Source: Glycomyces luteolus
GTDB lineage: Bacteria; Actinomycetota; Actinomycetes; Mycobacteriales; Micromonosporaceae
Length of the DNA stretch: 64,000 bases
Direction: 5' to 3'
Assembly (NCBI RefSeq): GCF_027622875.1
Contig: NZ_JAPZVP010000007.1
Coordinates: 1-64,000, forward strand
Shown: positions 1-64,000 of the stretch, piece by piece
Layout: every line of letters begins with the position of its first letter
Position numbering within the stretch: the stretch's first letter is position 1
Notes under the pieces: model-generated
What the model was told of the DNA's origin: nothing
The model's input: the letters and a program-made list of their open reading frames with translations, nothing else
Database searches by the model: none
Position numbers and translations under genes: made by a program

Positions 1-900
1 GGGCACCGGCGTTGCCGGTCCCGCCGCCGCAGCGAGCGCTCCGGCCTTGCGGCGCTTGCGCGCCAAGCGGATCGGGAGGATGATCGCGGCGGCCACGAGC
101 GCCGCGACGGGCAGGAACGGCAGCACGACGCCGATCACGACCGAGACGACCACGAGGAACCCCACCGCACCGTTGAAGCCCACGACGACGCCGTCCCAGA
201 ACGAGTCCGGTCCGCCGTAGTCCTCGGCCGCGGGCGCGGATGGCGCGACAACGGTGAAGTCGATGGTCGACAGCGCCACCCGGTCCTGCAGGTCCTCCAG
301 TTGCGCCTCCAAGGACGCCAGTTCGCCTTCCCGCTCGGCCAGTTCGGCCTCGAGTTCGAGGATCGCGGTCACGGAGGTCGCCTCCGCGAGGAGCCCGCGC
401 ACCCGCTCCACACTCGCGCTCTTCGTGGCGATGTGCGCGTCGAGGTCGACTACGGCCTCGGTGACATCCTCAGTGGTCACCGCCCGGTACCGTTCGCTCT
501 CGGCGAGCGCGGCGAGGCCGTCCATGGCCTCGGTGAACCGCTCGGACGGGACCCGCAGGACCAGGTGGGCGCTGCTGTACGAGTCCTCCTCGCCGGTCGC
601 GCGGTCCCGCTCGTCGGCGGTGACGAACCCGCCGTAGGACTCGGCGAGGTCCCAGGCCTCCTCGGCGACGCCCTCGGCGTCGGCGTCCTGGACCTCGAGC
701 ACCGCTTCGTAGACGATGGAGCGCTCGCCGGTGTCGATCTGCGGGTTCGCGACGGCGCCGGGGTCCTCCTGTCCGGCCGTGTCGGCGGCCTCGAGATCGT
801 CCTGCCCCTCGACCGACGAGCCGGCGCCGCCGGAGCTCGCGCATCCGAAGAGGAACATTGCGGCCGCGGCGAGCACGGCGGCGGATCTGAAGAGTCGCAT
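1..900 (-). CDS. DUF4349 domain lipoprotein (3' end cut by window)
   Basis: The reading frame starts at ATG 900 and stays open for all 300 codons to the window edge, so the C-terminus is missing. It has a lipoprotein signal with a Leu-Phe-Gly-Cys lipobox (Cys20), a Gly/Asp-rich linker, a globular part, a Glu/Leu-rich heptad helix at about residues 165-205 and a hydrophobic segment at about 235-275 followed by Arg/Lys. This order (lipobox, extracytoplasmic domain, coiled coil, C-terminal membrane helix, basic tail) is that of DUF4349 proteins, whose role is unknown. A weak GCGAGG lies upstream. It is transcribed divergently from the deformylase gene. Confidence 0.8.
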   Translation of the reverse strand, partial: MRLFRSAAVLAAAAMFLFGCASSGGAGSSVEGQDDLEAADTAGQEDPGAVANPQIDTGERSIVYEAVLEVQDADAEGVAEEAWDLAESYGGFVTADERDRATGEEDSYSSAHLVLRVPSERFTEAMDGLAALAESERYRAVTTEDVTEAVVDLDAHIATKSASVERVRGLLAEATSVTAILELEAELAEREGELASLEAQLEDLQDRVALSTIDFTVVAPSAPAAEDYGGPDSFWDGVVVGFNGAVGFLVVVSVVIGVVLPFLPVAALVAAAIILPIRLARKRRKAGALAAAAGPATPVP

Positions 901-1228
901 GGTCAGCCTCGCAAGGGGTCTCGGAAGGGGCGTGCGGCAGGGGAGCCGCCCGGTGTCTCCCATGGTGTTCCCTCCGCGTCACGAACCAGCTGCGGAAGCC
1001 GCTCGATAGGGGAAGGAAGATCATGTGCCCGTTTGACGCCGCACTGCCCGGTCGCGTTCCCGCCGCCGACTCAAGAGGACCGCCGAAACTGTTGCCATAT
1101 ACTTGCAATAGGGACGCGGGCCATGTGACATGTGATATGCCACCACCCCCGGCCCTCGTCCATGAGCGCAGCACCCGAACACTGACGAAGACCATGAGGG
1201 AGACCGATTGGCGAAGAAGGAGGCACTG
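901..1228. other. Divergent intergenic region, 328 bp
   Basis: This gap separates the divergent lipoprotein and deformylase genes. It holds one copy of the dispersed palindromic repeat at 1120-1145 and an AT-richer patch around 1090-1112. Neither gene has a clear paired -35/-10. The left part is G+C-rich with short open frames that lack ribosome binding sites. Confidence 0.5.
1120..1145 (-). repeat. Dispersed palindromic repeat, copy 1
   Basis: The plus strand reads CATGTGACATGTGATATGCC followed by ACC. On the minus strand this matches the family core GTGGYATRTCACATGTCRCG with few changes. It lies about 85 bp upstream of the deformylase start. Confidence 0.7.
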
Positions 1229-1798
1229 GTGACCGATCACGAACAGGCTCCGCCCGTTGACCGCGCCGCCGACGGGCGTGTCCCGGGCGAGCTCGGCCGG
1301 GCGCACCCGATCACGCAATACGGCGAAGCCGTGCTGCACCGCGCCTGCAAACCCGTCGAGGCCTTCGACGACGCGCTGGCGGCGCTGGTCGAGGACATGT
1401 TCGCGAGCATGCACGCGGCCAACGGCGTCGGCCTGGCGGCCAACCAGATCGGCGTCGACGCCCGGGTGTTCGTCCTCGACTGCGAGGACGCCGACGGCGT
1501 GCGCACCGTGGCGGCCGTGGTGAACCCGGTGCTCCACCTGCCGCCCGCGCCCCGGGAGCTCATGGTCGACGACGAGGGCTGCCTGTCGGTGCCCGGCGCG
1601 TTCGAGGACACGCCGCGTTCGACCACCGCCGTGGTCGAGGGCTTCGACGCGCACGGCGAGCCCGTACGGATCGAGGGCACCGGCACCTTGGCACGGTGCC
1701 TCCAGCACGAGTACGACCACCTCGAAGGCACCGTCTACGTCGACCGGCTCCCGAAGAAGGCCCGCAACCGCGCGCTGGCCGAGGCCGGCCTCCGCTAG
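1229..1798 (+). CDS. def: Peptide deformylase
   Basis: A 189-residue Fe/Zn enzyme that removes the formyl group from the initiator methionine of new proteins. All three family motifs are present: GVGLAANQIG at 66-75, EGCLS at 116-120 (metal ligand Cys118) and HEYDH at 160-164 (ligands His160 and His164, catalytic Glu161). The GTG at 1229 is preferred because AAGGAGG (1217-1223) sits 5 nt upstream; a TTG at 1208 in the same frame would place that Shine-Dalgarno inside the gene. Length is normal for the family. The 25-residue N-terminal extension before the conserved core is variable among actinomycete deformylases. Confidence 0.95.
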   Translation: MTDHEQAPPVDRAADGRVPGELGRAHPITQYGEAVLHRACKPVEAFDDALAALVEDMFASMHAANGVGLAANQIGVDARVFVLDCEDADGVRTVAAVVNPVLHLPPAPRELMVDDEGCLSVPGAFEDTPRSTTAVVEGFDAHGEPVRIEGTGTLARCLQHEYDHLEGTVYVDRLPKKARNRALAEAGLR

Positions 1799-1838
1799 GC
1801 CGCGGGCGGCGTCGGACCCCTCTGGCATCATCGGCGCC

Positions 1839-2456
1839 GTGGAATACACGGAACTGAAAGCACGCCTGCGCCAGGCCTACGACGCCGACGCCGACTCCCG
1901 CGCGGTCATGAGCGACCGCCCGTGGAAGGCCCTGGAACGCAATCGGTTCGCCGACCGGCTCCGCGAGTCCGGGGCGTCGCGGCTGCTGGAGATCGGTGCG
2001 GGGCACGGGATCAGCGGCCGGTTCTTCGCCGACCAGGGTTTCGACGTCACGTGCGTCGACCTCTCGCCCGAACTCGTGGCGCACTGCCGCGGCAAGGGCC
2101 TGGAAGCGCAGGTGATGGACTTCGGCGACCTGGACTTCGAGGACGCGTCCTTCGACGCCGTGTTCGGCATGAACTGCCTGCTGCACGTGCCGAAATCCGA
2201 ACTCCCCGGCGTGCTCGCCGAAGTGCGCAGGGTGCTCGCCCCGGAAGGGTTGTTCTACTGGGGACAGTACGGCGGCCAGGACTACGAGGGGGTCTGGGAG
2301 ACCGACCACTGCGTCCCGAAGCGGTTCTTCTCCTTCTTCACCGCCGACCGCATCGAGGCGGTCGCGGACGAGCACTTCGACCTCGTCGAGGCGAACCACA
2401 CCGCGCTCGAATCGGACATCGACCAGTACCAGGGACTCATCCTCCGCAAGCGCTGA
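1839..2456 (+). CDS. Class I SAM-dependent methyltransferase
   Basis: A 205-residue Rossmann-fold methyltransferase. The SAM-binding motif I is LEIGAGHG at about 49-56, followed by an acidic end of strand 2 (VDLSPE) and a post-motif FDAVFGMNCLLHVP. The substrate is not predictable; proteins of this size usually act on small molecules. The GTG start has no Shine-Dalgarno, but CATCAT lies 7 nt upstream, the spacing of a -10 box for a leaderless mRNA. It follows the deformylase by 40 nt and may be separately transcribed. Confidence 0.85.
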   Translation: MEYTELKARLRQAYDADADSRAVMSDRPWKALERNRFADRLRESGASRLLEIGAGHGISGRFFADQGFDVTCVDLSPELVAHCRGKGLEAQVMDFGDLDFEDASFDAVFGMNCLLHVPKSELPGVLAEVRRVLAPEGLFYWGQYGGQDYEGVWETDHCVPKRFFSFFTADRIEAVADEHFDLVEANHTALESDIDQYQGLILRKR

Positions 2457-2530
2457 GACCGCCGAGGCCGCCGAGATACCGTTGATGCAGGGTTTGGGGC
2501 TGGGCAAGCGCTCCAGCGCGCTCTATCCTC

Positions 2531-2560
2531 GCCTCAGGCCGCCTCAGGCCGCCTCACGGC
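2531..2560. repeat. Short tandem repeat, about 2.9 copies of a 10-mer
   Basis: GCCTCAGGCC occurs twice in direct succession at 2531-2550, followed by a third imperfect copy. Each unit contains a GGCC palindrome. It lies just upstream of the TPR gene. No function is visible. Confidence 0.7.
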
Positions 2561-2590
2561 CGATCCAGGCGCGGAACGGGGGACACGCCA

Positions 2591-3127
2591 TTGTCTGCTG
2601 AGCAGCAACAGATCGCCGAGCTCATCGCGATCGGCAACGACGGGCGCCTGTACGCGACCGAGCCCGACCGGCTGCGCCGCCTCGTCCGCTACGAGCTCGC
2701 CCGCGAAGACCGGCTCGCCCAACCGGAACTGCGGCAGGCCGGCGTCGGACTCGTCGCGCTCGGCGAGTACACCGAGGCGAAGCGGGTGCTCAAGCTGGCG
2801 CTGCAACGCGCGGTGACCCCGCACCAGCGCGTCGCGGCGCTCGTCAACCTCGGCGACGCCCACCGCTACCCCGGAGAGCTCGCCGCCGCCGAGCCGCTGT
2901 ACGAGGAGGCCATCGAGATCGCGCAGGCCGAGAGCCCGCACACCCTCCACTTCGCATTGCAGCACTATGGCAAACACCTCATCGACGCCCGCCGCCCCCA
3001 CCTCGCGGTCGAAGTCCTGACCGAGGTCCTGCTCATGCGGCAGAAGATCGGCGATCCGGCCCTCATCGCGTCGACACAGGACGCGTTGAGCGCCGCCCGC
3101 GCGGCCGTCGGGCAGCGTACGATCTGA
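2591..3127 (+). CDS. Tetratricopeptide repeat protein
   Basis: A 178-residue all-helical soluble protein. Residues 50-150 contain at least two TPR-like units, visible as ALGEYTEAKRVLKLAL and LVNLGDAHRYPGELAAAEPL, with the usual small residues at the helix crossing points. TPRs form protein-protein interaction scaffolds; no catalytic domain is present. The TTG start is inferred from the upstream purine-rich GGGGGA and from the start of the repeat array. Similar small TPR proteins are common next to actinomycete regulators, but no partner is evident here. Confidence 0.75.
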   Translation: MSAEQQQIAELIAIGNDGRLYATEPDRLRRLVRYELAREDRLAQPELRQAGVGLVALGEYTEAKRVLKLALQRAVTPHQRVAALVNLGDAHRYPGELAAAEPLYEEAIEIAQAESPHTLHFALQHYGKHLIDARRPHLAVEVLTEVLLMRQKIGDPALIASTQDALSAARAAVGQRTI

Positions 3128-3174
3128 CACTCTCCGTGTTGCACCGTCCTTCCGTAGCCGAGCAGAGGAACGCC

Positions 3175-4344
3175 ATGACGACGAACCCGACCGCCGACTC
3201 GAACCCCGCACCGCACGAGGCGATCGGTCTCGCCCGCATCGCGGACATGCTCCGTGCCGAAGCCGCGAACGGCCTGTACTGGGGAAGCGAACCCGACGAG
3301 GAGGCCCGGCTGCGGGCCCTGCGCGACCGCGCCGCGGCGCTGCTCGCCGAGGTCGACCACCGCTCGTACGAGGAGATCAGGGCGGTCTTCGCGACCGACA
3401 GCGTGCTGCGGACGCCGATCCCCGCCACCGAGTTCCGCATCGACTGCGGCGACGGCACCCGCCTCGTCCACCGCCGCCGCTTCCGCTCCGACCCCCTCGC
3501 ACGCCGCCTCGAAGCGACCGCCGCCGCTCTCGGCGCCGACGTGCCCGCCCAGCCGATCGCCATAGCCGACACCGACCTCGCGGACCTGCCCTGCCCGCAC
3601 ACCTACCTGCTCGTCTACGAGTTCACGACGGACCTCGACGCCGACGCGGCCGAGAAGCTCCTCGAACCGGCCGACCCGGACCTCGACGGCGACCTGCCGA
3701 CCCTGGCCCCGGCCGCCAGCGCCGTCGTACGCGAGCGCGGCCCGCTGCGCGTCTCCCCGGCGGCCAAGGAGATCCTCGACGAGGTCGCGGCCCTGGCGAA
3801 GGACTCCCTGGCGGCCGCGACGAGCCCCTACTCGATCGAACGGCACCACCGGGTTGCCGCGCACTGCGAGCGCACCGTGGAGGCCGAACTGGTCTATCCC
3901 CGCATCGACTGCGGCGACCTCGCCGCGTTCATGGTCCCCACGGGCGCTGACGCCGCGATCTTCGACGACGAGGGCCGCATCCTCGTCATACAGCGCACCG
4001 ACACCGGCCAGTGGGCGGCCCCCGGCGGCGGGGCGGAGGTCGGCGAACCCGTCGGCCTGGCGTCGGTCCGCGAGGCGTTCGAGGAGACCGGCCTCGAAGT
4101 CGAGCTGACCGGCCTGTCGTGGGCGTTCGACAAGCGGGACACGAATCTCGGCGACAGCCGCATGCCGATGATCATGAGCTTCACCGCCCGCCGGACCCGT
4201 CCGGACCAGACGATCCGCCTCGCCCCGCTCGAAGCCTCCGACCACCGCTGGATGACCGAAGCGGAAGCGGCGGAAGCGGACCTGTTCAAAGGCCACGAGC
4301 TCCGCATCCCCGTCGCCTTCGCCCGCAACGAGACCCTCAAGTAG
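3175..4344 (+). CDS. NUDIX hydrolase with two Nudix_N-like helical regions
   Basis: A 389-residue protein. The C-terminal third carries a complete Nudix box: a Gly-Gly-Gly-Ala-Glu start, then REAFEETGLEV, fitting GX5EX7REUXEEXGU. It should hydrolyse a nucleoside diphosphate linked to another group using Mg2+. Two stretches, near residues 15-50 and 195-235, both resemble the helical Nudix_N element that normally occurs once, and both are followed by a similar strand containing IDCGDGTRL or IDCGDLAAF. The N-terminal half therefore looks like a diverged copy that lost its Nudix box. The ATG at 3175 follows AGAGGAA; a TTG 39 nt upstream lacks a site. Confidence 0.85.
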   Translation: MTTNPTADSNPAPHEAIGLARIADMLRAEAANGLYWGSEPDEEARLRALRDRAAALLAEVDHRSYEEIRAVFATDSVLRTPIPATEFRIDCGDGTRLVHRRRFRSDPLARRLEATAAALGADVPAQPIAIADTDLADLPCPHTYLLVYEFTTDLDADAAEKLLEPADPDLDGDLPTLAPAASAVVRERGPLRVSPAAKEILDEVAALAKDSLAAATSPYSIERHHRVAAHCERTVEAELVYPRIDCGDLAAFMVPTGADAAIFDDEGRILVIQRTDTGQWAAPGGGAEVGEPVGLASVREAFEETGLEVELTGLSWAFDKRDTNLGDSRMPMIMSFTARRTRPDQTIRLAPLEASDHRWMTEAEAAEADLFKGHELRIPVAFARNETLK

Positions 4345-4356
4345 ACCACCGGCAGT

Positions 4357-4402
4357 GATCGCGAAGGCCCGGCAGCCGAACGGCTGCCGGGCCTTCGCGA
4401 TC
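4357..4402. terminator. Bidirectional hairpin terminator
   Basis: A perfect 21-bp inverted repeat with a GAAC tetraloop lies between two convergent genes. It probably ends both the NUDIX transcript and the proline-rich membrane protein transcript. Confidence 0.85.
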
Positions 4403-4407
4403 AAACC

Positions 4408-4971
4408 TTAGAAGATCAGGCCGTCGCACGAGGTCTCGATCGCGGTGAGCGCCGCCGCCTCCTCATCGGAACCCTCCGGCGTGCTGTAGTACTCGTTGAG
4501 GTCGTCGATGCACGCCTGCATGACCTCCGCCTCCCCGGCCGGGCCCTCCAGCTCCGACACCTGCGCCTCGGCCGCCTCCAAGTCCTCCTGCAACTGGCTG
4601 ATCTCCTTGTCCCGGTCGGCGAGCCGCGTGTCGGCGTCCTCCAGGTCGCCGTTGGCGCGCAGCCACAACGCGACCGACACCGCGGCCGCCGCCAGCCCGA
4701 CCGCCATGCCGATCGCGAGGAGCGGCACCAGCGGCGACTTGCGGGGCGCGGCCGGGAGCGGCGGCTGCAGCAGCGGCTGCGTCCCGTACGCCGGCTGCGG
4801 CGGGATGGCATGCGGCGGCGGGCCGGGCTGCGCCGAGACAGGGGACTGCGGGGCGTACCCGGAGTCGTACGGCTGCGGCTGCAGCGGAGAGTAGGAAGGC
4901 GGGACGCTCTGCGGCGGCTGGGGATCGCTCGGACCGCCGAGGTTGTAGTGCGGAGGCGGGTTGTAGGCCAT
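4408..4971 (-). CDS. Proline-rich single-pass membrane protein with coiled coil
   Basis: A 187-residue protein of unknown role. Residues 1-75 are Pro/Gln/Tyr-rich and probably disordered and cytoplasmic. A membrane helix covers about 80-104. A heptad region follows (about 108-142), giving a predicted extracytoplasmic coiled coil, then an acidic tail with two Cys (about 153 and 183) that could form a disulphide. AAGGAG lies 6 nt before the ATG. Proline-rich N-terminus plus one membrane helix is common in actinomycete envelope proteins of unknown function. Confidence 0.75.
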   Translation of the reverse strand: MAYNPPPHYNLGGPSDPQPPQSVPPSYSPLQPQPYDSGYAPQSPVSAQPGPPPHAIPPQPAYGTQPLLQPPLPAAPRKSPLVPLLAIGMAVGLAAAAVSVALWLRANGDLEDADTRLADRDKEISQLQEDLEAAEAQVSELEGPAGEAEVMQACIDDLNEYYSTPEGSDEEAAALTAIETSCDGLIF

Positions 4972-5116
4972 GATGGCTCCTTCAGCGGATGGGTGCAGTC
5001 CAGGGTAGAGCGGCCGTGCGAATCCGACGGCACTACCAGTGTGACGACAGGGAACAGGGACCGGTCCCCGCCGTTACCCAAACTTGACATCACGGACCCG
5101 CAACGGCACCGCTGAA

Positions 5117-5145
5117 GGGCGGGCGCGGTCCGACCGCGCCCGCCC
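5117..5145 (-). terminator. Hairpin terminator after the short-chain dehydrogenase
   Basis: A 13-bp perfect G+C stem (GGGCGGGCGCGGT and its complement) with a 3-nt loop lies 6 bp beyond the stop codon of the SDR gene. Confidence 0.7.
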
Positions 5146-5151
5146 GGACCC

Positions 5152-5940
5152 TTACGCCGCCTTCAGCGTGCCGCCGTCGATGACGTGGTCGGCGCCGTGG
5201 ATGTTCGCGGCCCGGCCCGAGAGCAGGAACGCCACCAGGTCCGCGACTTCCTCGGGCTCGCCGATGCGGCCCGAGGCGATCCCGAACTGGCCGGGGATCG
5301 CCTCCAGGAAGTCGCCGTGCGCGACGCCGTACGCCTCGGCGACCTTGCCGCCGAAGCGCTCCTCGTCCCTCCACAGCGAGGAGCCGATGACACCCGGGGA
5401 GACCGTGTTGACCCGCACGCCCTGCGGCGCGAGCTCTTCGCTGAGCCGCTTGGAGAAGGCCGTCAGCCCGGCTTTGGCCTCGCTGTAGCCGACCGGTCCG
5501 ATCGCGGGAAGGTACTTGTTGACCGAGGAGACGTTCACGATCGCGCCCCGGCGCTCGATGATGCCCGGCAGCGCCGCCTTCGTGGTCCACACCGCACTGA
5601 ACAGGTTGAGGTTGAAGACCTCCGTCCACTGCTCGACCGGGATGTCGAGGAAGCCGCCGAGCGCCATCCGGTCGGCGTCGCCGCCGCCGACATTGTTGAC
5701 CAGCAGGTCGATCCCGCCGACCGCGCTGGCCGCCTCGTGGACGATGCGCTCGGCGCCCTCCTTGGTGGACAGGTCGGCACTGACCGTCGCCGCGGCGATC
5801 TTCTCGAGTTCCGGGGTGATGGTGCGGGCGGCGCCGACGACGCGGACGCCCTCGGCCGCGAGGGTCTCGGCGATCGCGAGTCCGATGCCGCGGCTGGCAC
5901 CGGTCACGAGGGCGGTCTTGCCGTTGAGTCCGAGTTCCAT
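5152..5940 (-). CDS. Short-chain dehydrogenase/reductase
   Basis: A 262-residue classical SDR. The NAD(P) motif TGASRGIG is at about 13-20, NNVGGG in place of the usual NNAG at about 85-90, the catalytic Ser in VNVSSV, and Tyr and Lys in GYSEAKAG. The C-terminal IDGGTLKAA is also typical. The substrate is unknown. ATG 5940 is chosen because AAAGG sits 7 nt upstream; an ATG 15 nt earlier lacks a site. The promoter overlaps a TTGAC-N6-GTCAA palindrome that is also found upstream of the neighbouring TetR gene, so TetR control is likely. Confidence 0.88.
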   Translation of the reverse strand: MELGLNGKTALVTGASRGIGLAIAETLAAEGVRVVGAARTITPELEKIAAATVSADLSTKEGAERIVHEAASAVGGIDLLVNNVGGGDADRMALGGFLDIPVEQWTEVFNLNLFSAVWTTKAALPGIIERRGAIVNVSSVNKYLPAIGPVGYSEAKAGLTAFSKRLSEELAPQGVRVNTVSPGVIGSSLWRDEERFGGKVAEAYGVAHGDFLEAIPGQFGIASGRIGEPEEVADLVAFLLSGRAANIHGADHVIDGGTLKAA

Positions 5941-5961
5941 GGGACTGCCTTTCATTCGTTC

Positions 5962-5977
5962 TTGAACTAGAGGTCAA
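5962..5977. promoter_or_regulatory. Probable TetR operator at the SDR promoter
   Basis: TTGAACTAGAGGTCAA is an imperfect palindrome. Read on the minus strand it contains TTGACC as a -35, followed 17 nt later by TGAAAG. Twelve of 16 positions match the site at 6628-6643. Confidence 0.7.
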
Positions 5978-5990
5978 AAATTGAGGCGAG

Positions 5991-6013
5991 AAAAACGCCC
6001 TCAAGTGAGGGCG
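5991..6013 (-). terminator. Rho-independent terminator of the TetR gene
   Basis: On the minus strand, CGCCCTC and GAGGGCG form a 7-bp stem with a 4-nt loop, followed at once by five T residues. This is the classic intrinsic form, unusual in such a G+C-rich sequence. Confidence 0.8.
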
Positions 6014-6030
6014 CAGTGGTCCTGCTGCGG

Positions 6031-6606
6031 TCAGAGACCCGCCACGGCGGTGTCGATGATCCGGTGCAGCACCGGGCCGTCGTGGGTCTGGGCCAGGACG
6101 CGCAACCCGACCACCGTGTTCATCAGGAAATGGGCCTGGGCCTCAGCGTCGACCTCCTTCGCGACGTCCCCGTCGCGCTGGCCCTTGCGGATCCGCTCGG
6201 CGAACAGCCCGATGGTCGCATCGGTCATCCGCTGCACCGCCCGGATCGCCTCGGGATCCTTGCCGCCCAGTTCGAGGGCGGTGCTGGCCGCGAGGCAGCC
6301 GCGCCTGACCGGGCCGTTGAGGTCGATGTCGACAAGGAGTGCCAGGTAGGCGCGGATGCGTTCCCTGGCGGTGCCGGGTTCGTTCAGGAAGGCTTCGGTC
6401 ATCTCCGATCCGACCTGCCCGTACAGGTCCAGCGCCCTGCCGAACAGCTCCCGTTTGGAGCCGAACGTGTGGTACAGGCTGCCCTTGCCGACGCCGGTGG
6501 CCTCGGCGAGGTCCGCGGGGGAGGTCCCCGCGTAGCCCTTGGTCCAGAACGTCTCCATCGCCTGCGCGACGGCCGCGTCCGGTTCGAAGTTCTTCGGCCT
6601 GCCCAT
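6031..6606 (-). CDS. TetR-family transcriptional repressor
   Basis: A 191-residue TetR protein. The N-terminal helix-turn-helix is clear: ETFWTKGYAGTSPADLAEATGVGKGSLYHTFGSKRELF at about 18-55 (written here as a description of the TetR_N core). The C-terminal half resembles the TetR_C domain of QacR/YxaF-like regulators. Ligand unknown. The shared palindrome upstream of this gene and of the downstream SDR gene indicates self-repression and repression of the SDR. The ATG is the first codon of the conserved MGRPKNF start. Confidence 0.9.
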   Translation of the reverse strand: MGRPKNFEPDAAVAQAMETFWTKGYAGTSPADLAEATGVGKGSLYHTFGSKRELFGRALDLYGQVGSEMTEAFLNEPGTARERIRAYLALLVDIDLNGPVRRGCLAASTALELGGKDPEAIRAVQRMTDATIGLFAERIRKGQRDGDVAKEVDAEAQAHFLMNTVVGLRVLAQTHDGPVLHRIIDTAVAGL

Positions 6607-6627
6607 GTCCTGAACCCTACAACATTC

Positions 6628-6643
6628 TTGACTCAGGGGTCAA
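6628..6643. promoter_or_regulatory. Probable TetR autoregulatory operator
   Basis: TTGACTCAGGGGTCAA is a palindrome with 5-bp arms TTGAC and GTCAA separated by 6 bp. On the minus strand it contains TTGACC as a -35 for the TetR gene. Confidence 0.7.
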
Positions 6644-6729
6644 CAACGGTCGGGTCTTCACGACGAGGCAATGAATGCGCTGGTGCGCAACAGGTCCGAA
6701 GGGTGCGGTGATCATGCCGTTTCGTACGG

Positions 6730-6758
6730 TTGCCGCAGTTGCCGGGCCGGGCGATACT
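6730..6758 (+). promoter_or_regulatory. Leaderless promoter of HAD gene 1
   Basis: TTGCCG, a 17-bp spacer and GATACT. The -10 ends exactly 6 nt before the GTG start and no Shine-Dalgarno is present, so transcription and translation should start at the same base. Confidence 0.7.
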
Positions 6759-6764
6759 GGAAGC

Positions 6765-7583
6765 GTGCTCAAACCCCTCGTCATCGCCTCCGATCTGGAC
6801 GGCACGCTCCTCGCCCCGGGCGGCGCCCTGTCCGAACGGACCCGCGACGCCCTCGCGGCCGCCCGCGCCGACGGGATGGCCGTCGTCGCCGTCACCGCCC
6901 GCACCCCTTACGGCGTGGACATGCTGCCCGACCTCCTGCCGTACCTCGACGGCGCGGTCTGCGCGAACGGCGCCATCGTCTACGACCCCGCCACCGGGCG
7001 CATCCGCATCCTCCGCTCGATCCGGACCTCTCTGGGCCGCAAGGCGGTCGCGGCGATCGCCAAGCGCCTGCCCGACGCGGTGTTCGCCGTGGAGAACGGC
7101 ACCGCAATTGTCGGCGAGGAGCCCTACCGCGCGCTGGTCGGCGCCTCGAACTGGGAGTTCGCGCCCGATGTGGACGGGGTCTTCAAGCGCGCCAAGCGGG
7201 CCGTCAAGATCAAGGTCTACTGCGCCGACCGCAGCGGCGAGGAGATGGCCGCCGCGATCGCCGACGCCGAACTCGGCGGACTGACCATGTGCCACTGGGG
7301 CGACTTCGGGATGCTCGACCTCAACGCCCGGGGCGCCGACAAGGCGTTCGGGCTCGCCACCTGGTGCCGCGAGCGCCGAGTCGGCCCGGACAAGGTGATC
7401 GCGTTCGGCGACATGCCGAACGACGCGCCGATGCTCGCGTGGGCGGGCCGCTCGTACGCGATGGGCGACGCCCACCCCGAGGCCGTCGCGGCCGCCACCG
7501 GCCGCGCCGCCACCAACGCCGAGGACGGGGTCGCCCAAGTCATCGAGGGCCTCCTCGACAACGACACCGCGGCTGCCGCCTGA
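6765..7583 (+). CDS. HAD-superfamily (Cof-type) phosphatase, paralogue 1
   Basis: A 272-residue HAD hydrolase of the Cof/IIB class. Motif I is SDLDGTLL at about 9-16 with nucleophile Asp10 and acid Asp12; motif II is the Thr of VTART; motif III is a Lys in DKAFGLA; motif IV is GDMPNDAPML. The cap lies between motifs II and III. Such enzymes dephosphorylate sugar phosphates or FMN-like compounds; the substrate is open. The GTG is chosen because motif I begins nine residues later and GATACT lies 6 nt upstream. It is paralogous to the gene at 11445. Confidence 0.88.
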   Translation: MLKPLVIASDLDGTLLAPGGALSERTRDALAAARADGMAVVAVTARTPYGVDMLPDLLPYLDGAVCANGAIVYDPATGRIRILRSIRTSLGRKAVAAIAKRLPDAVFAVENGTAIVGEEPYRALVGASNWEFAPDVDGVFKRAKRAVKIKVYCADRSGEEMAAAIADAELGGLTMCHWGDFGMLDLNARGADKAFGLATWCRERRVGPDKVIAFGDMPNDAPMLAWAGRSYAMGDAHPEAVAAATGRAATNAEDGVAQVIEGLLDNDTAAAA

Positions 7584-7600
7584 CCGGCGCGGTCCGCCGG
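7584..7600 (+). terminator. Short hairpin after HAD gene 1
   Basis: CCGGCG and CGCCGG form a 6-bp stem with a 5-nt loop immediately after the stop codon. It is weak and not followed by T residues. Confidence 0.4.
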
Positions 7601-7723
7601 AGATAACCCGTTGCGAGCCTCCGCCCGGTCTGCTGGACTTGGCGGAGCGCGGCACCGCACCGCAACGGCTCGCCGGATTCGCCGAGCGTGCCGCGCCCTG
7701 ATCGACCGACGAAGGGGTCACCA

Positions 7724-7831
7724 TGCGCCAACAGTTCATGTCATCCGAGCACCGTTCCCGCGAACTCAAGGACATGACTGCTGTTGCGTACGCTCAATCT
7801 CGGCATCCTCGCCCATGTCGACGCCGGTAAG
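7724..7831 (+). CDS. Candidate 35-codon leader ORF overlapping the resistance GTPase start
   Basis: An ATG at 7724 preceded by GAAGGGG (7712-7718) opens a 35-codon frame that runs through and past the TTG start of the ribosome protection gene before stopping at 7831. Short translated leaders that sense stalled ribosomes precede tetM-type genes in other bacteria. Here the only support is the Shine-Dalgarno and the overlap. The peptide has no recognisable feature. Confidence 0.3.
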
Positions 7832-9805
7832 ACCAGCCTGACCGAGCGGCTCCTCCACGCCGCCGGGATCATCGACGAGGTCGGCAGCGTCGACGCGGGC
7901 AGCACCCGCACCGACACGCTCGACCTCGAACGCCGCCGGGGGATCACCATCAAGTCCGCGGTGGTGTCCTTCGCGCTCGGCGGCACCACCGTCAACCTCA
8001 TCGACACGCCCGGCCACCCCGATTTCATCGCCGAGGTGGAGCGGGTCCTGAACCTGCTCGACGGCGCGGTGCTCGTCGTCTCAGCCGTCGAGGGCGTCCA
8101 GGCCCAGACCCGCGTCCTGTATCGGGCGCTGCGCCGCTTGGGCGTCCCGACCCTGGTGTTCGTCAACAAGATCGACCGGGCGGGCGCCCGGTCCGACGCG
8201 CTGCTGCGCGACCTCGCCGCGAAGCTCGACCCGGCCATGGTCCCGATGGACACCGTCGAAGGCCTCGGATCGCCGGAGGCCGAGAGCAAGCCGCGCGAGC
8301 GCGACGCCGCGTTCGACGGGGACCTGCTCGAAGCCCTCGACGACGAGGACCTCCTGGACGCCTACCTCGCGGGCGTCGACGGTTCCCCGAACGCCAGTGG
8401 CATGTCACATGTCGCGCATGACGCGGCACTGGGCTCGGCACTCGACACCGCGTTCGAGGCACGCGTCGCGAAGGGCCGGGCCCACCCGGTCCACTTCGGG
8501 TCGGCGATCACCGGCGCCGGCATCGAGAGCCTCGTCGAGGGACTCCGCCGCTTCCTGCCCGGCTCGGTCGGCGATCCGGAAGGACCGCTGTCGGGCACCG
8601 TGTTCAAAGTGGAGCGCGGCTCGGCGGGGGAGCGGATCGCCTACGCCCGCCTGTTCGCCGGTGCGGTCGCGGTGCGCGACCGCATTCACGTCGGCGACTG
8701 CCGTGAGGCCAAGGTGACCGGCATCAGCGTCTTCGAGGACGGGATCGACCGTCCGCGGCCCCGGGCCGAGGCCGGCCGGATCGCGAAGCTCCGGGGCCTG
8801 GGGGAGGTCCGCATCGGCGACGCGATCGGTCGGCCGCCGAAGCTCCGCACCGAGCACTTCCTGCGGCCCGCGCTGGAGACCGTCGTCGCGCCAGTCGATG
8901 AACGCGACCGGCCCGCGCTGCACGCCGCGCTCACCCGACTGGCCGAACAAGATCCGCTCATCGGCCTGCGCCACGACGAGACGCGCCGGGAACTGTCCGT
9001 ATCGCTCTACGGCGAAGTCCAGAAAGAGGTCATCGGCGCCACCCTCGCCGAGGAGCACGGCCTCGCGGTCGACTTCCGCGAGTCCACCGTGATCTGCGTC
9101 GAGCGCGTCACCGGCACGGGCGCGGCCGCCGAGTTCATCGCCAAGGACCCCAACCCGTTCCTCGGCACCGCAGGCCTGCGGGTGGATCCCGCTTCCGGCA
9201 CCGGCGTCGACTTCCGGCTCGGCGTGGAGCTCGGCTCGATGCCGTTCGCGTTCTTCAAAGCCGTCGAGGAGACCGTTCACGAGACGCTGCGCGAGGGCCT
9301 GCACGGCTGGCAGGTCGAAGGCGTCGCGGTCACGATGACCCACTCGGGCTACTGGGCCCGCCAGTCCAGTGCGCACGGCGGCTTCGACAAGAGCATGTCG
9401 AGCACCGCCGGGGACTTCCGGAACCTCGTGCCGCTCGTCCTCATGGCCGCCCTCCGCCGGGCCGGAACCGTGGTGTGCGAACCCTTGCACCGCTTCCGGA
9501 TCGAACTGCCCGCCGCCGACCTCGGCGGCGTCCTCGCCGCGCTGGCGAAACTCCGCGCGGTCCCCGAACCGCCGGAACTCGGCGGCGGCCGGTGCGCGCT
9601 CGAGGGCACGATCCCGGCCGGGGCCGTCCACGGCCTCGGCCAGCGCCTCCCGGGCCTGACCAGCGGTGAGGGCGTCCTCGAGAGCGTCTTCGAACGCCAC
9701 GAGCCGGTGACCGGCCCGGTCCCGTCCCGGCCCCGCACCGATGCGAATCCGCTCGACCGGGAGGCCTACCTGCTGGCGGTGATGCGCCGCGTGACCGGCA
9801 AATGA
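7784..9805 (+). CDS. TetM/OtrA-type ribosome protection GTPase
   Basis: A 673-residue EF-G paralogue of the class that removes tetracycline from the ribosome. G1 is AHVDAGKTS at 10-18, switch II is DTPGH at 74-78 and G4 NKID at 128-131, followed by the EF-G domains II-V. Length matches OtrA and TetM (about 640-665). The LNLGILAHVDAGKTSLTERL start is typical of ribosome protection proteins rather than true EF-G. The TTG start has only a distant AAGGA (11 nt). A copy of the dispersed repeat is translated in frame near residues 205-216, in a variable part of the G domain. Self-protection or basal tolerance are both possible roles. Confidence 0.85.
   Translation: MRTLNLGILAHVDAGKTSLTERLLHAAGIIDEVGSVDAGSTRTDTLDLERRRGITIKSAVVSFALGGTTVNLIDTPGHPDFIAEVERVLNLLDGAVLVVSAVEGVQAQTRVLYRALRRLGVPTLVFVNKIDRAGARSDALLRDLAAKLDPAMVPMDTVEGLGSPEAESKPRERDAAFDGDLLEALDDEDLLDAYLAGVDGSPNASGMSHVAHDAALGSALDTAFEARVAKGRAHPVHFGSAITGAGIESLVEGLRRFLPGSVGDPEGPLSGTVFKVERGSAGERIAYARLFAGAVAVRDRIHVGDCREAKVTGISVFEDGIDRPRPRAEAGRIAKLRGLGEVRIGDAIGRPPKLRTEHFLRPALETVVAPVDERDRPALHAALTRLAEQDPLIGLRHDETRRELSVSLYGEVQKEVIGATLAEEHGLAVDFRESTVICVERVTGTGAAAEFIAKDPNPFLGTAGLRVDPASGTGVDFRLGVELGSMPFAFFKAVEETVHETLREGLHGWQVEGVAVTMTHSGYWARQSSAHGGFDKSMSSTAGDFRNLVPLVLMAALRRAGTVVCEPLHRFRIELPAADLGGVLAALAKLRAVPEPPELGGGRCALEGTIPAGAVHGLGQRLPGLTSGEGVLESVFERHEPVTGPVPSRPRTDANPLDREAYLLAVMRRVTGK
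8396..8432 (+). repeat. Dispersed palindromic repeat, copy 2 (inside a coding region)
   Basis: AGTGGCATGTCACATGTCGC continues with GCATGACGCGGCACTGG. Outer arms GTGGC...GTCA and TGAC...GGCAC are imperfect inverted repeats. It is read in frame as Ser-Gly-Met-Ser-His-Val-Ala-His-Asp-Ala-Ala-Leu. Confidence 0.7.
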
Positions 9806-9862
9806 ACCGCCTCGCCGCCAAAGTCCGAAGTGGAATCCATTGTGTCCCAATATGTTCGTTAT

Positions 9863-9890
9863 TTGAGGAGTTGGACCGCAAATGTATGAT
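9863..9890 (+). promoter_or_regulatory. Promoter of the M14 carboxypeptidase gene
   Basis: TTGAGG, a 16-bp spacer and TATGAT in a locally AT-rich stretch. The predicted start near 9897 leaves a leader of about 65 nt. Confidence 0.6.
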
Positions 9891-9961
9891 TAAGATCCCT
9901 TGACCGCCCCTTCGTCCCGTCGGTACCCCTGGCGGGACGAGAAGAGAACGGACACAAGCAC

Positions 9962-11287
9962 ATGAAGCGAAGGCTCGTTACCGCGAGCGTCGCGCTGGGG
10001 GTCGTCGTGGCCGCCACCGGCGTCGCCACCCTCACCGCCCAAGCCGATCCGATCGAACCCGAGGACTCGGAACTGTCCACCTGGACCGTTCCGAGGCTCA
10101 CCGCCGACGAAGCGGCCGAGCTCGAAGCGCTCGGCTTCACCCTCGCCCACGACCACGGCGCCGAATCCCACATCATCGGCGACGAAGCCCTCGCCGCCGA
10201 AGCTCGCGAACTCGGCTACGCCCCCGAATTCGTCGACACCGTCTACAAGGACCTCCCCGTCACCGCCGAGCAGGAGGGCACCTACTACGGCGGCTACCGC
10301 ACCGTCGACTCCTACGAAGCCGACCTCCAGGCCATCGCCGAGGCCAATCCCGACCTCGCCAGCCTCCATGACATCGGCGACTCCTGGCTCAAGACCCAAG
10401 GCGAGGGCGGCCACGACGTCTACGCCATCTGCCTCACCAAGATCGCCGCCGGCGACTGCGAGACGGACCCGGACTCGGCCAAGCCGCGGTTCTCCCTGAT
10501 CGCTCAGATGCACGCGCGCGAGATCGCCACCGGCGAGGTCGCCTGGCGCTGGATCGAGAAGCTCGTGGACGGCTACGGCACCGACGCCGAGGTCACCGAG
10601 CTCATGGACACCAGCGAGATCTGGGTGGTGCCGATCGCCAACCCCGATGGCGTCGACATCGTCGCCTCCGGCGGCGACGACCCGATCCTGCAGCGCAAGA
10701 ACGCCAACGACAGCAACGGGAACTGCGGTGACAGCCTCGGCGTCGACCTCAACCGCAACTCCACGTTCGAATGGGGCGCCGACTCCACCAACCCCTGCTC
10801 CGAGACCTTCCAAGGCCCCTCTGCCGGGTCCGAGCCCGAGACGCAGGCCGTCGAGGACTGGCTCCGCGCCCTCCACCCCGACCAGCGCGGCGAGAACCCC
10901 GCTGACGCGGCGCCCGACGACGCCCGCGACGTGTTCCTCACCCTCCACTCCTACGGCGAGTACATCATCGTCCCGTGGGGCTACACCAATGACGTCGCCC
11001 CGAACGACGGCCAGCTCCGCGCGCTCGGCGAGGCCATGTCGCAGTCCAACGGCTACTTCGTCGGCACCAACGACGACACCGTCGGATACAGCACCAGCGG
11101 CACTACCGACGACATGGCCTACGGCGAACTCGGCGTCGCCTCCTTCACCTTCGAGATCGGCCCGGACACCGGGGACTGCGGCGGGTTCTTCCCCGCCTTC
11201 ACCTGCGTGGACGACACATTGTGGCCCGAGAACGAGGGCGCGCTCATGACCGCCGCCCAGGCGGCGGCCGCGCCTTACGGCGGCTAG
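9962..11287 (+). CDS. Secreted zinc carboxypeptidase, M14 family
   Basis: A 441-residue secreted metallopeptidase that removes C-terminal residues from peptides. A Sec signal peptide (Lys-Arg-Arg, hydrophobic core, cut near Ala-Gln-Ala-Asp at 27-30) is followed by a propeptide-like region to about 105 and the catalytic domain. Zinc ligands are His184 and Glu187 in QMHAREIA and His329 in TLHSYGEY; the DLNRNS Arg binds the substrate carboxylate; Glu398 in FTFEIG is the general base. All catalytic residues are intact. It stands alone between its own promoter and a strong terminator, consistent with nutrient scavenging. Confidence 0.92.
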   Translation: MKRRLVTASVALGVVVAATGVATLTAQADPIEPEDSELSTWTVPRLTADEAAELEALGFTLAHDHGAESHIIGDEALAAEARELGYAPEFVDTVYKDLPVTAEQEGTYYGGYRTVDSYEADLQAIAEANPDLASLHDIGDSWLKTQGEGGHDVYAICLTKIAAGDCETDPDSAKPRFSLIAQMHAREIATGEVAWRWIEKLVDGYGTDAEVTELMDTSEIWVVPIANPDGVDIVASGGDDPILQRKNANDSNGNCGDSLGVDLNRNSTFEWGADSTNPCSETFQGPSAGSEPETQAVEDWLRALHPDQRGENPADAAPDDARDVFLTLHSYGEYIIVPWGYTNDVAPNDGQLRALGEAMSQSNGYFVGTNDDTVGYSTSGTTDDMAYGELGVASFTFEIGPDTGDCGGFFPAFTCVDDTLWPENEGALMTAAQAAAAPYGG

Positions 11288-11292
11288 CGAAC

Positions 11293-11334
11293 GGTTCCCG
11301 GCGGCGCGGTGCCGCGACCGCGCCGCCGGGAACC
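11293..11334 (+). terminator. Strong hairpin terminator
   Basis: An 18-bp perfect stem beginning GGTTCCCGGCGGCGCGGT with a 6-nt loop, 5 bp after the carboxypeptidase stop. Confidence 0.8.
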
Positions 11335-11408
11335 GGAACCTCCGCGTTCGCCCGCTCGACCTCGCCCGGCCGTTCATACGATGTTCCGGCCCGCCGCACA
11401 CATTGCGG

Positions 11409-11438
11409 TTGCCCCGGCCCCGGTCCAACCCCGATACT
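11409..11438 (+). promoter_or_regulatory. Leaderless promoter of HAD gene 2
   Basis: TTGCCC, an 18-bp spacer and GATACT, ending 6 nt before the GTG start. Architecture is the same as at 6730-6758. Confidence 0.7.
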
Positions 11439-11444
11439 CATCCG

Positions 11445-12248
11445 GTGCCCCTACCGAAACTCATCGCCACCGACCTCGACGGCACCCTGCTCGACCGGCA
11501 GGGCCGACTCTCCGAACGCAACCAGAAGGCCCTCCAGACCGCCCGCGAACACGGCATCCTCACCCTCGCCGTGACCGCCAGGCCTCCCCGCGCCGTCCAC
11601 CGCGTACCCGGACTCACCGCCGTCCTCGACGGCGCCCTGTGCTCCACGGGCTCAATCCGGTTCGACCCGGTCACCCAGACCGCCGAGCTGCGCCACGCTA
11701 TTCCGCTCGCACTCGCCCGCGAACTCCATCGGCAGCTGCGCATCGCCCTCCCGGACGCGGATTTCGCCGTCGAGACCGGCCAGGCGCTCCGCATCCAGGG
11801 CGAGTACTTCCGCGGCCTGCGTCTCACCGACCCGTGGATTCCCGTCACCGCCGACGAGGACCTGATCGACACGTCCGATCCCGTCGTCGGTCTGCTCGTG
11901 CACGACACGGCCTCGACGGGCCCGGCGATGCAGGAGGCCACTGCCCACATCGCACTGCCCGGCGTCCACCTGTGGGGATGGGGCCGCTATCCCGAGATCG
12001 AATGCACCGCGGCCGGAGCCGAGAAGGGCGCCACGCTGGCAGCCTGGTGCGCCGAGCGCGGGATCGGTGCCGAGGACGTGATCGCCTTCGGCGACATGCC
12101 GAACGACGTCTCGATGCTCGCCTGGGCGGGCCGGTCCTACGCGATGGAGGGCGCCCACGCGGACGCGGCCGCGGCGGCGACCGGCCACGCGGAGCCGGCC
12201 GCCGAAGACGGCGTGGCGAAGACGATCGAAGCCCTGCTCCAACGCTAG
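11445..12248 (+). CDS. HAD-superfamily (Cof-type) phosphatase, paralogue 2
   Basis: A 267-residue paralogue of the protein at 6765. Motif I is TDLDGTLLD near residues 8-16, motif IV is GDMPNDVSMLAWAGRSYAM, nearly identical to paralogue 1 over that stretch; the cap is more diverged. The motif III Lys is in AEKGATLAAW. The GTG at 11445 follows GATACT by 6 nt and directly precedes the conserved LPKLIATDLDG. Substrate unknown; the diverged cap suggests a different substrate from paralogue 1. Confidence 0.88.
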   Translation: MPLPKLIATDLDGTLLDRQGRLSERNQKALQTAREHGILTLAVTARPPRAVHRVPGLTAVLDGALCSTGSIRFDPVTQTAELRHAIPLALARELHRQLRIALPDADFAVETGQALRIQGEYFRGLRLTDPWIPVTADEDLIDTSDPVVGLLVHDTASTGPAMQEATAHIALPGVHLWGWGRYPEIECTAAGAEKGATLAAWCAERGIGAEDVIAFGDMPNDVSMLAWAGRSYAMEGAHADAAAAATGHAEPAAEDGVAKTIEALLQR

Positions 12249-12434
12249 GCCACCCGGCCGAGACCGCCCCCGATCGCCACGCATCGCGCCGACGTTACGC
12301 CCCTCACCTGCACTGGCACCCGAGTGTCGACCCGTGTGGCGGTGTGGTCCTCTTCGGTGGTCGGAGGCGGATGCGGGCGGGAAGGGACATGCCCTATGCG
12401 CACACGCCCGCGCACGGGCGCGAATGCTCGCCGC

Positions 12435-13214
12435 CTACCGGCACCGGTAGAACACGATCGCCTTCTCGAACTCGAACACGTCATGCGCCGCGAAGTGCGA
12501 TTCCAGCTCCGCCGCCGCCACGGCGAGGATCCGGTCGAACGCCGCGTCGTCGCAGTCGACATAGGACCTGATCGAGACGAGATAGTCCATGAGCGGCCGG
12601 GGCTCGGGAACCGAGACCAGGCCGCGCTTCTCGAAGCGCTCCACCGACCCGAACGCCGCTTCCAGATAGTCGGGTGCGTTGGCGGAGTCGAAGTTGGCGA
12701 CCTCCGCGGACGGAATGTACGTGTCGGGGCCCAGGACCGCGCGGATCGCCCGCGCCCAGTGGGCGTACGGCTCGGCCATGTCGTCGTGGGTGTTGGTCGA
12801 GACCAGCAGGGTCCCGCCCGGCTTGAGCACGCGGCGGAACTCGCCGACCGCCTTCGCGATGTCCGGCACGTGGTACAGCATGTGCATCGCGAGCACCGCG
12901 TCGACGCTGCCGTCGGGGTAGGGGATCGCCCGGGCGTCGGCCACCATGATCGGCGGTTCGACCTCGGAGAGCATCCCGGGCGCGGCGTCGATGCCGACGA
13001 CCGCGGCGGCGGGGTGGTCGGCGCGCAGCCGCTTGAGATAGCGGCCGTGCCCGCACCCGACGTCGAGCACGAGCCGAGGGTCGGCGGGCATCAGATCGGC
13101 GGCGACGTCGACCGGGTCGAACTGGGGCTCGCGGTAGTCGTAAAGGCTCACACGGGACTTGAGGTTGCCCGCGTGCGCGTAATTGCCCTTGCTGCCTTCG
13201 ACGTTGACGGCCAT
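12435..13214 (-). CDS. Class I SAM-dependent methyltransferase (UbiE/Methyltransf_11 type)
   Basis: A 259-residue methyltransferase. Motif I is LDVGCGHGRYL at about 50-60, strand 2 ends in GIDAAPGML, and DAVLAMHMLYHVPD and RRVLKPGGTLLVS are the canonical post-I and motif III regions. Substrate not predictable. The ATG is the only good start, with AGAGAGG upstream. The 186 bp between this gene and the convergent HAD gene contain no clear terminator. Confidence 0.85.
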   Translation of the reverse strand: MAVNVEGSKGNYAHAGNLKSRVSLYDYREPQFDPVDVAADLMPADPRLVLDVGCGHGRYLKRLRADHPAAAVVGIDAAPGMLSEVEPPIMVADARAIPYPDGSVDAVLAMHMLYHVPDIAKAVGEFRRVLKPGGTLLVSTNTHDDMAEPYAHWARAIRAVLGPDTYIPSAEVANFDSANAPDYLEAAFGSVERFEKRGLVSVPEPRPLMDYLVSIRSYVDCDDAAFDRILAVAAAELESHFAAHDVFEFEKAIVFYRCR

Positions 13215-13364
13215 GCAATGCCTCTCTCCTCATGGAGGACGCCGTCGCGGCGTCCTCGCGAAGCGCGGCGGCGTGCGCCGCGGTGAACGGAGCTGTCCAA
13301 ACTACCCGAGAGTCCTCTGGGCACACACTCCCTGAAGCCGCCGTCAGGCGACTTCAGCTCCGGT

Positions 13365-15800
13365 TCAGGTTCGGGCCTTCACAATCGGAAGCTCCATCGT
13401 GGCATCGTCGGGAACCGCTCGACGGCGGCGCCACCGGAACCACACCAGCAGACCGAAACCGATGAGCAGGAGGACTACGCCACCACCGATCACATAAGCC
13501 CACCAAGGCAGACCGGCCGCGTTCGCGCCCGGCCCGCCGCCCGCGGCTTCGGCGGCCTCCTGCGGCTCGTCGGTCCGCAGGACGACTCTGTCGGCCTCGT
13601 ACGCGATCCGGTAGCTAGCGCCGCCGATCTCCAGCTCGGCGTCTTGAGCGAGGTTGGCGAAGGTGCCGGACACACCGCCTGCGGCGGTGACGACGGTGAT
13701 CTCCTCGGGGAGCGCCGCGCCCTCCTCGTAGGCGACCGCCAGCGTCCCGTCGAGTGTGGCCTCGCCCCCGACCGTGAGCCCCCCGTTCGAGCCCACGGTC
13801 AGGGTCGAAGCCTCGCCGAGCGACAGGTTGCCGCCGACGCTGCTCGCGGCGCGGACCGCCAGCCCCTGGTCGACGGTCAGGTCCCCGGCGAGCTCGGCCC
13901 CCGTCGCAGCGGCGCTGTCGCCTTCGGCGCCTGCCTGTCCGGAACTGTCGGCCTCCGCGTCGGCGCTGCCGTCGCCGTCCTGGCCGGTGCTGTCCTGGGC
14001 GGCGGTGCCGAGCACCACGACGCCTTCGGCGACGGTCCAAGCGCCCGCGGCACTGCTCGAGCCGGAGTACGTCCACGTACCGGTGCCCGATTTGACCAGG
14101 CCGCCTTCGCCTTCGACGCCGCCCGCGTAGGCGGTGTCGCTCGCGCTGGCCACGGTCAGACCGTCGGCGCCGAGCCGCAGGGTCGCTCCCGCGATGCCGC
14201 TGAGGTCGTTCACCGTCTGGCCTTCGACCTGCGAGAGGTCGAGCACGGCGTCCCCGCCGGAGAGCTCGACGTGCTCGGAGGCCGCGAGGTCGCCGCCGGT
14301 GAGGGCGAGCGTGCCGCCGGAGACGGTCGTCGGACCGGTGTAGGTCGTGTCCCCGGTGAGCGTCAGCGCTGCGGGGCCGGCCAGTTCGAGCGCGCCCTCG
14401 CCGCTGATCCGCGCGAGTTCGATGTCGGTGGAGGCGTTGGCGACCACGAGCGTCCCGTTGTCGACCACCTCCGCGAGATCGGTGCCGGTGAGGAGCCAGC
14501 CGTCGCCGCCCTCCTCGCCCGTTCCGAGGCGCAGGACCGCACCCGACTCGATCGTGGTGGCGCCGTCGTAGTTCTGCTGGTCGGCGAACGTGACGTCGTT
14601 GCCGGCCGTGCCCGCGATGGTGACGTCGCCGCTGCCCACCGCGTCCATCGTGTCGTGGAAGATCCCGCCGGAGATGGGCGCGTCGAGCTGGACCGGGCCG
14701 TTGTAGTCGAAGATCAGATGGCTGCGCATCCGCCTGGCGTGCATGTTGATGTAGACGGTGTCGCGGTTGCCCGGCAGGAAGAACTCGTTGTCGGTGCCGT
14801 CCCCCCACTGCACGAGCGCGCCCTCGATGTTGATGCCGCGCTTGTTGTGGTTGTGGGCCACCACCTCGTAGTTGAGGTTCGGGTCCGACAGCGACGGGTC
14901 GGTGTCCGGCCCGGAGTCGGCCCACGAGTACACCCCGGACATCACCACTCTGCTCCCGAAGATCTGGGAGTGGAAGTTGATGTCGTTGCCCCACTCGCGC
15001 GAGTAGAAGTCCACGTCGAGGACGGTGTCGTTGCCGTCCTGGGTGTCGATGATGAACGACCCCTGGTTGAGCACGGTGTCCACTTCGGGCATTGTGGAGA
15101 GGAATTCGCGCTGGCTGTAGTGGATCGCTGTGCCGTTGTAGAGCATGCCCGAGAACGTGTGGTTGCCCGCGAGCGAGAGGCCGTCCCAGGTGCCGCGCGG
15201 CTGGACGATGAAGCCGGAGCCGCTGAGGTTGCCCGGATGGTAGCGGCGGCCGTGGACCGCGACGATCAGCGTGCCGTCGACGTGGTGGTTCAGCGCGTTC
15301 CACTCGAAGTTCGGCAGGTCGTACGGGTAGTGCCCGAGGGTCCCGGTCGTGCCCTGGCCGTCGCCGTACTGGAGGGTGGCGCCGGATTCCACGGTCACCG
15401 CGGGCGGATCGGGATCCTCGATGGTGTTCCACCACCAGGGTTCGCCGCGCGCTTCGACGCGCTGGCGCTGGCGGTCCTCGGGGATGCTGAAGTCGGAGTC
15501 GGCGGTGAGCACGAGTTTCCCCGGACCGCTGACGGTGAGCGTGCCGACGCCCGAGAAGTGGCCGCCGTAGACGAGCTCCTCGCCGTCGCCCAGGTTGACG
15601 ACGGCGTCGCCGTTCAGCACGACGTCCTGTCCCGCGCGGAGCTGGCCGGTGATGTCGTTGGCCGCCTGTGCCGGGGCGGCGGCGAACGGCACGGTCAGGA
15701 ACGCGAGGAGCGCGGCCAGCAGCAGGCGCGCCCAGGCGGTGCCGCGCCGCGGCCGAGCGGTCGAGCCGCGAGGCGGCCCCAGGCTGTGTGAATCCTTCAC
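13365..15800 (-). CDS. Cell-surface beta-strand-repeat protein with C-terminal membrane anchor
   Basis: An 811-residue exported protein. It has a signal peptide (Ala-Gln-Ala-Ala cleavage near 46-48), a long region rich in Gly, Thr, Asn and Asp, a passenger-type repeat LTLTGDTTYTGPTTVSGGTL at about 485-504 that matches the autotransporter-associated beta-strand repeat, a Ser/Asp/Gly linker at about 605-650, and a C-terminal membrane helix (about 765-787) followed by RWRRRR. No outer-membrane barrel and no LPXTG are present. It is likely a right-handed beta-helix tethered to the cytoplasmic membrane, with adhesive or polysaccharide-binding roles possible. The GTG start has no strong ribosome site. 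Confidence 0.75.
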   Translation of the reverse strand: MKDSHSLGPPRGSTARPRRGTAWARLLLAALLAFLTVPFAAAPAQAANDITGQLRAGQDVVLNGDAVVNLGDGEELVYGGHFSGVGTLTVSGPGKLVLTADSDFSIPEDRQRQRVEARGEPWWWNTIEDPDPPAVTVESGATLQYGDGQGTTGTLGHYPYDLPNFEWNALNHHVDGTLIVAVHGRRYHPGNLSGSGFIVQPRGTWDGLSLAGNHTFSGMLYNGTAIHYSQREFLSTMPEVDTVLNQGSFIIDTQDGNDTVLDVDFYSREWGNDINFHSQIFGSRVVMSGVYSWADSGPDTDPSLSDPNLNYEVVAHNHNKRGINIEGALVQWGDGTDNEFFLPGNRDTVYINMHARRMRSHLIFDYNGPVQLDAPISGGIFHDTMDAVGSGDVTIAGTAGNDVTFADQQNYDGATTIESGAVLRLGTGEEGGDGWLLTGTDLAEVVDNGTLVVANASTDIELARISGEGALELAGPAALTLTGDTTYTGPTTVSGGTLALTGGDLAASEHVELSGGDAVLDLSQVEGQTVNDLSGIAGATLRLGADGLTVASASDTAYAGGVEGEGGLVKSGTGTWTYSGSSSAAGAWTVAEGVVVLGTAAQDSTGQDGDGSADAEADSSGQAGAEGDSAAATGAELAGDLTVDQGLAVRAASSVGGNLSLGEASTLTVGSNGGLTVGGEATLDGTLAVAYEEGAALPEEITVVTAAGGVSGTFANLAQDAELEIGGASYRIAYEADRVVLRTDEPQEAAEAAGGGPGANAAGLPWWAYVIGGGVVLLLIGFGLLVWFRWRRRRAVPDDATMELPIVKART

Positions 15801-15955
15801 GGTTCAACAAGTTACCCGGTGATTTTCAGCGGTTTTCGGTGGGTGGGCGGGCCCCGGTCCGGTCCGGGCCGTCCGGTGCGGCCGCGTTCGCGAGGCCTGC
15901 TCCGGTGCGGCGCAGAGCGGCCCGCGCCGCCGCGAGCGGGGTTAGGCTGGGCCGT

Positions 15956-16636
15956 ATGCATGTCGTCATCGCCGGAGGGCACGGACAGATCGCGCTGCGC
16001 CTCACCGAGATCCTGGCCGCCGAAGGGCATTCGGTCACCGGGCTCATCCGCAATCCCGACCACGCCGAGGACCTCACCGCGATCGGCGGTCGTCCCATCG
16101 TCCTCGACCTCGAGCAGGCCGACGCCGAGCACCTCGGCGGGCTCCTCGCCTCCGAGATGTACGGGGAGGTCGATGCGGTCGTGTTCGCGGCGGGTGCCGG
16201 GCCCGGCAGCGGCGCGGCCCGCAAGGACACGGTGGACCGGGCGGCGTCGGTGCTGCTCGCCGATGCAGCGGAACGGGCGGGCGTGCGCCGCTTCCTGCAG
16301 ATCTCCAGTATGGGCGCCGATTCGGAGCCCGATCCGAGCCGCGACGAGGTGTGGGCGGCGTACATCGAGGCCAAGGCCGCGGCCGAGGAGGACCTGCGCG
16401 CCAGGGACCTCGACTGGATCATCCTGCGGCCCGGTTCGCTCACGAACGACCCGCCGACCGGCCGGGTGCATCTCGCCGAGCCGCCGGTGGGTCGCGGTGC
16501 CGTCACTCGCTCCGATGTGGCCGCTGTGGTGGCCGAACTCCTGCGCCGTCCGACGGTGTCGCGCCTGGTCCTGGAGGTGCGGGGCGGTGACACCGCGGTC
16601 ACCGAGGCGGTGGACGCGCTCGGCCCGGAGGACTGA
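15956..16636 (+). CDS. NAD(P)-binding atypical SDR (NAD(P)H-binding/NmrA-like)
   Basis: A 226-residue Rossmann protein. The N-terminus VVIAGGHGQIALRL carries the GGxGxxG-type dinucleotide motif; SSMGAD and a YIEAKAAAEEDL segment resemble the active-site region of atypical extended SDRs. The family covers epimerase-like and redox-sensing proteins; the role here is unknown. The ATG at 15956 lies 7 nt after TAGGCT and has no Shine-Dalgarno, so it is probably leaderless. Confidence 0.8.
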   Translation: MHVVIAGGHGQIALRLTEILAAEGHSVTGLIRNPDHAEDLTAIGGRPIVLDLEQADAEHLGGLLASEMYGEVDAVVFAAGAGPGSGAARKDTVDRAASVLLADAAERAGVRRFLQISSMGADSEPDPSRDEVWAAYIEAKAAAEEDLRARDLDWIILRPGSLTNDPPTGRVHLAEPPVGRGAVTRSDVAAVVAELLRRPTVSRLVLEVRGGDTAVTEAVDALGPED

Positions 16637-16672
16637 GCACGCCGGTCCGCTTGCCTCCCATGCGTATGCGGA

Positions 16673-16702
16673 TTGCGGCGGCAAAAGTCGTTGCTCGATA
16701 CT
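16673..16702 (+). promoter_or_regulatory. Leaderless promoter of the phosphotransferase gene
   Basis: TTGCGG, an 18-bp spacer and GATACT, ending exactly 6 nt before the ATG at 16709. Confidence 0.65.
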
Positions 16703-16708
16703 GTACCG

Positions 16709-17635
16709 ATGCGATTCGGTGTGGTTCCCTCCTCGGTCCGCCGCGATGTCCTCGCCTGGCACGGCAGTGCCGGCCAGGCCTGGCTCGACGGCCTCCCCAA
16801 GACGGTCTGGCGTCTGCAGCGGCTGTGGTCGCTGCGGACCGACGGGCCGCCCTACGGAGGCGGCAGCCACTCCTATGTGGTCCCGGTCCGGCGGGAGACC
16901 GGCGAGCAGGCGGTCTTGAAGGTCATCTACAGGGACGTGGAGAACGCCGCCGAACCGACTGCGCTGCACCAGTACGCGGGCGACGGCGCGGTGCGCCTGT
17001 ACGAGTACGACCCCGAGACGGGAGCGATGCTCCTGGAGCGGGCCGTCCCCGGCAACCGCCTCAAGTCGACCCGCTTCTTCGGCCATCGCACCCCGGAGGC
17101 CGCGTGGCGGCGCATCGGGATCGCGTGCGGGCTCTACCGGCGGCTGTGGCGGCCGATGGACGCGGTCGAAGGGTTCCCCGGGTTCCCCGCGGCCACCGAG
17201 ATGCTCGACCAGTGGCGAAGCGAGTACGGCGACCAGGGAAGCGCCGCACGGCAGGGCCCCGGGGCGGCCCGGCTCGACCTCGCCCTCGACCTGTGCGAAC
17301 GGCTCGCGGACCCGCCCGAACTCGGCATCGGCAACCGCGACACCCACCTGGGGAACATCGTCTCCGCCGAACGTGAACCGTGGCTGGTCATCGACCCCAA
17401 GCCCTATCTCGCCGAGCGGGCCTTCGACGGCGGGTACCTGCTGTTCATGCTGCAGCACCACGGCCCGCACAGCGGCGCCGAGCTGCTCGGCGCGGTCGCC
17501 GAGGGCTTGGGCGCCGACGCGGAGCGCCTGCGGGCATGGGCGCTGCTGCGCGCCATCGACCACCTGACCGAGGTCGAGGGGGAACGCGAAGTCGCCGCGG
17601 CCGAAGCGACCGTGGCCGCACTCGAAGGGGCGTAA
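16709..17635 (+). CDS. Aminoglycoside/hydroxyurea-type phosphotransferase
   Basis: A 308-residue kinase-fold protein resembling the APH(6)/hydroxyurea kinase family that inactivates streptomycin. The ATP-binding lobe shows AVLKVIY (Lys) and ENAAEPTALHQYAGDGAVRLY in pieces; the catalytic loop is GNRDTHLGN, where the usual first His is Asn but Asp and the distal Asn remain; WLVIDPKPYL supplies the metal-binding Asp and the typical Pro-Lys. The start is set by GATACT 6 nt upstream; an in-frame start 36 nt earlier would sit inside the promoter. Actual drug substrate unknown. Confidence 0.75.
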   Translation: MRFGVVPSSVRRDVLAWHGSAGQAWLDGLPKTVWRLQRLWSLRTDGPPYGGGSHSYVVPVRRETGEQAVLKVIYRDVENAAEPTALHQYAGDGAVRLYEYDPETGAMLLERAVPGNRLKSTRFFGHRTPEAAWRRIGIACGLYRRLWRPMDAVEGFPGFPAATEMLDQWRSEYGDQGSAARQGPGAARLDLALDLCERLADPPELGIGNRDTHLGNIVSAEREPWLVIDPKPYLAERAFDGGYLLFMLQHHGPHSGAELLGAVAEGLGADAERLRAWALLRAIDHLTEVEGEREVAAAEATVAALEGA

Positions 17636-17641
17636 GCGAAG

Positions 17642-17671
17642 CGGCGGCCGCGACGCGCGTGGCGGCCGCCG
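17642..17671. terminator. Hairpin between convergent genes
   Basis: CGGCGGCCGC and GCGGCCGCCG form a 10-bp stem with a 10-nt loop, 6 bp after the phosphotransferase stop. Confidence 0.6.
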
Positions 17672-17752
17672 GGCTCATTCGGGTGACGGCACTCGGGTCG
17701 GATTTCCGACTCGCGCTCGAGTCGTCCAGTCGTCGCCGGCCCCCTTGAACAG

Positions 17753-18001
17753 TCAGCCGCGAGTGTCGCGGCGGCCGGCCAGGAGACCGCGCAGACCGAT
17801 CACGCCGACCGCGACGCCGAGCCCGAACGAGGTGGCCGCCAGTGCCAAATGGACCCAGAAAAAGGCCGTCGAATCGCCCGCGGCGTCGAACGCCAGGCCG
17901 CTGACGTCCTCGAACAGGTTCTTCACGAACGCGGTCCAGATGAACACCGACCAGACGCCGAAGGCGAGCAGGAACACCGAGACCGGGCGGCTGAGCTTCA
18001 T
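17753..18001 (-). CDS. SCO4848-family small membrane protein
   Basis: An 82-residue protein with two membrane helices (about 5-27 and 45-68) and a basic C-terminus. The pattern SRPVSVFLLAFGVWSVFIW and a central FVKNLFED match the actinobacterial SCO4848 family, of unknown function. The ATG at 18001 is chosen because GATACT (minus strand, 18013-18008) lies exactly 6 nt upstream, the same leaderless layout as three other genes here; no Shine-Dalgarno is present. Confidence 0.8.
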   Translation of the reverse strand: MKLSRPVSVFLLAFGVWSVFIWTAFVKNLFEDVSGLAFDAAGDSTAFFWVHLALAATSFGLGVAVGVIGLRGLLAGRRDTRG

Positions 18002-18230
18002 GGCACCAGTATCCGGTCGGCGATGCGGGCGGACGTTTCGGGCGAGACGCACCGGTCGCCGGTCACGTTCCCGACCGAGTCGCGCCGGTTCCCTCTTTCG
18101 GTCTGCCTGTTGCGCCTACTATCCTGGTCTTTGCAGACCCGGTGTCACTCTGTGCGGCAGTTGCGTGCATACCGTGGTCTGCGATGATGGAGACCGGAAT
18201 GTCATCAATAGATGGAATGGCTGGCCGGAC

Positions 18231-18533
18231 ATGAGCGGACACGACAAAGCCTCATTGCCAGACGGTTACCCCGACCCTGAAGTCGTGGGCTGGGCGCGTA
18301 CCGAGGATCTGGAGTTCGCCGGCCTCCACATCAGAATGACCATTACTCCGGGAGACCGGATAGTGCAGTTGTGGGAGCTGGCCGACGGCCATCCCGTCCG
18401 CTGGCTCGGCAACGTCTTCCGCGTCGAGTCGGAACCGCCGGTCCTCAAGCTCAACTACCGCTACGAGTCGCAGTTCAATCGCACCCAGCGAGATGTCGTG
18501 GCCCGCACCGGCGCGAAGTTCTGGAAGGGCTGA
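18231..18533 (+). CDS. Hypothetical protein, 100 residues
   Basis: A small soluble protein with no recognised domain. Pairs of aromatic residues and alternating hydrophobics (LHIRMTITPGDRIVQLWEL, then LKLNYRYESQF) suggest a mostly beta fold. Codon usage is normal for the region. ATG 18231 follows a weak GG-rich stretch; an upstream in-frame extension exists but has no initiation signal. The 230 bp before it contain several TTGC/TATCCT-like elements but no convincing promoter pair. Confidence 0.55.
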   Translation: MSGHDKASLPDGYPDPEVVGWARTEDLEFAGLHIRMTITPGDRIVQLWELADGHPVRWLGNVFRVESEPPVLKLNYRYESQFNRTQRDVVARTGAKFWKG

Positions 18534-18544
18534 GTCCCGGGACC

Positions 18545-18566
18545 GCCGCCCGCCCCTCGGGGCGGC
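18545..18566 (+). terminator. Short G+C hairpin between convergent genes
   Basis: GCCGCCC and GGGCGGC form a 7-bp stem with an 8-nt loop between the small hypothetical gene and the MarR gene. Confidence 0.5.
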
Positions 18567-18604
18567 ACGAACCGATGCGGCGCATCGATGAACGAGCTGT
18601 CCGC

Positions 18605-19054
18605 TCATTCAGTTCCGATGCGCTCCAAGGCCTCGACGAGCGGCGCGAACTCGGGGTTGCGCCGCGCCTCCTCAAGCGCTTCCGCCAAGGCCCGGTCGTG
18701 GGTCGGCGTCGCCTCCGCGAGGAGCTTCCGCCCGGACTCGGTGACGTCGGTGTAGATCCCGCGCCGGTCGTCGGCGCAGATCGTCCGCTGCAGCAGCCCC
18801 CGGTCCTCCATGCGCGTCACCAGGCGCGTGGTCGCGCTCTGGCTCAGCACGACAGCCTCGGCCACCTGCCGCATCTGCAGGTGCCTGCCGGGGGCCTGCC
18901 GGTCGAGTACGGTGAGCAGCGAGAATTCCCGGACGGACAGCCCGTGCTCGGCTTCGAGGCGGCGCTCGATGCGGTCGGCGATGCCGTCGTGCAGTGCGGA
19001 GAGGGCGCACCAGTGCTGGGCCAGCGCGGTACTGGGGGATGCCGCTGTGCTCAT
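18605..19054 (-). CDS. MarR-family transcriptional regulator
   Basis: A 149-residue winged-helix protein. The recognition region QMRQVAEAVVLSQSATTRLVTRMEDRG is canonical, followed by the wing CADDRRGIYTDVTESGR. It has one Cys (at about 95), in the wing, a possible redox switch. ATG 19054 follows GGAGGAGC; an in-frame ATG 33 nt upstream would overlap the operator region. It is divergent from a three-gene redox operon and most likely represses it, as MarR regulators of quinone or electrophile stress operons do. Confidence 0.88.
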   Translation of the reverse strand: MSTAASPSTALAQHWCALSALHDGIADRIERRLEAEHGLSVREFSLLTVLDRQAPGRHLQMRQVAEAVVLSQSATTRLVTRMEDRGLLQRTICADDRRGIYTDVTESGRKLLAEATPTHDRALAEALEEARRNPEFAPLVEALERIGTE

Positions 19055-19126
19055 GATGCTCCTCCGGCTCGGTCCGATCGGGGTCAATACTAGCGTACCG
19101 CGATATAAGTTACAGGCGGATAATCG

Positions 19127-19156
19127 TTGCTTGCATTAGTCGGCGTCTGCAAGTAA
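19127..19156. promoter_or_regulatory. Candidate MarR operator
   Basis: TTGCTTGCA and TGCAAGTAA form an 8-of-9 inverted repeat around a 12-bp centre in the MarR/dehydrogenase intergenic region. Related TTGCAAGCA and GCAAGCACCG half-sites recur at 20092-20118 before the second gene of the operon. Confidence 0.5.
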
Positions 19157-19216
19157 TGTGGGCCTCGGCAGTTCGAACCCGAGCACGCCCGCGAGGGCCT
19201 GCGGACAGGAGAACCG

Positions 19217-20092
19217 ATGAGCGACAAGCCGACCGTGAGCGTCCTGGGCACCGGCATCATGGGGGCCGCCATGGCCCGCAACCTCGCCCGCGCCGGGCAC
19301 GAGGTCACCGCCTGGAACCGCAGCCGCGACAAGGCCGAACCGCTCACCGCAGACGGCATCCGCATCGCCGACACCCCCGCCGAAGCCGTCGCGAACGCCG
19401 ACGCGATCGTGACCATCCTCCACGACGGACCCGCCGCCCTCGACGTCATGCGCCAAGCCGCCCCGGCCCTGCGACCCGGCGCGCGATGGATCCAGTCCAC
19501 CACCGCAGGCATCGAAGGCATCGCCGGTCTCGCCGCCTTCGCGGCCGAACACGACCTCGTGTTCTTCGACGCCCCCGTCCTCGGCACCCGCGAACCCGCC
19601 GAAGCCGGCAAGCTCACCGTCCTCGCCTCCGGTCCGAACGACGACCAGACCGCGAACGCCGTGTTCGACGCCGTCGGCGCGAAGACCGTGTGGATCAGCG
19701 CCGACGGAGCCGACGGTGCGGCTTCCCGGCTCAAACTCGTCGCCAACAGCTGGGTCCTCGTGCTCACCCACGGCATCGGCGAAGTCCTCGCGCTGGCCGA
19801 GGGCCTCGGGGTCGACCCGCAGCGGTTCTTCGAGCTCATCGAGGGCGGACCGCTCGACGCCGGATACGCGCGCATCAAGGGCGGCCTGATCCTGAACGGC
19901 GAAACCGGGAACACCAGCTTCGGCCTCGACACCGCGGAGAAGGACGCGCGGCTCATCGTCGAGGCCGCTCGCGTGAACGGCGTCAGGCTCGACCTGGGCG
20001 AGGCCGGGGTCGAGCGCTTCCGCCGCGCCGCCGCGCAGGGCCACGGCGGCGAGGACATGGCCGCGTCGTACTTCGCGAGCTTCGCCGAATAG
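19217..20092 (+). CDS. NAD(P)-dependent 3-hydroxyisobutyrate dehydrogenase-family oxidoreductase
   Basis: A 291-residue beta-hydroxyacid dehydrogenase. The Rossmann motif is VLGTGIMGAAMARNLARAGH at about 8-27; the substrate-binding signature is the TTAGIEGI stretch and the catalytic Lys lies in SRLKLVANSW at about 174-183. Family members reduce or oxidise short hydroxyacids or succinic semialdehyde-like aldehydes. AGGAGA lies 5 nt before the ATG. First gene of a MarR-controlled operon with a PfpI protein and an old yellow enzyme, pointing to carbonyl detoxification. Confidence 0.88.
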   Translation: MSDKPTVSVLGTGIMGAAMARNLARAGHEVTAWNRSRDKAEPLTADGIRIADTPAEAVANADAIVTILHDGPAALDVMRQAAPALRPGARWIQSTTAGIEGIAGLAAFAAEHDLVFFDAPVLGTREPAEAGKLTVLASGPNDDQTANAVFDAVGAKTVWISADGADGAASRLKLVANSWVLVLTHGIGEVLALAEGLGVDPQRFFELIEGGPLDAGYARIKGGLILNGETGNTSFGLDTAEKDARLIVEAARVNGVRLDLGEAGVERFRRAAAQGHGGEDMAASYFASFAE

Positions 20093-20136
20093 CAAGCACC
20101 GACGAATTGCAAGCACCGCAACAAGAAGGAGCCATC

Positions 20137-20829
20137 ATGGCGAGGATGCTGTTCATCATGACCGGGGCCGGCGAGTGGACGCTCAACGACGGCACCAAGC
20201 ACACCACCGGGTACTGGGCCGAGGAAGCGGTGGTCCCGCTCGAGGCGTTCAAGCACGCCGGTCACGAGATCACCGTGGCGACGCCGGGCGGCGTGGTGCC
20301 GCCGGTCGACCCGGCGAGCCTCACCGACGAGGCCGGCGGCGGCGCCGAGACCGCCGCGCACCTGCGCACCGCGGTCGCGACGGCCGACGAGTTCGCCAAG
20401 CCCGCGGACCTCGCCGATGTGGACCTCGGCGACTACGACGCCGTGTACGTGCCCGGCGGCCACGGGCCCATGGAAGACCTGGCCGTCAACGCCGACTCCG
20501 GCCGCCTCCTCGCAGGAGCGCTCCGCGACGGCAAGCCCGTCGGCCTGGTCTGCCACGGCCTGGCCGCGCTCCTCGCCGCCGAGGACGAGGGCGTGAACGC
20601 CTTCGCGGGCTACCGAGTCACCGGCTTCACGAATGCCGAAGAGCACCTGGCGCAGCTGGCCGACAAGGCCCAATGGCTGCTGCAGGACCGGCTCGAGGCC
20701 GCCGGAGTGGTCTTCGCAGCCGCCGACCCGTTCACCTCGCACGTCCAGGTCGACCGCAACCTCGTCACCGGCCAGAACCCCCAGTCCTCCGCCGAGGCCG
20801 CCGAAGCCCTCATCGACCTCGTCGGATAG
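20137..20829 (+). CDS. DJ-1/PfpI-family type 1 glutamine amidotransferase-like protein
   Basis: A 230-residue protein of the class that includes Hsp31 and YhbO-type glyoxalases. The nucleophile elbow GLVCHGLAALL places Cys at about 133 with His next; an Asp/Glu for the third member is near 190 in AADPFTSHVQVD. The start motif MARMLFIMTGAGEWTLNDG and GGHGPMEDLAVN are typical of the large PfpI subgroup. Likely a glutathione-independent glyoxalase or deglycase-type stress protein. AAGAAGGAG lies 7 nt before the ATG. Second gene of the MarR operon. Confidence 0.87.
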   Translation: MARMLFIMTGAGEWTLNDGTKHTTGYWAEEAVVPLEAFKHAGHEITVATPGGVVPPVDPASLTDEAGGGAETAAHLRTAVATADEFAKPADLADVDLGDYDAVYVPGGHGPMEDLAVNADSGRLLAGALRDGKPVGLVCHGLAALLAAEDEGVNAFAGYRVTGFTNAEEHLAQLADKAQWLLQDRLEAAGVVFAAADPFTSHVQVDRNLVTGQNPQSSAEAAEALIDLVG

Positions 20830-20860
20830 CGCCCCTACCCGAAAGCCGAAAGGACCCACC

Positions 20861-21949
20861 TTGACCAGCAATCTGTTCACCCCGATCACGTTGCGCGGGA
20901 CCACCGTCCCGAACCGGATCTGGATGGCGCCGATGTGCCAGTACAGCGCCGACGCCGCGGGTCCCGCGACCGGCGTGCCGAACGACTGGCACCTCCAGCA
21001 CTACGGCGCCCGCGCCGTAGGCGGCCCCGGTCTGATCCTGGTGGAGGCCACCGCGATCGTGCCCGAGGGGCGCATCAGCCCAGTCGACCTCGGCATCTGG
21101 AACGACGCCCAGGTCGAGGGGCACCGGCGGCTCACCGCGTTCATGCGCGGTCGAGGTGTGGTCCCGGGCATCCAGATCGCGCACGCGGGCCGGAAGGCCA
21201 GCACGGACAGCCGCGGCGGCGGCTCGCTCGCTCCGGGCGAGGGCGGCTGGGAGACGATGGCTCCCAGCGCGATCGCGTTCAGCGGCGGCCACGCCGTGCC
21301 GCACGAGCTGAGCGTCGAGGAGATCCGCGGCGTCGTCACCGCCTTCGCGGTGGCCGCCGAGCGGGCGCTCGCCGCGGGGTACGAGGTCATCGAAGTGCAC
21401 GCCGCTCACGGCTACCTCGTCCACGAATTCCTGTCCCCTGTCTCGAACCGGCGCGAAGACGCCTACGGCGGCGACTTCGCGCACCGGGCCCGCCTCGCGC
21501 TCGAGATCGCCGACGCGGTGCGCACGGCAGTGGGGGAGCAGGTGCCGGTGCTGTTCCGGCTCTCGGCGACCGACTGGATCGAACCCGACGGCTGGACCGC
21601 CGACCAGACCGTGCGCCTCGCCGCGCTGCTGCGCGAGCACGGCGTCGACCTGGTCGACGTCTCGACCGGCGGCAACCTCCCGGACGCGCGGATCCCGGCG
21701 AGCCCCGGCTACCAGGTGCCGTTCGCCGAGCGGATCCGGCGCGAGGCCGGGATGCCCACGGCCGCAGTCGGCATCATCACCGAGCCGCAGCAGGCCGAGA
21801 AGATCCTCACCGAAGGCGGCGCCGACGCCGTGCTGCTCGGCCGCGAGCTCCTGCGCAACCCGTACTGGCCCCGCCAGGCCGCGCACGAGCTCGGCGCCGA
21901 GCACCCGCTCCCGCGCCAGTACCGGCGCGCCGAACGCAAGCGGGCCTGA
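20861..21949 (+). CDS. NADH:flavin oxidoreductase (old yellow enzyme, YqjM type)
   Basis: A 362-residue FMN enzyme that reduces activated C=C bonds of enones and quinones. YqjM-type features are visible: N-terminal NRIWMAPMCQYSA with the redox-tuning Cys at about 26, QIAHAGRKAS, the substrate-binding VHAAHGYLVHEFLSP, SNRREDAYGG, and the FMN phosphate site VGIITEPQQAEKIL. The TTG start follows AAAGG by 8 nt. It is the last gene of the MarR operon and is followed directly by a terminator. Confidence 0.93.
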   Translation: MTSNLFTPITLRGTTVPNRIWMAPMCQYSADAAGPATGVPNDWHLQHYGARAVGGPGLILVEATAIVPEGRISPVDLGIWNDAQVEGHRRLTAFMRGRGVVPGIQIAHAGRKASTDSRGGGSLAPGEGGWETMAPSAIAFSGGHAVPHELSVEEIRGVVTAFAVAAERALAAGYEVIEVHAAHGYLVHEFLSPVSNRREDAYGGDFAHRARLALEIADAVRTAVGEQVPVLFRLSATDWIEPDGWTADQTVRLAALLREHGVDLVDVSTGGNLPDARIPASPGYQVPFAERIRREAGMPTAAVGIITEPQQAEKILTEGGADAVLLGRELLRNPYWPRQAAHELGAEHPLPRQYRRAERKRA

Positions 21950-21952
21950 GCA

Positions 21953-21984
21953 CCGGTCGGGAGGCGGCCCCGCCTCCCGACCGG
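21953..21984 (+). terminator. Hairpin terminator of the MarR-linked operon
   Basis: CCGGTCGGGAGGCGG and its exact complement form a 15-bp stem with a 2-nt loop, 3 bp after the stop codon. Confidence 0.8.
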
Positions 21985-22081
21985 CCCGCCGACACCCTCG
22001 GGAGATCCCGGGGATCACCGCCGTGACCACCTAACCTTTTCGTCCTGAATGCACTTCCGCTCAGGCTCGAAAGGGACGCCC

Positions 22082-23656
22082 ATGACCTGGACACCCGGCG
22101 CACTCGTCCGTCACCAGCCCCTCGCCCGCCAGCACCGGCCGGGCGCCGCAGCCGACGCCTACCGCATCCACTACCGCGGCAACGACCACGAAGGCGGACA
22201 ACGCCTCGCGAGCGGCGCCGCCTTCATCCCCGCCGGAACGGCTCCCGACGGCGGCTGGCCCGTCATCGGCTTCGCCCACGGCACCACCGGCCTCAGCGAC
22301 GCCTCGGCCCCCTCCCGCGCCGGGTTCTCGCAGATCGAACTGGCCCACATCGACCGCTGGCTCGCCGCCGGGTACGCGGTGGCCGCCACCGACTACGAAG
22401 GACGCTCCACGCCCGGGCCGCACCCGTACTTCAACGGCGAGGCCGTCGCCGACGACGTGATCGACGCCGTCCGCGCCGTCCAGGGCCTCGACCACCGCAT
22501 CGCGACCGCCTGGCTGGTCGCCGGGTTCTCCCAGGGCGGGCACGCCGCCATGCACGTCGCCAACATCGCCACCGGGTACGCCCCCGAACTCGACTTCCGC
22601 GGCACCATCGCCGTCGCACCGGCCGCGTGCGCCGGGGAGCTCATCGCGGCACTCACCGCCGACGGCGACGCCCCGCTGTCGCCGATCGTGCCCCTCACCC
22701 TCGCCGGGATCGCCGCGACACACCCCGGGTTCGAACCCGACGCGTTCCTCACCCCGCTCGGTGCCGAACTCGTCGCGTGGGCCACCCGCGCCACGCTCCG
22801 CGACATGCACCAGGCCGTGCGCGGCATCGGCAACGACCAGGCAGGGACCACCGGCATCGCGGCGCGGCCCGAGATCGCCGAGGTCCTCGACGCCGCCGGC
22901 GCCCCGGTCACCTACCTCGACCGGCCCGTGTTCATCTCCGCCAGCCGCGATGACGAGATCATCCCGCACCAGCCCGTCGAGCGCTTCGCCGACGGCCTGC
23001 GGCGGGCCGGAGCCGACGTCGCCTTCGCCGCCCACATCGGCGCCGACCACGCCGGGATGCTCGAGACCGGCCAGCCCGACGCGATCGACTTCGGACGCGA
23101 ACACCTCGAGGCCGTCGGCGTCGCGTACGACGTTCCGGCCCAACGCTTCGACCTGCTCGACCGCAGCGGCGACGGCTTGCTCGCCCGCGACGACTACGAC
23201 GCGTTCGCGCTGCGGCTGGCCCGCAGCCTCGGCCACGCGCCGCGTTCGGCGAAGGCCGCCGCAGTGCGCGACGGCTATCGGCGGCTGTGGAACGCCGTGT
23301 GCACCGCCGCAGACGGCGACGACGACGGCACGGTGAGCGCCGCCGAGTACCGGGCATGGGCTGCAAGGGAAGCCGCCGCCGACGGTGACCGCTCCGGTTT
23401 CGCGACGGCCGTGCGCCCCCTCGCCGAAGCCGTTATCGCCCTCGTCGACGACGACGCCGACCGCGCCCTCGACCGAGGCGAACTCGACCGGCTCCTGACC
23501 GCGTGCCGAGTCGCACCCGAAACGGCCGCCGCGACCTGCGCGCAATTGGACGCCAACGGCGACGGGCGGGTCAGCGCCGATGAGATCGTCGACGCGGTTC
23601 GAGGCTTCTGCATCGGCGAAGCGGCTCCGGGCTCCTGGCTGTTCGGCAGGTTCTGA
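22082..23656 (+). CDS. Lipase/alpha-beta hydrolase fused to a calerythrin-like EF-hand domain
   Basis: A 524-residue cytoplasmic protein (no signal peptide). Residues 1-345 form an alpha/beta hydrolase of the secretory-lipase type: oxyanion GFAHGTTG, nucleophile Ser150 in GFSQGGH, Asp near 288 in SRDDEIIP and His near 322 in GADHAGM. Residues 350-524 match calerythrin, with EF loops DRSGDGLLARDD (about 359), ADGDDDGTVSAAE (410), DDDADRALDRGE (456, degenerate) and DANGDGRVSADE (489), and the terminal VRGFCIGEAAPGSWLFG. Loops 1, 2 and 4 keep Ca ligands. One uninterrupted frame with uniform codon use spans the junction. AAAGGGA precedes the ATG. Calcium control of the hydrolase is an inference. 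Confidence 0.85.
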   Translation: MTWTPGALVRHQPLARQHRPGAAADAYRIHYRGNDHEGGQRLASGAAFIPAGTAPDGGWPVIGFAHGTTGLSDASAPSRAGFSQIELAHIDRWLAAGYAVAATDYEGRSTPGPHPYFNGEAVADDVIDAVRAVQGLDHRIATAWLVAGFSQGGHAAMHVANIATGYAPELDFRGTIAVAPAACAGELIAALTADGDAPLSPIVPLTLAGIAATHPGFEPDAFLTPLGAELVAWATRATLRDMHQAVRGIGNDQAGTTGIAARPEIAEVLDAAGAPVTYLDRPVFISASRDDEIIPHQPVERFADGLRRAGADVAFAAHIGADHAGMLETGQPDAIDFGREHLEAVGVAYDVPAQRFDLLDRSGDGLLARDDYDAFALRLARSLGHAPRSAKAAAVRDGYRRLWNAVCTAADGDDDGTVSAAEYRAWAAREAAADGDRSGFATAVRPLAEAVIALVDDDADRALDRGELDRLLTACRVAPETAAATCAQLDANGDGRVSADEIVDAVRGFCIGEAAPGSWLFGRF

Positions 23657-23693
23657 GCGGGATGGGCGAGCATCCGCCCGGAGCCCGGAGGTC

Positions 23694-25235
23694 CTAGACC
23701 ACCGTCTCCGAATCCGCCGTCTCGTCCCGGACGCCGAACTCGTCGCAGACCTCCTTCGTCGGTCCGCATCGGACGATCCGGCCGCGATCCATCACCGCCA
23801 CGCGATGCGCGAAGCCCCGCACCGCCTCCAAATCGTGGCAGATGAACAGATAACTCAGACCCAGACGCTCCTGCAGGCCGATGAGCAACTCGAAGATCTC
23901 CCGGCGCAGCGGCGCGTCCAAAGCCGAAGTCGGCTCATCGAGCACCAGGAGACGCGGCTCGCTCGCCAGCGCCCGCGCGATGTTCACGCGCTGGCACTGA
24001 CCGCCCGAGAGCTCGTGCGGACGACGGTCGGCGAGTCCGATGTCGAGTCCGGTGAGCGCGAACAACTCCCGCACCCTCGCCGGACCCGCGACAGGGTCCC
24101 AACGCCGCTGCACCCGCAGCGGCTCGGCCACGGCCTCCCCGGCGGAGAGACGCGGACTGAGCGAGCCGTACGGGTCCTGCAGCACCGGCTGCAACCGCGG
24201 ACGGAGCGACCGAAGATCACGCTCACCCATGTCGGCGAGATCGCGGCCCTCGAAGCGGACCGTGCCGCTCGCGGGCCTCAAGAGCCGCAGCACCGCGGCG
24301 GCGATCGACGACTTGCCCGAACCCGAAGGGCCGATGAGCGCCAGCGTCTCCCCGGCCGCGATGTCGAACGAGACGCCGTCCACCGCACGATTGCCCGAGC
24401 GGGTTCCCATTCCCAGCCGATAGCGAACCGGCGCATGTGACATGTGATATTCCACCGTCAGATCGCGGACTTTCAGCAGCGATGCCGCATCGTTCAACGG
24501 CGCTCGCGGTGCGAGCGCGGGACCCTCTCGGATCACGTCCGAGAGCAGCCGACCCTCCTCGATGGCGAGTACCCGATCGGCGTACTCGTCGACCACCGCG
24601 AGGTCATGGGTGATGACCAGCATGCCGGTCCCCGTTGCGGCGCAGCGTTCCCGCAGGAGATCGAGGATCTGCGTCCGGGTCCGCACATCGAGTGCCGTGG
24701 TCGGTTCGTCGGCCACGATCAGTTTGGGGGTGGCGGCCGTGGCGAGGGCGATGACGGCGCGCTGGCGCATGCCGCCGGAGAACTGGTGCGGGTAGTCGCG
24801 GGCGCGGGCGGACGGGTCGGGAATGCCGACGGCGTCGAGCGCGTCCACTGCGGCCTGCCTCGCGGCGCCCTTGCCGATGCCGCGAACTGAGGCGATGGCC
24901 CCGGCGATCTGGTCGCCGACCCGGTGGACCGGGCTCAGCACCGTGAGGGCGTCCTGCGGCACGTAGGCGAGGGTGCGTCCCCGGAGCCCGCCGAGCACCG
25001 CTCGGCCGGCGCCGAGGATCTCGGTGCCGTCGATGACCGCGCTGCCCGACGCGTGCGCCGATGGCGGCAGCAGTCCCAGGATCGCTTTGGCGGTCAAGGA
25101 CTTCCCGGCGCCCGAAGCGCCGATGAGCGCCACGATCTCACCGGGGTCGATGCTGAAGGAGATGCCGCGCACGGCTTCCGTCCGTCCGATTCTGACGCGA
25201 AGGTCGCGGACGTCGAGCAGGGTGCGGGCGTTCAT
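23694..25235 (-). CDS. Peptide/nickel ABC importer, two ATPase domains fused (DppD-DppF type)
   Basis: A 513-residue protein with two complete nucleotide-binding domains. The first has Walker A GASGAGKS, signature FSGGMRQR and Walker B LIVADEPTTALD; the second has GPSGSGKS, LSGGQCQR and LLVLDEPTSALD. Together they would energise uptake through the downstream-fused permease. The ATG overlaps the permease stop by 4 bp (ATGA), so translation is coupled. A dispersed repeat copy is translated in frame at about residues 260-268, in the loop between the first strand of domain 2 and its AVDGVSF strand. It is the last gene of the operon. Confidence 0.92.
   Translation of the reverse strand: MNARTLLDVRDLRVRIGRTEAVRGISFSIDPGEIVALIGASGAGKSLTAKAILGLLPPSAHASGSAVIDGTEILGAGRAVLGGLRGRTLAYVPQDALTVLSPVHRVGDQIAGAIASVRGIGKGAARQAAVDALDAVGIPDPSARARDYPHQFSGGMRQRAVIALATAATPKLIVADEPTTALDVRTRTQILDLLRERCAATGTGMLVITHDLAVVDEYADRVLAIEEGRLLSDVIREGPALAPRAPLNDAASLLKVRDLTVEYHMSHAPVRYRLGMGTRSGNRAVDGVSFDIAAGETLALIGPSGSGKSSIAAAVLRLLRPASGTVRFEGRDLADMGERDLRSLRPRLQPVLQDPYGSLSPRLSAGEAVAEPLRVQRRWDPVAGPARVRELFALTGLDIGLADRRPHELSGGQCQRVNIARALASEPRLLVLDEPTSALDAPLRREIFELLIGLQERLGLSYLFICHDLEAVRGFAHRVAVMDRGRIVRCGPTKEVCDEFGVRDETADSETVV
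24433..24457 (-). repeat. Dispersed palindromic repeat, copy 3 (inside a coding region)
   Basis: Read in the coding direction, GTGGAATATCACATGTCACA continues with TGC. It encodes Val-Glu-Tyr-His-Met-Ser-His-Ala and sits in a variable loop of the second ATPase domain. Confidence 0.65.
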
Positions 25236-26965
25236 GCGAACACCGCCTTCCGACGCGGCAGCCGGGTGAGGTTCGCGCTCGAGACCGCAAGTGCGGCAAG
25301 ACATGCGATCGCGGCGGCGGGAGCGAGCGCGGCGGCGGGCGCGACCTCCACATAGGCGCGCGACTCGTCGAGCAGGAGCCCCCATTCCGGCGTCGGCGGC
25401 TGCGTGCCGAGCCCGAGGAAGCCCAGCGATGCGATCGCCAGCGCGGTGCCGGGCAGGCGCAGTGCCGCGTGGCGCGCCAATGGCCCCGCCACTTCGGGAA
25501 GCACGTGCCGGATCGTGATCCAACGTGGACTCGCGCCCAGGGCCCGCTGAGCGGTCAGGTATGAAGCGGCCCTGGCCTCTTGGGTCAGGGCGGCCGCGTG
25601 CGCGGTCAGGTTCGGCCAGGAGACGAGGGCGACCGCGATCGCCGCGCCCGCCGTTCCCGGTCCGAGCGCGGCCGCCACGAGCACGCCGGCGAGGACGGGA
25701 GGAACCGCGTTCGCGATGTCCGCGACGCCCGCCGACACCCGTGGCGCGAAGCCGAGTGCGAGCGAGAGCGCGAACCCGAACGCGCACACCGCGACCGCCG
25801 CGCCGACCGTGTGGGCGGCGCCGTGGCCGAGGCGGGCGAGCACGTCGCGTCCGAGCGCGTCGGTGCCGAGCGGATGGGTCGGCGACGGTTGCAGGAGCTT
25901 CTCCGTCACCTCAACGGTGAGCGGATCGCGGAGCAGGCCCCAGACCACGACCACGGCCAGGATCGCCGCAAGGGACACCGGCACGACGTACTGGCCTGGG
26001 CCCGAAGGGGCGCGCGGCGGCGGCGGTGGGCGCAGCGCGGCGTCTCGCAGGCCCGAGCCGAGCATGGCGCGCCGGGCGAGGTGACCGAGCGCGCCGGCGG
26101 TGAGGCCGAGGCACATGAGCGCGAGCACGGAACCTTGCAGCAGTGGCAGATCCTGGGATTTCGCCGCCCCCAGCGCAGTCCGGCCGATCCCGGGCACCGC
26201 GAAGATCGTCTCGACCGCGACGGCGCCGCCCGTCACGGCGACCACCACCATCCCGAACTGCGGCATCACCGCGGGCAGAGCGCGCCGCAGCACGCCGAGC
26301 GCAATGCGCCGCTCGGTGACGCCGGCCGAGCGCCACAGCGCCACCCACCGCTCGTCGAACGCGCCCGGGAGGGCGTCGCCGACGAGCCGCCCGAGCATCG
26401 CCCCCGCCGGGACGCCCATGGCGGCGGCGGGCAGTACGAGGTTCGCGGGCCCGGTCCAACCCGAGGTCGGCAGCCAGCCCAGCCAGACGCCGACGACGAT
26501 GAGGCCGATGGTGGCGAGAAGGAAGTCGGGGCACGCCACCAGGATCGCGCCGACGGCGCCGCCGGGGCGATCGTCGCCGAGGGTGCCCCGCGCGCCGCGC
26601 CAGACGGTCCGCGCGCAGAGCGCGGCCGCCAGGAGCGTCGCCACGGCGAGCGCGCATGCCATGAGCGTCAAGGAGGTCCCGAGCCCGGAGGCCACCGCGG
26701 GGCCGACCGGGTAGCCCGAGACCCACGAGGTGCCGAAGTCGCCGTGGAGCAGGCCCGCCGCCCACCGGCCCAGGAGCGCCAGCGGTCCGGCGTCGAGCCC
26801 GAGGTCGGCGCGGATCGCGTCGAGCGCCTCCGGGGTCGCCTCCTGCTCGGCCGACTTGGCGCGGAGCACGGTGAGGGCGGGGTCGTTGCGCGAGAGCCAC
26901 GGGAGCAGGCCCACGACGGCGAGCAGCGCCGTCAGCGCGCCCAGTCGGGCCAGAACGGTGCGCAC
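25232..26965 (-). CDS. Peptide/nickel ABC importer, two permease domains fused (DppB-DppC type)
   Basis: A 577-residue membrane protein. The first half (1-310) is DppB-like, with an N-terminal helix, a periplasmic-type loop GDFGTSWVSGYPVG and the EAA region WRSAGVTERRIALGVLRRAL. The second half (about 325-577) is DppC-like, with HPLGTDALGRDVLARL and EAA region QRALGASPRWITIRHVLPEV. Two separate proteins are the rule in this family. The GTG start is 2 nt after the binding-protein stop, so this is translationally linked to it. Confidence 0.9.
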   Translation of the reverse strand: MRTVLARLGALTALLAVVGLLPWLSRNDPALTVLRAKSAEQEATPEALDAIRADLGLDAGPLALLGRWAAGLLHGDFGTSWVSGYPVGPAVASGLGTSLTLMACALAVATLLAAALCARTVWRGARGTLGDDRPGGAVGAILVACPDFLLATIGLIVVGVWLGWLPTSGWTGPANLVLPAAAMGVPAGAMLGRLVGDALPGAFDERWVALWRSAGVTERRIALGVLRRALPAVMPQFGMVVVAVTGGAVAVETIFAVPGIGRTALGAAKSQDLPLLQGSVLALMCLGLTAGALGHLARRAMLGSGLRDAALRPPPPPRAPSGPGQYVVPVSLAAILAVVVVWGLLRDPLTVEVTEKLLQPSPTHPLGTDALGRDVLARLGHGAAHTVGAAVAVCAFGFALSLALGFAPRVSAGVADIANAVPPVLAGVLVAAALGPGTAGAAIAVALVSWPNLTAHAAALTQEARAASYLTAQRALGASPRWITIRHVLPEVAGPLARHAALRLPGTALAIASLGFLGLGTQPPTPEWGLLLDESRAYVEVAPAAALAPAAAIACLAALAVSSANLTRLPRRKAVFA

Positions 26966-26967
26966 CG

Positions 26968-28449
26968 CTACACCAGACGTGTCTGGGGACCGACGAGCTC
27001 GCGTTCACGCGGGTCCTTGAGCGACCCGGACACGCTCGCCGCATCGCCCTGGATGACCCGCTCGTGCAGAAGCGGGATCGCCGCGTCGGCGTTGAGGATC
27101 GCCGTCTCGGCCGCGAGCACGGCCGCGCGCCGGTCCTCGCCGGGCTGGGTCGCGGCCGCGGTGCCGAGGGCTGCGTCCACGCCGTCGTCGGCGAACTGGG
27201 AGAGGTTGAACGAGCCGTCGGAGGCGAAGTCGGAGAACATGTACGCGACCGGGTCGCCGGAGTCGAGGACGGTGGCGCGCGAGAGCAGGAACGCGTCGAA
27301 CGCGCCGTCGAGCGCGTCGGCCTCGATGTTCGCGTACTCGCGGATGTCGAGCTCCACGGCGAATCCGGCCTCCTGCAGCTGCTGCTGGAGGACCTGGGCG
27401 ACCTCGGGCAGCTCGGCGCGGTCGGTGAAGGTGCCCAGCGTGATCGTGGTCCCGGCGGTGTTCGCGGCGGTGGCGGGCCGGGTGCGGCCGGCGCGTTCGG
27501 CGGCCCACGGGATCGCCGGGCCGAGCAGGCCCTCGGCGAGGTCGGCGCGGCCGTCGTAGACCCCCTCCACGATCGTGGCGGCGTCGATCGCCTCGCGGGC
27601 GGCGGCGCGCACTCCCGGGTCGCTGAACGGGCCGGTCGAGCAGTTGAGATAGAGCGTGCAGGTGCGCGGCATCGGCACCTCGGTGATCTGGTCAGGCTCG
27701 AGCAGGCCCGCCTGGGAGACCGGGATGGCCTCGACGATGTCGGCCTCGCCCGCGCGGAGCTTCCCGGCGCGGGCCGTGCCGTCGGGGACGAACGACGCGT
27801 CGATGCCCGCGGCCAGGACCTCGCCGCCCCACCAGTCCTCGTTGCGGTCGAGTGAGGCCGAGGAGGTGCCGTCGACCGAGGTGAGGACGAACGCGCCGGT
27901 GCCCGCGCCCACAGGGTCGACGATCCCGTCGCGGTAGGCCTTCGCCGCGAGGATCGAGAGCTGCGGTGAAGAGAGCCGGTGGGGGAGCAGCGGGTCGGTG
28001 TCGGCAGTGGTGACGGCGACCGTGCTGCCCGCGACCTCCACGGTGAGCTCGACGCCGTCGAGGATGCGCGGTTTCGGCGCGGCCTGCGCGGCGAAGGCGA
28101 GGGAGTTGGCGACGGCCTCGGCGGTGAACGCGGTGCCGTCGTGGAAGACCACGTCCTCGCGGAGTGTGAAGGTCCAGGTGTTGCCTTCCTGGATCCAGTC
28201 CTGGGCGAGCCACGGGAGCGCGTTGCCGTCGGTGTCGAGCACGACGAGGGTCTCGGCGGTGGCCCAGCGAGAGAGCTTGAACGCGTCGTCAGACAGCGGT
28301 GAGAGCCCCGACCGGGGCGGCAGCATGTGCGCGACCCGGACCCGCCCGGAGGCCGTTGCCCCCTCGGAGCCTTCGGAGAAGCAGGCGGCCAGGCCGAGGA
28401 CCGGGGCGGCGGACGCGGCCGCGAGGAGTGAACGGCGGGAGACAGGCAA
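26968..28449 (-). CDS. Peptide/nickel-type ABC substrate-binding lipoprotein
   Basis: A 493-residue SBP_bac_5 protein. The signal SRRSLLAAASAAPVLGLAAC gives a lipobox Leu-Ala-Ala-Cys at about residue 22, possibly Tat-like because of the Arg pair. Family segments include LAQDWIQEGNTWTFTLREDV and VVFHDGTAFTAEAVANSL. Substrates in this family are peptides, nickel chelates or opine metallophores. The TTG at 28449 follows GGAG by 7 nt and starts exactly at the signal peptide; upstream in-frame codons run into the operator. A Fur/Zur-like palindrome covers the promoter, so the cargo may be a metal complex. First gene of the operon. Confidence 0.88.
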   Translation of the reverse strand: MPVSRRSLLAAASAAPVLGLAACFSEGSEGATASGRVRVAHMLPPRSGLSPLSDDAFKLSRWATAETLVVLDTDGNALPWLAQDWIQEGNTWTFTLREDVVFHDGTAFTAEAVANSLAFAAQAAPKPRILDGVELTVEVAGSTVAVTTADTDPLLPHRLSSPQLSILAAKAYRDGIVDPVGAGTGAFVLTSVDGTSSASLDRNEDWWGGEVLAAGIDASFVPDGTARAGKLRAGEADIVEAIPVSQAGLLEPDQITEVPMPRTCTLYLNCSTGPFSDPGVRAAAREAIDAATIVEGVYDGRADLAEGLLGPAIPWAAERAGRTRPATAANTAGTTITLGTFTDRAELPEVAQVLQQQLQEAGFAVELDIREYANIEADALDGAFDAFLLSRATVLDSGDPVAYMFSDFASDGSFNLSQFADDGVDAALGTAAATQPGEDRRAAVLAAETAILNADAAIPLLHERVIQGDAASVSGSLKDPRERELVGPQTRLV

Positions 28450-28499
28450 GGGAGGACTCCATCGGGGAGGCGGGGACGGTACTCCTCGGAACCATATAC

Positions 28500-28520
28500 A
28501 AATGAAAACCGTATTCATTT
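28500..28520. promoter_or_regulatory. Fur/Zur-like operator at the ABC importer promoter
   Basis: The 21-bp site AAATGAAAACCGTATTCATT plus T is a palindrome with 9 of 10 base pairs and a central C. It resembles the TGAAAAC-N-GTTTTCA form of actinobacterial Zur boxes with one mismatch. On the minus strand it lies just before TATATG, a possible -10. Identity of the bound regulator is inferred from shape only. Confidence 0.5.
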
Positions 28521-28620
28521 CCTGTGGGGCGGGACTTGCTCCGGGTCACAACCCCGGATCCCGCCTCATCCGCCACACGACGGCGCTATCGGACCGCGCC
28601 GTCAAGTGGTGCCATCGGCA

Positions 28621-28656
28621 AGTGGTATGTCACATGTCGCGCGGCATATGGCACTG
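28621..28656 (+). repeat. Dispersed palindromic repeat, copy 4
   Basis: AGTGGTATGTCACATGTCGC continues with GCGGCATATGGCACTG. The ends GTGG and GGCAC are imperfectly inverted. It lies in the divergent gap between the ABC importer and the GH15 gene. Confidence 0.75.
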
Positions 28657-28724
28657 AAACCCATCGGGACTCGCGCTGGGCGCCATAGAATGCCGCCATC
28701 GCCGAAGGCGAGGGGAGCCGCATC

Positions 28725-30662
28725 ATGGACCACCGGGACGCCGCCGAAACGGGCGCGCACGCCGCCTACCGCCCCATCTCGGACTACGCGCTCATCTCCG
28801 ACCGCCGCTGCGCCGCTCTCGTGTCCTCGGAAGGCTCCATCGACTGGTTCTGCCGGCCCCGCTTCGACAGCCCCGCCGTCTACGGCCGCCTCCTCGACCC
28901 CGACGCCGGCCACTGGTCCATCCGCCCCGTCGGCCCCTTCCACCACGAGCGCTCCTACGTCGGCGAGACTCTCGTCCTGCGCACCGTCTTCACCACGGAC
29001 ACCGGCACTGCGCACCTCATCGACGCCATGGCCATCGGCCCCTCCTACGAGGCCGACACCGGCGTGCGTCTCAGGCTCGCCTCACGCGCCCCCAGAGCCA
29101 CCCTCCGCGTCCTCGAGTGCACCGCTGGCGAAGTCGACATCGAGTTCGTCTTCCGACCCCGGCCCGAATTCGGCCTGGTCAAACCCATCTTCACCAACAT
29201 CCCCGGCGGCATCCTCGCCACCGGCGGCCCCGTCCGCTTCGCCCTCACCTGCCCCGTCCCCCTCGACTTCAGCGAGGACGGCGCCACCGCCCGCTTCACC
29301 CTCCGCGCGGGCGACAAACACCGCTTCGTGACCCAATCCGCCGGACTCGCCGAACCGCCGCCCGCTACCTGGACTCACGAGGCCGTCGACGCCCAACTCG
29401 AAGAGACCATCCAAGGCTGGCAGCACTGGAGCGACGCCCACCCCACCTGGGACGGGCCCCTGCCCCACCTCGTGCGCCGCTCCCTGCTCGTCCTCGAAGC
29501 CCTCCGCTACCAGCCCACCGGCGCCATCATCGCCGCGCCCACCACGTCGCTGCCCGAAGCCGTCGGCTCGGGCCGCAACTGGGACTACCGCTACGCGTGG
29601 ATCCGCGACGCCAGTTTCACCATCCAGGCGCTGGCCGCCGCCGGATCCACCGATGAGGCGATCGAGTTCTTCGAGTTCATCACCCGCGCCGCCGCCCACT
29701 ACCACCCCGAGAACCCGCTCCAGATCATGTTCGGCGTCGGCGGAGAACACGACCTGTCCGAACGGGAGCTCACACACCTGTCAGGTTGGCGCGGTTCACG
29801 TCCCGTGCGCATAGGCAACGCCGCCTGGCAACAGCCCCAGCTCGACGTCTACGGCGAACTCCTCGACGCCGCCTGGCAGCTGCGCCCCCACCTCGCCCAC
29901 CTCGACCCCGCCGCCCGCCGCTTCCTCACCGGTGTCGCCGACGCCGCCGCAGACCAGTGGGGACGACCCGACCAGGGCATCTGGGAGTCGCGCGGCGACC
30001 CCCGCCACTACACGTATTCCAAACTCATGTGCTGGGTCGCGCTCGACCGCGCCGTCAAACACGCCGAAGTCATCGAGATCGAACAACGCGAGGCCATGAC
30101 ATTCGGCCGGGACATCTTCAAAGGCGAGGAACTCTCCCCTGAGGACTTCGAACGGGTGAAGCTGGCGCCGGGCTGGGCGGCCGCGCGCGACCGCATCCGC
30201 GAAGCCATCGAGACGCACGCGTGGAAACCCGAGCTCGGCGCCTTCGGGGCCGCCTTCGACGGCGACGACCTCGACGCGGCCGTGCTCCTCCTGCCCGCCG
30301 TCGGCTTCCTGCCCGGCAACGACCCGCGCGTCATCTCGACCGTGGACGTCATCGCCGAGCGGCTCCGAGAGCCGCGAGGCCTGGTGCGTCGCTATGCGTC
30401 CGGGACCGATGGACTCGAAGGCGACGAGGGCGCGTTCGTCATGTGCACGTTCTGGCTCGCGCAGGCGCTGGCCCTGACCGGCCGGGTGGAGCGGGCCCGC
30501 GAGGTGTTCGAGGAGGCGGCGGCCTGCGCCAACGACCTCGGACTCATGTCGGAGGAAGTCGACACCGCCACCGGGGAGATGCTCGGCAACTACCCGCAGG
30601 CCTTCAGCCACATCGGCCTCATCAACGCCGCGGTGGCGATCCGCGACGCCGAACGCCGCTGA
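28725..30662 (+). CDS. Glycoside hydrolase family 15 protein (trehalase/glucoamylase-like)
   Basis: A 645-residue intracellular GH15 enzyme. The N-terminal super-beta-sandwich (YRPISDYALISDRRCAALVS, then DWFCRPRFDSPAVYGRLLD) precedes an (alpha/alpha)6 barrel with GSGRNWDYRYAWIRDASF. The general acid is Glu near 420 in GIWESRG and the base Glu near 617 in GEMLGNYPQAFSHIGL. Actinobacterial proteins of this architecture include acid trehalases, so trehalose or a short alpha-glucan is the likely substrate. The ATG follows GAGGGGAGC. It has no signal peptide. Confidence 0.9.
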   Translation: MDHRDAAETGAHAAYRPISDYALISDRRCAALVSSEGSIDWFCRPRFDSPAVYGRLLDPDAGHWSIRPVGPFHHERSYVGETLVLRTVFTTDTGTAHLIDAMAIGPSYEADTGVRLRLASRAPRATLRVLECTAGEVDIEFVFRPRPEFGLVKPIFTNIPGGILATGGPVRFALTCPVPLDFSEDGATARFTLRAGDKHRFVTQSAGLAEPPPATWTHEAVDAQLEETIQGWQHWSDAHPTWDGPLPHLVRRSLLVLEALRYQPTGAIIAAPTTSLPEAVGSGRNWDYRYAWIRDASFTIQALAAAGSTDEAIEFFEFITRAAAHYHPENPLQIMFGVGGEHDLSERELTHLSGWRGSRPVRIGNAAWQQPQLDVYGELLDAAWQLRPHLAHLDPAARRFLTGVADAAADQWGRPDQGIWESRGDPRHYTYSKLMCWVALDRAVKHAEVIEIEQREAMTFGRDIFKGEELSPEDFERVKLAPGWAAARDRIREAIETHAWKPELGAFGAAFDGDDLDAAVLLLPAVGFLPGNDPRVISTVDVIAERLREPRGLVRRYASGTDGLEGDEGAFVMCTFWLAQALALTGRVERAREVFEEAAACANDLGLMSEEVDTATGEMLGNYPQAFSHIGLINAAVAIRDAERR

Positions 30663-30801
30663 CCGGCCGCGCGACCGTCGGGATGCCGTCGCACCGGATC
30701 GCGAAAAGCCTTCGAACGGGACGTGCGCTGACGCTACGGTGACGTGGAGCCGCGCCTACGCGACGGCTGACAACGGGGGAACCACTGAGGAGGGCGGCGA
30801 C

Positions 30802-31095
30802 ATGGCCGCGCACAAGGAACACGCCGGACACGCGCACGAACACGGCAGGAACTGCGGCCACACCGCGGTACCGCACGGCGACCACACCGACTACGCCCAC
30901 GACGGGCACCTGCACCGCCTGCACGGCGACCACGTCGACGAATGCGAGCCGCAGGGACACCTCGTCCACGATTCTCACGCCCACCAGCACGGCAAGAGCT
31001 GCGGGCATGTCGCGGTCGCCCACGGCGACCACCACGACTTCGTGCACGACGGCCACCGCCACGCCGCCCATGCCGGCCACTGGGACGACCACTGA
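30802..31095 (+). CDS. Histidine-rich metal-binding protein, internal duplication
   Basis: A 97-residue protein with about one residue in four His. Two copies of a roughly 38-residue unit are visible: HEHGRNCGHTAVPHGDHTDY and HQHGKSCGHVAVAHGDHHDF, each followed by HDGH and a second His cluster. The CGH and HGDH motifs recur in small zinc- or nickel-binding proteins of unknown role. ATG 30802 follows GGAGGGCGG; a GTG 63 nt upstream is in frame but has no site. It may buffer zinc; a Zur-like box lies about 2.3 kb upstream at the importer gene. Confidence 0.75.
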   Translation: MAAHKEHAGHAHEHGRNCGHTAVPHGDHTDYAHDGHLHRLHGDHVDECEPQGHLVHDSHAHQHGKSCGHVAVAHGDHHDFVHDGHRHAAHAGHWDDH

Positions 31096-31110
31096 GCCGG
31101 GTCGACGCAA

Positions 31111-31151
31111 CGCGAAGCGGCCGTGGTCATCACGCACACGGCCGCTTCGCG
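31111..31151. terminator. Bidirectional hairpin terminator
   Basis: CGCGAAGCGGCCGTG and its complement form a 15-bp stem with an 11-nt loop between the convergent His-rich and GntR genes. Confidence 0.8.
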
Positions 31152-31161
31152 TCGTCTGATC

Positions 31162-31854
31162 TCAGGTGGGCTGGGCCCAGGAGCCGCGGACGTGGCTGAG
31201 GTGCAGCTCCATCACCTGGCGCACGTACTCAGGGTCGCGGGTGAGGAGGCCGTGCAGGATCTCCAGGTGCTCCCCGGCCGACTCCTCGAGCTCGCCCAGC
31301 TCCATGAGGGCGGTCAGGCCGTACAGGCGCGAGCGCTGGCGCAGGTTGCGGACGGTCTCGACGAGCGTGGCGTTGCCCGAGAGCGCGAGCATCTCGAGGT
31401 GGAAGCGCATGTCGGCCTCGACGTAGGCGATGAGGTCCTCTTCGGCGGCGGCGTCCACGATGGCCTGGGCGAGGGGGCGCAGCGCCTCGATGTCGGCCGG
31501 GTCCGCGGTCGTCGCGAGCGCCACGGTCGTCGGGATCTCGATGAGCTCGCGCAGCTTGGTGTACTCGTCGAGCTGCGCCTCGGAGACGACCTTGACCCGG
31601 AAGCCCTTGTTGGGCACCGGTTCGACCAGTTCCTCCTTGACGAGGTCGAGCATTGCCTCCCGCACGGGGGTGGCGGAGACCCCGAACTGCTCGGCCAGGA
31701 CGGGCACTGAGTAGACCTTGCCCGGGGCGAGCTCCCCGGTGATGACGGCGGCCCGGAGGGCCTCGCCTATGCGCTCCCGGTAGCTCGCGCGGCGCCCGCC
31801 CATCTCGGGCAGGGACATCGCGACGGCTGGCGCGGCTCCGGCTCGAGCTGGCAT
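31162..31854 (-). CDS. GntR-family regulator with FCD ligand domain
   Basis: A 230-residue FadR-subfamily regulator. The winged helix is at about 25-90, with ELAPGKVYSVPVLAEQFGVSATPVREAM in pieces marking it; the C-terminal FCD domain is all-helical with metal-binding His and Asp in EADMRFHLEML and SRLYGL. The ATG has GAGGAGG 5 nt upstream. It lies downstream of and on the same strand as the hydroxyproline genes, with 54 bp between, and probably controls them in response to hydroxyproline or an intermediate. Confidence 0.88.
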   Translation of the reverse strand: MPARAGAAPAVAMSLPEMGGRRASYRERIGEALRAAVITGELAPGKVYSVPVLAEQFGVSATPVREAMLDLVKEELVEPVPNKGFRVKVVSEAQLDEYTKLRELIEIPTTVALATTADPADIEALRPLAQAIVDAAAEEDLIAYVEADMRFHLEMLALSGNATLVETVRNLRQRSRLYGLTALMELGELEESAGEHLEILHGLLTRDPEYVRQVMELHLSHVRGSWAQPT

Positions 31855-31866
31855 CAGGACCTCCTC

Positions 31867-31900
31867 AGTGGTATGTCACACGTGGCGCGTCACAGTATGC
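31867..31900 (+). repeat. Dispersed palindromic repeat, copy 5
   Basis: AGTGGTATGTCACACGTGGC continues with GCGTCACAGTATGC. It lies in the 54-bp gap between the GntR gene and the hydroxyproline epimerase gene and could be an element or an operator. Confidence 0.65.
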
Positions 31901-31908
31901 GGGAGGGC

Positions 31909-32910
31909 TCAGAGGATGAATCCGCTGGGGAAGGGGTCTTCGGGGTCGAGCGTGTACTGGGCGGTACCGGTTATCCAGGCGCGGCCGGTGACGGACGGGA
32001 TGACAGCCGGGATGCCGGCGACCTCGGTCTCGCCGACGAGGCGGCCGGTGAAGCGCGAGCCGATGAACGACTCGTTGACGAAGTCCTGGTCGAGTCCGAG
32101 CAGGCCGCGGGCGCGGAGCTGGGCCATCCGCGCGGAAGTGCCGGTGCCGCAGGGGGAGCGGTCGAACCAGCCGGGGTGGATGGCCATGGCGTGCCGGGAG
32201 TGCTTCGCGTCCGAGCCCGGCGCGGTCAGGTAGACGTGGTGGAGGCCCCGGATGGACGGCTCCAGCGGGTGCACCGGCTCCGCTTCGGCGTTCACGGCCG
32301 CCATGATGTCGAGTCCGGCGGCGATGAGCTCGTTCTTGGCGGCCCGGTCGAACGGCAGGCCGAGGTCGTCGAGGTCGACGAACGCGTAGAAGTTCCCGCC
32401 GAAGGCGAGGTCGTAGCGCACCTCGCGGCCGTCCTTGAGGGTCGCGACGCGGTCGAGCCCCACCGAGAACGCCGGAACGTTCACCAGCGTGACGGCTTTG
32501 GCCGCACCGTCCTCGACCTGCACCTCCACTTGGACCAAGCCTGCGGGAGTGTCGAGGCGGACCGTCGTGACCGGCTCGGTCACCGCCACCATGCCGGTCT
32601 CGACGAGCACCGTGGCCACCCCGATCGTGCCGTGCCCGCACATCGGGAGGTAGCCCGAGACCTCGATGAACAGCACACCCCAGTCCGCGTCCGGGCGGGT
32701 CGGCGGCTGGAGGATCGCCCCGCTCATGGCGGCGTGGCCGCGCGGTTCGTTCATCAGGAAGCCGCGCACGTGGTCGGAATGGTCGCGGAAATGGTTGCGC
32801 CGCTCCATCATCGTCGCCCCCGGGATGGCGCCCACGCCACCGGTCACGACCCGGGTGGGCATGCCCTCGGTGTGCGATTCGACCGTGTGGAGCACGAGCC
32901 TGCTGCGCAT
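31909..32910 (-). CDS. 4-hydroxyproline 2-epimerase (proline racemase superfamily)
   Basis: A 333-residue enzyme that interconverts trans-4-hydroxy-L-proline and cis-4-hydroxy-D-proline, the first catabolic step. Both catalytic cysteines are present: Cys91 in MCGHGTIG and Cys254 in RSPCGTGTSARMAQL, which excludes the Ser/Thr-type dehydratases of the superfamily. HTVESHTEGMPTRVV is the usual N-terminus. Proline racemase is the alternative, but the flanking deaminase and semialdehyde dehydrogenase favour hydroxyproline. AGAAGGAGG lies 5 nt before the ATG. Confidence 0.88.
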   Translation of the reverse strand: MRSRLVLHTVESHTEGMPTRVVTGGVGAIPGATMMERRNHFRDHSDHVRGFLMNEPRGHAAMSGAILQPPTRPDADWGVLFIEVSGYLPMCGHGTIGVATVLVETGMVAVTEPVTTVRLDTPAGLVQVEVQVEDGAAKAVTLVNVPAFSVGLDRVATLKDGREVRYDLAFGGNFYAFVDLDDLGLPFDRAAKNELIAAGLDIMAAVNAEAEPVHPLEPSIRGLHHVYLTAPGSDAKHSRHAMAIHPGWFDRSPCGTGTSARMAQLRARGLLGLDQDFVNESFIGSRFTGRLVGETEVAGIPAVIPSVTGRAWITGTAQYTLDPEDPFPSGFIL

Positions 32911-32921
32911 GGGTCCTCCTT

Positions 32922-33818
32922 CTAGGCGAGACCGGCCGCGAGGGCCTGCTCGGTGGCGGTGCGGACCTCGGCGGCCTGCTCGGGCATGAGCGGCACGCGG
33001 GGGAGGCGGCACTGGCCGCCCTTGCGGCCCACGATGTCCATGGAGAGCTTGATGGCCTGCACGAACTCCACTTTCGAGTCCCAGCGCAGGAGCGGGTGCA
33101 GTTGGCGGTACAGCGGCAGGGCCGTCTCGAGGTCGCCCGCGACGGCCGCCCGGTACAGCTCCACCGTGGACTTCGGCAGTGCGTTGGGGTAGCCCGAGAC
33201 CCAGCCGACGGCGCCGGCGACCGCCAGTTCGAGCAGCACGTCGTCGGCGCCCACGAGCAGGTCGAGGTCGGGGGCGAGCTCGGCGATGCGGTAGGCGCGG
33301 CGCACGTCGCCGGAGAACTCCTTGACGGCGTGGATGAGGCCCTCGGCGTGGAGCTTCGCCAGCAGTTCTGGGGTGAGGTCGACCTTGGTGTCGATCGGGT
33401 TGTTGTAGGCGACGATCGGCACGCCGGCCTTGGCGACCTCTTCGTAGTGGGCGATCACCGAGCGCTCGTCGGCCCGGTAGGCGTTGGGCGGCAGGAGCAT
33501 GACCGCGCCGCATCCGGCGTCGCGCGCCTGCTCGGCCCAGCGGCGGGCCTCGGCGGCGCCGTAGGCGGCGACGCCGGGCATGACGCGCTCGCCGCCGATC
33601 GCCGCGACCGCGGTGGCGACGACCTCGGCGCGCTCGGCCTCGGTGAGGGTCTGGTACTCACCGAGGGAGCCGTTCGGAGTGACGCCGTCGCAGCCGTTCG
33701 CCACCAGCCAGGCGCAGTGCTCGTCGAATGCCGCGAAGTCGACCGTGCGGTCGTCGTTGAACGGCAGGGCGGTGGCGACGAGGACGCCGCGCCAGGGGCG
33801 CGATTCGAGTGCCGACAT
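32922..33818 (-). CDS. DapA-family 1-pyrroline-4-hydroxy-2-carboxylate deaminase
   Basis: A 298-residue TIM-barrel Schiff-base enzyme. Lys166 in HAVKEFSGD is the Schiff-base residue, Tyr138 in VAYNNP the proton shuttle, and GVTPNGSLGEY the carboxylate-binding loop. In hydroxyproline clusters such DapA relatives convert pyrroline-4-hydroxy-2-carboxylate to 2-oxoglutarate semialdehyde. ATG 33818 is preferred because GGAAG sits 5 nt upstream; an ATG 30 nt earlier lacks a site and lies inside a repeat copy. 11 bp separate it from the epimerase gene. Confidence 0.85.
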   Translation of the reverse strand: MSALESRPWRGVLVATALPFNDDRTVDFAAFDEHCAWLVANGCDGVTPNGSLGEYQTLTEAERAEVVATAVAAIGGERVMPGVAAYGAAEARRWAEQARDAGCGAVMLLPPNAYRADERSVIAHYEEVAKAGVPIVAYNNPIDTKVDLTPELLAKLHAEGLIHAVKEFSGDVRRAYRIAELAPDLDLLVGADDVLLELAVAGAVGWVSGYPNALPKSTVELYRAAVAGDLETALPLYRQLHPLLRWDSKVEFVQAIKLSMDIVGRKGGQCRLPRVPLMPEQAAEVRTATEQALAAGLA

Positions 33819-33836
33819 GGGGCTTCCAATCTCGAT

Positions 33837-33853
33837 GACGTGTGACATGGTAC
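33837..33853 (-). repeat. Dispersed palindromic repeat, partial copy 6
   Basis: On the minus strand GTACCATGTCACACGTC matches the core of the family. It lies in the 5' untranslated region of the deaminase gene and includes a spurious in-frame ATG. Confidence 0.5.
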
Positions 33854-33925
33854 TGCTGGAGCCGCCTGGGGCGGCCTGGGAAGCGGTGGCGGCGGCAGCG
33901 GCCGTTCACCGATCAGTATCAGTAA

Positions 33926-33940
33926 TATGTCACATACTAT
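33926..33940. promoter_or_regulatory. Candidate GntR operator or repeat copy 7 in the divergent promoter
   Basis: ATATGTCACATACTA contains the palindrome TATGTCACATA with a central C, in an AT-rich patch between the divergent deaminase and dehydrogenase genes. TAATAT and TATAGT nearby could serve as -10 boxes. It is shorter and more symmetric than the other repeat copies, which fits a true operator. Confidence 0.45.
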
Positions 33941-34099
33941 AGTGGGATCACGGGTCCCGCGCGCAACGGGGAGTGACAAACCGCGGACCAGCGAGCGAAC
34001 ACCCGACGCCCGAGCCCCGAACGCCCGTCGACGAGGCTTCCCATACTGGAGGCCTCGCCGCAGGCGCCATCGCACCGAACCGTCGAACGGAGCGCACCC

Positions 34100-35623
34100 A
34101 TGGCCGACACGCTGCGCAGTGTCAACCCGACCACCGGAGTGGCCTTCGGCGACCCGATCGCCGAGACCACGCCCGAGGAGGTCGCCCGGGCCGCGGGGGC
34201 CGCCCGCGCCGCCGCGCCCGGTCTCGCCGCGATGCGCCCGGCCGAACGCGGCAGGCTCATGCGCGCCCTCGCGACCGCTCTGCTCTCCCACGAGGACGCC
34301 GTCGTCACCCTCGCCGACGCCGAGTCCGGCCTCGGCGAGACCCGCCTCCGAGGCGAACTCGCCCGCACCACCGGCCAGTTCGAGCAGTACGCCGCCTACG
34401 CCGAAACCGGGGCGACCCTCGACGCGGTGATCGACCACGCCGCCCCGCGCGCGACCCCGCCCCGACCGGACCTGCGCCGCTGCAACGTCCCGCTCGGCCC
34501 CGTCGCCGTCTACGCGGCCTCGAACTTCCCGCTCGCCTTCGGCGTCGCCGGGACCGACACCGCCGCCGCGCTCGCCGCCGGCTGCCCGGTAGTGGCCAAA
34601 GCCCACGCATCCCAGCCCGCCACCGCCGCCCTGCTCGCCGCGATCATCACCGAAGCGCTCGAGTCCCACGGCGCCGACCCGCGCGTATTCGCCGTTGCCA
34701 CCGGTTTCCAGGCCGGACTCGATCTGATCCGCGACCCGAACATCAAGGCAGCGGCATTCACCGGCTCGATCGCGGGCGGCCGCGCCCTGGCCGAGGAGGC
34801 CGCGGGACGCCCCGAGCCGATCCCCTTCTACGGTGAGCTCGGCAGCCTCAACCCCGTCGTGCTCACCCCCGAGGCCGTCGCGCAGCGCGGCCCCGGCCTG
34901 GTGGAGGAGTTCGCGGCGTCGATGACGCTCGGCGCGGGCCAGTTCTGCACCAAGCCCGGACTGCTCTTCCTCCCCGAGGGCCACGGTCTCGAGGAGGCGC
35001 TGGCGGCGGCCCTGCGCGCCAAGGAAGTCCACCCCATGCTCAACGCCCGCATCCGGGAGGCCTACGCGGCGGAAGCGGCCCGGCTGGCGTCACATCCGCA
35101 GGCGCGCTTCACGGTCGAGCCTGCGACAGTGGAGGGCGGTTTCGCGGTGACGCCGGGCCTCGTCGCGGTGCCCGCGTCCGCGATCGACGGCGACGACTCC
35201 CTGCTGCGCGAGTGCTTCGGCCCGACCGCCCTGGTGCTCACGTACGCCGACACGGCAGAGCTCGAACGGGTCCTCCCGCAGCTGCCCGGCGGCCTCACCG
35301 CGACGGTGCAGCTGGCGACTTCGGCGGATCCGGTCGCGCGGGTGGCGCTGCCGCTGCTGGCGGAGCGCTCGGGCCGCGTCATCGTGAACGGCTGGCCGAC
35401 CGGTGTGGCCGTGACCCACGCGCAGCACCACGGCGGCCCGTGGCCCGCGTCGACGAACGCCCGGCACACCTCGGTGGGCACGGGCGCGATCGCGCGCTTC
35501 GTCCGACCCGTCGCCTACCAGTCCACTCCGGAACCGCTGCTTCCCGAAGCGTTGCACGACGACAACCCGCTGGGCATCGAGCGCCGCGTCGACGGCGAGC
35601 TCGAGTCCACACGGCAGCGCTGA
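34100..35623 (+). CDS. 2-oxoglutarate semialdehyde dehydrogenase (NADP+), ALDH family
   Basis: A 507-residue aldehyde dehydrogenase. The catalytic Cys283 is in GAGQFCTKPG and the general base Glu246 in YGELGSLNPV; AFTGSIAGGRALAEEAA is the cofactor loop. The length and the FCTKPGL signature match the KGSADH group that completes hydroxyproline or arabinose oxidation to 2-oxoglutarate. It is divergent from the DapA-type gene across a 281-bp region with the TATGTCACATA palindrome. The GGAGC upstream of the ATG is 6 nt away. Confidence 0.9.
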   Translation: MADTLRSVNPTTGVAFGDPIAETTPEEVARAAGAARAAAPGLAAMRPAERGRLMRALATALLSHEDAVVTLADAESGLGETRLRGELARTTGQFEQYAAYAETGATLDAVIDHAAPRATPPRPDLRRCNVPLGPVAVYAASNFPLAFGVAGTDTAAALAAGCPVVAKAHASQPATAALLAAIITEALESHGADPRVFAVATGFQAGLDLIRDPNIKAAAFTGSIAGGRALAEEAAGRPEPIPFYGELGSLNPVVLTPEAVAQRGPGLVEEFAASMTLGAGQFCTKPGLLFLPEGHGLEEALAAALRAKEVHPMLNARIREAYAAEAARLASHPQARFTVEPATVEGGFAVTPGLVAVPASAIDGDDSLLRECFGPTALVLTYADTAELERVLPQLPGGLTATVQLATSADPVARVALPLLAERSGRVIVNGWPTGVAVTHAQHHGGPWPASTNARHTSVGTGAIARFVRPVAYQSTPEPLLPEALHDDNPLGIERRVDGELESTRQR

Positions 35624-35648
35624 GGACCGGAACAGCTGAGGTCGCGCT

Positions 35649-35683
35649 AGTGCCATGTGGCATGTGATATGTCACGCGGCACC
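35649..35683 (-). repeat. Dispersed palindromic repeat, copy 8
   Basis: AGTGCCATGTGGCATGTGAT continues with ATGTCACGCGGCACC. GTGCC and GGCAC at the ends form a perfect 5-bp inverted repeat. It lies 26 bp after the dehydrogenase stop. Confidence 0.75.
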
Positions 35684-35777
35684 TTGAGGTGCCGGATAAG
35701 CGGTCCGGGAAGCGAGAGCCCGATGCCCGGTATGTCGCGGCCGGGAGCGGCGCCCCCGCGCCCTTAAGGTGGCGCTT

Positions 35778-36581
35778 GTGGAGAGACGACAAGCGAGCGC
35801 GGCGGCGGCCGGGGTCCGCTGGGCCGTGGCCCTGACGGCAGTAGGCGTGGCCTTGGCCGGGTGCGGGGCGAACAGGGCCGCGCAGACCAGCGAGATGGCG
35901 CCTGCGATCTCCGGAGTCGACGCCGACGCGGGGACGCTGGCCCTGCGCGACATGCAGGTGGACTTCGGTGAGCGGGGCTTCTACCCGGAGGGCGGGCAGG
36001 CCCCGCTGCGGATCTGGATCGACAACCGCGGCGACGAGCCCGTGGTCCTCGAAGCGGTGACGAGCTCGGCTGCCGAGGCCGTCGTCCTCGCGACCGAGAT
36101 GGTCATCCCGGAGGAGACCCCTACCGCGGACGAGTCGGCGACACCGGAGACCGATGCGTCGGCTTCGCCGACCGCCGGCGAATCCGAAAGCCCCGAAGCC
36201 GACGCTTCGCCGACCGCCGACGCATCCGAGAGCCCCGAAGCCGACGACGCTTCGCCGACCGCCGACGCATCCGAGAGCCCCGACGCCGACGCCGCGGAGT
36301 CCGCGTCGCCTGAAGGCGAAGCGACCGCCGCCGAGCTGGAGGGCCAGCGCGACTTCGAGATCGAGATCGCCCCGGACTCGTACATGCGTCTGGCGCCCAC
36401 CACCGGCTCCTTCCTGATGCTCGACGGGCTGAAGGAGGACGTCTTCATGGGCGGGACCGTCGAGGTCACGTTCGTCTTCTCGAACGGCGAGGCGGTCACC
36501 GTGGACCTGCCGATGGGCGTCCCGGAGGAGGCCCCGCCCCGTTCCTATTTCGAACCGCGCCACGAGGAGGAGGCCGGGTAA
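35778..36581 (+). CDS. PCu(A)C-like copper chaperone-type lipoprotein with acidic repeat insert
   Basis: A 267-residue lipoprotein (lipobox Leu-Ala-Gly-Cys near residue 26). Strands before and after residues 115-185 (APLRIWIDNRGDEPVVLEAV and the later YMRLAPTTGSFLMLDGLKED) resemble the two halves of a PCu(A)C/cupredoxin-like domain. The middle is a Ser-Pro-Glu-Ala-Asp low-complexity insert encoded by three tandem 42-45-bp units. The usual Met/His copper ligands are only partly recognisable, so copper binding is uncertain. TAAGGT lies 7 nt before the GTG with no Shine-Dalgarno: probably leaderless. Confidence 0.7.
   Translation: MERRQASAAAAGVRWAVALTAVGVALAGCGANRAAQTSEMAPAISGVDADAGTLALRDMQVDFGERGFYPEGGQAPLRIWIDNRGDEPVVLEAVTSSAAEAVVLATEMVIPEETPTADESATPETDASASPTAGESESPEADASPTADASESPEADDASPTADASESPDADAAESASPEGEATAAELEGQRDFEIEIAPDSYMRLAPTTGSFLMLDGLKEDVFMGGTVEVTFVFSNGEAVTVDLPMGVPEEAPPRSYFEPRHEEEAG
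36162..36290 (+). repeat. In-frame coding minisatellite, three units
   Basis: Three direct copies of a 42-, 45- and 42-bp unit (36162-36203, 36204-36248, 36249-36290), each starting GCTTCGCCGACCGCCG and encoding Ala-Ser-Pro-Thr-Ala-(Asp/Gly)-(Ala/Glu)-Ser-Glu-Ser-Pro-(Glu/Asp)-Ala-Asp. Copies 2 and 3 are nearly identical, suggesting recent expansion. Confidence 0.85.
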
Positions 36582-36604
36582 CTCGGCGTCCTCTCAAACG
36601 ACCG

Positions 36605-36636
36605 AACGGCGGCGGCGCATGAGCGCCGCCGCCGTT
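36605..36636. terminator. Bidirectional hairpin terminator
   Basis: AACGGCGGCGGCGC and its complement form a 14-bp stem with an ATGA loop between two convergent lipoprotein genes. Confidence 0.8.
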
Positions 36637-36662
36637 CCCTTACCCGTTCGCGTTGCGGCGCT

Positions 36663-37610
36663 TCAGGACACCCGCCAGGCGGTGACTTCGATTTCGCGCG
36701 TCGTGCCGAGGTCGATCGAGGCTTCGGGCGTGACGGTCTCCATCGGCGAACCCTCGGCGTAGCCGACGTTGACCTCGGTCGCGTTGACGACGTCGCCCGC
36801 CTCGACCCGGTTGGTCCACAGCATCGCCGCGCTCACGGAGTCCCCGGGGGCGAGGGTGATCGGCGTGGGCCCGGGGTCCTGGAGCGTGTCCGAGCCCTGC
36901 CGGACCGCGACGTCGACGCCGGGGATCTCGATCACCGGGTAGCCGTTGATCTCGATGTCCTCGGTGCCGCAGTTGACGAGCTCGATGCCGGAGGAGCGTA
37001 CGCCCATCGCGGCGCTGCCCTGGGTGACGGTGACATGGAAGCCTTCGGCGCAGGCCGGCGCCTCCGGCCGGTCGGTGGCCGGTTCCACCGGTTCGGCGGG
37101 CGGGGCCGCGGGCACGCCGGAGAGCTGCCAGGCCCCGAGGTCGAGCACGTGCGCGGTGTCGAGCTCGATCGGCTCGGCGAGGTCGAGCTCGTACCCGGCG
37201 TACACCGGCAGGGCGTTGATGAGGAACCGGTCGACTTCGAGCACGTCGCCGCTTCCGGTGGCGGGCGTCCACGAGAGGGGCGCGATCGCGCCCTGGCCCG
37301 GGTCGACCGTGACCGATTCGGGGGCGTTCATGTCGCGGGGCGCGACGACGTTCCCGCCGAACACGCCGACCTGCGGCATGCTGTCGAGCAGCAGCGGCTC
37401 CTCGCCGCAGTTGACCAGGCCGATCGCCATGAAGGTGCGGTCGCCGACGACGCCCGTGGGGGTGAGCGACATCTGGATGCCGTGCTCGTCGCACTCCGTG
37501 GAGGTCGCCGCGGCCGCGGTGGGCTCGTCCTCGCCGCCCGCGCCGCACGCGGACGCGGCGAGGGCGAGGACTGCGGCGATGAGCGCCAGTGGCCGGGTGG
37601 TGCGTCGCAT
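36663..37610 (-). CDS. Lipoprotein with two tandem DUF4232 domains
   Basis: A 315-residue secreted lipoprotein (lipobox Ala-Ser-Ala-Cys at about residue 22). Two units, each with a paired Cys pattern, are clear: one starting TECDEHGIQMSLTP with FMAIGLVNCGEEP, the other ACAEGFHVTVTQG with SGIELVNCGTEDIEINGYP. DUF4232 is an actinobacterial extracytoplasmic beta-sandwich of unknown function and usually occurs once. GAAGGA lies 6 nt before the ATG. 47 bp separate it from the phosphatase gene upstream, so they may be cotranscribed. Confidence 0.8.
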   Translation of the reverse strand: MRRTTRPLALIAAVLALAASACGAGGEDEPTAAAATSTECDEHGIQMSLTPTGVVGDRTFMAIGLVNCGEEPLLLDSMPQVGVFGGNVVAPRDMNAPESVTVDPGQGAIAPLSWTPATGSGDVLEVDRFLINALPVYAGYELDLAEPIELDTAHVLDLGAWQLSGVPAAPPAEPVEPATDRPEAPACAEGFHVTVTQGSAAMGVRSSGIELVNCGTEDIEINGYPVIEIPGVDVAVRQGSDTLQDPGPTPITLAPGDSVSAAMLWTNRVEAGDVVNATEVNVGYAEGSPMETVTPEASIDLGTTREIEVTAWRVS

Positions 37611-37657
37611 GCGGTGTCCTTCGCTTGGTGGGGTTCCGCATGCCTGACGCTGAGGCC

Positions 37658-38830
37658 CTATGGCGAGGTTGCACTGGGCGTCTGAATGATCAGCACGGTC
37701 AGGTCGTCGGTGCGCTCGTAGCCGCCGGCCTGGAAGTCGGCCTTGAGCTTGCGATGGAGGCGGTCGGGGTCGCGGATGCCGGAGGCGACGTGCGCGTTGA
37801 GTCGCTCGATCACCGGGAACGTCTCTCCGGCGGCGTTGCGGCCCTCGACGAACCCGTCGGAGAACATCACGACGAGATCGCCCGGCATGAGCGTGACCTC
37901 GCGGATCTCGCTGACCTGGAGTCCGAAGTCGGCGAGGCCGAGCGGCGGCATGGGCCGCACGGTGAGCGGCTGGGCCGATCCGCGCACGAGCAGCGGGGCG
38001 GGGTGTCCGCACAGCAGGACCCTGAGGGTGTCGAAGCGGGGCGTGATCTCGACGAACGCGGCCGTGGCGTAGGACTGGTCCCATTCGTTGCGGCCGCGGT
38101 TGTGCATGCGCACGCGCCGCTCCATCCGGGCGGCGAGCTTGCGCAGGTCGGGGTCGTCGAGCGACCGTTCGCGGAAGGTGCCCAGGAGCGCTTCGGTGAG
38201 CTGGACGGCGGTGAGGTCGTGGCCCTGGACGTCGCCGACCACCGCGCGGATGCCGAGATCGGTCTCCTGCACGTCGTAGAAGTCGCCGCCGACCAGGCCG
38301 GGGCTGCCGTCGTGCGTCCGGTAGGCGACGGCGACCCGCGCCCCGCCGATGCGGGCGGGCAGTTCGGGGAGGATCGCGGACTGCACCGCCTCGGCGACGA
38401 GCGTCATCGAGATGAGGCGGTTGACCATGCGGTTCCTGGTCCACGCCAGGGCCGTGCACAGCGCGCCGATGATGAGGACGGGCGGCAGGTCGTTCCAGGT
38501 GGACTCGGGGTAGCGGAAGATCCCGAGGGCGTCCTGCCCGGAGGCGACGACGGCGGCGACGAGGATTGTCGCGCCCGCGGTGACCAAGGGCCCGTTGACG
38601 AGTGCGGTGAACGCGGGCAGCAGGACCACTGTGTAGTCGGCGAACTCGGCGGCCTCGTCGTCGAGGAACGCGATGGGGAGGCTGACGGCGATGAGGATGA
38701 ACGGCATGAGCCGCAGGAGGAGGACCGTGCCGGGTTCGCCGGCGGCGATGCGGCGCCAGGGGTTCTTCGGCAGCACATAGGACCTGAAGTAGCCCTGCAT
38801 GTCAGCGGCCCCGCGCTTGGTCCCGTCCAC
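37658..38830 (-). CDS. Membrane-bound SpoIIE-type PP2C serine phosphatase
   Basis: A 390-residue protein. Three or four membrane helices (about 35-150) precede a SpoIIE phosphatase domain (about 165-385). Metal-binding Asp residues sit in GGDFYDV, GDVQGHD and DDLTVLII. Such enzymes dephosphorylate anti-sigma-factor antagonists; no antagonist or sigma gene is adjacent. The GTG start follows TACGCT by 6 nt, a leaderless layout; an ATG ten codons later is an alternative. There is no PAS or GAF sensor, so the membrane part would sense the signal. Confidence 0.87.
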   Translation of the reverse strand: MDGTKRGAADMQGYFRSYVLPKNPWRRIAAGEPGTVLLLRLMPFILIAVSLPIAFLDDEAAEFADYTVVLLPAFTALVNGPLVTAGATILVAAVVASGQDALGIFRYPESTWNDLPPVLIIGALCTALAWTRNRMVNRLISMTLVAEAVQSAILPELPARIGGARVAVAYRTHDGSPGLVGGDFYDVQETDLGIRAVVGDVQGHDLTAVQLTEALLGTFRERSLDDPDLRKLAARMERRVRMHNRGRNEWDQSYATAAFVEITPRFDTLRVLLCGHPAPLLVRGSAQPLTVRPMPPLGLADFGLQVSEIREVTLMPGDLVVMFSDGFVEGRNAAGETFPVIERLNAHVASGIRDPDRLHRKLKADFQAGGYERTDDLTVLIIQTPSATSP

Positions 38831-38884
38831 GGGGAGAGCGTATGCAGATCAGGGATTGAAAGGGCGATGAACAGGCAAAACAAG

Positions 38885-38924
38885 AGGCGGGCTCGCGGCG
38901 CTGGGAGTCGCCGCGGGCCCGCCT
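38885..38924 (-). terminator. Hairpin terminator of the DUF1269 gene
   Basis: AGGCGGGCTCGCGGCG pairs with CGCCGCGGGCCCGCCT (16 bp with one T-G pair) around an 8-nt loop, 7 bp beyond the DUF1269 stop. Confidence 0.75.
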
Positions 38925-38931
38925 CCGGGTG

Positions 38932-39432
38932 CTACACCTTGGCCTGGGCCGCGGCGATGTGCTCGCGCAGCCGCTCCTCTTCCTCGGACGAGAGGTTCGT
39001 CTGGAGGAGCTTGCCCTGGTACTGGCCGCGGAGCTCTTCGAAGACCTTGTCCTCGGTCATGGAGCGGACCAGGACCACGAGCGCGGCGCTGCCCGGGTTG
39101 AGCTCCTTGCCGAGGCTCTTCATGAAGGAGTCGTCGACGCCGACGTCCGACATGGCCCCGCCCGCGGCCCCCGCGGACGCGCCGACGGCCATGCCGAGCA
39201 GCGGCGCGAAGAACAGCAGGCCGATGAGCCCGCCCCACAGCGCACCACCGGTCGCGCTGATGCCGACCAGCGAGGTCGACTGGTGGAGTTTGACCTTGCC
39301 GTCGTCGCGACGTTCGACGACGACCGCGTCGTCGAGTTTGATGAGCTCGCGCTTCTGCATGTCCGCCAGCTTGGTCAGGACGGTCTGCGCGGTGGGGACG
39401 TCCGGATAGGCCACGGCGATGAGTTTGCTCAT
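38932..39432 (-). CDS. DUF1269 protein
   Basis: A 166-residue protein. MSKLIAVAYPDVPTAQTVL begins a ferredoxin-like fold, followed by a glycine-rich hydrophobic stretch (GALWGGLIGLLFFAPLLGM, about 70-105) that could insert in or associate with membrane, and a helical acidic C-terminus ending SEEEERLREHI. DUF1269 proteins are widespread in actinobacteria and of unknown role. AGGAAG lies 4 nt before the ATG. The gene has its own terminator. Confidence 0.85.
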   Translation of the reverse strand: MSKLIAVAYPDVPTAQTVLTKLADMQKRELIKLDDAVVVERRDDGKVKLHQSTSLVGISATGGALWGGLIGLLFFAPLLGMAVGASAGAAGGAMSDVGVDDSFMKSLGKELNPGSAALVVLVRSMTEDKVFEELRGQYQGKLLQTNLSSEEEERLREHIAAAQAKV

Positions 39433-39583
39433 GCGTCTTCCTCTCTGCTGGCCGCCTTCGGCGGCGTCTCGCCCGATTGTGTCCCTGTTCATGCATGTTC
39501 GCGGGCAAATGCCGGGCAAATCCCGGTACGCGCGGTGAGCACTGGTGCCGGACCCGGGTAATCCCGCCAGGCGGGACCGGCGG

Positions 39584-39613
39584 TTGACGCTCGCCCTTCC
39601 GGCAATCTATATT
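39584..39613 (+). promoter_or_regulatory. Promoter of the TauE/SafE gene
   Basis: TTGACG, an 18-bp spacer and TATATT, in an AT-rich stretch unusual for this window. A start near 39620 leaves a leader of about 48 nt with AGATTTGGTAGAGATATC, a possible regulator site. Confidence 0.55.
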
Positions 39614-39667
39614 TCCCATAGATTTGGTAGAGATATCTGGTTCGGACATCACTCGGAAGGCTCCCCA

Positions 39668-40624
39668 GTGCGCTCCCTCGTCCTGCTCGGCCTCGTCGGC
39701 CTCGCCGCCCAACTCGTGGACGGCAGCCTCGGCATGGCCTACGGCGTCACTTCGACCACGCTGCTCCTGGCCATCGGCGCCAACCCCGCCGCCGCCTCGG
39801 CCACCGTCCACCTCGCCGAGATCGGCACGACCCTCGCCTCAGGCGCCTCGCACTGGCGCTTCGGCAACGTCGACTGGAAGGTCGTCCTCAAGATCGGCAT
39901 CCCCGGGGCCGTCGGCGCCTTCGCGGGCGCCACCGTCCTGTCGCGGCTCTCCACCGAAGTCGCCGCCCCGGTCATGTCCATCATCCTGCTCTCCCTCGGC
40001 CTCTACCTGCTCATCCGCTTCACTCTGCGCGGCCTCGACCGCAAGAACCTCGGCAAGCCCCTGCGCAAGCGGTTCCTCGCCCCGCTCGGACTCGTCGGCG
40101 GCTTCCTCGACGCCACCGGAGGCGGCGGCTGGGGCCCGGTCGGCACGCCCGCACTGCTCGCCAGCGGCCGCATCGAACCCCGCAAGGTCATCGGCTCCAT
40201 CGACACCTCCGAGTTCCTGGTCGCGCTGGCCGCCTCGGCCGGCTTCATCGTCGGCATCGGCAGCGCGGGCATCGACTTCGCATGGGTCGGGGTCCTCCTG
40301 GCCGGCGGGCTCATCGCCGCGCCGATCGCGGCCTGGCTGGTCCGCCACATCCCGCCGCGCGTGCTCGGCTCGGCCGTCGGCGGCGTCATCGTCCTGACCA
40401 ACACCCGCACCCTGCTGCGCAGCGACTGGATCGCCGCCCCCGGCGGGGTCGCGATCGCCGTCTACATCGCCATCGCGGCCGTCTGGGTCGCGGCCGTGGT
40501 CTACTCGGTGCGCCGCCACCTCGCCGAGCGCGACGTCGGCGGGCCCGTCCTGGACAAGGCCAACAACCCGGAGGCCGCGGAGTCGCCCGCCCGCGTCGCC
40601 GAACCGGCCGCCGAGACCGCCTGA
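39668..40624 (+). CDS. TauE/SafE-family permease
   Basis: A 318-residue membrane protein with about eight helices. The duplicated half-signatures are present: DGSLGMAYGVTSTTLLLAIG near residue 18 and GGFLDATGGGGWGPVGTPAL near 140. The family exports or imports sulfite, sulfonates or other organic anions. The hydrophilic C-terminus (Ala/Pro/Glu, about 285-318) is not conserved. GGAAGG lies 8 nt before the GTG. It stands alone with its own promoter and terminator; no sulfur genes adjoin, so the substrate is open. Confidence 0.88.
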   Translation: MRSLVLLGLVGLAAQLVDGSLGMAYGVTSTTLLLAIGANPAAASATVHLAEIGTTLASGASHWRFGNVDWKVVLKIGIPGAVGAFAGATVLSRLSTEVAAPVMSIILLSLGLYLLIRFTLRGLDRKNLGKPLRKRFLAPLGLVGGFLDATGGGGWGPVGTPALLASGRIEPRKVIGSIDTSEFLVALAASAGFIVGIGSAGIDFAWVGVLLAGGLIAAPIAAWLVRHIPPRVLGSAVGGVIVLTNTRTLLRSDWIAAPGGVAIAVYIAIAAVWVAAVVYSVRRHLAERDVGGPVLDKANNPEAAESPARVAEPAAETA

Positions 40625-40633
40625 GCCACAACG

Positions 40634-40669
40634 ACTGCGGCCCGCCCCGATCCGGGTGCGGGCCGCAGT
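40634..40669 (+). terminator. Hairpin terminator of the TauE/SafE gene
   Basis: ACTGCGGCCCGC and its complement form a 12-bp stem with a 12-nt loop, 9 bp after the stop codon. Confidence 0.75.
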
Positions 40670-40783
40670 GCTGTCCAGTGCGCCAACCACACCGTCCCTA
40701 TTGGATTTGGATGACGACGTGAAGGTGAACTTCAAGTAGCATCTGGCCTCAACGTGGCCGTGAGCTGGACCGTTGGAGGCGCC

Positions 40784-42670
40784 GTGACGCAGTTCTACCA
40801 AGCTTTGCTCCGCGACGGAGGACCCCGGCTCGGGCCGCGGCTGCGGCGGTGCTTCGCCGCCTGGGCGGGAGCCGAGGACGACGGCGAACGGATCTTCGAA
40901 CACGCCCGCGGCCGCACCCGCACCGCCTTCGCCGACAACGACCTGTGCGGCCGCTACATCCACGACGGGCCCACCGGCGACGGACGGCTCCGCACCACCG
41001 CCACCTGGGCCGCGGGCCACAAGGGCGCACCCGGCTGGGTCCGCGTCACCGTCGAGGGCGACCTCGACCAGGCGGCCGTGACCGCCCCCGGATTCATGCC
41101 CGCGTTCCTCGCCACCGGCCGCGCCACCGACGGCGCCGTCCCCGTCGAGGCCGGGCCGCTCCTCATCGGCCCCGAAGAGGTCAAGGAGCTCACCGGCTGG
41201 CTCGCCCGCCCCGACCGCGCCGTCCCCCTCATCGTCCTCACCGTCGACCGCAGCGACCCCAACCTCGTCGCCGCCTGCGCCGACCACCTCGCCGAGACCC
41301 TCGCGGGCGTCGCCGTCGTCGCCCGCCTCTACGACTCCCGCACCCAGGACGACCTCAACGCCTGGCTCGGCGGCGACCTCAGCGTCTTCGGCGGCGGCCT
41401 GCGCACCTACCTGCCCGGCGTCCGCCCGGGCGAGGAGACCTACGCGATGCGCCACCAGCCCCGCGGCGGCGGCGCGATACGCGACCAGGGCGTCCGTTCA
41501 CTCGAAGTCGTCGTCAGAGGCGTCGTCGACCTCTCCGTCCACCGGCCGCTCCCCGCCGATGTACGCCGCGCCGAACCCAGGATCGCCCGCATACTCGCCG
41601 GCGCCCTGCCACCGGCCGAACTCCACGCCGCCCCGCCCAGCCCCGCCGCGATAGCCGTCCCGCGCGGACCCCGCATACCCAGACCGGCCGCACCGTCCGA
41701 ACCGAAGACCGCACCACCCGACCCCCCGGTCCAGACACCCGAACCGCAGCCCGCACTGACGACCGAACCCGAGCCCCCGCAACCGGAACCCGCGGTGCCC
41801 GCGGGCCTCGCCGACGACATCGCCGCGAGACTCGCCGACCGCCTCGACGACAGCGTCCTCGACGCGCTCGTCGACATGGCCCGCGGCGGCGACTCCGAGA
41901 CCACCGGCCTCATCAAGACCATGTCCGCCCACCTCGACGCCCTCACCCGCGCCGTCGAATCCGCCGGGCTCCTCGGCTCCCGCGCCCCCAGCCAGGAGCT
42001 CGAACGACTCCGCAGACAGTACGACCAGCTCGAACTCGACTACACCGAACTCCAAGAGCACGAACGCAAAGCCCAGGACCGCATCCGCTGGCTCGAGGGC
42101 CGCCTCGCCGAGCACGCCGACCCCGTCTACGGCGTCCAGACCGACGCCGACCAGGACGACTGCTGGGAGGCCGAGAGCCTCATGGAGGTCGTCCAGCGCG
42201 CCCGCAAGCAGCTGCGCCACCTCGACCTCCCCGACGCCCTCGACACCGAGGTCTCCCGACTCGACGTCACGTACCCGCGCCAGCGCCGCCGCTGGACCGG
42301 CCGCGCCTGGGACGCCCTCCGCGCCCTCGACGCCTACGCCGCCGCCCGCGCCGAAGCCCGCTTCACCGGCGGCTTCTACGACTGGTGCGCCCGCCCCCTC
42401 CCCGGAGCGCCCGTCATCACCCCGACCATGGTGTCCATGAAGGAGTCCGACTCGGTCTCGGGGAACCCGAAGTTCCACCGCGCCAGGGTCTTCCGCGTCC
42501 CCGCCGAGATCGACCCCTCAGGCCGCGTCTTCATGCCCTCCCACATCAAACTCCAGCAGGTCGGCTCGCCCGCGCCGCGCATGCACTTCCTCGACGACGC
42601 GGGCGGCGCCACCGGGAAGGTCTGGATCGGCTACCTCGGCGACCACCTGCCCAACACGCGGACCAACTGA
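40784..42670 (+). CDS. Large three-part protein of unknown function, 628 residues
   Basis: I do not recognise a named family. Residues 1-270 form an alpha/beta domain (strands VRVTVEG, PLIVLTVDRS, AVVARLYDS and the motif FGGGLRTYLPGVRPGE). Residues 275-345 are a Pro/Ala/Glu-rich linker. Residues 345-460 are helical, with the coiled coil ELERLRRQYDQLELDYTELQ. The C-terminal 180 residues are compact, with RRRWTGRAWDALRALDAYA, a MKESDSV segment and a terminal GATGKVWIGYLG...LPNTRTN that looks like a conserved actinobacterial signature. No transmembrane segment. GTG 40784 follows GGAGG by 4 nt; a GTG 30 nt earlier is the alternative. Confidence 0.7.
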   Translation: MTQFYQALLRDGGPRLGPRLRRCFAAWAGAEDDGERIFEHARGRTRTAFADNDLCGRYIHDGPTGDGRLRTTATWAAGHKGAPGWVRVTVEGDLDQAAVTAPGFMPAFLATGRATDGAVPVEAGPLLIGPEEVKELTGWLARPDRAVPLIVLTVDRSDPNLVAACADHLAETLAGVAVVARLYDSRTQDDLNAWLGGDLSVFGGGLRTYLPGVRPGEETYAMRHQPRGGGAIRDQGVRSLEVVVRGVVDLSVHRPLPADVRRAEPRIARILAGALPPAELHAAPPSPAAIAVPRGPRIPRPAAPSEPKTAPPDPPVQTPEPQPALTTEPEPPQPEPAVPAGLADDIAARLADRLDDSVLDALVDMARGGDSETTGLIKTMSAHLDALTRAVESAGLLGSRAPSQELERLRRQYDQLELDYTELQEHERKAQDRIRWLEGRLAEHADPVYGVQTDADQDDCWEAESLMEVVQRARKQLRHLDLPDALDTEVSRLDVTYPRQRRRWTGRAWDALRALDAYAAARAEARFTGGFYDWCARPLPGAPVITPTMVSMKESDSVSGNPKFHRARVFRVPAEIDPSGRVFMPSHIKLQQVGSPAPRMHFLDDAGGATGKVWIGYLGDHLPNTRTN

Positions 42671-42731
42671 GGGGCGCCCGCCCCGCGCGGCCCCTCCCGT
42701 AGGCTCGAGGGAACCCCCGGGAGGAGCCTCG

Positions 42732-42920
42732 ATGGACTTCATGCGCCGCAACGCACGATGGATCGCTCTGGCGGCCCTGCTCGCGATCCTGGCGCCGTTC
42801 CTCGCCCAGATGTTCAACGCCCTGTTCGCGGTCGACACCCTGCTCGTGGCGGTGATCCTGCTGGCCGTCATCGTGATCGCCGTGGCGCTGCTGGCCCGGT
42901 CGCAGAACGACGAGGACTGA
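42732..42920 (+). CDS. Small two-helix membrane protein
   Basis: A 62-residue hydrophobic protein with helices at about 10-30 and 34-54, a basic N-terminus and acidic C-terminus Gln-Asn-Asp-Glu-Asp, giving an in-in topology. TAGGCT lies upstream and GGGAGGAG 6 nt before the ATG. Function unknown. Its signals and codon usage support a real gene despite its size. Confidence 0.7.
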   Translation: MDFMRRNARWIALAALLAILAPFLAQMFNALFAVDTLLVAVILLAVIVIAVALLARSQNDED

Positions 42921-42926
42921 GCCCGC

Positions 42927-43199
42927 TCACCGGTCCCGGATCGTGAAGCCGACCAGGCCCTCCGGCTCCTCGGCGACCACCTCGACGCCCTCGACCACCG
43001 CCGTCGGCGGGCCGTGCCCGGCCCAGGCGATGATGGCTTCGACCTGCTCCGCAGTCCCTTCGAACACGGCCTCGACGGTGCCGTCCGCACGGTTGCGGAC
43101 CCACCCGGCCAGCCCCAGCGACTGCGCCTCCCGCCGGCACTCGGCCCTGAAGAACACGCCCTGCACGCGTCCTTCGACGATCACCCTGCGCCGCACCAT
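42927..43199 (-). CDS. Acylphosphatase
   Basis: A 90-residue enzyme that hydrolyses acyl phosphates such as carbamoyl phosphate or 1,3-bisphosphoglycerate. The signature GRVQGVFFRAECRREA gives phosphate-binding Arg18, and GWVRNRADGTVEAVFEG gives catalytic Asn36. Size is typical. ATG 43199 follows AAAGGGGG; an upstream in-frame start is unsupported. It converges with the two-helix membrane protein gene with only 6 bp between, leaving no room for a terminator. Confidence 0.93.
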   Translation of the reverse strand: MVRRRVIVEGRVQGVFFRAECRREAQSLGLAGWVRNRADGTVEAVFEGTAEQVEAIIAWAGHGPPTAVVEGVEVVAEEPEGLVGFTIRDR

Positions 43200-43349
43200 C
43201 ACCGCCCCCTTTCGCCGATCACCCGCGAGTGTAGTGACCTGGGCCTCCACCCGCGGGTCCACCGGCGGTCCACCTCGAACCCGCCGGCCCCGCTAGGCTC
43301 CGAAGCAGGACCGTCACCCCTGGCCGCACACCTCCCGCAGGAGCACCCC

Positions 43350-43988
43350 ATGGCACGCCGCAAGCGCCCACTGTTCGCCCGCTGGTATCCCGACGCCGCC
43401 GCGCGGCTCGAGGAGCGCGGCCTCGCCGCGCAACGTGCGGAGCTGCTCGCCCCGCTGGAGGGGCGCGTCCTCGAGATCGGCTGCGGCTTCGGCGCGAACT
43501 TCCCGCACTACCCGGACGCGGTCACCGAACTCGTGGCCGTCGAACCCGAGGAGCACTTCAGGGACCTCGCCCGCGCCCGCGCCGACGAACTGGGACTCAA
43601 GGCCACCATCGTGGAAGGGGCGGCCGAGGCGCTGCCCGTCGAGTCCGGTTCCTTCGACGCCGTGGTCGCCACGGCCGTGCTCTGCTCGGTCGACAGCCAG
43701 GCCGATGCGCTGGCCGAGATCGCCCGCGTCCTCAAGCCCGGCGGGGAGCTGCGCGGCTTCGAGCACGTCGGCTCGCCGGGCCGGGCCCGGCATGCGGCCG
43801 AGAAGGTCCTCGACGCCGTGCTCTGGACCCATCTCAACGGCGGATGCCGCCTCTCTCGCGACACGCTCGGCGCGATCCGCGCGGCCGGGTTCGACACCGG
43901 CGGCATGCGCGAGGAGCGCTTCGCGTTCCTGCCGTTCCCGGTCTCGAAGAGCCCGCACATCGTCGGCACGGCCCGCAAACCCGGGTGA
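43350..43988 (+). CDS. Class I SAM methyltransferase, tandem copy A
   Basis: A 212-residue methyltransferase. Motif I is VLEIGCGFGANFPHYP at about 37-52, VEPEEHF ends strand 2, and FDAVVATAVLCSV and IARVLKPGGELRGFEHV follow. The family includes METTL7-like enzymes acting on small lipophilic thiols or arsenite. The next gene is a paralogue; the starts MARRKRPLFARWYP and MARRQRRLFARWYP show a local duplication. CAGGAG lies 6 nt before the ATG and TAGGCT is upstream. Confidence 0.87.
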   Translation: MARRKRPLFARWYPDAAARLEERGLAAQRAELLAPLEGRVLEIGCGFGANFPHYPDAVTELVAVEPEEHFRDLARARADELGLKATIVEGAAEALPVESGSFDAVVATAVLCSVDSQADALAEIARVLKPGGELRGFEHVGSPGRARHAAEKVLDAVLWTHLNGGCRLSRDTLGAIRAAGFDTGGMREERFAFLPFPVSKSPHIVGTARKPG

Positions 43989-44031
43989 TCGCGCTTAGGC
44001 TCGGGAGGCAGCGCCCGCAGAGGAGGAACGC

Positions 44032-44706
44032 ATGGCCCGCCGCCAACGCCGCCTGTTCGCCCGCTGGTACCCCGGCGTGGCCGCCTCCCTCGAGGAGCGC
44101 GGCCTGGGGGAGTGGCGCCGGAGCCTCCTCTCCGGGCTCGCCGGGCGCGTGCTGGAGGTCGGCTGCGGGCACGGCGTCAATTTCCCGCACTACCCCGACG
44201 CCGTGACCGAACTCGTCGCCGTCGAACCCGAAGCGCACCTGCGGGACCTCGCCCGGGAGCAGGCGGCGTCCTCCCGCGTCGCGGTGACGGTGCTCGACGG
44301 GCAGGCCGAGGCGCTTCCGGTGGAGAGCGGTTCGTTCGACGCGGTCGTCTCGACACTGGTCCTGTGCTCGGTCGAGGACCAGGACCGGGCGCTCGCGGAG
44401 ATCCACCGGGTGCTGCGGCCCGGCGGGCGCCTGTGGTGCCTGGAGCACGTGGCCTCGGCGAACCGGCCGATCCGCTGGGCCGAGCACGTGTTCGACGCGG
44501 TGTTCTGGTCCCACGCGTTCGGCGGCTGCCACACGGGCCGCGACACGGGTGCGGCGATCGAGCGCGCGGGGTTCCGCCTCGAGGGCCTTGAGGCGCGGCG
44601 GTACCCGGACCTGCCGTTTCCGCTCGCGGTGAGCCCGCACCTGATCGGCGCCGCCCGCAAACCCGGCGCTTCGGGCCCTGTGGAAGACTCTGCCGGAAAT
44701 CGGTGA
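44032..44706 (+). CDS. Class I SAM methyltransferase, tandem copy B
   Basis: A 224-residue paralogue of copy A. Motif I is VLEVGCGHGVNFPHYP, strand 2 ends VEPEAHL, and IHRVLRPGGRLWCLEHVAS and FGGCHTGRDTGAAIERAGF match copy A with few gaps. The C-terminus extends by about 14 residues. AGAGGAGGA lies 5 nt before the ATG and TAGGCT is upstream, so each copy keeps its own promoter. Confidence 0.87.
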   Translation: MARRQRRLFARWYPGVAASLEERGLGEWRRSLLSGLAGRVLEVGCGHGVNFPHYPDAVTELVAVEPEAHLRDLAREQAASSRVAVTVLDGQAEALPVESGSFDAVVSTLVLCSVEDQDRALAEIHRVLRPGGRLWCLEHVASANRPIRWAEHVFDAVFWSHAFGGCHTGRDTGAAIERAGFRLEGLEARRYPDLPFPLAVSPHLIGAARKPGASGPVEDSAGNR

Positions 44707-44787
44707 AAGAGGTCGAGGCGATGCCCGTCTCCGCGCCCTCGATCGAAACGCTGCCGACCTCGCACCTTCGATCATCGGGAGCACCCA

Positions 44788-45903
44788 GTGTCCGCCAGCA
44801 GGACCGAGACCGACGAGTTCGACGCGGCCGCCTGGCATGCCGAGAACGCGACGCCGCGGCCGACCGCGGTCGTCGCCGCCGACGACCGGATGAAGGCCGA
44901 CACCGCGTACCGCCTCGTCAACGGCGGCACGGCCCTGGTGTGGCGCGGCGACTTCCACAACGCCCGGCAGCTGCTGCGCGCGCTCGACCGCCGCATCGGC
45001 GAGCCGCGCCCGTCGCGGGGCACCGCCGCCGAGACCTTCTACCGGCACCGCCAGCACCGCGCCCGCCGCGCCAAGCTGCTGGGACGGCTCGTGGTCGTCC
45101 TCGGCGAGGGCTACCGGCTCGACCTGCGTCGCGCTCCCGATGTGCGCCAGGCCTGCACGGAGGCTTACGGGCCGCCTTCCGGACCGGTCGCGGTCGCCTT
45201 CACCGAGCTGCAGGGCGTGCTCAGCGCGCACCAGTGGCGCGAGCAGGGCGTGCCCGTGCCCGCGCTCGGCGACCGCGTCTTCCCGCATTACGGCGTGTTC
45301 TCGCCGATTCGAGGCGAGTACGTCGGCCTCGTGGCGGAGGCGCCGCTGCCTGCTGCCGCGGGCACCGCGTTCGACCTGGGTACCGGGACCGGTGTGCTCG
45401 CCGCGGTCCTGGCGCGCCGCGGTTTCGACCGCGTCGTGGCGACCGACGCCAACCCTCGGGCGCTCGCGTGCGCCCGCGACAACGCCGAGCGGCTGGGCCT
45501 CGCCGACCGCATCGACGCGACCGTTCACGGGCTCTTCCCGGACGGCCGGGCCGACCTGGTGGTGTGCAACCCGCCCTGGCTGCCCGGCAGGCCCGTCTCG
45601 GCGGTCGAGGGCGGCGTCTACGATCCCGACGGCGCCATGCTTCACGGCTTCCTCACCGGCCTAACCGGCCACCTGAATCCGGGCGGTGAGGGCTGGCTCG
45701 TCCTCTCCGACCTCGCCGAGCATCTCGGCCTGCGGACGCGGGACGACCTGTTGGGCGCCTTCGCGAAGGCGGGCCTCGAGGTCCTCGGGCGGCTCGACAC
45801 CCGGCCGTCTCACCCGGGTACGGAGCGGAGCCCCGACCTCCTCGCCGACGCCCGCCGCAGGGAAGTGACCTCGCTCTGGCGGCTGCGCCCCGATTCCGGT
45901 TGA
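44788..45903 (+). CDS. N6-adenine/N2-guanine-type methyltransferase (NPPW motif)
   Basis: A 371-residue protein. Residues 1-180 are an accessory domain of the kind preceding RsmC/RlmG and HemK catalytic domains. Residues 190-300 carry SAM motif I FDLGTGTGVLAAVLARRG, VATDANPRAL and motif IV VVCNPPWLPG, typical of enzymes methylating amino groups in RNA, DNA or glutamine. The exact target cannot be told. The GTG start follows GGGAGC by 5 nt. It follows the twin methyltransferases but is not related to them in sequence. Confidence 0.85.
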   Translation: MSASRTETDEFDAAAWHAENATPRPTAVVAADDRMKADTAYRLVNGGTALVWRGDFHNARQLLRALDRRIGEPRPSRGTAAETFYRHRQHRARRAKLLGRLVVVLGEGYRLDLRRAPDVRQACTEAYGPPSGPVAVAFTELQGVLSAHQWREQGVPVPALGDRVFPHYGVFSPIRGEYVGLVAEAPLPAAAGTAFDLGTGTGVLAAVLARRGFDRVVATDANPRALACARDNAERLGLADRIDATVHGLFPDGRADLVVCNPPWLPGRPVSAVEGGVYDPDGAMLHGFLTGLTGHLNPGGEGWLVLSDLAEHLGLRTRDDLLGAFAKAGLEVLGRLDTRPSHPGTERSPDLLADARRREVTSLWRLRPDSG

Positions 45904-45936
45904 GCTGGGGTGCGGCGCCCGCATACGCTGCACGGC

Positions 45937-46497
45937 ATGGACTTGCCGCGGAACCTGCTGAATGTGGTCGACATCGAGGCGACCTGCTGGAAGGGCGAGC
46001 CGCCGCCCGGCGCGGTCAGCGAGATCATCGAGATCGGCCTGACGGTTGTCGACCTCGACCGGCGCGAGCGCCTCGCCAAGCACCGCATCCTGGTGCGGCC
46101 CAGGCGGTCCCGGGTGAGCGAGTTCTGCACCGAGCTCACCGGCCTCACCCAGGAGGAGGTCGACACCGGCGCCGAGTTCGCCGAGGCCTGCCGCCTTCTC
46201 GTCGACGCGCACCGGTCCGATTCGCGGCCCTGGGCGAGCTGGGGCGACTACGACCGCAAGCAGTTCGAGCGGCAGTGCCGGGCGACGGGCACCCGCTACC
46301 CGTTCGGGCGGCGGCACGCCAACGTGAAGCTGCGGTTCACCGAGGCCCGGGGCCTGCGGCGCAGGCCGGGCATGGCGGAAGCCCTCGCGATCGCGGGCCT
46401 GCCGCTGGAGGGCCGCCACCACAGCGGCGCCGACGACGCCTGGAACATCGCCGCCCTCGTCCTCGACCTGGCCGAGCGCGGCGACTGGCCAGAATAA
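45937..46497 (+). CDS. DEDDh-type 3'-5' exonuclease (KapD/ERI-1 type)
   Basis: A 186-residue RNase-T-fold nuclease. Exo I is VVDIEATCW with Asp12 and Glu14, Exo II contains ASWGDYDRKQF, and Exo III is HHSGADDAWNIA with His and Asp. Members trim RNA or structured DNA 3' ends; bacterial homologues include the sporulation inhibitor KapD, but the target here is unknown. TACGCT lies 7 nt before the ATG and there is no Shine-Dalgarno, consistent with a leaderless mRNA. An in-frame GTG 27 nt earlier is less likely. Confidence 0.88.
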   Translation: MDLPRNLLNVVDIEATCWKGEPPPGAVSEIIEIGLTVVDLDRRERLAKHRILVRPRRSRVSEFCTELTGLTQEEVDTGAEFAEACRLLVDAHRSDSRPWASWGDYDRKQFERQCRATGTRYPFGRRHANVKLRFTEARGLRRRPGMAEALAIAGLPLEGRHHSGADDAWNIAALVLDLAERGDWPE

Positions 46498-46564
46498 ACT
46501 CGACCACTCCAGAAAAATAGTACGTTCGGCCATAATTGCTGACCGATCGGGTGAGGTTCTAAAC

Positions 46565-46593
46565 TGTCCAGTAATATCATAATATGGTATAGT
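46565..46593 (+). promoter_or_regulatory. AT-rich promoter of the coupled small-ORF operon
   Basis: TGTCCA, a 17-bp spacer and TATAGT, within the AT-richest stretch of the window (46498-46615). AAACT at 46561 and AGTTT at 46591 form an inverted repeat around it, a possible operator. Confidence 0.55.
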
Positions 46594-46614
46594 TTATCCA
46601 ATTCGGAGTTATGA

Positions 46615-46800
46615 ATGGACGGGCGCAGCACACCAAAACCGGTTGAACCGAACGTCGTGCGCGCCGTGTCCGGAAACCCCGCGGCGCTGTCATTGCGCGC
46701 GGCCCGAAGATGCAACCGCAGCGCCCATGCAATGCCTTTTCACCCGTGGCCGGCGACCGTGGAGGCCACGCCGATCCTCTCTCGAATGGCAAAACCATGA
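46615..46800 (+). CDS. Candidate 61-residue ORF coupled to the secreted protein
   Basis: An ATG 6 nt after GGAG (46605-46608) opens a 61-codon frame. Its TGA overlaps the ATG of the next gene as ATGA. The peptide is basic and Pro/Ala-rich, with no signal peptide and no recognised family. The next gene has no Shine-Dalgarno of its own, so the overlap suggests translational coupling. Coding potential is unproven. Confidence 0.45.
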   Translation: MDGRSTPKPVEPNVVRAVSGNPAALSLRAARRCNRSAHAMPFHPWPATVEATPILSRMAKP

Positions 46801-47198
46801 GAAAGCTGATATTCGTGGCATTCGCAGCGCTCGCGCTGCTGTTTGCCGGATCGTCAACCGCGTGGGCCGGAAGCCCGCACTTCATCAACGTCTCCTACAC
46901 CGTTTCCGGAGACACCTTGACCGTCGAGGGCAAGGAGGCCGGACTCGGCAACGAGACGCAAGTGCACATCGAGGTCACGGCGACCGCCGAGTGCATCAAC
47001 CCGGGTGGACACCACCCGAAGGCCGAGAACAAGGCCGACGTCGCCGGCGGGGGCGACTTCCCGGTGCAGAACGGGAAGGCCGTCTTCTCGATCACGGTGA
47101 CAGCCGACTTCCAGCCGGACTGCTCGCCGCCCATGGAGGTCAGATTCACGAACATCGTCGTTGAGGACACAGAGCACAACGTCGTCAAACGACTCTAG
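46797..47198 (+). CDS. Small secreted protein of unknown function
   Basis: A 133-residue exported protein. The signal peptide (MRKLIFVAFAALALLFAG, cut near Ala-Trp-Ala-Gly at 23-26) is followed by a beta-rich domain with two Cys, in ATAECINPGG and FQPDCSPP, that could be disulphide-linked. The segment LTVEGKEAGLGN looks like an actinobacterial secreted-protein signature I cannot name. No Shine-Dalgarno; start overlaps the upstream 61-codon frame. Confidence 0.7.
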   Translation: MRKLIFVAFAALALLFAGSSTAWAGSPHFINVSYTVSGDTLTVEGKEAGLGNETQVHIEVTATAECINPGGHHPKAENKADVAGGGDFPVQNGKAVFSITVTADFQPDCSPPMEVRFTNIVVEDTEHNVVKRL

Positions 47199-47302
47199 CG
47201 AGTACTGCGATTCCTGCGGCTTCGGCACCTCTAGCCGGGGTCGCATAAAGCCGCCCCGACCAGAGGCGCCGACGACAGGCGCTGGAGCGCCCCAGGGCAC
47301 GG

Positions 47303-48190
47303 TCAGGCGAGGCGGCCGTACGCCTGGAGGGTCGCGAGTGTCGCCCGGGTCAGGTAGCCGCCCCACTCGTGGACGACCACCGGGGTCCACATCATGAAGT
47401 TCGGGGCCCACCCGCCGTCGGAACCTTGGGTGTCGATGAGGTGGTCGAGGTGGCGGTCGATCTCCTCGTCGCTGAAGAGGCCGCGGGCGAGCGAGTCCGG
47501 TGTCGGTGCCAGATCGAGCGGCGAGTGCGTGTGCCCGGGCTCGGTCGGGTCCAGGGCCGCGCTGGCGCGGAGCGAGGGGCCGAGGCGCTCGATTTCGGCT
47601 CGGGCCCGGTCGCGGTCGGGGACGCGGTCGAGGAACCGGACCACGCACATCGCGTCGTAGGCGCCGATCTCGTCCAGGTCGGCGAGCGTCCGCCAGCAGA
47701 ACTCGGTGGCCGGCTCCAGCCAGGGGTGCTTGACGTTGTGCGCGTGGAGGAGCCCGGCGATCGGCGCGGTCGGATTGAGGGCGGCCGGGGGATCCTCGCC
47801 CTGCGGCTGCCACCACGGGCCGCGTTCGTCCTCGACCACGGTGGGCAGGACCCAGGGCACGCCGCCGTCCTCGGTGGAGTGCTCGTCGAGCCAGGCGCAG
47901 GCGGCGAGGACGATCGCGTCCTCGAACGCGCCGACCTCGTCGAGCGCCCAGAACGCGACCTCGACGCCCTGCGGCTGGCTGCCGGGGCCGCGCAGGTCCG
48001 GTTCGATGGCGTGGCCGAAGCCGCCGTCGGGGTTCTGGTAGGCGCGGACCGCGTGCAGGACCGGCCCGGCCGGCCCGTCGTGGAAGCGGTGGGCGAAACG
48101 GGCCCGGTCGATGAGGCGGGCGTTGAGGTGGAGGTACCGCTCGGCGGCGGCGAACGCGTGCTGGCTGAGGGTCTTCTCTCGGGTCTTCAT
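47303..48190 (-). CDS. Alpha/alpha-toroid protein (prenyltransferase/squalene cyclase-like fold)
   Basis: A 295-residue soluble protein. Repeated QNPDGGFGHAIEPDL and TQGSDGGWAPNF segments resemble QW-type repeats of squalene-hopene cyclases and related toroids. The DXDD or Zn site of true cyclases and prenyltransferases is not seen, so it may be a non-enzymatic or differently acting member. AAGGGG lies 5 nt before the ATG. Similar stand-alone proteins are common in actinobacteria and uncharacterised. It converges with the secreted protein gene. Confidence 0.75.
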   Translation of the reverse strand: MKTREKTLSQHAFAAAERYLHLNARLIDRARFAHRFHDGPAGPVLHAVRAYQNPDGGFGHAIEPDLRGPGSQPQGVEVAFWALDEVGAFEDAIVLAACAWLDEHSTEDGGVPWVLPTVVEDERGPWWQPQGEDPPAALNPTAPIAGLLHAHNVKHPWLEPATEFCWRTLADLDEIGAYDAMCVVRFLDRVPDRDRARAEIERLGPSLRASAALDPTEPGHTHSPLDLAPTPDSLARGLFSDEEIDRHLDHLIDTQGSDGGWAPNFMMWTPVVVHEWGGYLTRATLATLQAYGRLA

Positions 48191-48249
48191 GCGGGCCCCT
48201 TCGTTGCTGCGTCGATGCGTTTTCGACCGTACCGGTGAGGTGTGACGGC

Positions 48250-48756
48250 TTAGTCCAGCGCGCGCTGGAAGGCCGCGAGGACTTCGTCGGTGAACAGGAC
48301 GAAGCGGATGTCCGAAACGTTCGTGGCGGTCTCGCGCACGGTGCCGACGGCGATCGCGGCGGCCGACTCGGCGGGCCACCCGTATACCCCGGCCGAGACC
48401 GCCGGAAACGCGATCGAGTCGACGCCGAGCCGGTCGGCGACTGCGAGGGATTCGCGGTAGCAGGAGGCGAGGAGGTCGCCGCGGTCCTCGTCCTCGGTGT
48501 AGACGGGGCCGACAGTGTGGATGACCCAGCGGGCCGGGAGCCGTCCGGCGGTGGTGGCGACGGCCTGCCCGGTCGGGAGGCCCTTGCCGTAGCGGGAGCG
48601 GCGGAGCTCCTGGCATTCCTCGAGGATGGCCGGGCCGCCGGCGCGGTGGATCGCGCCGTCCACGCCGCCGCCGCCGAGGAGCGAGGTGTTCGCGGCGTTG
48701 ACGATCGCGTCCACGTGCTGCTTCGTGATGTCGCCGCGGAGGATCCGGATGCCCAT
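48250..48756 (-). CDS. Macrodomain ADP-ribose hydrolase (O-acetyl-ADP-ribose deacetylase type)
   Basis: A 168-residue macrodomain. The ADP-ribose-binding loop VNAANTSLLGGGGVDGAIHRAGG at about 18-40 (shown here only as a position guide) has the catalytic Asn and Asp of the MacroD class, and FPAVSAGVYGWP forms the second loop. It should hydrolyse O-acetyl-ADP-ribose or mono-ADP-ribosyl-aspartate/glutamate. The ATG at 48756 is used; an in-frame TTG 12 nt earlier is possible and neither has a well-spaced ribosome site. 59 bp from the toroid gene, same strand. Confidence 0.9.
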   Translation of the reverse strand: MGIRILRGDITKQHVDAIVNAANTSLLGGGGVDGAIHRAGGPAILEECQELRRSRYGKGLPTGQAVATTAGRLPARWVIHTVGPVYTEDEDRGDLLASCYRESLAVADRLGVDSIAFPAVSAGVYGWPAESAAAIAVGTVRETATNVSDIRFVLFTDEVLAAFQRALD

Positions 48757-48890
48757 GCCCTCATGCAATCACGCGGGGCCGGGTTCGGTGCGGGGGCCGC
48801 CGTTTCGGCGCCCCGAGGCGGGTGCGGCAGTAACGTTCGAGGTCAAGGGCTTGTTACGAAGTCGTGATGCGCGGAGGTCCCCGGAACGCG

Positions 48891-48920
48891 TTGACAATGC
48901 AACAAGCAACCATGTATAAC
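48891..48920 (+). promoter_or_regulatory. Promoter of the fructose PTS operon
   Basis: TTGACA, an 18-bp spacer and TATAAC: the best consensus match in the window. Direct repeats AACAAGCAACCA and nearby CAA-rich triplets overlap the spacer and are a likely DeoR-type operator. The leader is about 28 nt with GGGGG before the ATG. Confidence 0.75.
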
Positions 48921-48954
48921 CAAATAAATCCAAGTGAAACGGGGGTGAAACCAC

Positions 48955-49716
48955 ATGTTCGCAGAAGAGCGCCAGCAGCGCATCGCCGAACGGGCGCGCA
49001 CCGCAGGCCGCGTGGACGTCGCGGCCCTGGCGGCCCACTTCGAGGTCACCACCGAGACCATCCGGCGCGACCTCACCGCCCTCGAGCGCCAAGGCGTCGT
49101 CAAGAAGGTCCACGGCGGCGCGATCCCCCTGGAGCGCATCGGTTTCGAACCCACCGTCGCCGCCCGCGACGCCGTGCAGACCGCCGCCAAGGAACGCATC
49201 GCCGCCGCCGCGCTCGCCGAGGTCCCCGCCGAAGGCGCGATCCTCCTCGACGCGGGCACCACCACCGCCCGCATCGCCCAGGCAATCCCGGCCGACCGCG
49301 ACCTCACCGTCGTCACCAACGACGTCCTCATCGCCTCCCTCCTCGCCGCCAAGCCCCGCCTCACCGTGCTCATCGTCGGCGGCAAAGTGCGCCGCCGCAC
49401 CATGGCCGCCGTCGACGACTGGGCCCTGCGCGCCCTCGCCGAGACCTACGTCGACGTCGCCTTCATGGGCGCCAACGGCATCAGCGTCGAACGCGGACTC
49501 ACCACACCGGACACCGGCGAGGCCGCCGTCAAGCGCGCCATGATCAACGCCGCCCGCAAGACCGTCGTCGTCGCCGACCACACCAAGGCCGGCAACGACT
49601 GCCTCGCCCGCTTCGGCACCCTCGACCAGGTCGACGTCCTCGTCACCGACACCGGCCTCGACGACGACCTCGCCGCCGACTTCGAGTCCGCCGACCTGAA
49701 AGTGGTCCGCGCATGA
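48955..49716 (+). CDS. DeoR-family regulator of fructose utilisation
   Basis: A 253-residue repressor. The N-terminal DeoR helix-turn-helix is RQQRIAERARTAGRVDVAAL followed by ETIRRDLTALERQGVVKKVHGGA; the C-terminal sugar-phosphate sensor has DAGTTTARIA and VTNDVLIA. In such operons fructose-1-phosphate is the usual inducer. It is the first gene of its own regulated operon, which gives autoregulation, and its stop overlaps the fruK start as ATGA. Confidence 0.9.
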   Translation: MFAEERQQRIAERARTAGRVDVAALAAHFEVTTETIRRDLTALERQGVVKKVHGGAIPLERIGFEPTVAARDAVQTAAKERIAAAALAEVPAEGAILLDAGTTTARIAQAIPADRDLTVVTNDVLIASLLAAKPRLTVLIVGGKVRRRTMAAVDDWALRALAETYVDVAFMGANGISVERGLTTPDTGEAAVKRAMINAARKTVVVADHTKAGNDCLARFGTLDQVDVLVTDTGLDDDLAADFESADLKVVRA

Positions 49717-50690
49717 TCGTCACCGTCACCGCCAACCCGAGCCTGGACCGCACGATCGAGATCGACCGCCTCCGGCGCGGCGAGGTGCAGCGAGCCACCG
49801 GCGCCCGCGTCGACCCCGGCGGCAAGGGCGTCAACGTCTCCCGCGCGCTCGTCGCCAACGGCCACCCCACCCGGGCGGTCCTCATCAGCGGCGGCCACGC
49901 CGGCACCGAACTGCTCGACCTCCTCGCCGAGGCGGACGTGCCGGTCATCGAAGTGCCCGTCTCCCAAGGGGTCCGCTCGAACCTCACCCTCGCCGAAGCC
50001 GACGGCACCGTCACCAAGCTCAACGAGGCCGGCCCGGTCCTGCGGGCCGAGGAGATCGAAGAACTGCTCGACGCCGCCATCGCGGCGCCGCCGAACTACG
50101 CCCTGCAGACGCCCTCGAGCAGCATCGAACGGCCGACCGCCTGGATCGCCGGATGCGGAAGCCTCCCGCCCGGGGTCGGCGCCGACTTCTACGCCCTCCT
50201 CGTCGCCCGCGCCCGCCGCGCCGGAGCCGCCACGGTGGTCGACTCCTCCGGCGCCGCCCTCGACGCGTGCCTCGCCGCCCGCCCCGACCTCGTCAAGCCC
50301 AACCTCGAAGAACTCGCCGAAGCCGCCCGCACCCGCATCGCCACCATGGGCGACGCCGTGAAAGCCGCCGAGGCCCTCCGCGCCGCCGGAGCCGGAGCGG
50401 TCCTCGCCTCGCTCGGCGCGGACGGCGCGATCCTCGTCTCGGCCGAAGGCGTCTGGCACGCCCGGGCCGCCCTCGCCGCACCCGTCGCCAGCACCGTCGG
50501 CGCCGGCGACGCCGCCCTCGCGGGCTTCCTCGCCACCGGCGGCCGCGGCCCCGACGCGCTGGCCGCCGCCGTCGCCTGGGGCACCGCCGCGGTCTCCCTG
50601 CCGGGCAGCATCATGCCCGGCCCGAACGACATCGACCTCGGCGCCGTCCAGATCACCCGCGACCCGGACGCCGCCCGGGCCCTGAGCTGA
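49713..50690 (+). CDS. fruK: 1-phosphofructokinase
   Basis: A 325-residue PfkB-family kinase converting fructose-1-phosphate to fructose-1,6-bisphosphate. The N-terminal signature is DPGGKGVNVSRALVANGH at about 36-53, and STVGAGDAALAGFLATGG contains the catalytic Asp at about 262. Length is about 15 residues above typical. One insertion (PNYALQTPSSSIERPTAWIA near 126-145) is unusual for FruK. It is coupled to the DeoR gene by a 4-bp overlap. Confidence 0.92.
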   Translation: MIVTVTANPSLDRTIEIDRLRRGEVQRATGARVDPGGKGVNVSRALVANGHPTRAVLISGGHAGTELLDLLAEADVPVIEVPVSQGVRSNLTLAEADGTVTKLNEAGPVLRAEEIEELLDAAIAAPPNYALQTPSSSIERPTAWIAGCGSLPPGVGADFYALLVARARRAGAATVVDSSGAALDACLAARPDLVKPNLEELAEAARTRIATMGDAVKAAEALRAAGAGAVLASLGADGAILVSAEGVWHARAALAAPVASTVGAGDAALAGFLATGGRGPDALAAAVAWGTAAVSLPGSIMPGPNDIDLGAVQITRDPDAARALS

Positions 50691-50713
50691 AGCTACGAAG
50701 AGGAGCACGCACC

Positions 50714-51160
50714 ATGTCCGATCTCATCACCGCCGATCTGATCGACCTCGACCTCCACGGGGCCGACCGCCACGAGGCCACCGCCCGACTCGCGGGCCTC
50801 CTCGCCGCCGCCGGGCGCGTCACCGACGCCGACGGGTTCCTCGCCGACGTGCGCGCCCGCGAAGAGCAGATGCCCACCGGCATCGAAGGCGGCATCGGCA
50901 TCCCCCACGCCCGCAGCGCCCACGTCACCGCCCCCAGCCTCGCCTTCGGGCGGGCCCCCGAGGGCATCGACTTCGGCTCCGAGGACGGCCCCGCCGACCT
51001 CGTGTTCCTCATCGCCGCACCGGAAGGCGGCGGCTCGGAGCACATGACCATCCTTGCGAAACTCGCCCGCAAACTGATCCACCAGGACTTCAAGACCGCT
51101 CTCCGCGAAGCGCCCGAAGCGGAAGCGGCCGCCGCACTCATCCAGCAATCCCTCACATAG
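50714..51160 (+). CDS. PTS fructose-family EIIA component
   Basis: A 148-residue cytoplasmic phosphocarrier of PTS_EIIA_2 type. Phosphoryl-accepting His65 is in GIGIPHARSAHV. It passes phosphate from HPr to the EIIB domain of the next protein. AGAGGAG lies 8 nt before the ATG. In many bacteria EIIA is fused to EIIBC; here it is separate. Confidence 0.93.
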   Translation: MSDLITADLIDLDLHGADRHEATARLAGLLAAAGRVTDADGFLADVRAREEQMPTGIEGGIGIPHARSAHVTAPSLAFGRAPEGIDFGSEDGPADLVFLIAAPEGGGSEHMTILAKLARKLIHQDFKTALREAPEAEAAAALIQQSLT

Positions 51161-51182
51161 AGAAGAAGAAGGTGCTCGAACA

Positions 51183-52658
51183 ATGAAGCTCGTAGCAGTC
51201 ACCTCGTGCCCGACGGGTATCGCCCACACCTACATGGCCGCCGAGGCACTCGAACAGGCCGCCATCGCGGCCGGACACGAGATCCAGGTCGAGACGCAGG
51301 GCGCCGCCGGCGCCGAAGCGCTCAACCCGACCGACATCGCCGAGGCCGACGCGGTCATCTTCGCCGCCGACGTCGACGTGCGCGACAAGGATCGCTTCGC
51401 CGGGAAACCCCTCGTGTCCGGCCCGGTCAAGCGCGGCATCAACAACGCGGACGCGATGGTCGCCGAAGCCGTCGCCCTGGCCGAAGCCGCACCCGCCGCG
51501 AAACCCGAGGCCGGATCCGTCGCACCGATGACGGCGGCGGCACCGAAGCTCGGCCCCGGCGCGAAGCTCCGGCTGTGGCTGATGACCGGTGTGTCCTACA
51601 TGCTGCCGTTCGTCGCCGCCGGCGGCATCCTCATCGCCCTCGCGTTCCTCATCGGCGGAGCCGAGATCAACCAGGTCGTCTACGGCGGTGAGTTCGAAGG
51701 CGTCACCTACGAGGCCATCGCCAACCCGACCGACATCCTCGCCCAGGCCGGGTTCGCCGGCGTGCTGATGTACCTCGGCGCGACGGCCTTCTCGATGCTG
51801 GTGCCGATCCTGGCGGGCTACATCGCCTTCGGCATGGCCGACCGCATGGGCATCGCACCCGGCGTCGTCGGCGGCCTGGTGGCCGTCGCCATCGGCGCGG
51901 GCTTCCTCGGCGGCCTCGTCGCCGGCCTGCTCGCCGGCGCGGTCGTCATGGCGCTCAAGCTCATCAAACCCGGCCAAGCGCTGCAAGGCATCATGCGCAT
52001 CGTCGTGATCCCGCTAGTGGGCGTGTTCGTCGTCGGCTTCATCATGCTCGTGGTGGTCGGCCAGCCGATCGCCGCCGCCCAGTCCTGGCTCACCGACTGG
52101 CTCGCCGGCCTCTCCGGGGCCAACGCGATCCTGCTCGGCCTGCTGCTCGGCGCCATGATGGGCTTCGACCTGGGCGGACCGGTGAACAAGGTCGCCTACC
52201 TGTTCGGCGTCGGCGCACTCGCCAGCGGCGATCTCACCATCATGGCCGCTGTCATGGCCGCGGGCATGGTCCCGCCGCTGGGCCTGGCGCTCGCGAGCGT
52301 CGTGCGGCCCAAGCTGTTCACGCCCGGCGAACGGCAGGCCGGCAAGGCCGCCTGGCTCCTCGGCGCCTCCTTCATCACCGAAGGCGCGATCCCGTTCGCC
52401 GCGGCCGACCCGCTGCGCGTCATCCCGTCCACCATGATCGGCGGCGCCGTCGCGGGCGCGGTCTCCATGGCGTTCGAGGCGACGCTGCGGGCCCCTCACG
52501 GCGGCATCTGGGTCATCGGCCTGATCGGCAACTGGGGAGGGTTCCTCGTGGCCCTGCTCGCCGGAACCGCCGCGACCTGCCTCGCGGTGATCGCGCTCAA
52601 GACCGTGGCGCGGTCCGAGACCGCCGCCGAAGCCGACGAGCACGTGCTCGCCATCTGA
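51183..52658 (+). CDS. fruA: PTS fructose transporter EIIBC
   Basis: A 491-residue membrane protein. The EIIB domain (1-100) starts MKLVAVTSCPTGIAHTYMAA with phospho-Cys9. After an Ala/Pro linker (100-120) the EIIC domain has about eight to ten helices, including LLGAMMGFDLGGPVNKVAYL near 325 and GASFITEGAIPFAAADPLRV near 397, the substrate-site signatures of the fructose family. It takes up fructose and releases fructose-1-phosphate for FruK. GAAGAAGAAGG lies upstream of the ATG. Confidence 0.95.
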   Translation: MKLVAVTSCPTGIAHTYMAAEALEQAAIAAGHEIQVETQGAAGAEALNPTDIAEADAVIFAADVDVRDKDRFAGKPLVSGPVKRGINNADAMVAEAVALAEAAPAAKPEAGSVAPMTAAAPKLGPGAKLRLWLMTGVSYMLPFVAAGGILIALAFLIGGAEINQVVYGGEFEGVTYEAIANPTDILAQAGFAGVLMYLGATAFSMLVPILAGYIAFGMADRMGIAPGVVGGLVAVAIGAGFLGGLVAGLLAGAVVMALKLIKPGQALQGIMRIVVIPLVGVFVVGFIMLVVVGQPIAAAQSWLTDWLAGLSGANAILLGLLLGAMMGFDLGGPVNKVAYLFGVGALASGDLTIMAAVMAAGMVPPLGLALASVVRPKLFTPGERQAGKAAWLLGASFITEGAIPFAAADPLRVIPSTMIGGAVAGAVSMAFEATLRAPHGGIWVIGLIGNWGGFLVALLAGTAATCLAVIALKTVARSETAAEADEHVLAI

Positions 52659-52678
52659 TCCGCAGGGAAGGAACCGAG

Positions 52679-52948
52679 ATGTCCGAACGCCGCGTAGTCA
52701 TCGCCTCCACCGTGGGCCTCCACGCCCGCCCGGCCAAACTGTTCGCGAAGCTCGCCGGAGACCTGCCCGCCAAGGTCACCATCGCGAAGGAAGGCCAGGA
52801 GCCGGTCGACGCCCGCTCGCTCCTGATGATCCTCACCTTGGACGCCAAGGGCGGCGACGAGGTCGTCCTCGCTGCCGAAGGCGAAGGCGCCGAGGAATCC
52901 CTCGACGCACTCGCCGCCGAGCTGCAGACCGACCGCGACGCCCCCTGA
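52679..52948 (+). CDS. ptsH: HPr phosphocarrier protein
   Basis: An 89-residue HPr. Catalytic His15 is in GLHARPAKLF and the regulatory-site Ser47 is in VDARSLLMILTL. HPr kinase is generally absent from actinobacteria, so Ser47 may not be used. GGAAGG lies 6 nt before the ATG. HPr is usually encoded elsewhere in actinomycetes; here it lies in the fructose operon. Confidence 0.96.
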   Translation: MSERRVVIASTVGLHARPAKLFAKLAGDLPAKVTIAKEGQEPVDARSLLMILTLDAKGGDEVVLAAEGEGAEESLDALAAELQTDRDAP

Positions 52949-52957
52949 GGAGCCATC

Positions 52958-54613
52958 GTGACCGCTGAGATGACCGGCATCGGCGTCAGCCCGGGCGCCG
53001 CGTACGCACCGGTGGCCCGGCTCGCACCCGTGCCCGCCCCGCCCGCCGACACCGGGCCCGAGCCCGACCCTGCCGCCGCGCTCGCCAGGGCCAAGACCGC
53101 CCTCGAAGCGGTCGCCGCCGACCTCGACGACCGCGCCGAAGCCGCCAGCGGGACCACCGCCGACATCCTCGACGCCCAGTCGATGATGCCCCGCGACCCC
53201 GCGCTGGCCGACCAGATCGAGAAGGCGCTCGCGGGCGGCCGCTCGACCCCGCACGCCGTCATCGAGGCCTACGGGTTCTTCCGGTCCGCGCTCGAAGCCG
53301 CCGGGGGCTACCTCGCCGAACGCGCCGCCGACCTCGACGACCTGCGCGACCGCACGATCGCCGTGCTGCTCGGCCGGCCCATGCCGGGACTGCCCGACCC
53401 CGGGCATCCGTTCGTGCTGGTGGCCAAGGACCTCGCACCCGCCGACACCGCCGCGCTCGACCCGGCGAAAGTCGTCGCGATCGTCACCGAGCAGGGCGGG
53501 CCCACCAGCCACACCGCGATCCTCGCCAAGTCGATGGGGCTGCCCGCGGTCGTCGCCTGCCCGGCCGCCGCCGCTCTGGCGGACGGCACCGAGGTCCTGG
53601 TCGACGGCGGCACGGGCCTGATCGTGCCCGATCCCGAACCGGGAAGGGTTCGCCGCGTCCTCGACGCCGAGGCGCGGCGGAACGCGGCGCTCGAAGCGAG
53701 CCGCGGCCCGGGCCGCACCGCCGACGGGTACGCCGTGCAGCTCCTGGTGAACCTCGGCTCCCAGGCCGACCTCGCGGCCGCCGCCGCGGTCGACAGCGAA
53801 GGCGTGGGCCTGTTCCGCACCGAGTTCCTGTTCCTCGACCGCGAGACCGCACCCACTGTGGACGAGCAGGTCGAGGCGTACGGGCAGGTGTTCGCGGCCT
53901 TCTCCGGCAGGAAGGTCGTCGTGCGCACCCTCGACGCCGGAGCGGACAAGCCGCTCGCGTTCGTCGACCACGGCGACGAGCCCAACCCGGCGCTCGGCGT
54001 GCGCGGCATCCGATTGGCCCGCACCGACGCCGGATCCTCCCTACTGGACGACCAGCTCACCGCGATCGCCGCCGCCGCGGCGAAGCACTCGGCGGAAGTG
54101 TGGGTCATGGCCCCGATGGTCGCGACCCCCGGCGAGGCCGCCGCGTTCGCCGACCGGTGCCGCGCCCGCGGACTGCCCACGGCGGGCACCATGATCGAGG
54201 TCCCGGCCGCGGCGCTGCGCGCCTCACGGGTGCTCGACGGCTGCGACTTCGCGAGCCTGGGCACCAACGACCTCGGCCAGTACACGCTCGCCGCCGACCG
54301 CATGAACGGCGCGCTCGCCGAACTCCTCGACCCCTGGCAGCCCGCCCTGCTCGACCTGGTGAGCCTCGCCGCCGAGGCCGGGCGCGAGGCGGAGAAACCG
54401 GTCGGGGTGTGCGGCGAGGCCGCGAGCGATCCGCTGCTGGCATGCGTCCTCGTCGGCCTCGGCGTCACGAGCCTGTCGATGGCGCCGGGCGCCGTCGCGG
54501 CCGTCCGCGCCGAACTGTCCACGCGCACGCTCGCCGACTGCGCGGGCATGGCGGCCCGGGCGCTGCACTCGGACGACGCGGCGGAGGCCCGCCGGGCGGT
54601 CGCCGCCTATTGA
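52958..54613 (+). CDS. ptsI: PTS enzyme I (PEP-protein phosphotransferase)
   Basis: A 551-residue enzyme that starts the PTS phosphate chain from PEP. The N-terminal HPr-binding helices (about 35-150), phospho-His185 in TEQGGPTSHTAILAKSMGLP, the GVGLFRTEFLFLDR segment near 285, and FASLGTNDLGQY with a C-terminal GVCGEAASDPL (catalytic Cys near 484) are all intact. The GTG start follows GAGGAG by 6 nt. Last gene of the operon. A repeat copy lies 6 bp after its stop and no other terminator is seen. Confidence 0.96.
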   Translation: MTAEMTGIGVSPGAAYAPVARLAPVPAPPADTGPEPDPAAALARAKTALEAVAADLDDRAEAASGTTADILDAQSMMPRDPALADQIEKALAGGRSTPHAVIEAYGFFRSALEAAGGYLAERAADLDDLRDRTIAVLLGRPMPGLPDPGHPFVLVAKDLAPADTAALDPAKVVAIVTEQGGPTSHTAILAKSMGLPAVVACPAAAALADGTEVLVDGGTGLIVPDPEPGRVRRVLDAEARRNAALEASRGPGRTADGYAVQLLVNLGSQADLAAAAAVDSEGVGLFRTEFLFLDRETAPTVDEQVEAYGQVFAAFSGRKVVVRTLDAGADKPLAFVDHGDEPNPALGVRGIRLARTDAGSSLLDDQLTAIAAAAAKHSAEVWVMAPMVATPGEAAAFADRCRARGLPTAGTMIEVPAAALRASRVLDGCDFASLGTNDLGQYTLAADRMNGALAELLDPWQPALLDLVSLAAEAGREAEKPVGVCGEAASDPLLACVLVGLGVTSLSMAPGAVAAVRAELSTRTLADCAGMAARALHSDDAAEARRAVAAY

Positions 54614-54619
54614 CCACCC

Positions 54620-54649
54620 GGGTGCCACGTGACGCGTGATGTACTACCC
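54620..54649 (-). repeat. Dispersed palindromic repeat, copy 9
   Basis: GGGTGCCACGTGACGCGTGA continues with TGTACTACCC. Outer GGGT and ACCC are inverted. It lies just after the ptsI stop codon. Confidence 0.6.
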
Positions 54650-54737
54650 GCCCCGGGGCTGCGGGCGGCGACTCGTGCCGCCACGGCCGACGTGCCCGGG
54701 AGCGCGGCCGGTTCGGGCGATACCGGACCCTTCAACT

Positions 54738-54773
54738 AACCCATTTACAAAGGCGGCGTTCGCGCCGTACCAT
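54738..54773 (+). promoter_or_regulatory. Promoter and operator of the ROK regulator gene
   Basis: TTTACA (54744-54749), an 18-bp spacer and TACCAT, ending 6 nt before the ATG: a leaderless layout. AACCCATTTACAAAG (54738-54752) covers the -35 and matches 14 of 15 bases at 56148-56162 before the sugar-binding protein gene. Confidence 0.7.
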
Positions 54774-54779
54774 GCATTC

Positions 54780-55985
54780 ATGAAGTCCACCTCGCGCGAC
54801 ATCCGCCTCCGCAACTGCTTCGCAGTGCTCCGGCACCTGATCGCGGACGCCCCCACCTCCCGCCAGATCCTCGCCCGCGAGACCGACCTCAGCGTCGCCA
54901 CCGTCTCCAACCTGGTGACCGACCTGATCGAACTCGGCGTCGTCATCGAAGTGGGCCGCGAGGACTCCGGCGGCGGCAGGCCCCGCGCCCTGCTCGCGCC
55001 CAACGCGGGAGGCGGCGTCATGATCGGCGTCGACGTCGCCGAAACCTACGTCTACCTCGAGGTCTACGACCTCACCCTGGCCGTCGTCGACCGCGTCGAA
55101 GAACGCATGGAGCCCAGCGAGAACGCCCCCGAACAGGTCATCGGCCACATCGCCTCCGCCATGGACCAGGTCCGCGAACGCCTCGGCGACCGCGCCGTCC
55201 TCGGCCTCGGCGTCAGCCTCCCCGGCCAGGTAGACGTCACCTGGGGCGTCTCCGGCTTCGCCCCCAACTGGAACTGGCACGACGTCCCCTTCCGCAAACT
55301 CCTCGACGACCGCCTCCAACTCGGCGTCCCCATCTACCTCGACAACCCCCTCAAGACCATCACCGTCGGCGAACTCTGGTTCGGCGAAGGCCGCGGCGTC
55401 GACCGCCTCGCCGTCCTCATCCTCGGCACCGGCGTCGGCGCCGGACTCGCCTTCGGCGGCCAGCTCTACCGCGGCGCCACCAACTCGGCAGGGGAGTGGG
55501 GCCACACCACCATCAACCCCGCCGGACCCCAATGCCGCTGCGGCGCAAAAGGATGCATCGAGGCCTACATCGGCGCGCCGGCCATCCTCTGGCACTGGGG
55601 CCAACTCGACGGCCGCGCCAAGGCCGGATCCCAGACCGAGGCCATGGCCGCGCTCGCCGCCGCCTGGGAAGCCGGCGAACCCACCGCCGTCCGCACTGTC
55701 GAGACCGTCGCCGAATACCTCGCCGCCGGCGTCGCGAACCTCCTCAACCTCTTCAACCCCGACCTCGTCGTCCTCGACGGCTGGGTCACCAGCGCCCTCG
55801 GCGACGCCCTCATCCCCGAATTCGAACGCCGCCTCCCCGACCACGCCATGGAGGCCCCGCTCAAAGCCGCCCGCCTCAAACGCAACGGCCAGGACCGCAA
55901 CATGGTCGCCCTCGGCGCCGCCGCACTGGCCCTCGAAGGACACCTGAACCGCCTGAACACGGTGGGCTCCCGCAGCCGCCGCTGA
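54780..55985 (+). CDS. ROK-family transcriptional regulator
   Basis: A 401-residue NagC/XylR-type repressor. An N-terminal winged helix (about 5-65: SRQILARETDLSVATVSNLV) precedes a sugar-kinase-like ROK domain with ILGTGVGAGLAFGGQLYRG and the zinc site CRCGAKGCIEAY. The shared site at its own and the next gene's promoter suggests it represses both and is released by a sugar or sugar phosphate. It is likely leaderless. Confidence 0.9.
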   Translation: MKSTSRDIRLRNCFAVLRHLIADAPTSRQILARETDLSVATVSNLVTDLIELGVVIEVGREDSGGGRPRALLAPNAGGGVMIGVDVAETYVYLEVYDLTLAVVDRVEERMEPSENAPEQVIGHIASAMDQVRERLGDRAVLGLGVSLPGQVDVTWGVSGFAPNWNWHDVPFRKLLDDRLQLGVPIYLDNPLKTITVGELWFGEGRGVDRLAVLILGTGVGAGLAFGGQLYRGATNSAGEWGHTTINPAGPQCRCGAKGCIEAYIGAPAILWHWGQLDGRAKAGSQTEAMAALAAAWEAGEPTAVRTVETVAEYLAAGVANLLNLFNPDLVVLDGWVTSALGDALIPEFERRLPDHAMEAPLKAARLKRNGQDRNMVALGAAALALEGHLNRLNTVGSRSRR

Positions 55986-56283
55986 ACCCCGCCGCCTCGC
56001 GGCACCGCCGCCCCGGCGGTCGCACACGCCCCAGTCGTCCCTCCCGGCTGGGGCCGTTCGTGTTGTGCGCTGGGGAAACTCGCGCACCTCCTGCGGTGAT
56101 CGCTCCCACCGGTTTCGAGCGCAAATCGTTATCCGAGCCCTTACTCCAACCCATTGACAAAGTGAGTGGCGCTCGCAACACTGGAGGCGAATCGACGGAC
56201 GTCGAATCTCCGCTGCGACGTCGACCAGACACGGGGTCGCACGGGGAGCCCTTCCGACCTCTCAACGTAGCGAGGAGCTCGTC
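55986..56283. other. Intergenic region, 298 bp
   Basis: The first half contains GC-rich sequence with no gene and a possible weak stop for the ROK transcript. The second half holds the promoter and operator of the ABC operon (56148-56182) and a leader of about 95 nt. No riboswitch-like fold was recognised. Confidence 0.5.
56148..56182 (+). promoter_or_regulatory. Promoter and ROK operator of the sugar ABC operon
   Basis: TTGACA (56154-56159), a 17-bp spacer and AACACT. AACCCATTGACAAAG (56148-56162) overlaps the -35 and repeats the site at the ROK gene. Confidence 0.75.
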
Positions 56284-57582
56284 ATGGTTGCCTTCAAGCG
56301 CAACGACCCTTCCCAGCAAACGCTCGCCAAACTGGCGATGAACCGCCGCCGCATGCTCGCCCTCGGCGGCCTCGCCGCCGGGGCCGGAGCGCTCAGCGCG
56401 TGCGGCGGCAACACCGGCCGCGGCTCCAGCGAGGGCGTCAACCTCTCGCAGTGGTACCACCAGTACGGCGAGGCCGGCACGCAGCAGGCCGCCGAGAAGT
56501 ACGCCGCCGCGTACAAGGACGCCACGGTCACCATCAACTGGATCCCCGGCGACTACGACACCGCACTCTCCTCGGGCCTCCTTGCCGAGAAGGAGGGCGA
56601 CTACCCGGACGTCTTCGAAGGCCACCTCAACCGCGCCATGGTCGAGAGCGGCCAGATCGTCCCGCTCGACGACATCCTCGCCGACGTCCTCGACGACTAC
56701 ACTCCCGACGACCTGGCGCGCAACACCATCGACGGCAAGCTCTACGGCGTCCGCATGATCGACGACCCGCAGTTCCTCTACTACCGGCCGTCCCTGCTGG
56801 AGGCCCAGGGCATCACGCCCCCCGCCACCTTCGAAGAGCTCATGTCCGCCGCCGCCGCGCTCACCACCGGCGACGTCAAGGGCCTCTTCCTCGGCAACGA
56901 CGACTCGGCCACCAAGCTGTTCCAGCCGATCGTCTTCTCCGCCGGCGAGACCCTGCTGACCGACGCCAACGAGATCGGCTTCACCAAGGAGACCGTCCTC
57001 GCCGGGGCACTGCAGGTCAAGGAGCTCCACGACTCCTCCTCGCTGCTCGTCGGCGCCCCGACCGAGGCCTGGGACCCGTCCTCGATCATCCAGAACCTCT
57101 GTGCGATCCAGTGGTGCGGCCTCTGGGCGCTCCCGCAGATCATCGAGGCCCACGGCGACGACATCAACGTGATCCCCTTCCCCGCCTTCGGCGGCGGCAC
57201 GCCGACCGTCTTCAACGGCGGCTGGGACACCTTCGTCAACGCCAAGTCCGCGAACGTCGAAGAGGCGAAGGCCTTCGTCAAGTGGCTCTGGATCGACAAC
57301 GAGGAGTTCATCCTCGACTGGAACCTCTCCTACGGCTTCCACATCCCGCCCCGCCTCTCGATGCGCGGCAGCGCCGAGCAGCTCCAGTCCGGCCCCGCCG
57401 CCGAGGCCGTCCGCATCTCCGAGGAGTTCGGCTGGGCCGAGAACCCGAACTGGACTCCCAAGATGGAGACCGCGGTCGACGACATGATGAACCACATCGT
57501 CCTCGAAGGAGCCGACCCCGACGCCGAGTTCGACGCCGCCGCCGCCACCATCCAGGGCGAACTCGACTCGATCTTCGGCTAG
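56284..57582 (+). CDS. Sugar ABC transporter substrate-binding lipoprotein
   Basis: A 432-residue SBP_bac_1 protein. The signal NRRRMLALGGLAAGAGALSACGG has a Tat-like Arg triplet and lipobox Leu-Ser-Ala-Cys (Cys about 40). The mature part shows the typical hinge segments GKLYGVRMIDDPQFLYYRPS and GGTPTVFNGGWDTFVNAKSA. It feeds sugar to the next two permeases; the sugar is not predictable. GAGGAG lies 6 nt before the ATG. Confidence 0.9.
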   Translation: MVAFKRNDPSQQTLAKLAMNRRRMLALGGLAAGAGALSACGGNTGRGSSEGVNLSQWYHQYGEAGTQQAAEKYAAAYKDATVTINWIPGDYDTALSSGLLAEKEGDYPDVFEGHLNRAMVESGQIVPLDDILADVLDDYTPDDLARNTIDGKLYGVRMIDDPQFLYYRPSLLEAQGITPPATFEELMSAAAALTTGDVKGLFLGNDDSATKLFQPIVFSAGETLLTDANEIGFTKETVLAGALQVKELHDSSSLLVGAPTEAWDPSSIIQNLCAIQWCGLWALPQIIEAHGDDINVIPFPAFGGGTPTVFNGGWDTFVNAKSANVEEAKAFVKWLWIDNEEFILDWNLSYGFHIPPRLSMRGSAEQLQSGPAAEAVRISEEFGWAENPNWTPKMETAVDDMMNHIVLEGADPDAEFDAAAATIQGELDSIFG

Positions 57583-57595
57583 GGGAGTGCGACAC

Positions 57596-58564
57596 GTGGC
57601 AGTCTCCGCAGAGGCCGCCCCGGACGCGAAGGCGGGCACCGGGGAGCACGCTCCCCGGGCCCGCCGGGGCGCCCGCTGGCGGACCTCCCTCACCTTCTGG
57701 TGCTTCGTCGCACCGTTCCTGATCGGCCTCTTGGTCTTCACGGTCATCCCGGTCGTCTGGAGCGCCTACCTGTCGTTCTTCGACGCGACCAACACCGTGA
57801 GCCCCACGCCGGAGGACTTCGTCGGGTTCGGCAACTACACCGCGATGCTGACCGACCCGGCCTTCCAGGACAGCCTCATCACCTTCTCGGTGTTCGCGGC
57901 GTTCATCGTGCCGGTCACCTTCGCGTGCTCACTCGGCCTGGCGCTCATGCTCAACCGGGTGCGCCTCATGCGCGCCTTCTTCCGCTCGGTGTTCTTCCTG
58001 CCGTTCGCCTGCTCCTATGTGGTCGCGGCACTGGTGTGGAAGATGTCGATCTTCAACGGCGTACGCTACGGCCTGGCGAACACCGTCCTCGACCTCTTCG
58101 GCGTCGACGAGATCGCCTGGCTCTTCCGGCCCGACCCGCCGTGGTTCTGGCTCGTCATCGTCTCGCTGCGGCTGTGGATCCAGGTCGGCTTCTACATGAT
58201 CCTGTTCATCGCCGCCCTCCAGCAGATCCCCCAGCACCTCTACGAAGCCGCCTATGTGGACGGTGCGAAGCCCGGCCGGCAGACCTTCTGGCACATCACG
58301 CTGCCGCAGCTGCGCGCCACCTCCGTGGCGGTGCTGATGCTCATCCTCATCGCCGCTTACCAGGCGTTCGACGAGTTCCTGCTCCTGGTGGGCACCATGC
58401 CGTCGGCGAGGCCGCCGCTCGTCTACCTCTACCAGACCTCGCTGGGCATGCAGCAGGAGCTGGGCACCGGCTCGGCGGGCGCGCTCATCCTGGCGCTCCT
58501 GATCGCGCTCGTGACCCTCCTGCAGGGCAAGTTCCTCGGCTTCGGCAACTCGGAAGAGCGGTGA
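57596..58564 (+). CDS. Sugar ABC transporter permease (MalF/UgpA type)
   Basis: A 322-residue membrane protein with six predicted helices. The EAA loop is EAAYVDGAKPGRQTFWHITLPQL. The GTG at 57596 is preferred because GGGGAG (57582-57587) sits 8 nt upstream; a GTG 9 nt earlier overlaps that site. It pairs with the next gene to form the channel. Confidence 0.9.
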   Translation: MAVSAEAAPDAKAGTGEHAPRARRGARWRTSLTFWCFVAPFLIGLLVFTVIPVVWSAYLSFFDATNTVSPTPEDFVGFGNYTAMLTDPAFQDSLITFSVFAAFIVPVTFACSLGLALMLNRVRLMRAFFRSVFFLPFACSYVVAALVWKMSIFNGVRYGLANTVLDLFGVDEIAWLFRPDPPWFWLVIVSLRLWIQVGFYMILFIAALQQIPQHLYEAAYVDGAKPGRQTFWHITLPQLRATSVAVLMLILIAAYQAFDEFLLLVGTMPSARPPLVYLYQTSLGMQQELGTGSAGALILALLIALVTLLQGKFLGFGNSEER

Positions 58565-58567
58565 GCC

Positions 58568-59443
58568 ATGACCATTGAGATCAAGCGCAAGTCCCCGGCC
58601 GGCCGCAGGCGCGGACCCGGCACCAGGGGCGGGGGCGCGGTCAACTTCCTCGGGCTCAGCGTCCTGTCGGTCCTGTTCCTCATCCCGTTCTATCTGATCC
58701 TGCGCAACGCCCTGTCGACGGACGCCGAGATCACGGCGCCCGGCTGGATGTGGTTCCCCGTCGCGCCCGCCTGGGAGAACATCGAGAAGCTGTTCACCGA
58801 CCCGTCGGTGCCGATGGCCCGCGCGCTGCTCAACTCGGCGCTGGTGGCGACCCTGACCACGGTGGGCACGCTGTTCCTCTGCGCCACCGCCGGTTACGGT
58901 CTCGCCCGCATTCCGTACCGGCACGCGAACAAGGTCTTCTACCTGGTGCTGGCGACCCTCATGATCCCCGGCGCAATCACGTTCATTCCGAGCTTCGTGA
59001 TGGTCTCGAGTCTCGGCTGGATCTCCGATCTGCGCGGCCTGGTGATCCCTACGCTCTTCAACGGGTTCGTGGCCTTCCTGTGCCGCCAGTACTTCCTGAG
59101 CTTCCCCAAGGAGCTCGAGGAGGCCGCGCGGGTCGACGGGCTCGGCTACTGGGGCGCGTTCTGGCGCATCGTGATCCCCAACTCGGGGAACTTCCTCGCC
59201 GCGATCGCCGTCATCACCTTCGTGGGTTCGTGGAACTCCTTCCTGTGGCCCTTGGTGATCGGGCGCTCCCCGGACTCGTGGACGGTGCAGGTGGCACTGT
59301 CGACGTTCCTGACGGCCCAGACGGTGAGCCTTTCGCAGCTGTTCCTGGCGGCGCTCGTCGCCATGCTGCCGCTGCTGTTCGTCTTCCTGTTCCTGCAGCG
59401 GTTCCTGGTGCAGGGCGTGGCGCAAACCGGTCTTAAGGGGTGA
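58568..59443 (+). CDS. Sugar ABC transporter permease (MalG/UgpE type)
   Basis: A 291-residue membrane protein with six helices. The EAA loop is EEAARVDGLGYWGAFWRIVIPNS. It follows the first permease by 3 bp. No ATPase gene follows, so the system must borrow an ATPase encoded elsewhere, as Streptomyces importers do with MsiK. Confidence 0.92.
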   Translation: MTIEIKRKSPAGRRRGPGTRGGGAVNFLGLSVLSVLFLIPFYLILRNALSTDAEITAPGWMWFPVAPAWENIEKLFTDPSVPMARALLNSALVATLTTVGTLFLCATAGYGLARIPYRHANKVFYLVLATLMIPGAITFIPSFVMVSSLGWISDLRGLVIPTLFNGFVAFLCRQYFLSFPKELEEAARVDGLGYWGAFWRIVIPNSGNFLAAIAVITFVGSWNSFLWPLVIGRSPDSWTVQVALSTFLTAQTVSLSQLFLAALVAMLPLLFVFLFLQRFLVQGVAQTGLKG

Positions 59444-59520
59444 ACACAAGGGACTCCCTGTTCCCATAGCGGACCGATGCGGATGCTAATGTGAGCTGCA
59501 CTTCGGTCAGCGAGCCCAAC

Positions 59521-59547
59521 CGGCTGCGGGTGAACACCCCGCAGCCG
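59521..59547 (+). terminator. Hairpin in the leader of the DUF4234 gene
   Basis: CGGCTGCGGG and CCCGCAGCCG form a 10-bp stem with a 7-nt loop. It lies between a TAATGT -10-like box (59487-59492) and the gene start, so it could end the ABC operon or act as an attenuator. Confidence 0.5.
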
Positions 59548-59595
59548 TGCGCTTTGACCACGCCCGTCCCCCCTTTGCACAAGGAGTCATCCCCA

Positions 59596-59982
59596 GTGGA
59601 AGAACTGAAGATCCGGTCCCCCTTCGGCGTGTGGATCCTCACCCTCGTCAGCTTCGGCATCTACGGCCTGTTCTGGTACGCCAAGACCGCCACCCAGATC
59701 AAGGCCGTCAACCCGAACAACCCGGGCAACGTCAGCGGCTCCAGCCTCGTGGTGTGGATGCTGTTCGGCTTCATCACCCTGTACATCGTGCCGATCATCA
59801 ACTGGTTCAAGCTCTGCGCCTCCATCAAGGCCGAGCAGCAGGCCGCCGGTCTGGCCCCCACCTTCAACACCGGCGTGGCCACCCTCCTGTGCTTCGTCGC
59901 CGGAACCAACCTCTGCTACATCCAGGCCCAGCAGAACCTGGTCGTGAACGCCGTCAAGGCCCGCCAGGGCGTCCCCGCCTAA
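59596..59982 (+). CDS. DUF4234 membrane protein
   Basis: A 128-residue membrane protein. The family start KIRSPFGVWILTLVSFGIYGLFWY is exact in form, followed by a second and third helix (about 50-75 and 95-112). DUF4234 function is unknown. The GTG start follows AAGGAG by 9 nt. It is downstream of the sugar importer but has its own probable promoter. Confidence 0.85.
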   Translation: MEELKIRSPFGVWILTLVSFGIYGLFWYAKTATQIKAVNPNNPGNVSGSSLVVWMLFGFITLYIVPIINWFKLCASIKAEQQAAGLAPTFNTGVATLLCFVAGTNLCYIQAQQNLVVNAVKARQGVPA

Positions 59983-60047
59983 GACGCCCCTCGTCGTTGC
60001 ACACGCGGAGGCGAAGCCCCCGGCTGCTGATCGCGGCCGGGGGCTTC

Positions 60048-60083
60048 GTGCTGCGTGACGCGTGATATGCCACTGCGCGGCAC
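60048..60083 (-). repeat. Dispersed palindromic repeat, copy 10
   Basis: GTGCTGCGTGACGCGTGATA continues with TGCCACTGCGCGGCAC. Ends GTGC and GCAC are inverted. It lies between the DUF4234 and adenine phosphoribosyltransferase genes. Confidence 0.7.
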
Positions 60084-60125
60084 AGGCGGCGTCCTAGCAG
60101 CCGGGGACCGGCTAACCTTGCCGCT

Positions 60126-60641
60126 GTGGATCTGACCGAATTCGTGCCCGTCGTCCCCGACTTCCCCGAGCCGGGGGTCGGCTTCCGCGACATCACGCCG
60201 CTGCTCGCCGACCCGGGCGCCTTCCGCTCCTCGGTCGACCGGCTCCTCGAGGCCTGCGCGGCCCACCCGTACGACGCGATCGCCGCGTTCGACGCCCGGG
60301 GCTTCCTCTGGGCCGCCCCGCTCGCCGACCGCACCGGCACCCCGCTCATCCCCATCCGCAAGGCCGGCAAGCTCCCGCGCGCCGCCGCGGTCGAGACCTA
60401 CCGCGGCGAGTACGCCGAAGTCCGAGTCGAGATGCACGCCGACGCCGTCCGCGAAGGCGACCGGATCCTCCTGGTCGACGACGTCATCGCCACCGGCGAG
60501 TCCATGGCCGCCGGCGTGCGCCTGGTCGAGGGCCTCGGCGGCACCGTCGCCGCCTGCGCCGCCCTCCTGGAGATCGCCTCCCTCTCGGGCCGCGACCGCC
60601 TCGACGGCTACCCGGTGATCTCGCTCCTGGGCAAGCTCTAA
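60126..60641 (+). CDS. apt: Adenine phosphoribosyltransferase
   Basis: A 171-residue type I phosphoribosyltransferase that salvages adenine to AMP. The PRPP-binding motif is ILLVDDVIATGESMAAG at about 119-135; FRDITPLLADPGAF and the flexible loop RKAGKLPRAAAVETYRGEY are characteristic of Apt. TAACCT lies 7 nt before the GTG and there is no Shine-Dalgarno, so it is probably leaderless. It converges with the aldolase gene. Confidence 0.95.
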   Translation: MDLTEFVPVVPDFPEPGVGFRDITPLLADPGAFRSSVDRLLEACAAHPYDAIAAFDARGFLWAAPLADRTGTPLIPIRKAGKLPRAAAVETYRGEYAEVRVEMHADAVREGDRILLVDDVIATGESMAAGVRLVEGLGGTVAACAALLEIASLSGRDRLDGYPVISLLGKL

Positions 60642-60728
60642 GCCCGCCAAGCGAATCCGAGGCACATTCGCACACTACCGATGTCGTACCCACCTGTCAG
60701 GGTGGATCCGGGGGTCCGCGACACGGGT

Positions 60729-60763
60729 AATACGTGACATGTCACATCGCAGTCACGCGGTGC
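60729..60763 (-). repeat. Dispersed palindromic repeat, copy 11
   Basis: AATACGTGACATGTCACATC continues with GCAGTCACGCGGTGC. GTGACATGTCAC inside it is a perfect 12-bp palindrome. It lies between convergent apt and eda. Confidence 0.65.
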
Positions 60764-60804
60764 GCCCCCTCGGCGCGACACCACCACCGGGCCGAAGCAG
60801 ACCA

Positions 60805-60837
60805 ATGGCGCGTGACCGGTGATATGTCACGCGCCAT
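60805..60837. repeat. Dispersed palindromic repeat, copy 12, forming a perfect hairpin
   Basis: ATGGCGCGTGAC and GTCACGCGCCAT are exact inverted copies around the 9-nt CGGTGATAT. It ends 21 bp from the eda stop and could serve as its terminator. Confidence 0.75.
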
Positions 60838-60858
60838 CGCCCTTTGCGGGAAGACCGT

Positions 60859-61458
60859 TCAGCCGACGAGCTTCGCGAGGTTCGCCGGGTCGGCCAGTGC
60901 CGAGCCCATGCCGATGACCGAGGCCCCGGCTTTGATGTAGGTGTCGATCTCGTCGGGGCCGACGCCGCCGGTGGCCACGAACTTCATGTCCGGGAACGGG
61001 CCGTGCATCGCCTTGAACCAGTCCGGTCCGAGTGTCGAGGCCGGGAAGACCTTCACCCAGGTGCAGCCGAGGTCGCGAGCGAGGCCGACTTCGCTGGCGG
61101 TGGCCACGCCCGGCAGGTGCGGCAGTCCGGCCGCGTGGGAGGCCTCGAGCACCGCCGGGTTCAGGCCCGGCGCGATCGTGTAGGCCGCGCCCGCGGCGGC
61201 CGCGCGCTCCACGTGCCCCGCGGAGACCACGGTTCCGGCGCCCACGGCGCGCCCGCTCGGGCCCGCGGCCTTCACCGCGGCGGCCAGCGCCGCTTCTTGG
61301 CCGGGCTTGCCGATGGGGACTTCGACCAGGTCGAAACCGGCGTCCCACACCCGCTCCGAGAGCTCCACGGTCTCCTCGGCGGGCAGGCCCCGCCAGATCG
61401 CCATGACGCGCTGCCCGGCGAAGAGGCGGTCGAAGAATTCGCCTTGGTCAAAGGTCAC
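60859..61458 (-). CDS. eda: 2-keto-3-deoxy-6-phosphogluconate aldolase
   Basis: A 199-residue class I aldolase that splits KDPG into pyruvate and glyceraldehyde-3-phosphate. Schiff-base Lys136 is in TWVKVFPAS and catalytic Glu46 in DLVEVPIGKPG; GAGTVVS and FVATGGVGPDEI bind phosphate. The GTG overlaps the stop of the kinase gene (GTGA), so the two are cotranslated. Together they form the last two steps of Entner-Doudoroff or hexuronate breakdown. Confidence 0.93.
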   Translation of the reverse strand: MTFDQGEFFDRLFAGQRVMAIWRGLPAEETVELSERVWDAGFDLVEVPIGKPGQEAALAAAVKAAGPSGRAVGAGTVVSAGHVERAAAAGAAYTIAPGLNPAVLEASHAAGLPHLPGVATASEVGLARDLGCTWVKVFPASTLGPDWFKAMHGPFPDMKFVATGGVGPDEIDTYIKAGASVIGMGSALADPANLAKLVG

Positions 61459-62369
61459 TGGTCCTCCAGGATGGCTCGGACGGTCTCGGGTGGCGGCGGG
61501 GGCGCGAGGTCCCCGACGGTCTGGAGGGCGCCGGCGGCGAGCCGGTGGCCCAGCCGCATCGATGCCTCGAGTGAGGCGTCGTGCAAGTGGCCGTAGAGGA
61601 ATCCGGCGGCGAACGCGTCGCCGGCGCCGACCGGTTCGACCACGTCGACCGGTTCGGCGGGGGAGTAGGCGCTCTTGCCGCCTTCGAACGCGGTGACGCC
61701 GTTGCCGCCGTCCTTGACGACGAGGGCGCCGGTGCCGGGCAGGAGTTCCCGGACGTCGTCGGCGGTCGCCACGCCCCACAGGGTCTGGGCCTCGTCGAGG
61801 CCGACGAAGGCGATGTCGGCCGCGTCGGCGAGGCGTCGCAGGGCCGGCCCGGCCTCGCCCACGGGCCACAGCGCGGGCCGGTAGTTGACGTCGAAGCTCA
61901 CCAGTGCCGGGTCCAGGGCCCGCTCGATGACGAGCTCGTCGATGAGGGCGGCGCACGTGTCGGAGAGGACCGGGGTGATGCCGGAGAGGTGCAGGAGGCG
62001 CGGGGCCGCGGTCCCGTCGAGGTGCCCGGGGCTCATGGTGGAGGCGGCCGAGCCGCGCCGGTAGTAGTGGACGCGGGTGCCCTCGGGTCCGGGGTCTTTG
62101 AAGTACACGCCGGTGGGCCGGCCGGGGTCGGTCTGGACGTGGCCGCAGTCGACGCCGGCCTCGCCGAGGACGTCGAGGATGCGCTGCCCGAGCGGGTCGT
62201 CGCCGACCTTGCCGCACCAGGCGGCGTGCGCGCCGAGCCGTGCGAGGGCGACGGCGACGTTCGATTCGGCCCCGGCGACGCCCATGTGGAGGTCGACGGC
62301 GCCGCGGAGGGGTTCGGCGGCGGCGGGGGCGAGGACGATCATCGATTCGCCCAGGCACAGGACGTCCAT
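61455..62369 (-). CDS. kdgK: 2-keto-3-deoxygluconate kinase (PfkB family)
   Basis: A 304-residue sugar kinase. VDLHMGVAGAESNVAVALARLG at about 25-46 is the substrate region, DVNYRPALWP marks the KdgK type, and EPVGAGDAFAAGFLYG near 250 has the catalytic Asp. Pairing with eda makes KDG the likely substrate. GGAG lies 5 nt before the ATG. Its promoter overlaps a LacI-like site. Confidence 0.88.
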   Translation of the reverse strand: MDVLCLGESMIVLAPAAAEPLRGAVDLHMGVAGAESNVAVALARLGAHAAWCGKVGDDPLGQRILDVLGEAGVDCGHVQTDPGRPTGVYFKDPGPEGTRVHYYRRGSAASTMSPGHLDGTAAPRLLHLSGITPVLSDTCAALIDELVIERALDPALVSFDVNYRPALWPVGEAGPALRRLADAADIAFVGLDEAQTLWGVATADDVRELLPGTGALVVKDGGNGVTAFEGGKSAYSPAEPVDVVEPVGAGDAFAAGFLYGHLHDASLEASMRLGHRLAAGALQTVGDLAPPPPPETVRAILEDQ

Positions 62370-62425
62370 GTGGCTCCGTTCGTGTCCGCGCTCGCGCGTG
62401 TGTGGGGTCGGCAAGAGGTGGCTTC

Positions 62426-62454
62426 AGCCTACCGACTGGAAAACGCATACACAA
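62426..62454 (-). promoter_or_regulatory. Promoter and candidate operator of the kdgK-eda operon
   Basis: On the minus strand: TTGTGT, 17 bp and TAGGCT. The spacer contains the complement of TGGAAAACGCATACACA (62437-62453), an imperfect palindrome around CG like LacI-family sites. Confidence 0.55.
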
Positions 62455-62558
62455 AGCGGCGGTCGCCGCTCGCCCGGGACGGCGTGGCTCGGGTTCCCGG
62501 TTCGGCGCCCCCGCCCGCGTAGACTGTGTGACACAGGCCTCTCACCTTGGAGCCGGAC

Positions 62559-62969
62559 ATGACCGACCTGCGTCTGGTGAAGCTCTTCGCGTGGACCATC
62601 GGCGTGCTCATCCTGCTGTGGATGCTCACCGAGTGCTTGGGGGGCGCGGACGAGACCGACCCCGGACCTCAGGATCTCAACCGCGACACGCAGCAGTACG
62701 CGGCCGACTGCGAGCGCGCCTGGCAGGCGCTCGACCTGGCGGTCCAGGCCGATGACGACAACGTGGACAGCATCGTCGACCAGCTCGACACGCTGGGCAC
62801 CGAGATCGAGGACCCGAACCTCAAGGCGCTCACGGCGGACTTCGGGCAGCAGGCCCAGGAGATGGTCGCCGACGCGCAGTCCCAGGACGCCGAGGCCCTC
62901 GAGGACGCCCAGGCGGCGTTCCGGGACGACGCCGCGCTCGATCTCGCGATGCGCTGCCCGCTGCGGTGA
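62559..62969 (+). CDS. Small membrane-anchored protein with acidic helical domain
   Basis: A 136-residue protein. One membrane helix (about 10-28) is followed by a Cys at 26 within WMLTECLGG and an Asp/Glu/Ala-rich helical domain with paired Cys at about 55 and 132. No family recognised. TTGGAG lies 6 nt before the ATG and TAGACT further upstream. The C-terminal domain is probably outside the cell. Confidence 0.65.
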   Translation: MTDLRLVKLFAWTIGVLILLWMLTECLGGADETDPGPQDLNRDTQQYAADCERAWQALDLAVQADDDNVDSIVDQLDTLGTEIEDPNLKALTADFGQQAQEMVADAQSQDAEALEDAQAAFRDDAALDLAMRCPLR

Positions 62970-62995
62970 ACATGCCCGCAAGCTGGACACAGGTA

Positions 62996-63024
62996 TTGAC
63001 AGTGTTCGAAATTATCGCTAACTT
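62996..63024 (+). promoter_or_regulatory. Strong promoter with sugar-repressor-like sites, no clear gene
   Basis: TTGACA, a 17-bp spacer and TAACTT. The spacer and -10 contain GTTCGAA and TTATCGCTAA (palindromic around CG, like LacI-type operators of arabinoside or xyloside genes); GTTCGAAC recurs at 63031-63038. GAAGGAAG follows at 63051-63058. No conserved gene follows. Confidence 0.65.
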
Positions 63025-63072
63025 CTACACGTTCGAACATCCTTCTGCCGGAAGGAAGTTCAGTGAGCCTCA

Positions 63073-63147
63073 ATGTGGAGGGACGCGGCACGGCGCGCGA
63101 GCGCCCGGACCGCCTGCGCCTCCGCGCGGACTTTGCTCTGGGGTTGA
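63073..63147 (+). CDS. Possible 24-codon ORF in the short transcription unit
   Basis: An ATG at 63073 opens a 24-codon Arg/Ala-rich frame whose TGA ends on the first base of the large inverted repeat. GAAGGAAG is 14 nt upstream, closer to a GTG at 63063 in another, open-ended frame. It may be a truncated signal peptide remnant or not coding at all. Confidence 0.2.
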   Translation: MWRDAARRASARTACASARTLLWG

Positions 63148-63220
63148 CGGGGCGGGACCGCCCGAAGGCGCCCGGGCCGCGTGATCGCGGCCCAGGCGGC
63201 GACGGGCGGTCCCGCCCCGT
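63147..63220 (+). terminator. Compound hairpin terminator
   Basis: ACGGGGCGGGACCGCCCG (63147-63164) and its exact complement (63203-63220) form an 18-bp stem. The loop contains a second perfect 8-bp hairpin, GGGCCGCG and CGCGGCCC (63174-63193). It would end a transcript of about 190 nt from the upstream promoter. Confidence 0.75.
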
Positions 63221-63438
63221 TCCGTTCGCGGCTGGGGCTTACCTCCGGTGGCACGCCCCGATAGGCCGGCCCGCGCCAGTGCAAGCGTTCGTCTGCATTC
63301 GCACACCCTCGAGTACGCACGTGGCCGACGAGCTGCGGTTTCGCATGATTCCAGGCGCCCGTCGCGGACCGCGCGTTTGGGTTCGGGGCCGCGCTTGTGG
63401 CAAAATGGCACGTCTGCCGTTGACCCGTAGGAGCCTCG

Positions 63439-64000
63439 TTGCCACCCAGCGAATTGCACGCCACCTTCCTGCCCGACCACGCCTCCCCGGCCGACGGGCG
63501 GCTGCTCTTCTTCGGCGGCGCGCACCCCGAGGCCGCGGTGGCCGAGCTCGGGCTACCGCCGGGGGACCCGGTGGACGCCGAGCTGTACCTCGACGGCGAG
63601 CTCCGCGAGATGGAGGGCGTGGCCATGCCGGTGCGGCCGGTCCTGCCCGCGCTCACCCGGATCGCCTCCCGCCCGGACATCACCGAGTCGGTCGCGATCT
63701 GGGCGCGCATCGCGAACGCGGTCGACGACGACAAGTTCGACGACCTCGACCGCATCGCCGGCGAACTGCCCGCCGAAGGCCACTCCGTGCCGCACTCCGA
63801 GGGGCACGTGTGGACCGCGAAGGCGCTCGTGGGCGCGTTCGTCGAGTCGTTCACCGAGCTGCTGCGCTCCGACTCCGGACTGAACCTGCGCCTCATCACC
63901 GCCCAGCACTCCGACCCCGGCGAGGTCCGCGTCAACGCCGACCTGCGCAAGTACCAGGCCCACGGCATCGCCTGGCTGGAGGCCGCGGCCGAAGGCGGCG
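63439..64000 (+). CDS. SNF2-type DEAD/DEAH helicase, N-terminus only
   Basis: The frame runs off the window after 187 codons. The visible part is an alpha/beta N-terminal region (LHATFLPDHASPADGRLLFF and later SFTELLRSDSGL) ending in VNADLRKYQAHGIAWLEAAAEGG, the Q-motif-like start of the SNF2 helicase core (RxYQxxGxxWL). Bacterial HepA/SNF2 proteins act on DNA or RNA polymerase. The TTG start follows AGGAG by 5 nt. The helicase motifs lie beyond the edge. Confidence 0.75.
   Translation, partial: MPPSELHATFLPDHASPADGRLLFFGGAHPEAAVAELGLPPGDPVDAELYLDGELREMEGVAMPVRPVLPALTRIASRPDITESVAIWARIANAVDDDKFDDLDRIAGELPAEGHSVPHSEGHVWTAKALVGAFVESFTELLRSDSGLNLRLITAQHSDPGEVRVNADLRKYQAHGIAWLEAAAEGG

Follow-up and report, generated by a model that had tools for sequence, protein, structure and literature searches.

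A palindromic repeat family around a HypR-like GntR/FCD regulator gene in Glycomyces and its probable role as a regional set of binding sites

The window examined here, a stretch of 64,000 nucleotides from Glycomyces luteolus, carries a family of short dispersed palindromic repeats. These repeats are, as judged from sequence comparison, probably the binding sites of a HypR-like GntR/FCD regulator, a local repressor which would have turned into a repressor or organiser of a region of about 130 kb. The identity of the product of the regulator gene (31162..31818, minus strand) as the predicted binder appears fairly secure; the function of the site territory is inferred. What the sequences themselves show is the anatomy of the sites, their clustering around the regulator gene, their co-distribution with it, the match to the HypR motif, and a conservation above the flanks that is seen in genomes with the regulator but was missing in one relative without it.

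The repeat family is real. The motif is present at all 12 coordinates given by an earlier sequence-only reading, far above chance, and the consensus proposed there, with up to three mismatches, matches the window nine times, where shuffled sequence would give 0.01 matches. With a weight matrix built from 12 of the sites and a cut-off of 15 bits, bases 1-164000 of the contig yield 22 clusters of sites and the same sequence reversed yields 0. At the centre of the element is a 19-bp palindrome, GTGRCATRTSAYATGYCAC, whose part comparable to the HypR motif is TG[G/C/A]CAT[A/G]TCAC (also given as TGNCATRTCAC); together with a usual extra half-site in a 7-bp register it makes up a 28-bp element, outside which no conservation was found. 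The first impression of tandem heptads was correct, as half-sites repeat at 7-bp steps, and the reported GTGCC/GGCAC ends represent an additional, weaker half-site with a base conservation of 41-64%. The weakest copy, at 33926, scores 13.5 bits and lies under the cut-off, yet it fits the palindrome.

The regulator gene (alternative start ATG 31854) matches the Pfam models GntR (PF00392, 1.3e-14) and FCD (PF07729, 1.3e-21), both above their cut-offs. The closest known system is HypR (SCO6294) of Streptomyces coelicolor, described as a FadR-subfamily GntR repressor of hydroxyproline genes with a metal site formed by His142, His186 and His208 and a stabilising Asp138 (PMC6608401). Residues H140, H184, H206 and D136 of the regulator correspond to these at a constant offset of 2. 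Furthermore, the HypR binding motif, TGC(A/C)ATGTCAC (PMC6608401), matches the repeat core, and one site, at contig base 93321, contains TGCCATGTCAC exactly. The two systems share the GntR and FCD domains, the metal-site spacing, the motif, a site upstream of the regulator's own gene and, in the window, hydroxyproline-type genes beside it; the palindrome and the tandem half-sites are far clearer here than for HypR.

The hydroxyproline-type genes (31909..33818, minus strand) comprise a Pro_racemase family gene (31909-32910) and a DHDPS family gene (32922-33818); scores against specific NCBIfam models stay under the respective cut-offs. This operon is likely the ancestral target of the regulator, and an aldehyde dehydrogenase family gene (34100..35623, plus strand) is its divergent partner. 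The hydroxyproline genes adjoin the regulator in the window and in genome G014; the immediate neighbours differ in G001, G007, G013 and G020. A gene for a His-rich protein of 97 amino acids (30802..31095, plus strand) adjoins the regulator gene in all nine site-rich genomes, whereas the syntenic regions searched in G016 and G003 did not contain it.

Several sites surround these genes. One (31866..31893, plus strand, 26.5 bits) lies immediately upstream of the regulator gene, its core 50 bp from ATG 31818 and 14 bp from ATG 31854; it is found at the same place in G015, G002, G011 and G009 and is, from its position, a candidate autoregulatory operator. Another (33828..33855, minus, 18.4 bits) adjoins the start of the DHDPS-family gene, with an identical core in G015 and G009. 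The weakest copy, an operator-like palindrome (33920..33947, plus), separates the DHDPS-family gene from the divergently oriented aldehyde dehydrogenase gene and is the counterpart of the sole palindrome of G014 (L194:2778). A site with about five half-sites (35650..35677, minus, 28.8 bits) follows between genes 34100-35623 and 35895-36581.

The remaining sites of the window have neighbours of mixed function. The first (1118..1145, minus, 35.8 bits) lies between gene 1-900 on the minus strand and a peptide deformylase gene (1229-1798, plus), and has an ortholog in G009 and a decayed one in G016. Two are intragenic: one (8395..8422, plus, 31.3 bits) within an EF-G/Otr(A)-like ORF (7784-9805), with an ortholog in G009, and one (24430..24457, minus, 34.6 bits; ortholog in G009, decayed in G016) within an ABC ATPase ORF (23694-25235), where it falls in the linker that joins the two ATPase domains indicated by two ABC_tran stretches. 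The site at 28620..28647 (plus, 31.7 bits) separates an SBP_bac_5 gene from a divergent glycosyl hydrolase 15 gene. Upstream of a ROK regulator gene (54780-55985) lies a site (54622..54649, minus, 21.4 bits) whose place holds three sites in G009, and upstream of an adenine phosphoribosyltransferase gene (60126-60641, plus) another (60048..60075, minus, 29.1 bits). The convergent gap between the latter gene and gene 60859-61458 (minus) contains two sites (60725..60752, plus, 21.9 bits; 60805..60832, minus, 23.5 bits); G009 has one site at the place of the second, and a weakened remnant of it persists in G016 at C23:133808.

Hundreds of copies had been expected genome-wide, which proved wrong: a single pattern gives 25 matches at 22 places in the 5.74 Mb of the window's genome (G000), and the total is about 22-29 places. 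Seventeen of the 25 matches, or 16 of the 22 places, are on the window's contig (C47), and those 16 lie within 92 kb. The other six places are on other contigs of the incomplete assembly, where a distance to the regulator gene is not definable. Counting sites of at least 17 bits, all 20 on the 259-kb G000 contig lie at most 62 kb from the regulator gene, as do all 26 on a 600-kb G009 contig within at most 64 kb of theirs. With home-made gene calls, 16 of 20 sites in the first 95 kb fall between genes, in agreement with the earlier description. Placement of these 20 in G000 is divided among divergent gaps (4), tandem gaps (8), convergent gaps (4) and coding sequence (4). Twelve are in gaps of the divergent or tandem kind, positions that would also suit ordinary operators, and eight are not promoter-like. 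Convergent gaps are not depleted, holding 4 of 16 intergenic sites against 1363 of 11311 intergenic bp.

Comparison across 22 Glycomyces genomes ties the sites to the regulator. The family is present in nine of them, far above shuffled and reversed controls, which disposes of the idea that there might be only these few copies or no more than in shuffled sequence. The nine site-rich genomes have 14-41 palindrome places each and the other 13 have 0-6 (reversed control, 0-2). All nine site-rich genomes have an ortholog of the regulator (at least 79% identity), against 1 of the 13 site-poor ones (Fisher p 2e-5). The exception, G014, has an ortholog (79%) but a single palindrome in its whole genome; possession of the regulator is therefore not enough to entail the territory. 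The clustering coincides with a block of conserved synteny, and the effect of the regulator cannot be separated from that of the other genes in it.

Site places are conserved between species. A coding site in a helicase gene recurs in all nine site-rich genomes and in none of the 13 site-poor ones, and convergent-gap sites also recur in related species. Between G000 and G009, the cores of 11 intergenic sites are 92.3% identical and their flanks 70.0%; for four coding sites the values are 97.4% and 76.6%. Intergenic cores exceed flanks by about 15-22 identity points in all three regulator-bearing pairs tested. In G016, which lacks the ortholog and where 6 of 20 sites were alignable, four intergenic sites show 61.8% in the core and 68.2% in the flanks. 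In G015 the regulator is 99% identical, but a number of the sites have weakened, and at the four coding sites core conservation was not significantly above the flanks.

In the mechanism we propose, regulator dimers would occupy the 19-bp palindrome, and adjacent half-sites would be bound cooperatively in the 7-bp register, as NanR dimers are on GGTATA repeats. NanR of E. coli is an FCD-type GntR repressor whose tandem short half-sites, likewise less than half a helical turn apart, are bound by several dimers cooperatively; its operator has another sequence and occurs in three operons, and cooperativity requires a 32-residue N-terminal extension, for which the shorter Glycomyces regulator has little room (PMC8012715). 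The starting state would have been a local repressor of hydroxyproline genes, in the arrangement that G014 retains, controlled by its FCD ligand and metal. In part of Glycomyces, the sites would have spread 60-70 kb to either side of the regulator gene, reaching convergent gaps and ORF interiors besides promoters. Instead of switching operators one by one, the regulator would now repress or organise a region of about 130 kb. More tentatively, 20-30 sites bound by the HypR-like protein might carpet these 130 kb, act region-wide through silencing, bridging or insulating, and be selected even inside genes, which we regard as conceivable at somewhat less than even chance.

The same regulator could instead govern an ordinary regulon, with promoter operators of nearby catabolic and transport operons, the coding and convergent sites being of minor importance or left over by chance. 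The positions of 12 of the 20 sites would suit this, several neighbours are transport or polymer-degrading genes (some named by eye), and HypR in S. coelicolor has seven verified sites near promoters, where only promoter regions were examined and others were not sought (PMC6608401). Here, in contrast, some 22-29 places lie mostly around the gene and include coding and convergent positions; the undepleted convergent gaps, the recurrence of convergent-gap and helicase coding sites in related species and the mixed functions of the neighbours make this explanation rather unlikely. A functionless repeat, spreading locally by duplication of the regulator's operators, would suit the recurring doublets about 47-81 bp apart and the 16-base GGGGCCCGTGATACCG found upstream of G020 copies, exact in three and approximate in three more. 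The excess conservation of intergenic cores in the three regulator-bearing pairs and the decay of sites in G016 render it improbable. Palindromic, mostly intergenic and present in many copies, the repeats also recall a REP/MITE-like mobile element family. This idea is largely refuted by the absence of a conserved element body beyond 28 bp, by tens rather than hundreds of places, clustered in one block, and by orthologous places fixed between species. Of the options of the sequence-only reading, a protein-binding site or large regulon is supported.

A terminus-domain marker akin to matS/MatP, with a merely coincidental nearby regulator, seems very improbable. The half-site resembles the GTGAC/GTCAC of matS, and strand-composition polarity places the replication terminus near 500 kb on the G009 contig, where the sites are 44-170 kb away from it. 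However, all G009 sites fall to the same side of the polarity switch, and in G020 the switch at 340-380 kb is roughly 240-400 kb away from the main site cluster; the site region appears to keep no fixed distance from the terminus. MatP homologs were found in 0 of 22 genomes (E<=1), with four control genomes including E. coli positive. In E. coli, tens of short palindromes likewise lie in one region where MatP binds matS, although with a 13-bp target over 800 kb (PMC3330122), against a 28-bp element over about 130 kb here.

Bacterial regulators are usually viewed as acting on promoters wherever these are located. Here, most of the predicted sites of one regulator stay close to the gene that encodes it, persist in coding sequence and convergent gaps, and largely come and go with the regulator across relatives. 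The system thereby lends itself to asking whether local production of a regulator is the reason for its local action, and how a repressor of narrow scope can develop into a DNA-binding protein that works on the scale of a domain. If the more tentative reading is true, a metabolic repressor has been converted into a region-specific DNA organiser, a bacterial 'gene territory'. Among the matches listed in a small literature search, none described a territory of sites of this kind in Glycomyces.

Other identities were considered. Omega heptads suggest a ribbon-helix-helix binder, but matches in a search covering RHH_1 do not track the site-rich pattern and are 0 in site-rich G007 and G020. The ParB parS sequence GTTTCACGTGAAAC occurs seven times in G000, six times beside dnaA (C5) and once on C19, with none on the motif contigs. 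A biosynthetic-cluster regulon was rejected as the neighbour genes are mixed. A dif search with a Streptomyces consensus gave no match common to the genomes, and the G020 regulator shows no unusual conservation (rank 20 of 56). On the helicase-gene tree, the site-rich and site-poor labels need three changes, which would fit a single origin followed by several losses, two separate origins, or an exchange of the region between lineages. Lastly, several genomes contain paralogs of the regulator (about 46-53% identity) that are accompanied by similar palindromes, placed next to the paralog's gene or to an operon linked with it.

The repeats form a genuine family. All 12 coordinates named in the sequence-only reading bear the motif, and the consensus proposed there gives, with up to three mismatches, 9 matches in the window, compared with 0.01 expected from shuffled sequences. 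A weight matrix built from 12 sites detects 22 site clusters within bases 1-164 kb of the window's contig (C47, 259,573 bp, of which the window is the initial 64 kb) and none in the reversed sequence. The same reading had anticipated hundreds of copies per genome; this was a considerable overestimate, as the same pattern finds 25 matches at 22 places across the genome's 5.74 Mb (49 contigs). Sixteen of these 22 places fall in 92 kb of C47, i.e. 1.6% of the genome (binomial p ~1e-24, a value which ignores that the window was picked for density). At 17 bits, the matrix reports 20 sites from contig base 1124 to 93321 and none in the other 166 kb. Among 22 Glycomyces genomes, nine are site-rich, with 16-33 matches to the 20-mer pattern, whereas the other 13 have 0-2. 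A degenerate palindrome gives 14-41 versus 0-6 places (control 0-2), some of these being overlapping registers of a single array. The 290 non-Glycomyces genomes, of 298 in the order, contain 0-4 matches each (reversed pattern 0-2).

Comparison of 83 sites, taken from three genomes, gives a conserved element of 28 bp with no conservation outside it. A 19-bp palindrome, GTGRCATRTSAYATGYCAC, forms the centre, and a weaker half-site, RYGGCAC, comes after it. The half-sites have a 7-bp period (at 35650-35682 as many as five consecutive ones, judged by eye), and doublets and triplets spaced by ~47-81 bp are recurrent. In G. terrestris, the upstream bases GGGGCCCGTGATACCG are exact in three sites and approximate in three more (L043:12279-12439; L046:10906 and 19029; L047:73), which suggests duplication there.

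The sites cluster around one gene, a regulator with GntR and FCD domains (31162-31818, minus strand). On a 600-kb contig of G. niveus, all 26 sites of at least 17 bits lie within -64.0 to +61.9 kb of it; the whole set of 20 on C47 extends from -30.4 kb, close to where the contig ends, to +61.8 kb. Stretches of 140 kb picked around the gene hold 18 sites each in G. terrestris (-68.7 to +48.7 kb) and in genome G015 (-33.2 to +56.2 kb), ranges which are limited by this sampling. Elsewhere on the G. terrestris contig, 11 sampled 20-kb stretches lack a site of at least 17 bits and one carries a triplet near 417 kb; 374 kb around the G. terrestris origin contain one weak site (19.0 bits). Six of the 22 places in the window's genome and 7 of 33 pattern matches in G. 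niveus are on other contigs, a point against the proposal; the distances given above cover contigs that carry the regulator gene.

A terminus marker comparable to the E. coli MatP/matS system is unlikely. MatP is absent from all 22 Glycomyces genomes, and the cluster keeps no constant distance to the terminus. With a strand-composition measure trained around the G. terrestris dnaA, 23 of 25 20-kb stretches up to 500 kb of G. niveus contig C12 score positive and all five beyond it negative; on G. terrestris contig C10, all six sampled stretches as far as 340 kb score positive, and 11 of the 12 sampled from 380 kb on score negative. C47 is too noisy for exact placement of the switch. The cluster lies 44-170 kb from the switch in G. 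niveus versus roughly 240-400 kb in G. terrestris, and thus moves with the regulator's synteny block, at no fixed terminus distance. In the window's genome, parS and dnaA are on different contigs from the motif. In a search of the 22 genomes with Streptomyces-type consensuses, no dif-like site recurred from one genome to another.

The regulator gene was singled out by comparing the gene content of the region: it is present in four site-rich relatives and missing from the syntenic stretches of the site-poor genomes G016 and G003. In whole-genome searches, orthologs of at least 79% identity occur in all nine site-rich genomes (82-100%) and in one of 13 site-poor ones (G014, 79%; Fisher p 2e-5). 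Of the other 12, eight have a paralog of 46-53% identity as their best match, and the remaining four give no match at E<=1e-20. A site lies directly upstream of the regulator start, 14 or 50 bp away depending on the candidate ATG, and recurs in equivalent position in G015, G. algeriensis, G. lechevalierae and G. niveus. Few genes of the block are better conserved than that of the regulator in three relatives (rank 2/78 in G015, 2/55 in G. algeriensis, 8/76 in G. niveus); its rank of 20/56 in G. terrestris counts against the proposal.

PMC6608401 describes a similar protein, HypR of Streptomyces coelicolor. This GntR/FCD repressor acts on hydroxyproline genes; its footprint covers TACAATGTCAC, and the sites that it bound in EMSA include TGC(A/C)ATGTCAC, while the Glycomyces core is TG[G/C/A]CAT[A/G]TCAC. 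The HypR residues His142, His186, His208 and Asp138 have counterparts in the window regulator (H140, H184, H206 and D136), all shifted by the same offset, and the gene of the window regulator adjoins hydroxyproline-type genes. For the tandem half-sites, NanR offers a precedent, three of its dimers cooperatively occupying (GGTATA)3 (PMC8012715); many GntR-family sites are reported to carry weaker half-sites 7-12 nt from the palindrome (PMC4494728). Similar palindromes (13.6-17.2 bits) also lie next to the gene of the 46-53% paralog in G004, G019, G010 and G005, and a strong one (31.3-34.5 bits) lies upstream of a peptide-transport operon ~11 kb from that gene in G003, G004, G008 and G019. The regulator very probably binds the sites.

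Next to it, at 30802-31095, a His-rich protein of 97 aa with two similar halves adjoins the regulator in all nine site-rich genomes (54 aa in G. dulcitolivorans and G013; in G. lechevalierae the gene call gives 79 aa). A metal link is possible because HypR did not bind DNA when Zn2+ was present (PMC6608401).

Between species, intergenic sites stay conserved beyond their flanks in three relatives with the regulator, and not in one relative without it. A site occupies the syntenic place in G. niveus for 20 of 22 C47 clusters (not for those at 60727 and 75127), and many are found again in G. terrestris; recurring sites include convergent-gap ones. For the 11 intergenic sites that can be aligned, identity with G. 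niveus is 92.3% in cores and 70.0% in flanks (p 7e-13); for four coding ones it is 97.4 and 76.6%. The values are 95.6/80.1% (six intergenic) and 97.4/79.9% (two coding) for G. algeriensis, and 92.1/77.2% at 12 intergenic sites for G015, where the excess at four coding sites is not significant (88.2/83.8%, p 0.38). The close site-poor relative G016 shows no core excess at six alignable sites (61.8/68.2%, four intergenic; 63.2/72.7%, two coding) and retains decayed remnants at some syntenic places. In a helicase gene (contig 83144-85840, HrpB-like by eye), the site is an additional in-frame segment encoding ~VTRDMP, present in 9/9 site-rich and 0/13 site-poor genomes, whose loops are shorter; the gene tree is compatible with more than one history of gains and losses.

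Within the first 95 kb, home-made gene calls put 4 of the 20 sites in divergent gaps, 8 in tandem gaps, 4 in convergent gaps and 4 in coding sequence. Of 11311 intergenic bp, 1363 belong to convergent gaps; sites thus favour non-coding DNA without promoter preference inside it. The adjoining genes are a functional mixture: peptide deformylase, an EF-G/Otr(A)-like factor, ABC transporters, glycosyl hydrolase 15, hydroxyproline-type genes, a ROK regulator, adenine phosphoribosyltransferase and others named by eye only. The 12 sites in divergent or tandem gaps can serve as operators of the ordinary kind. Those in convergent gaps and coding sequence, which are found again in relatives, suggest a further role, be it local protein retention, regional repression or DNA bridging. 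Sequence comparison shows the anatomy of the sites, their clustering, their co-distribution with the regulator, and their conservation and decay; beyond this, HypR-like dimers would bind cooperatively, and binding would produce a region-wide effect. This combination of binder and regional action is the best available statement and somewhat favoured. That the regulator truly organises the region is a more doubtful proposition. The G014 ortholog is the last gene of a hydroxyproline-type operon whose divergent promoter gap holds a single palindrome, without another match anywhere in that genome; this looks like the ancestral state, and a regulator without territory counts against the regulator alone implying one. 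The G015 regulator is 99% identical, yet its sites are partly weakened, which also counts against the proposal.

Some minor observations concern individual loci. The EF-G-like ORF at 7784-9805, which contains a site, most resembles ribosomal protection proteins of the Otr(A) type (E 2e-202 to the NCBIfam model, yet under its curated cut-off). Judged by eye, C12:453568-461034 of G. niveus holds a class III lanthipeptide set of the SapB/Ram kind, made up of a response regulator, a pair of ABC transporters (one with a site in its gene), a 48-aa Cys/Ser-rich peptide and a LanKC-like enzyme; the set is missing from the syntenic place in the window's genome. An adjacent methyltransferase-like gene pair (43350-44706, by eye) resembles a tandem duplication, and an inverted repeat at 63147-63220 has 35-nt arms, 89% complementary, with 4 nt between them.
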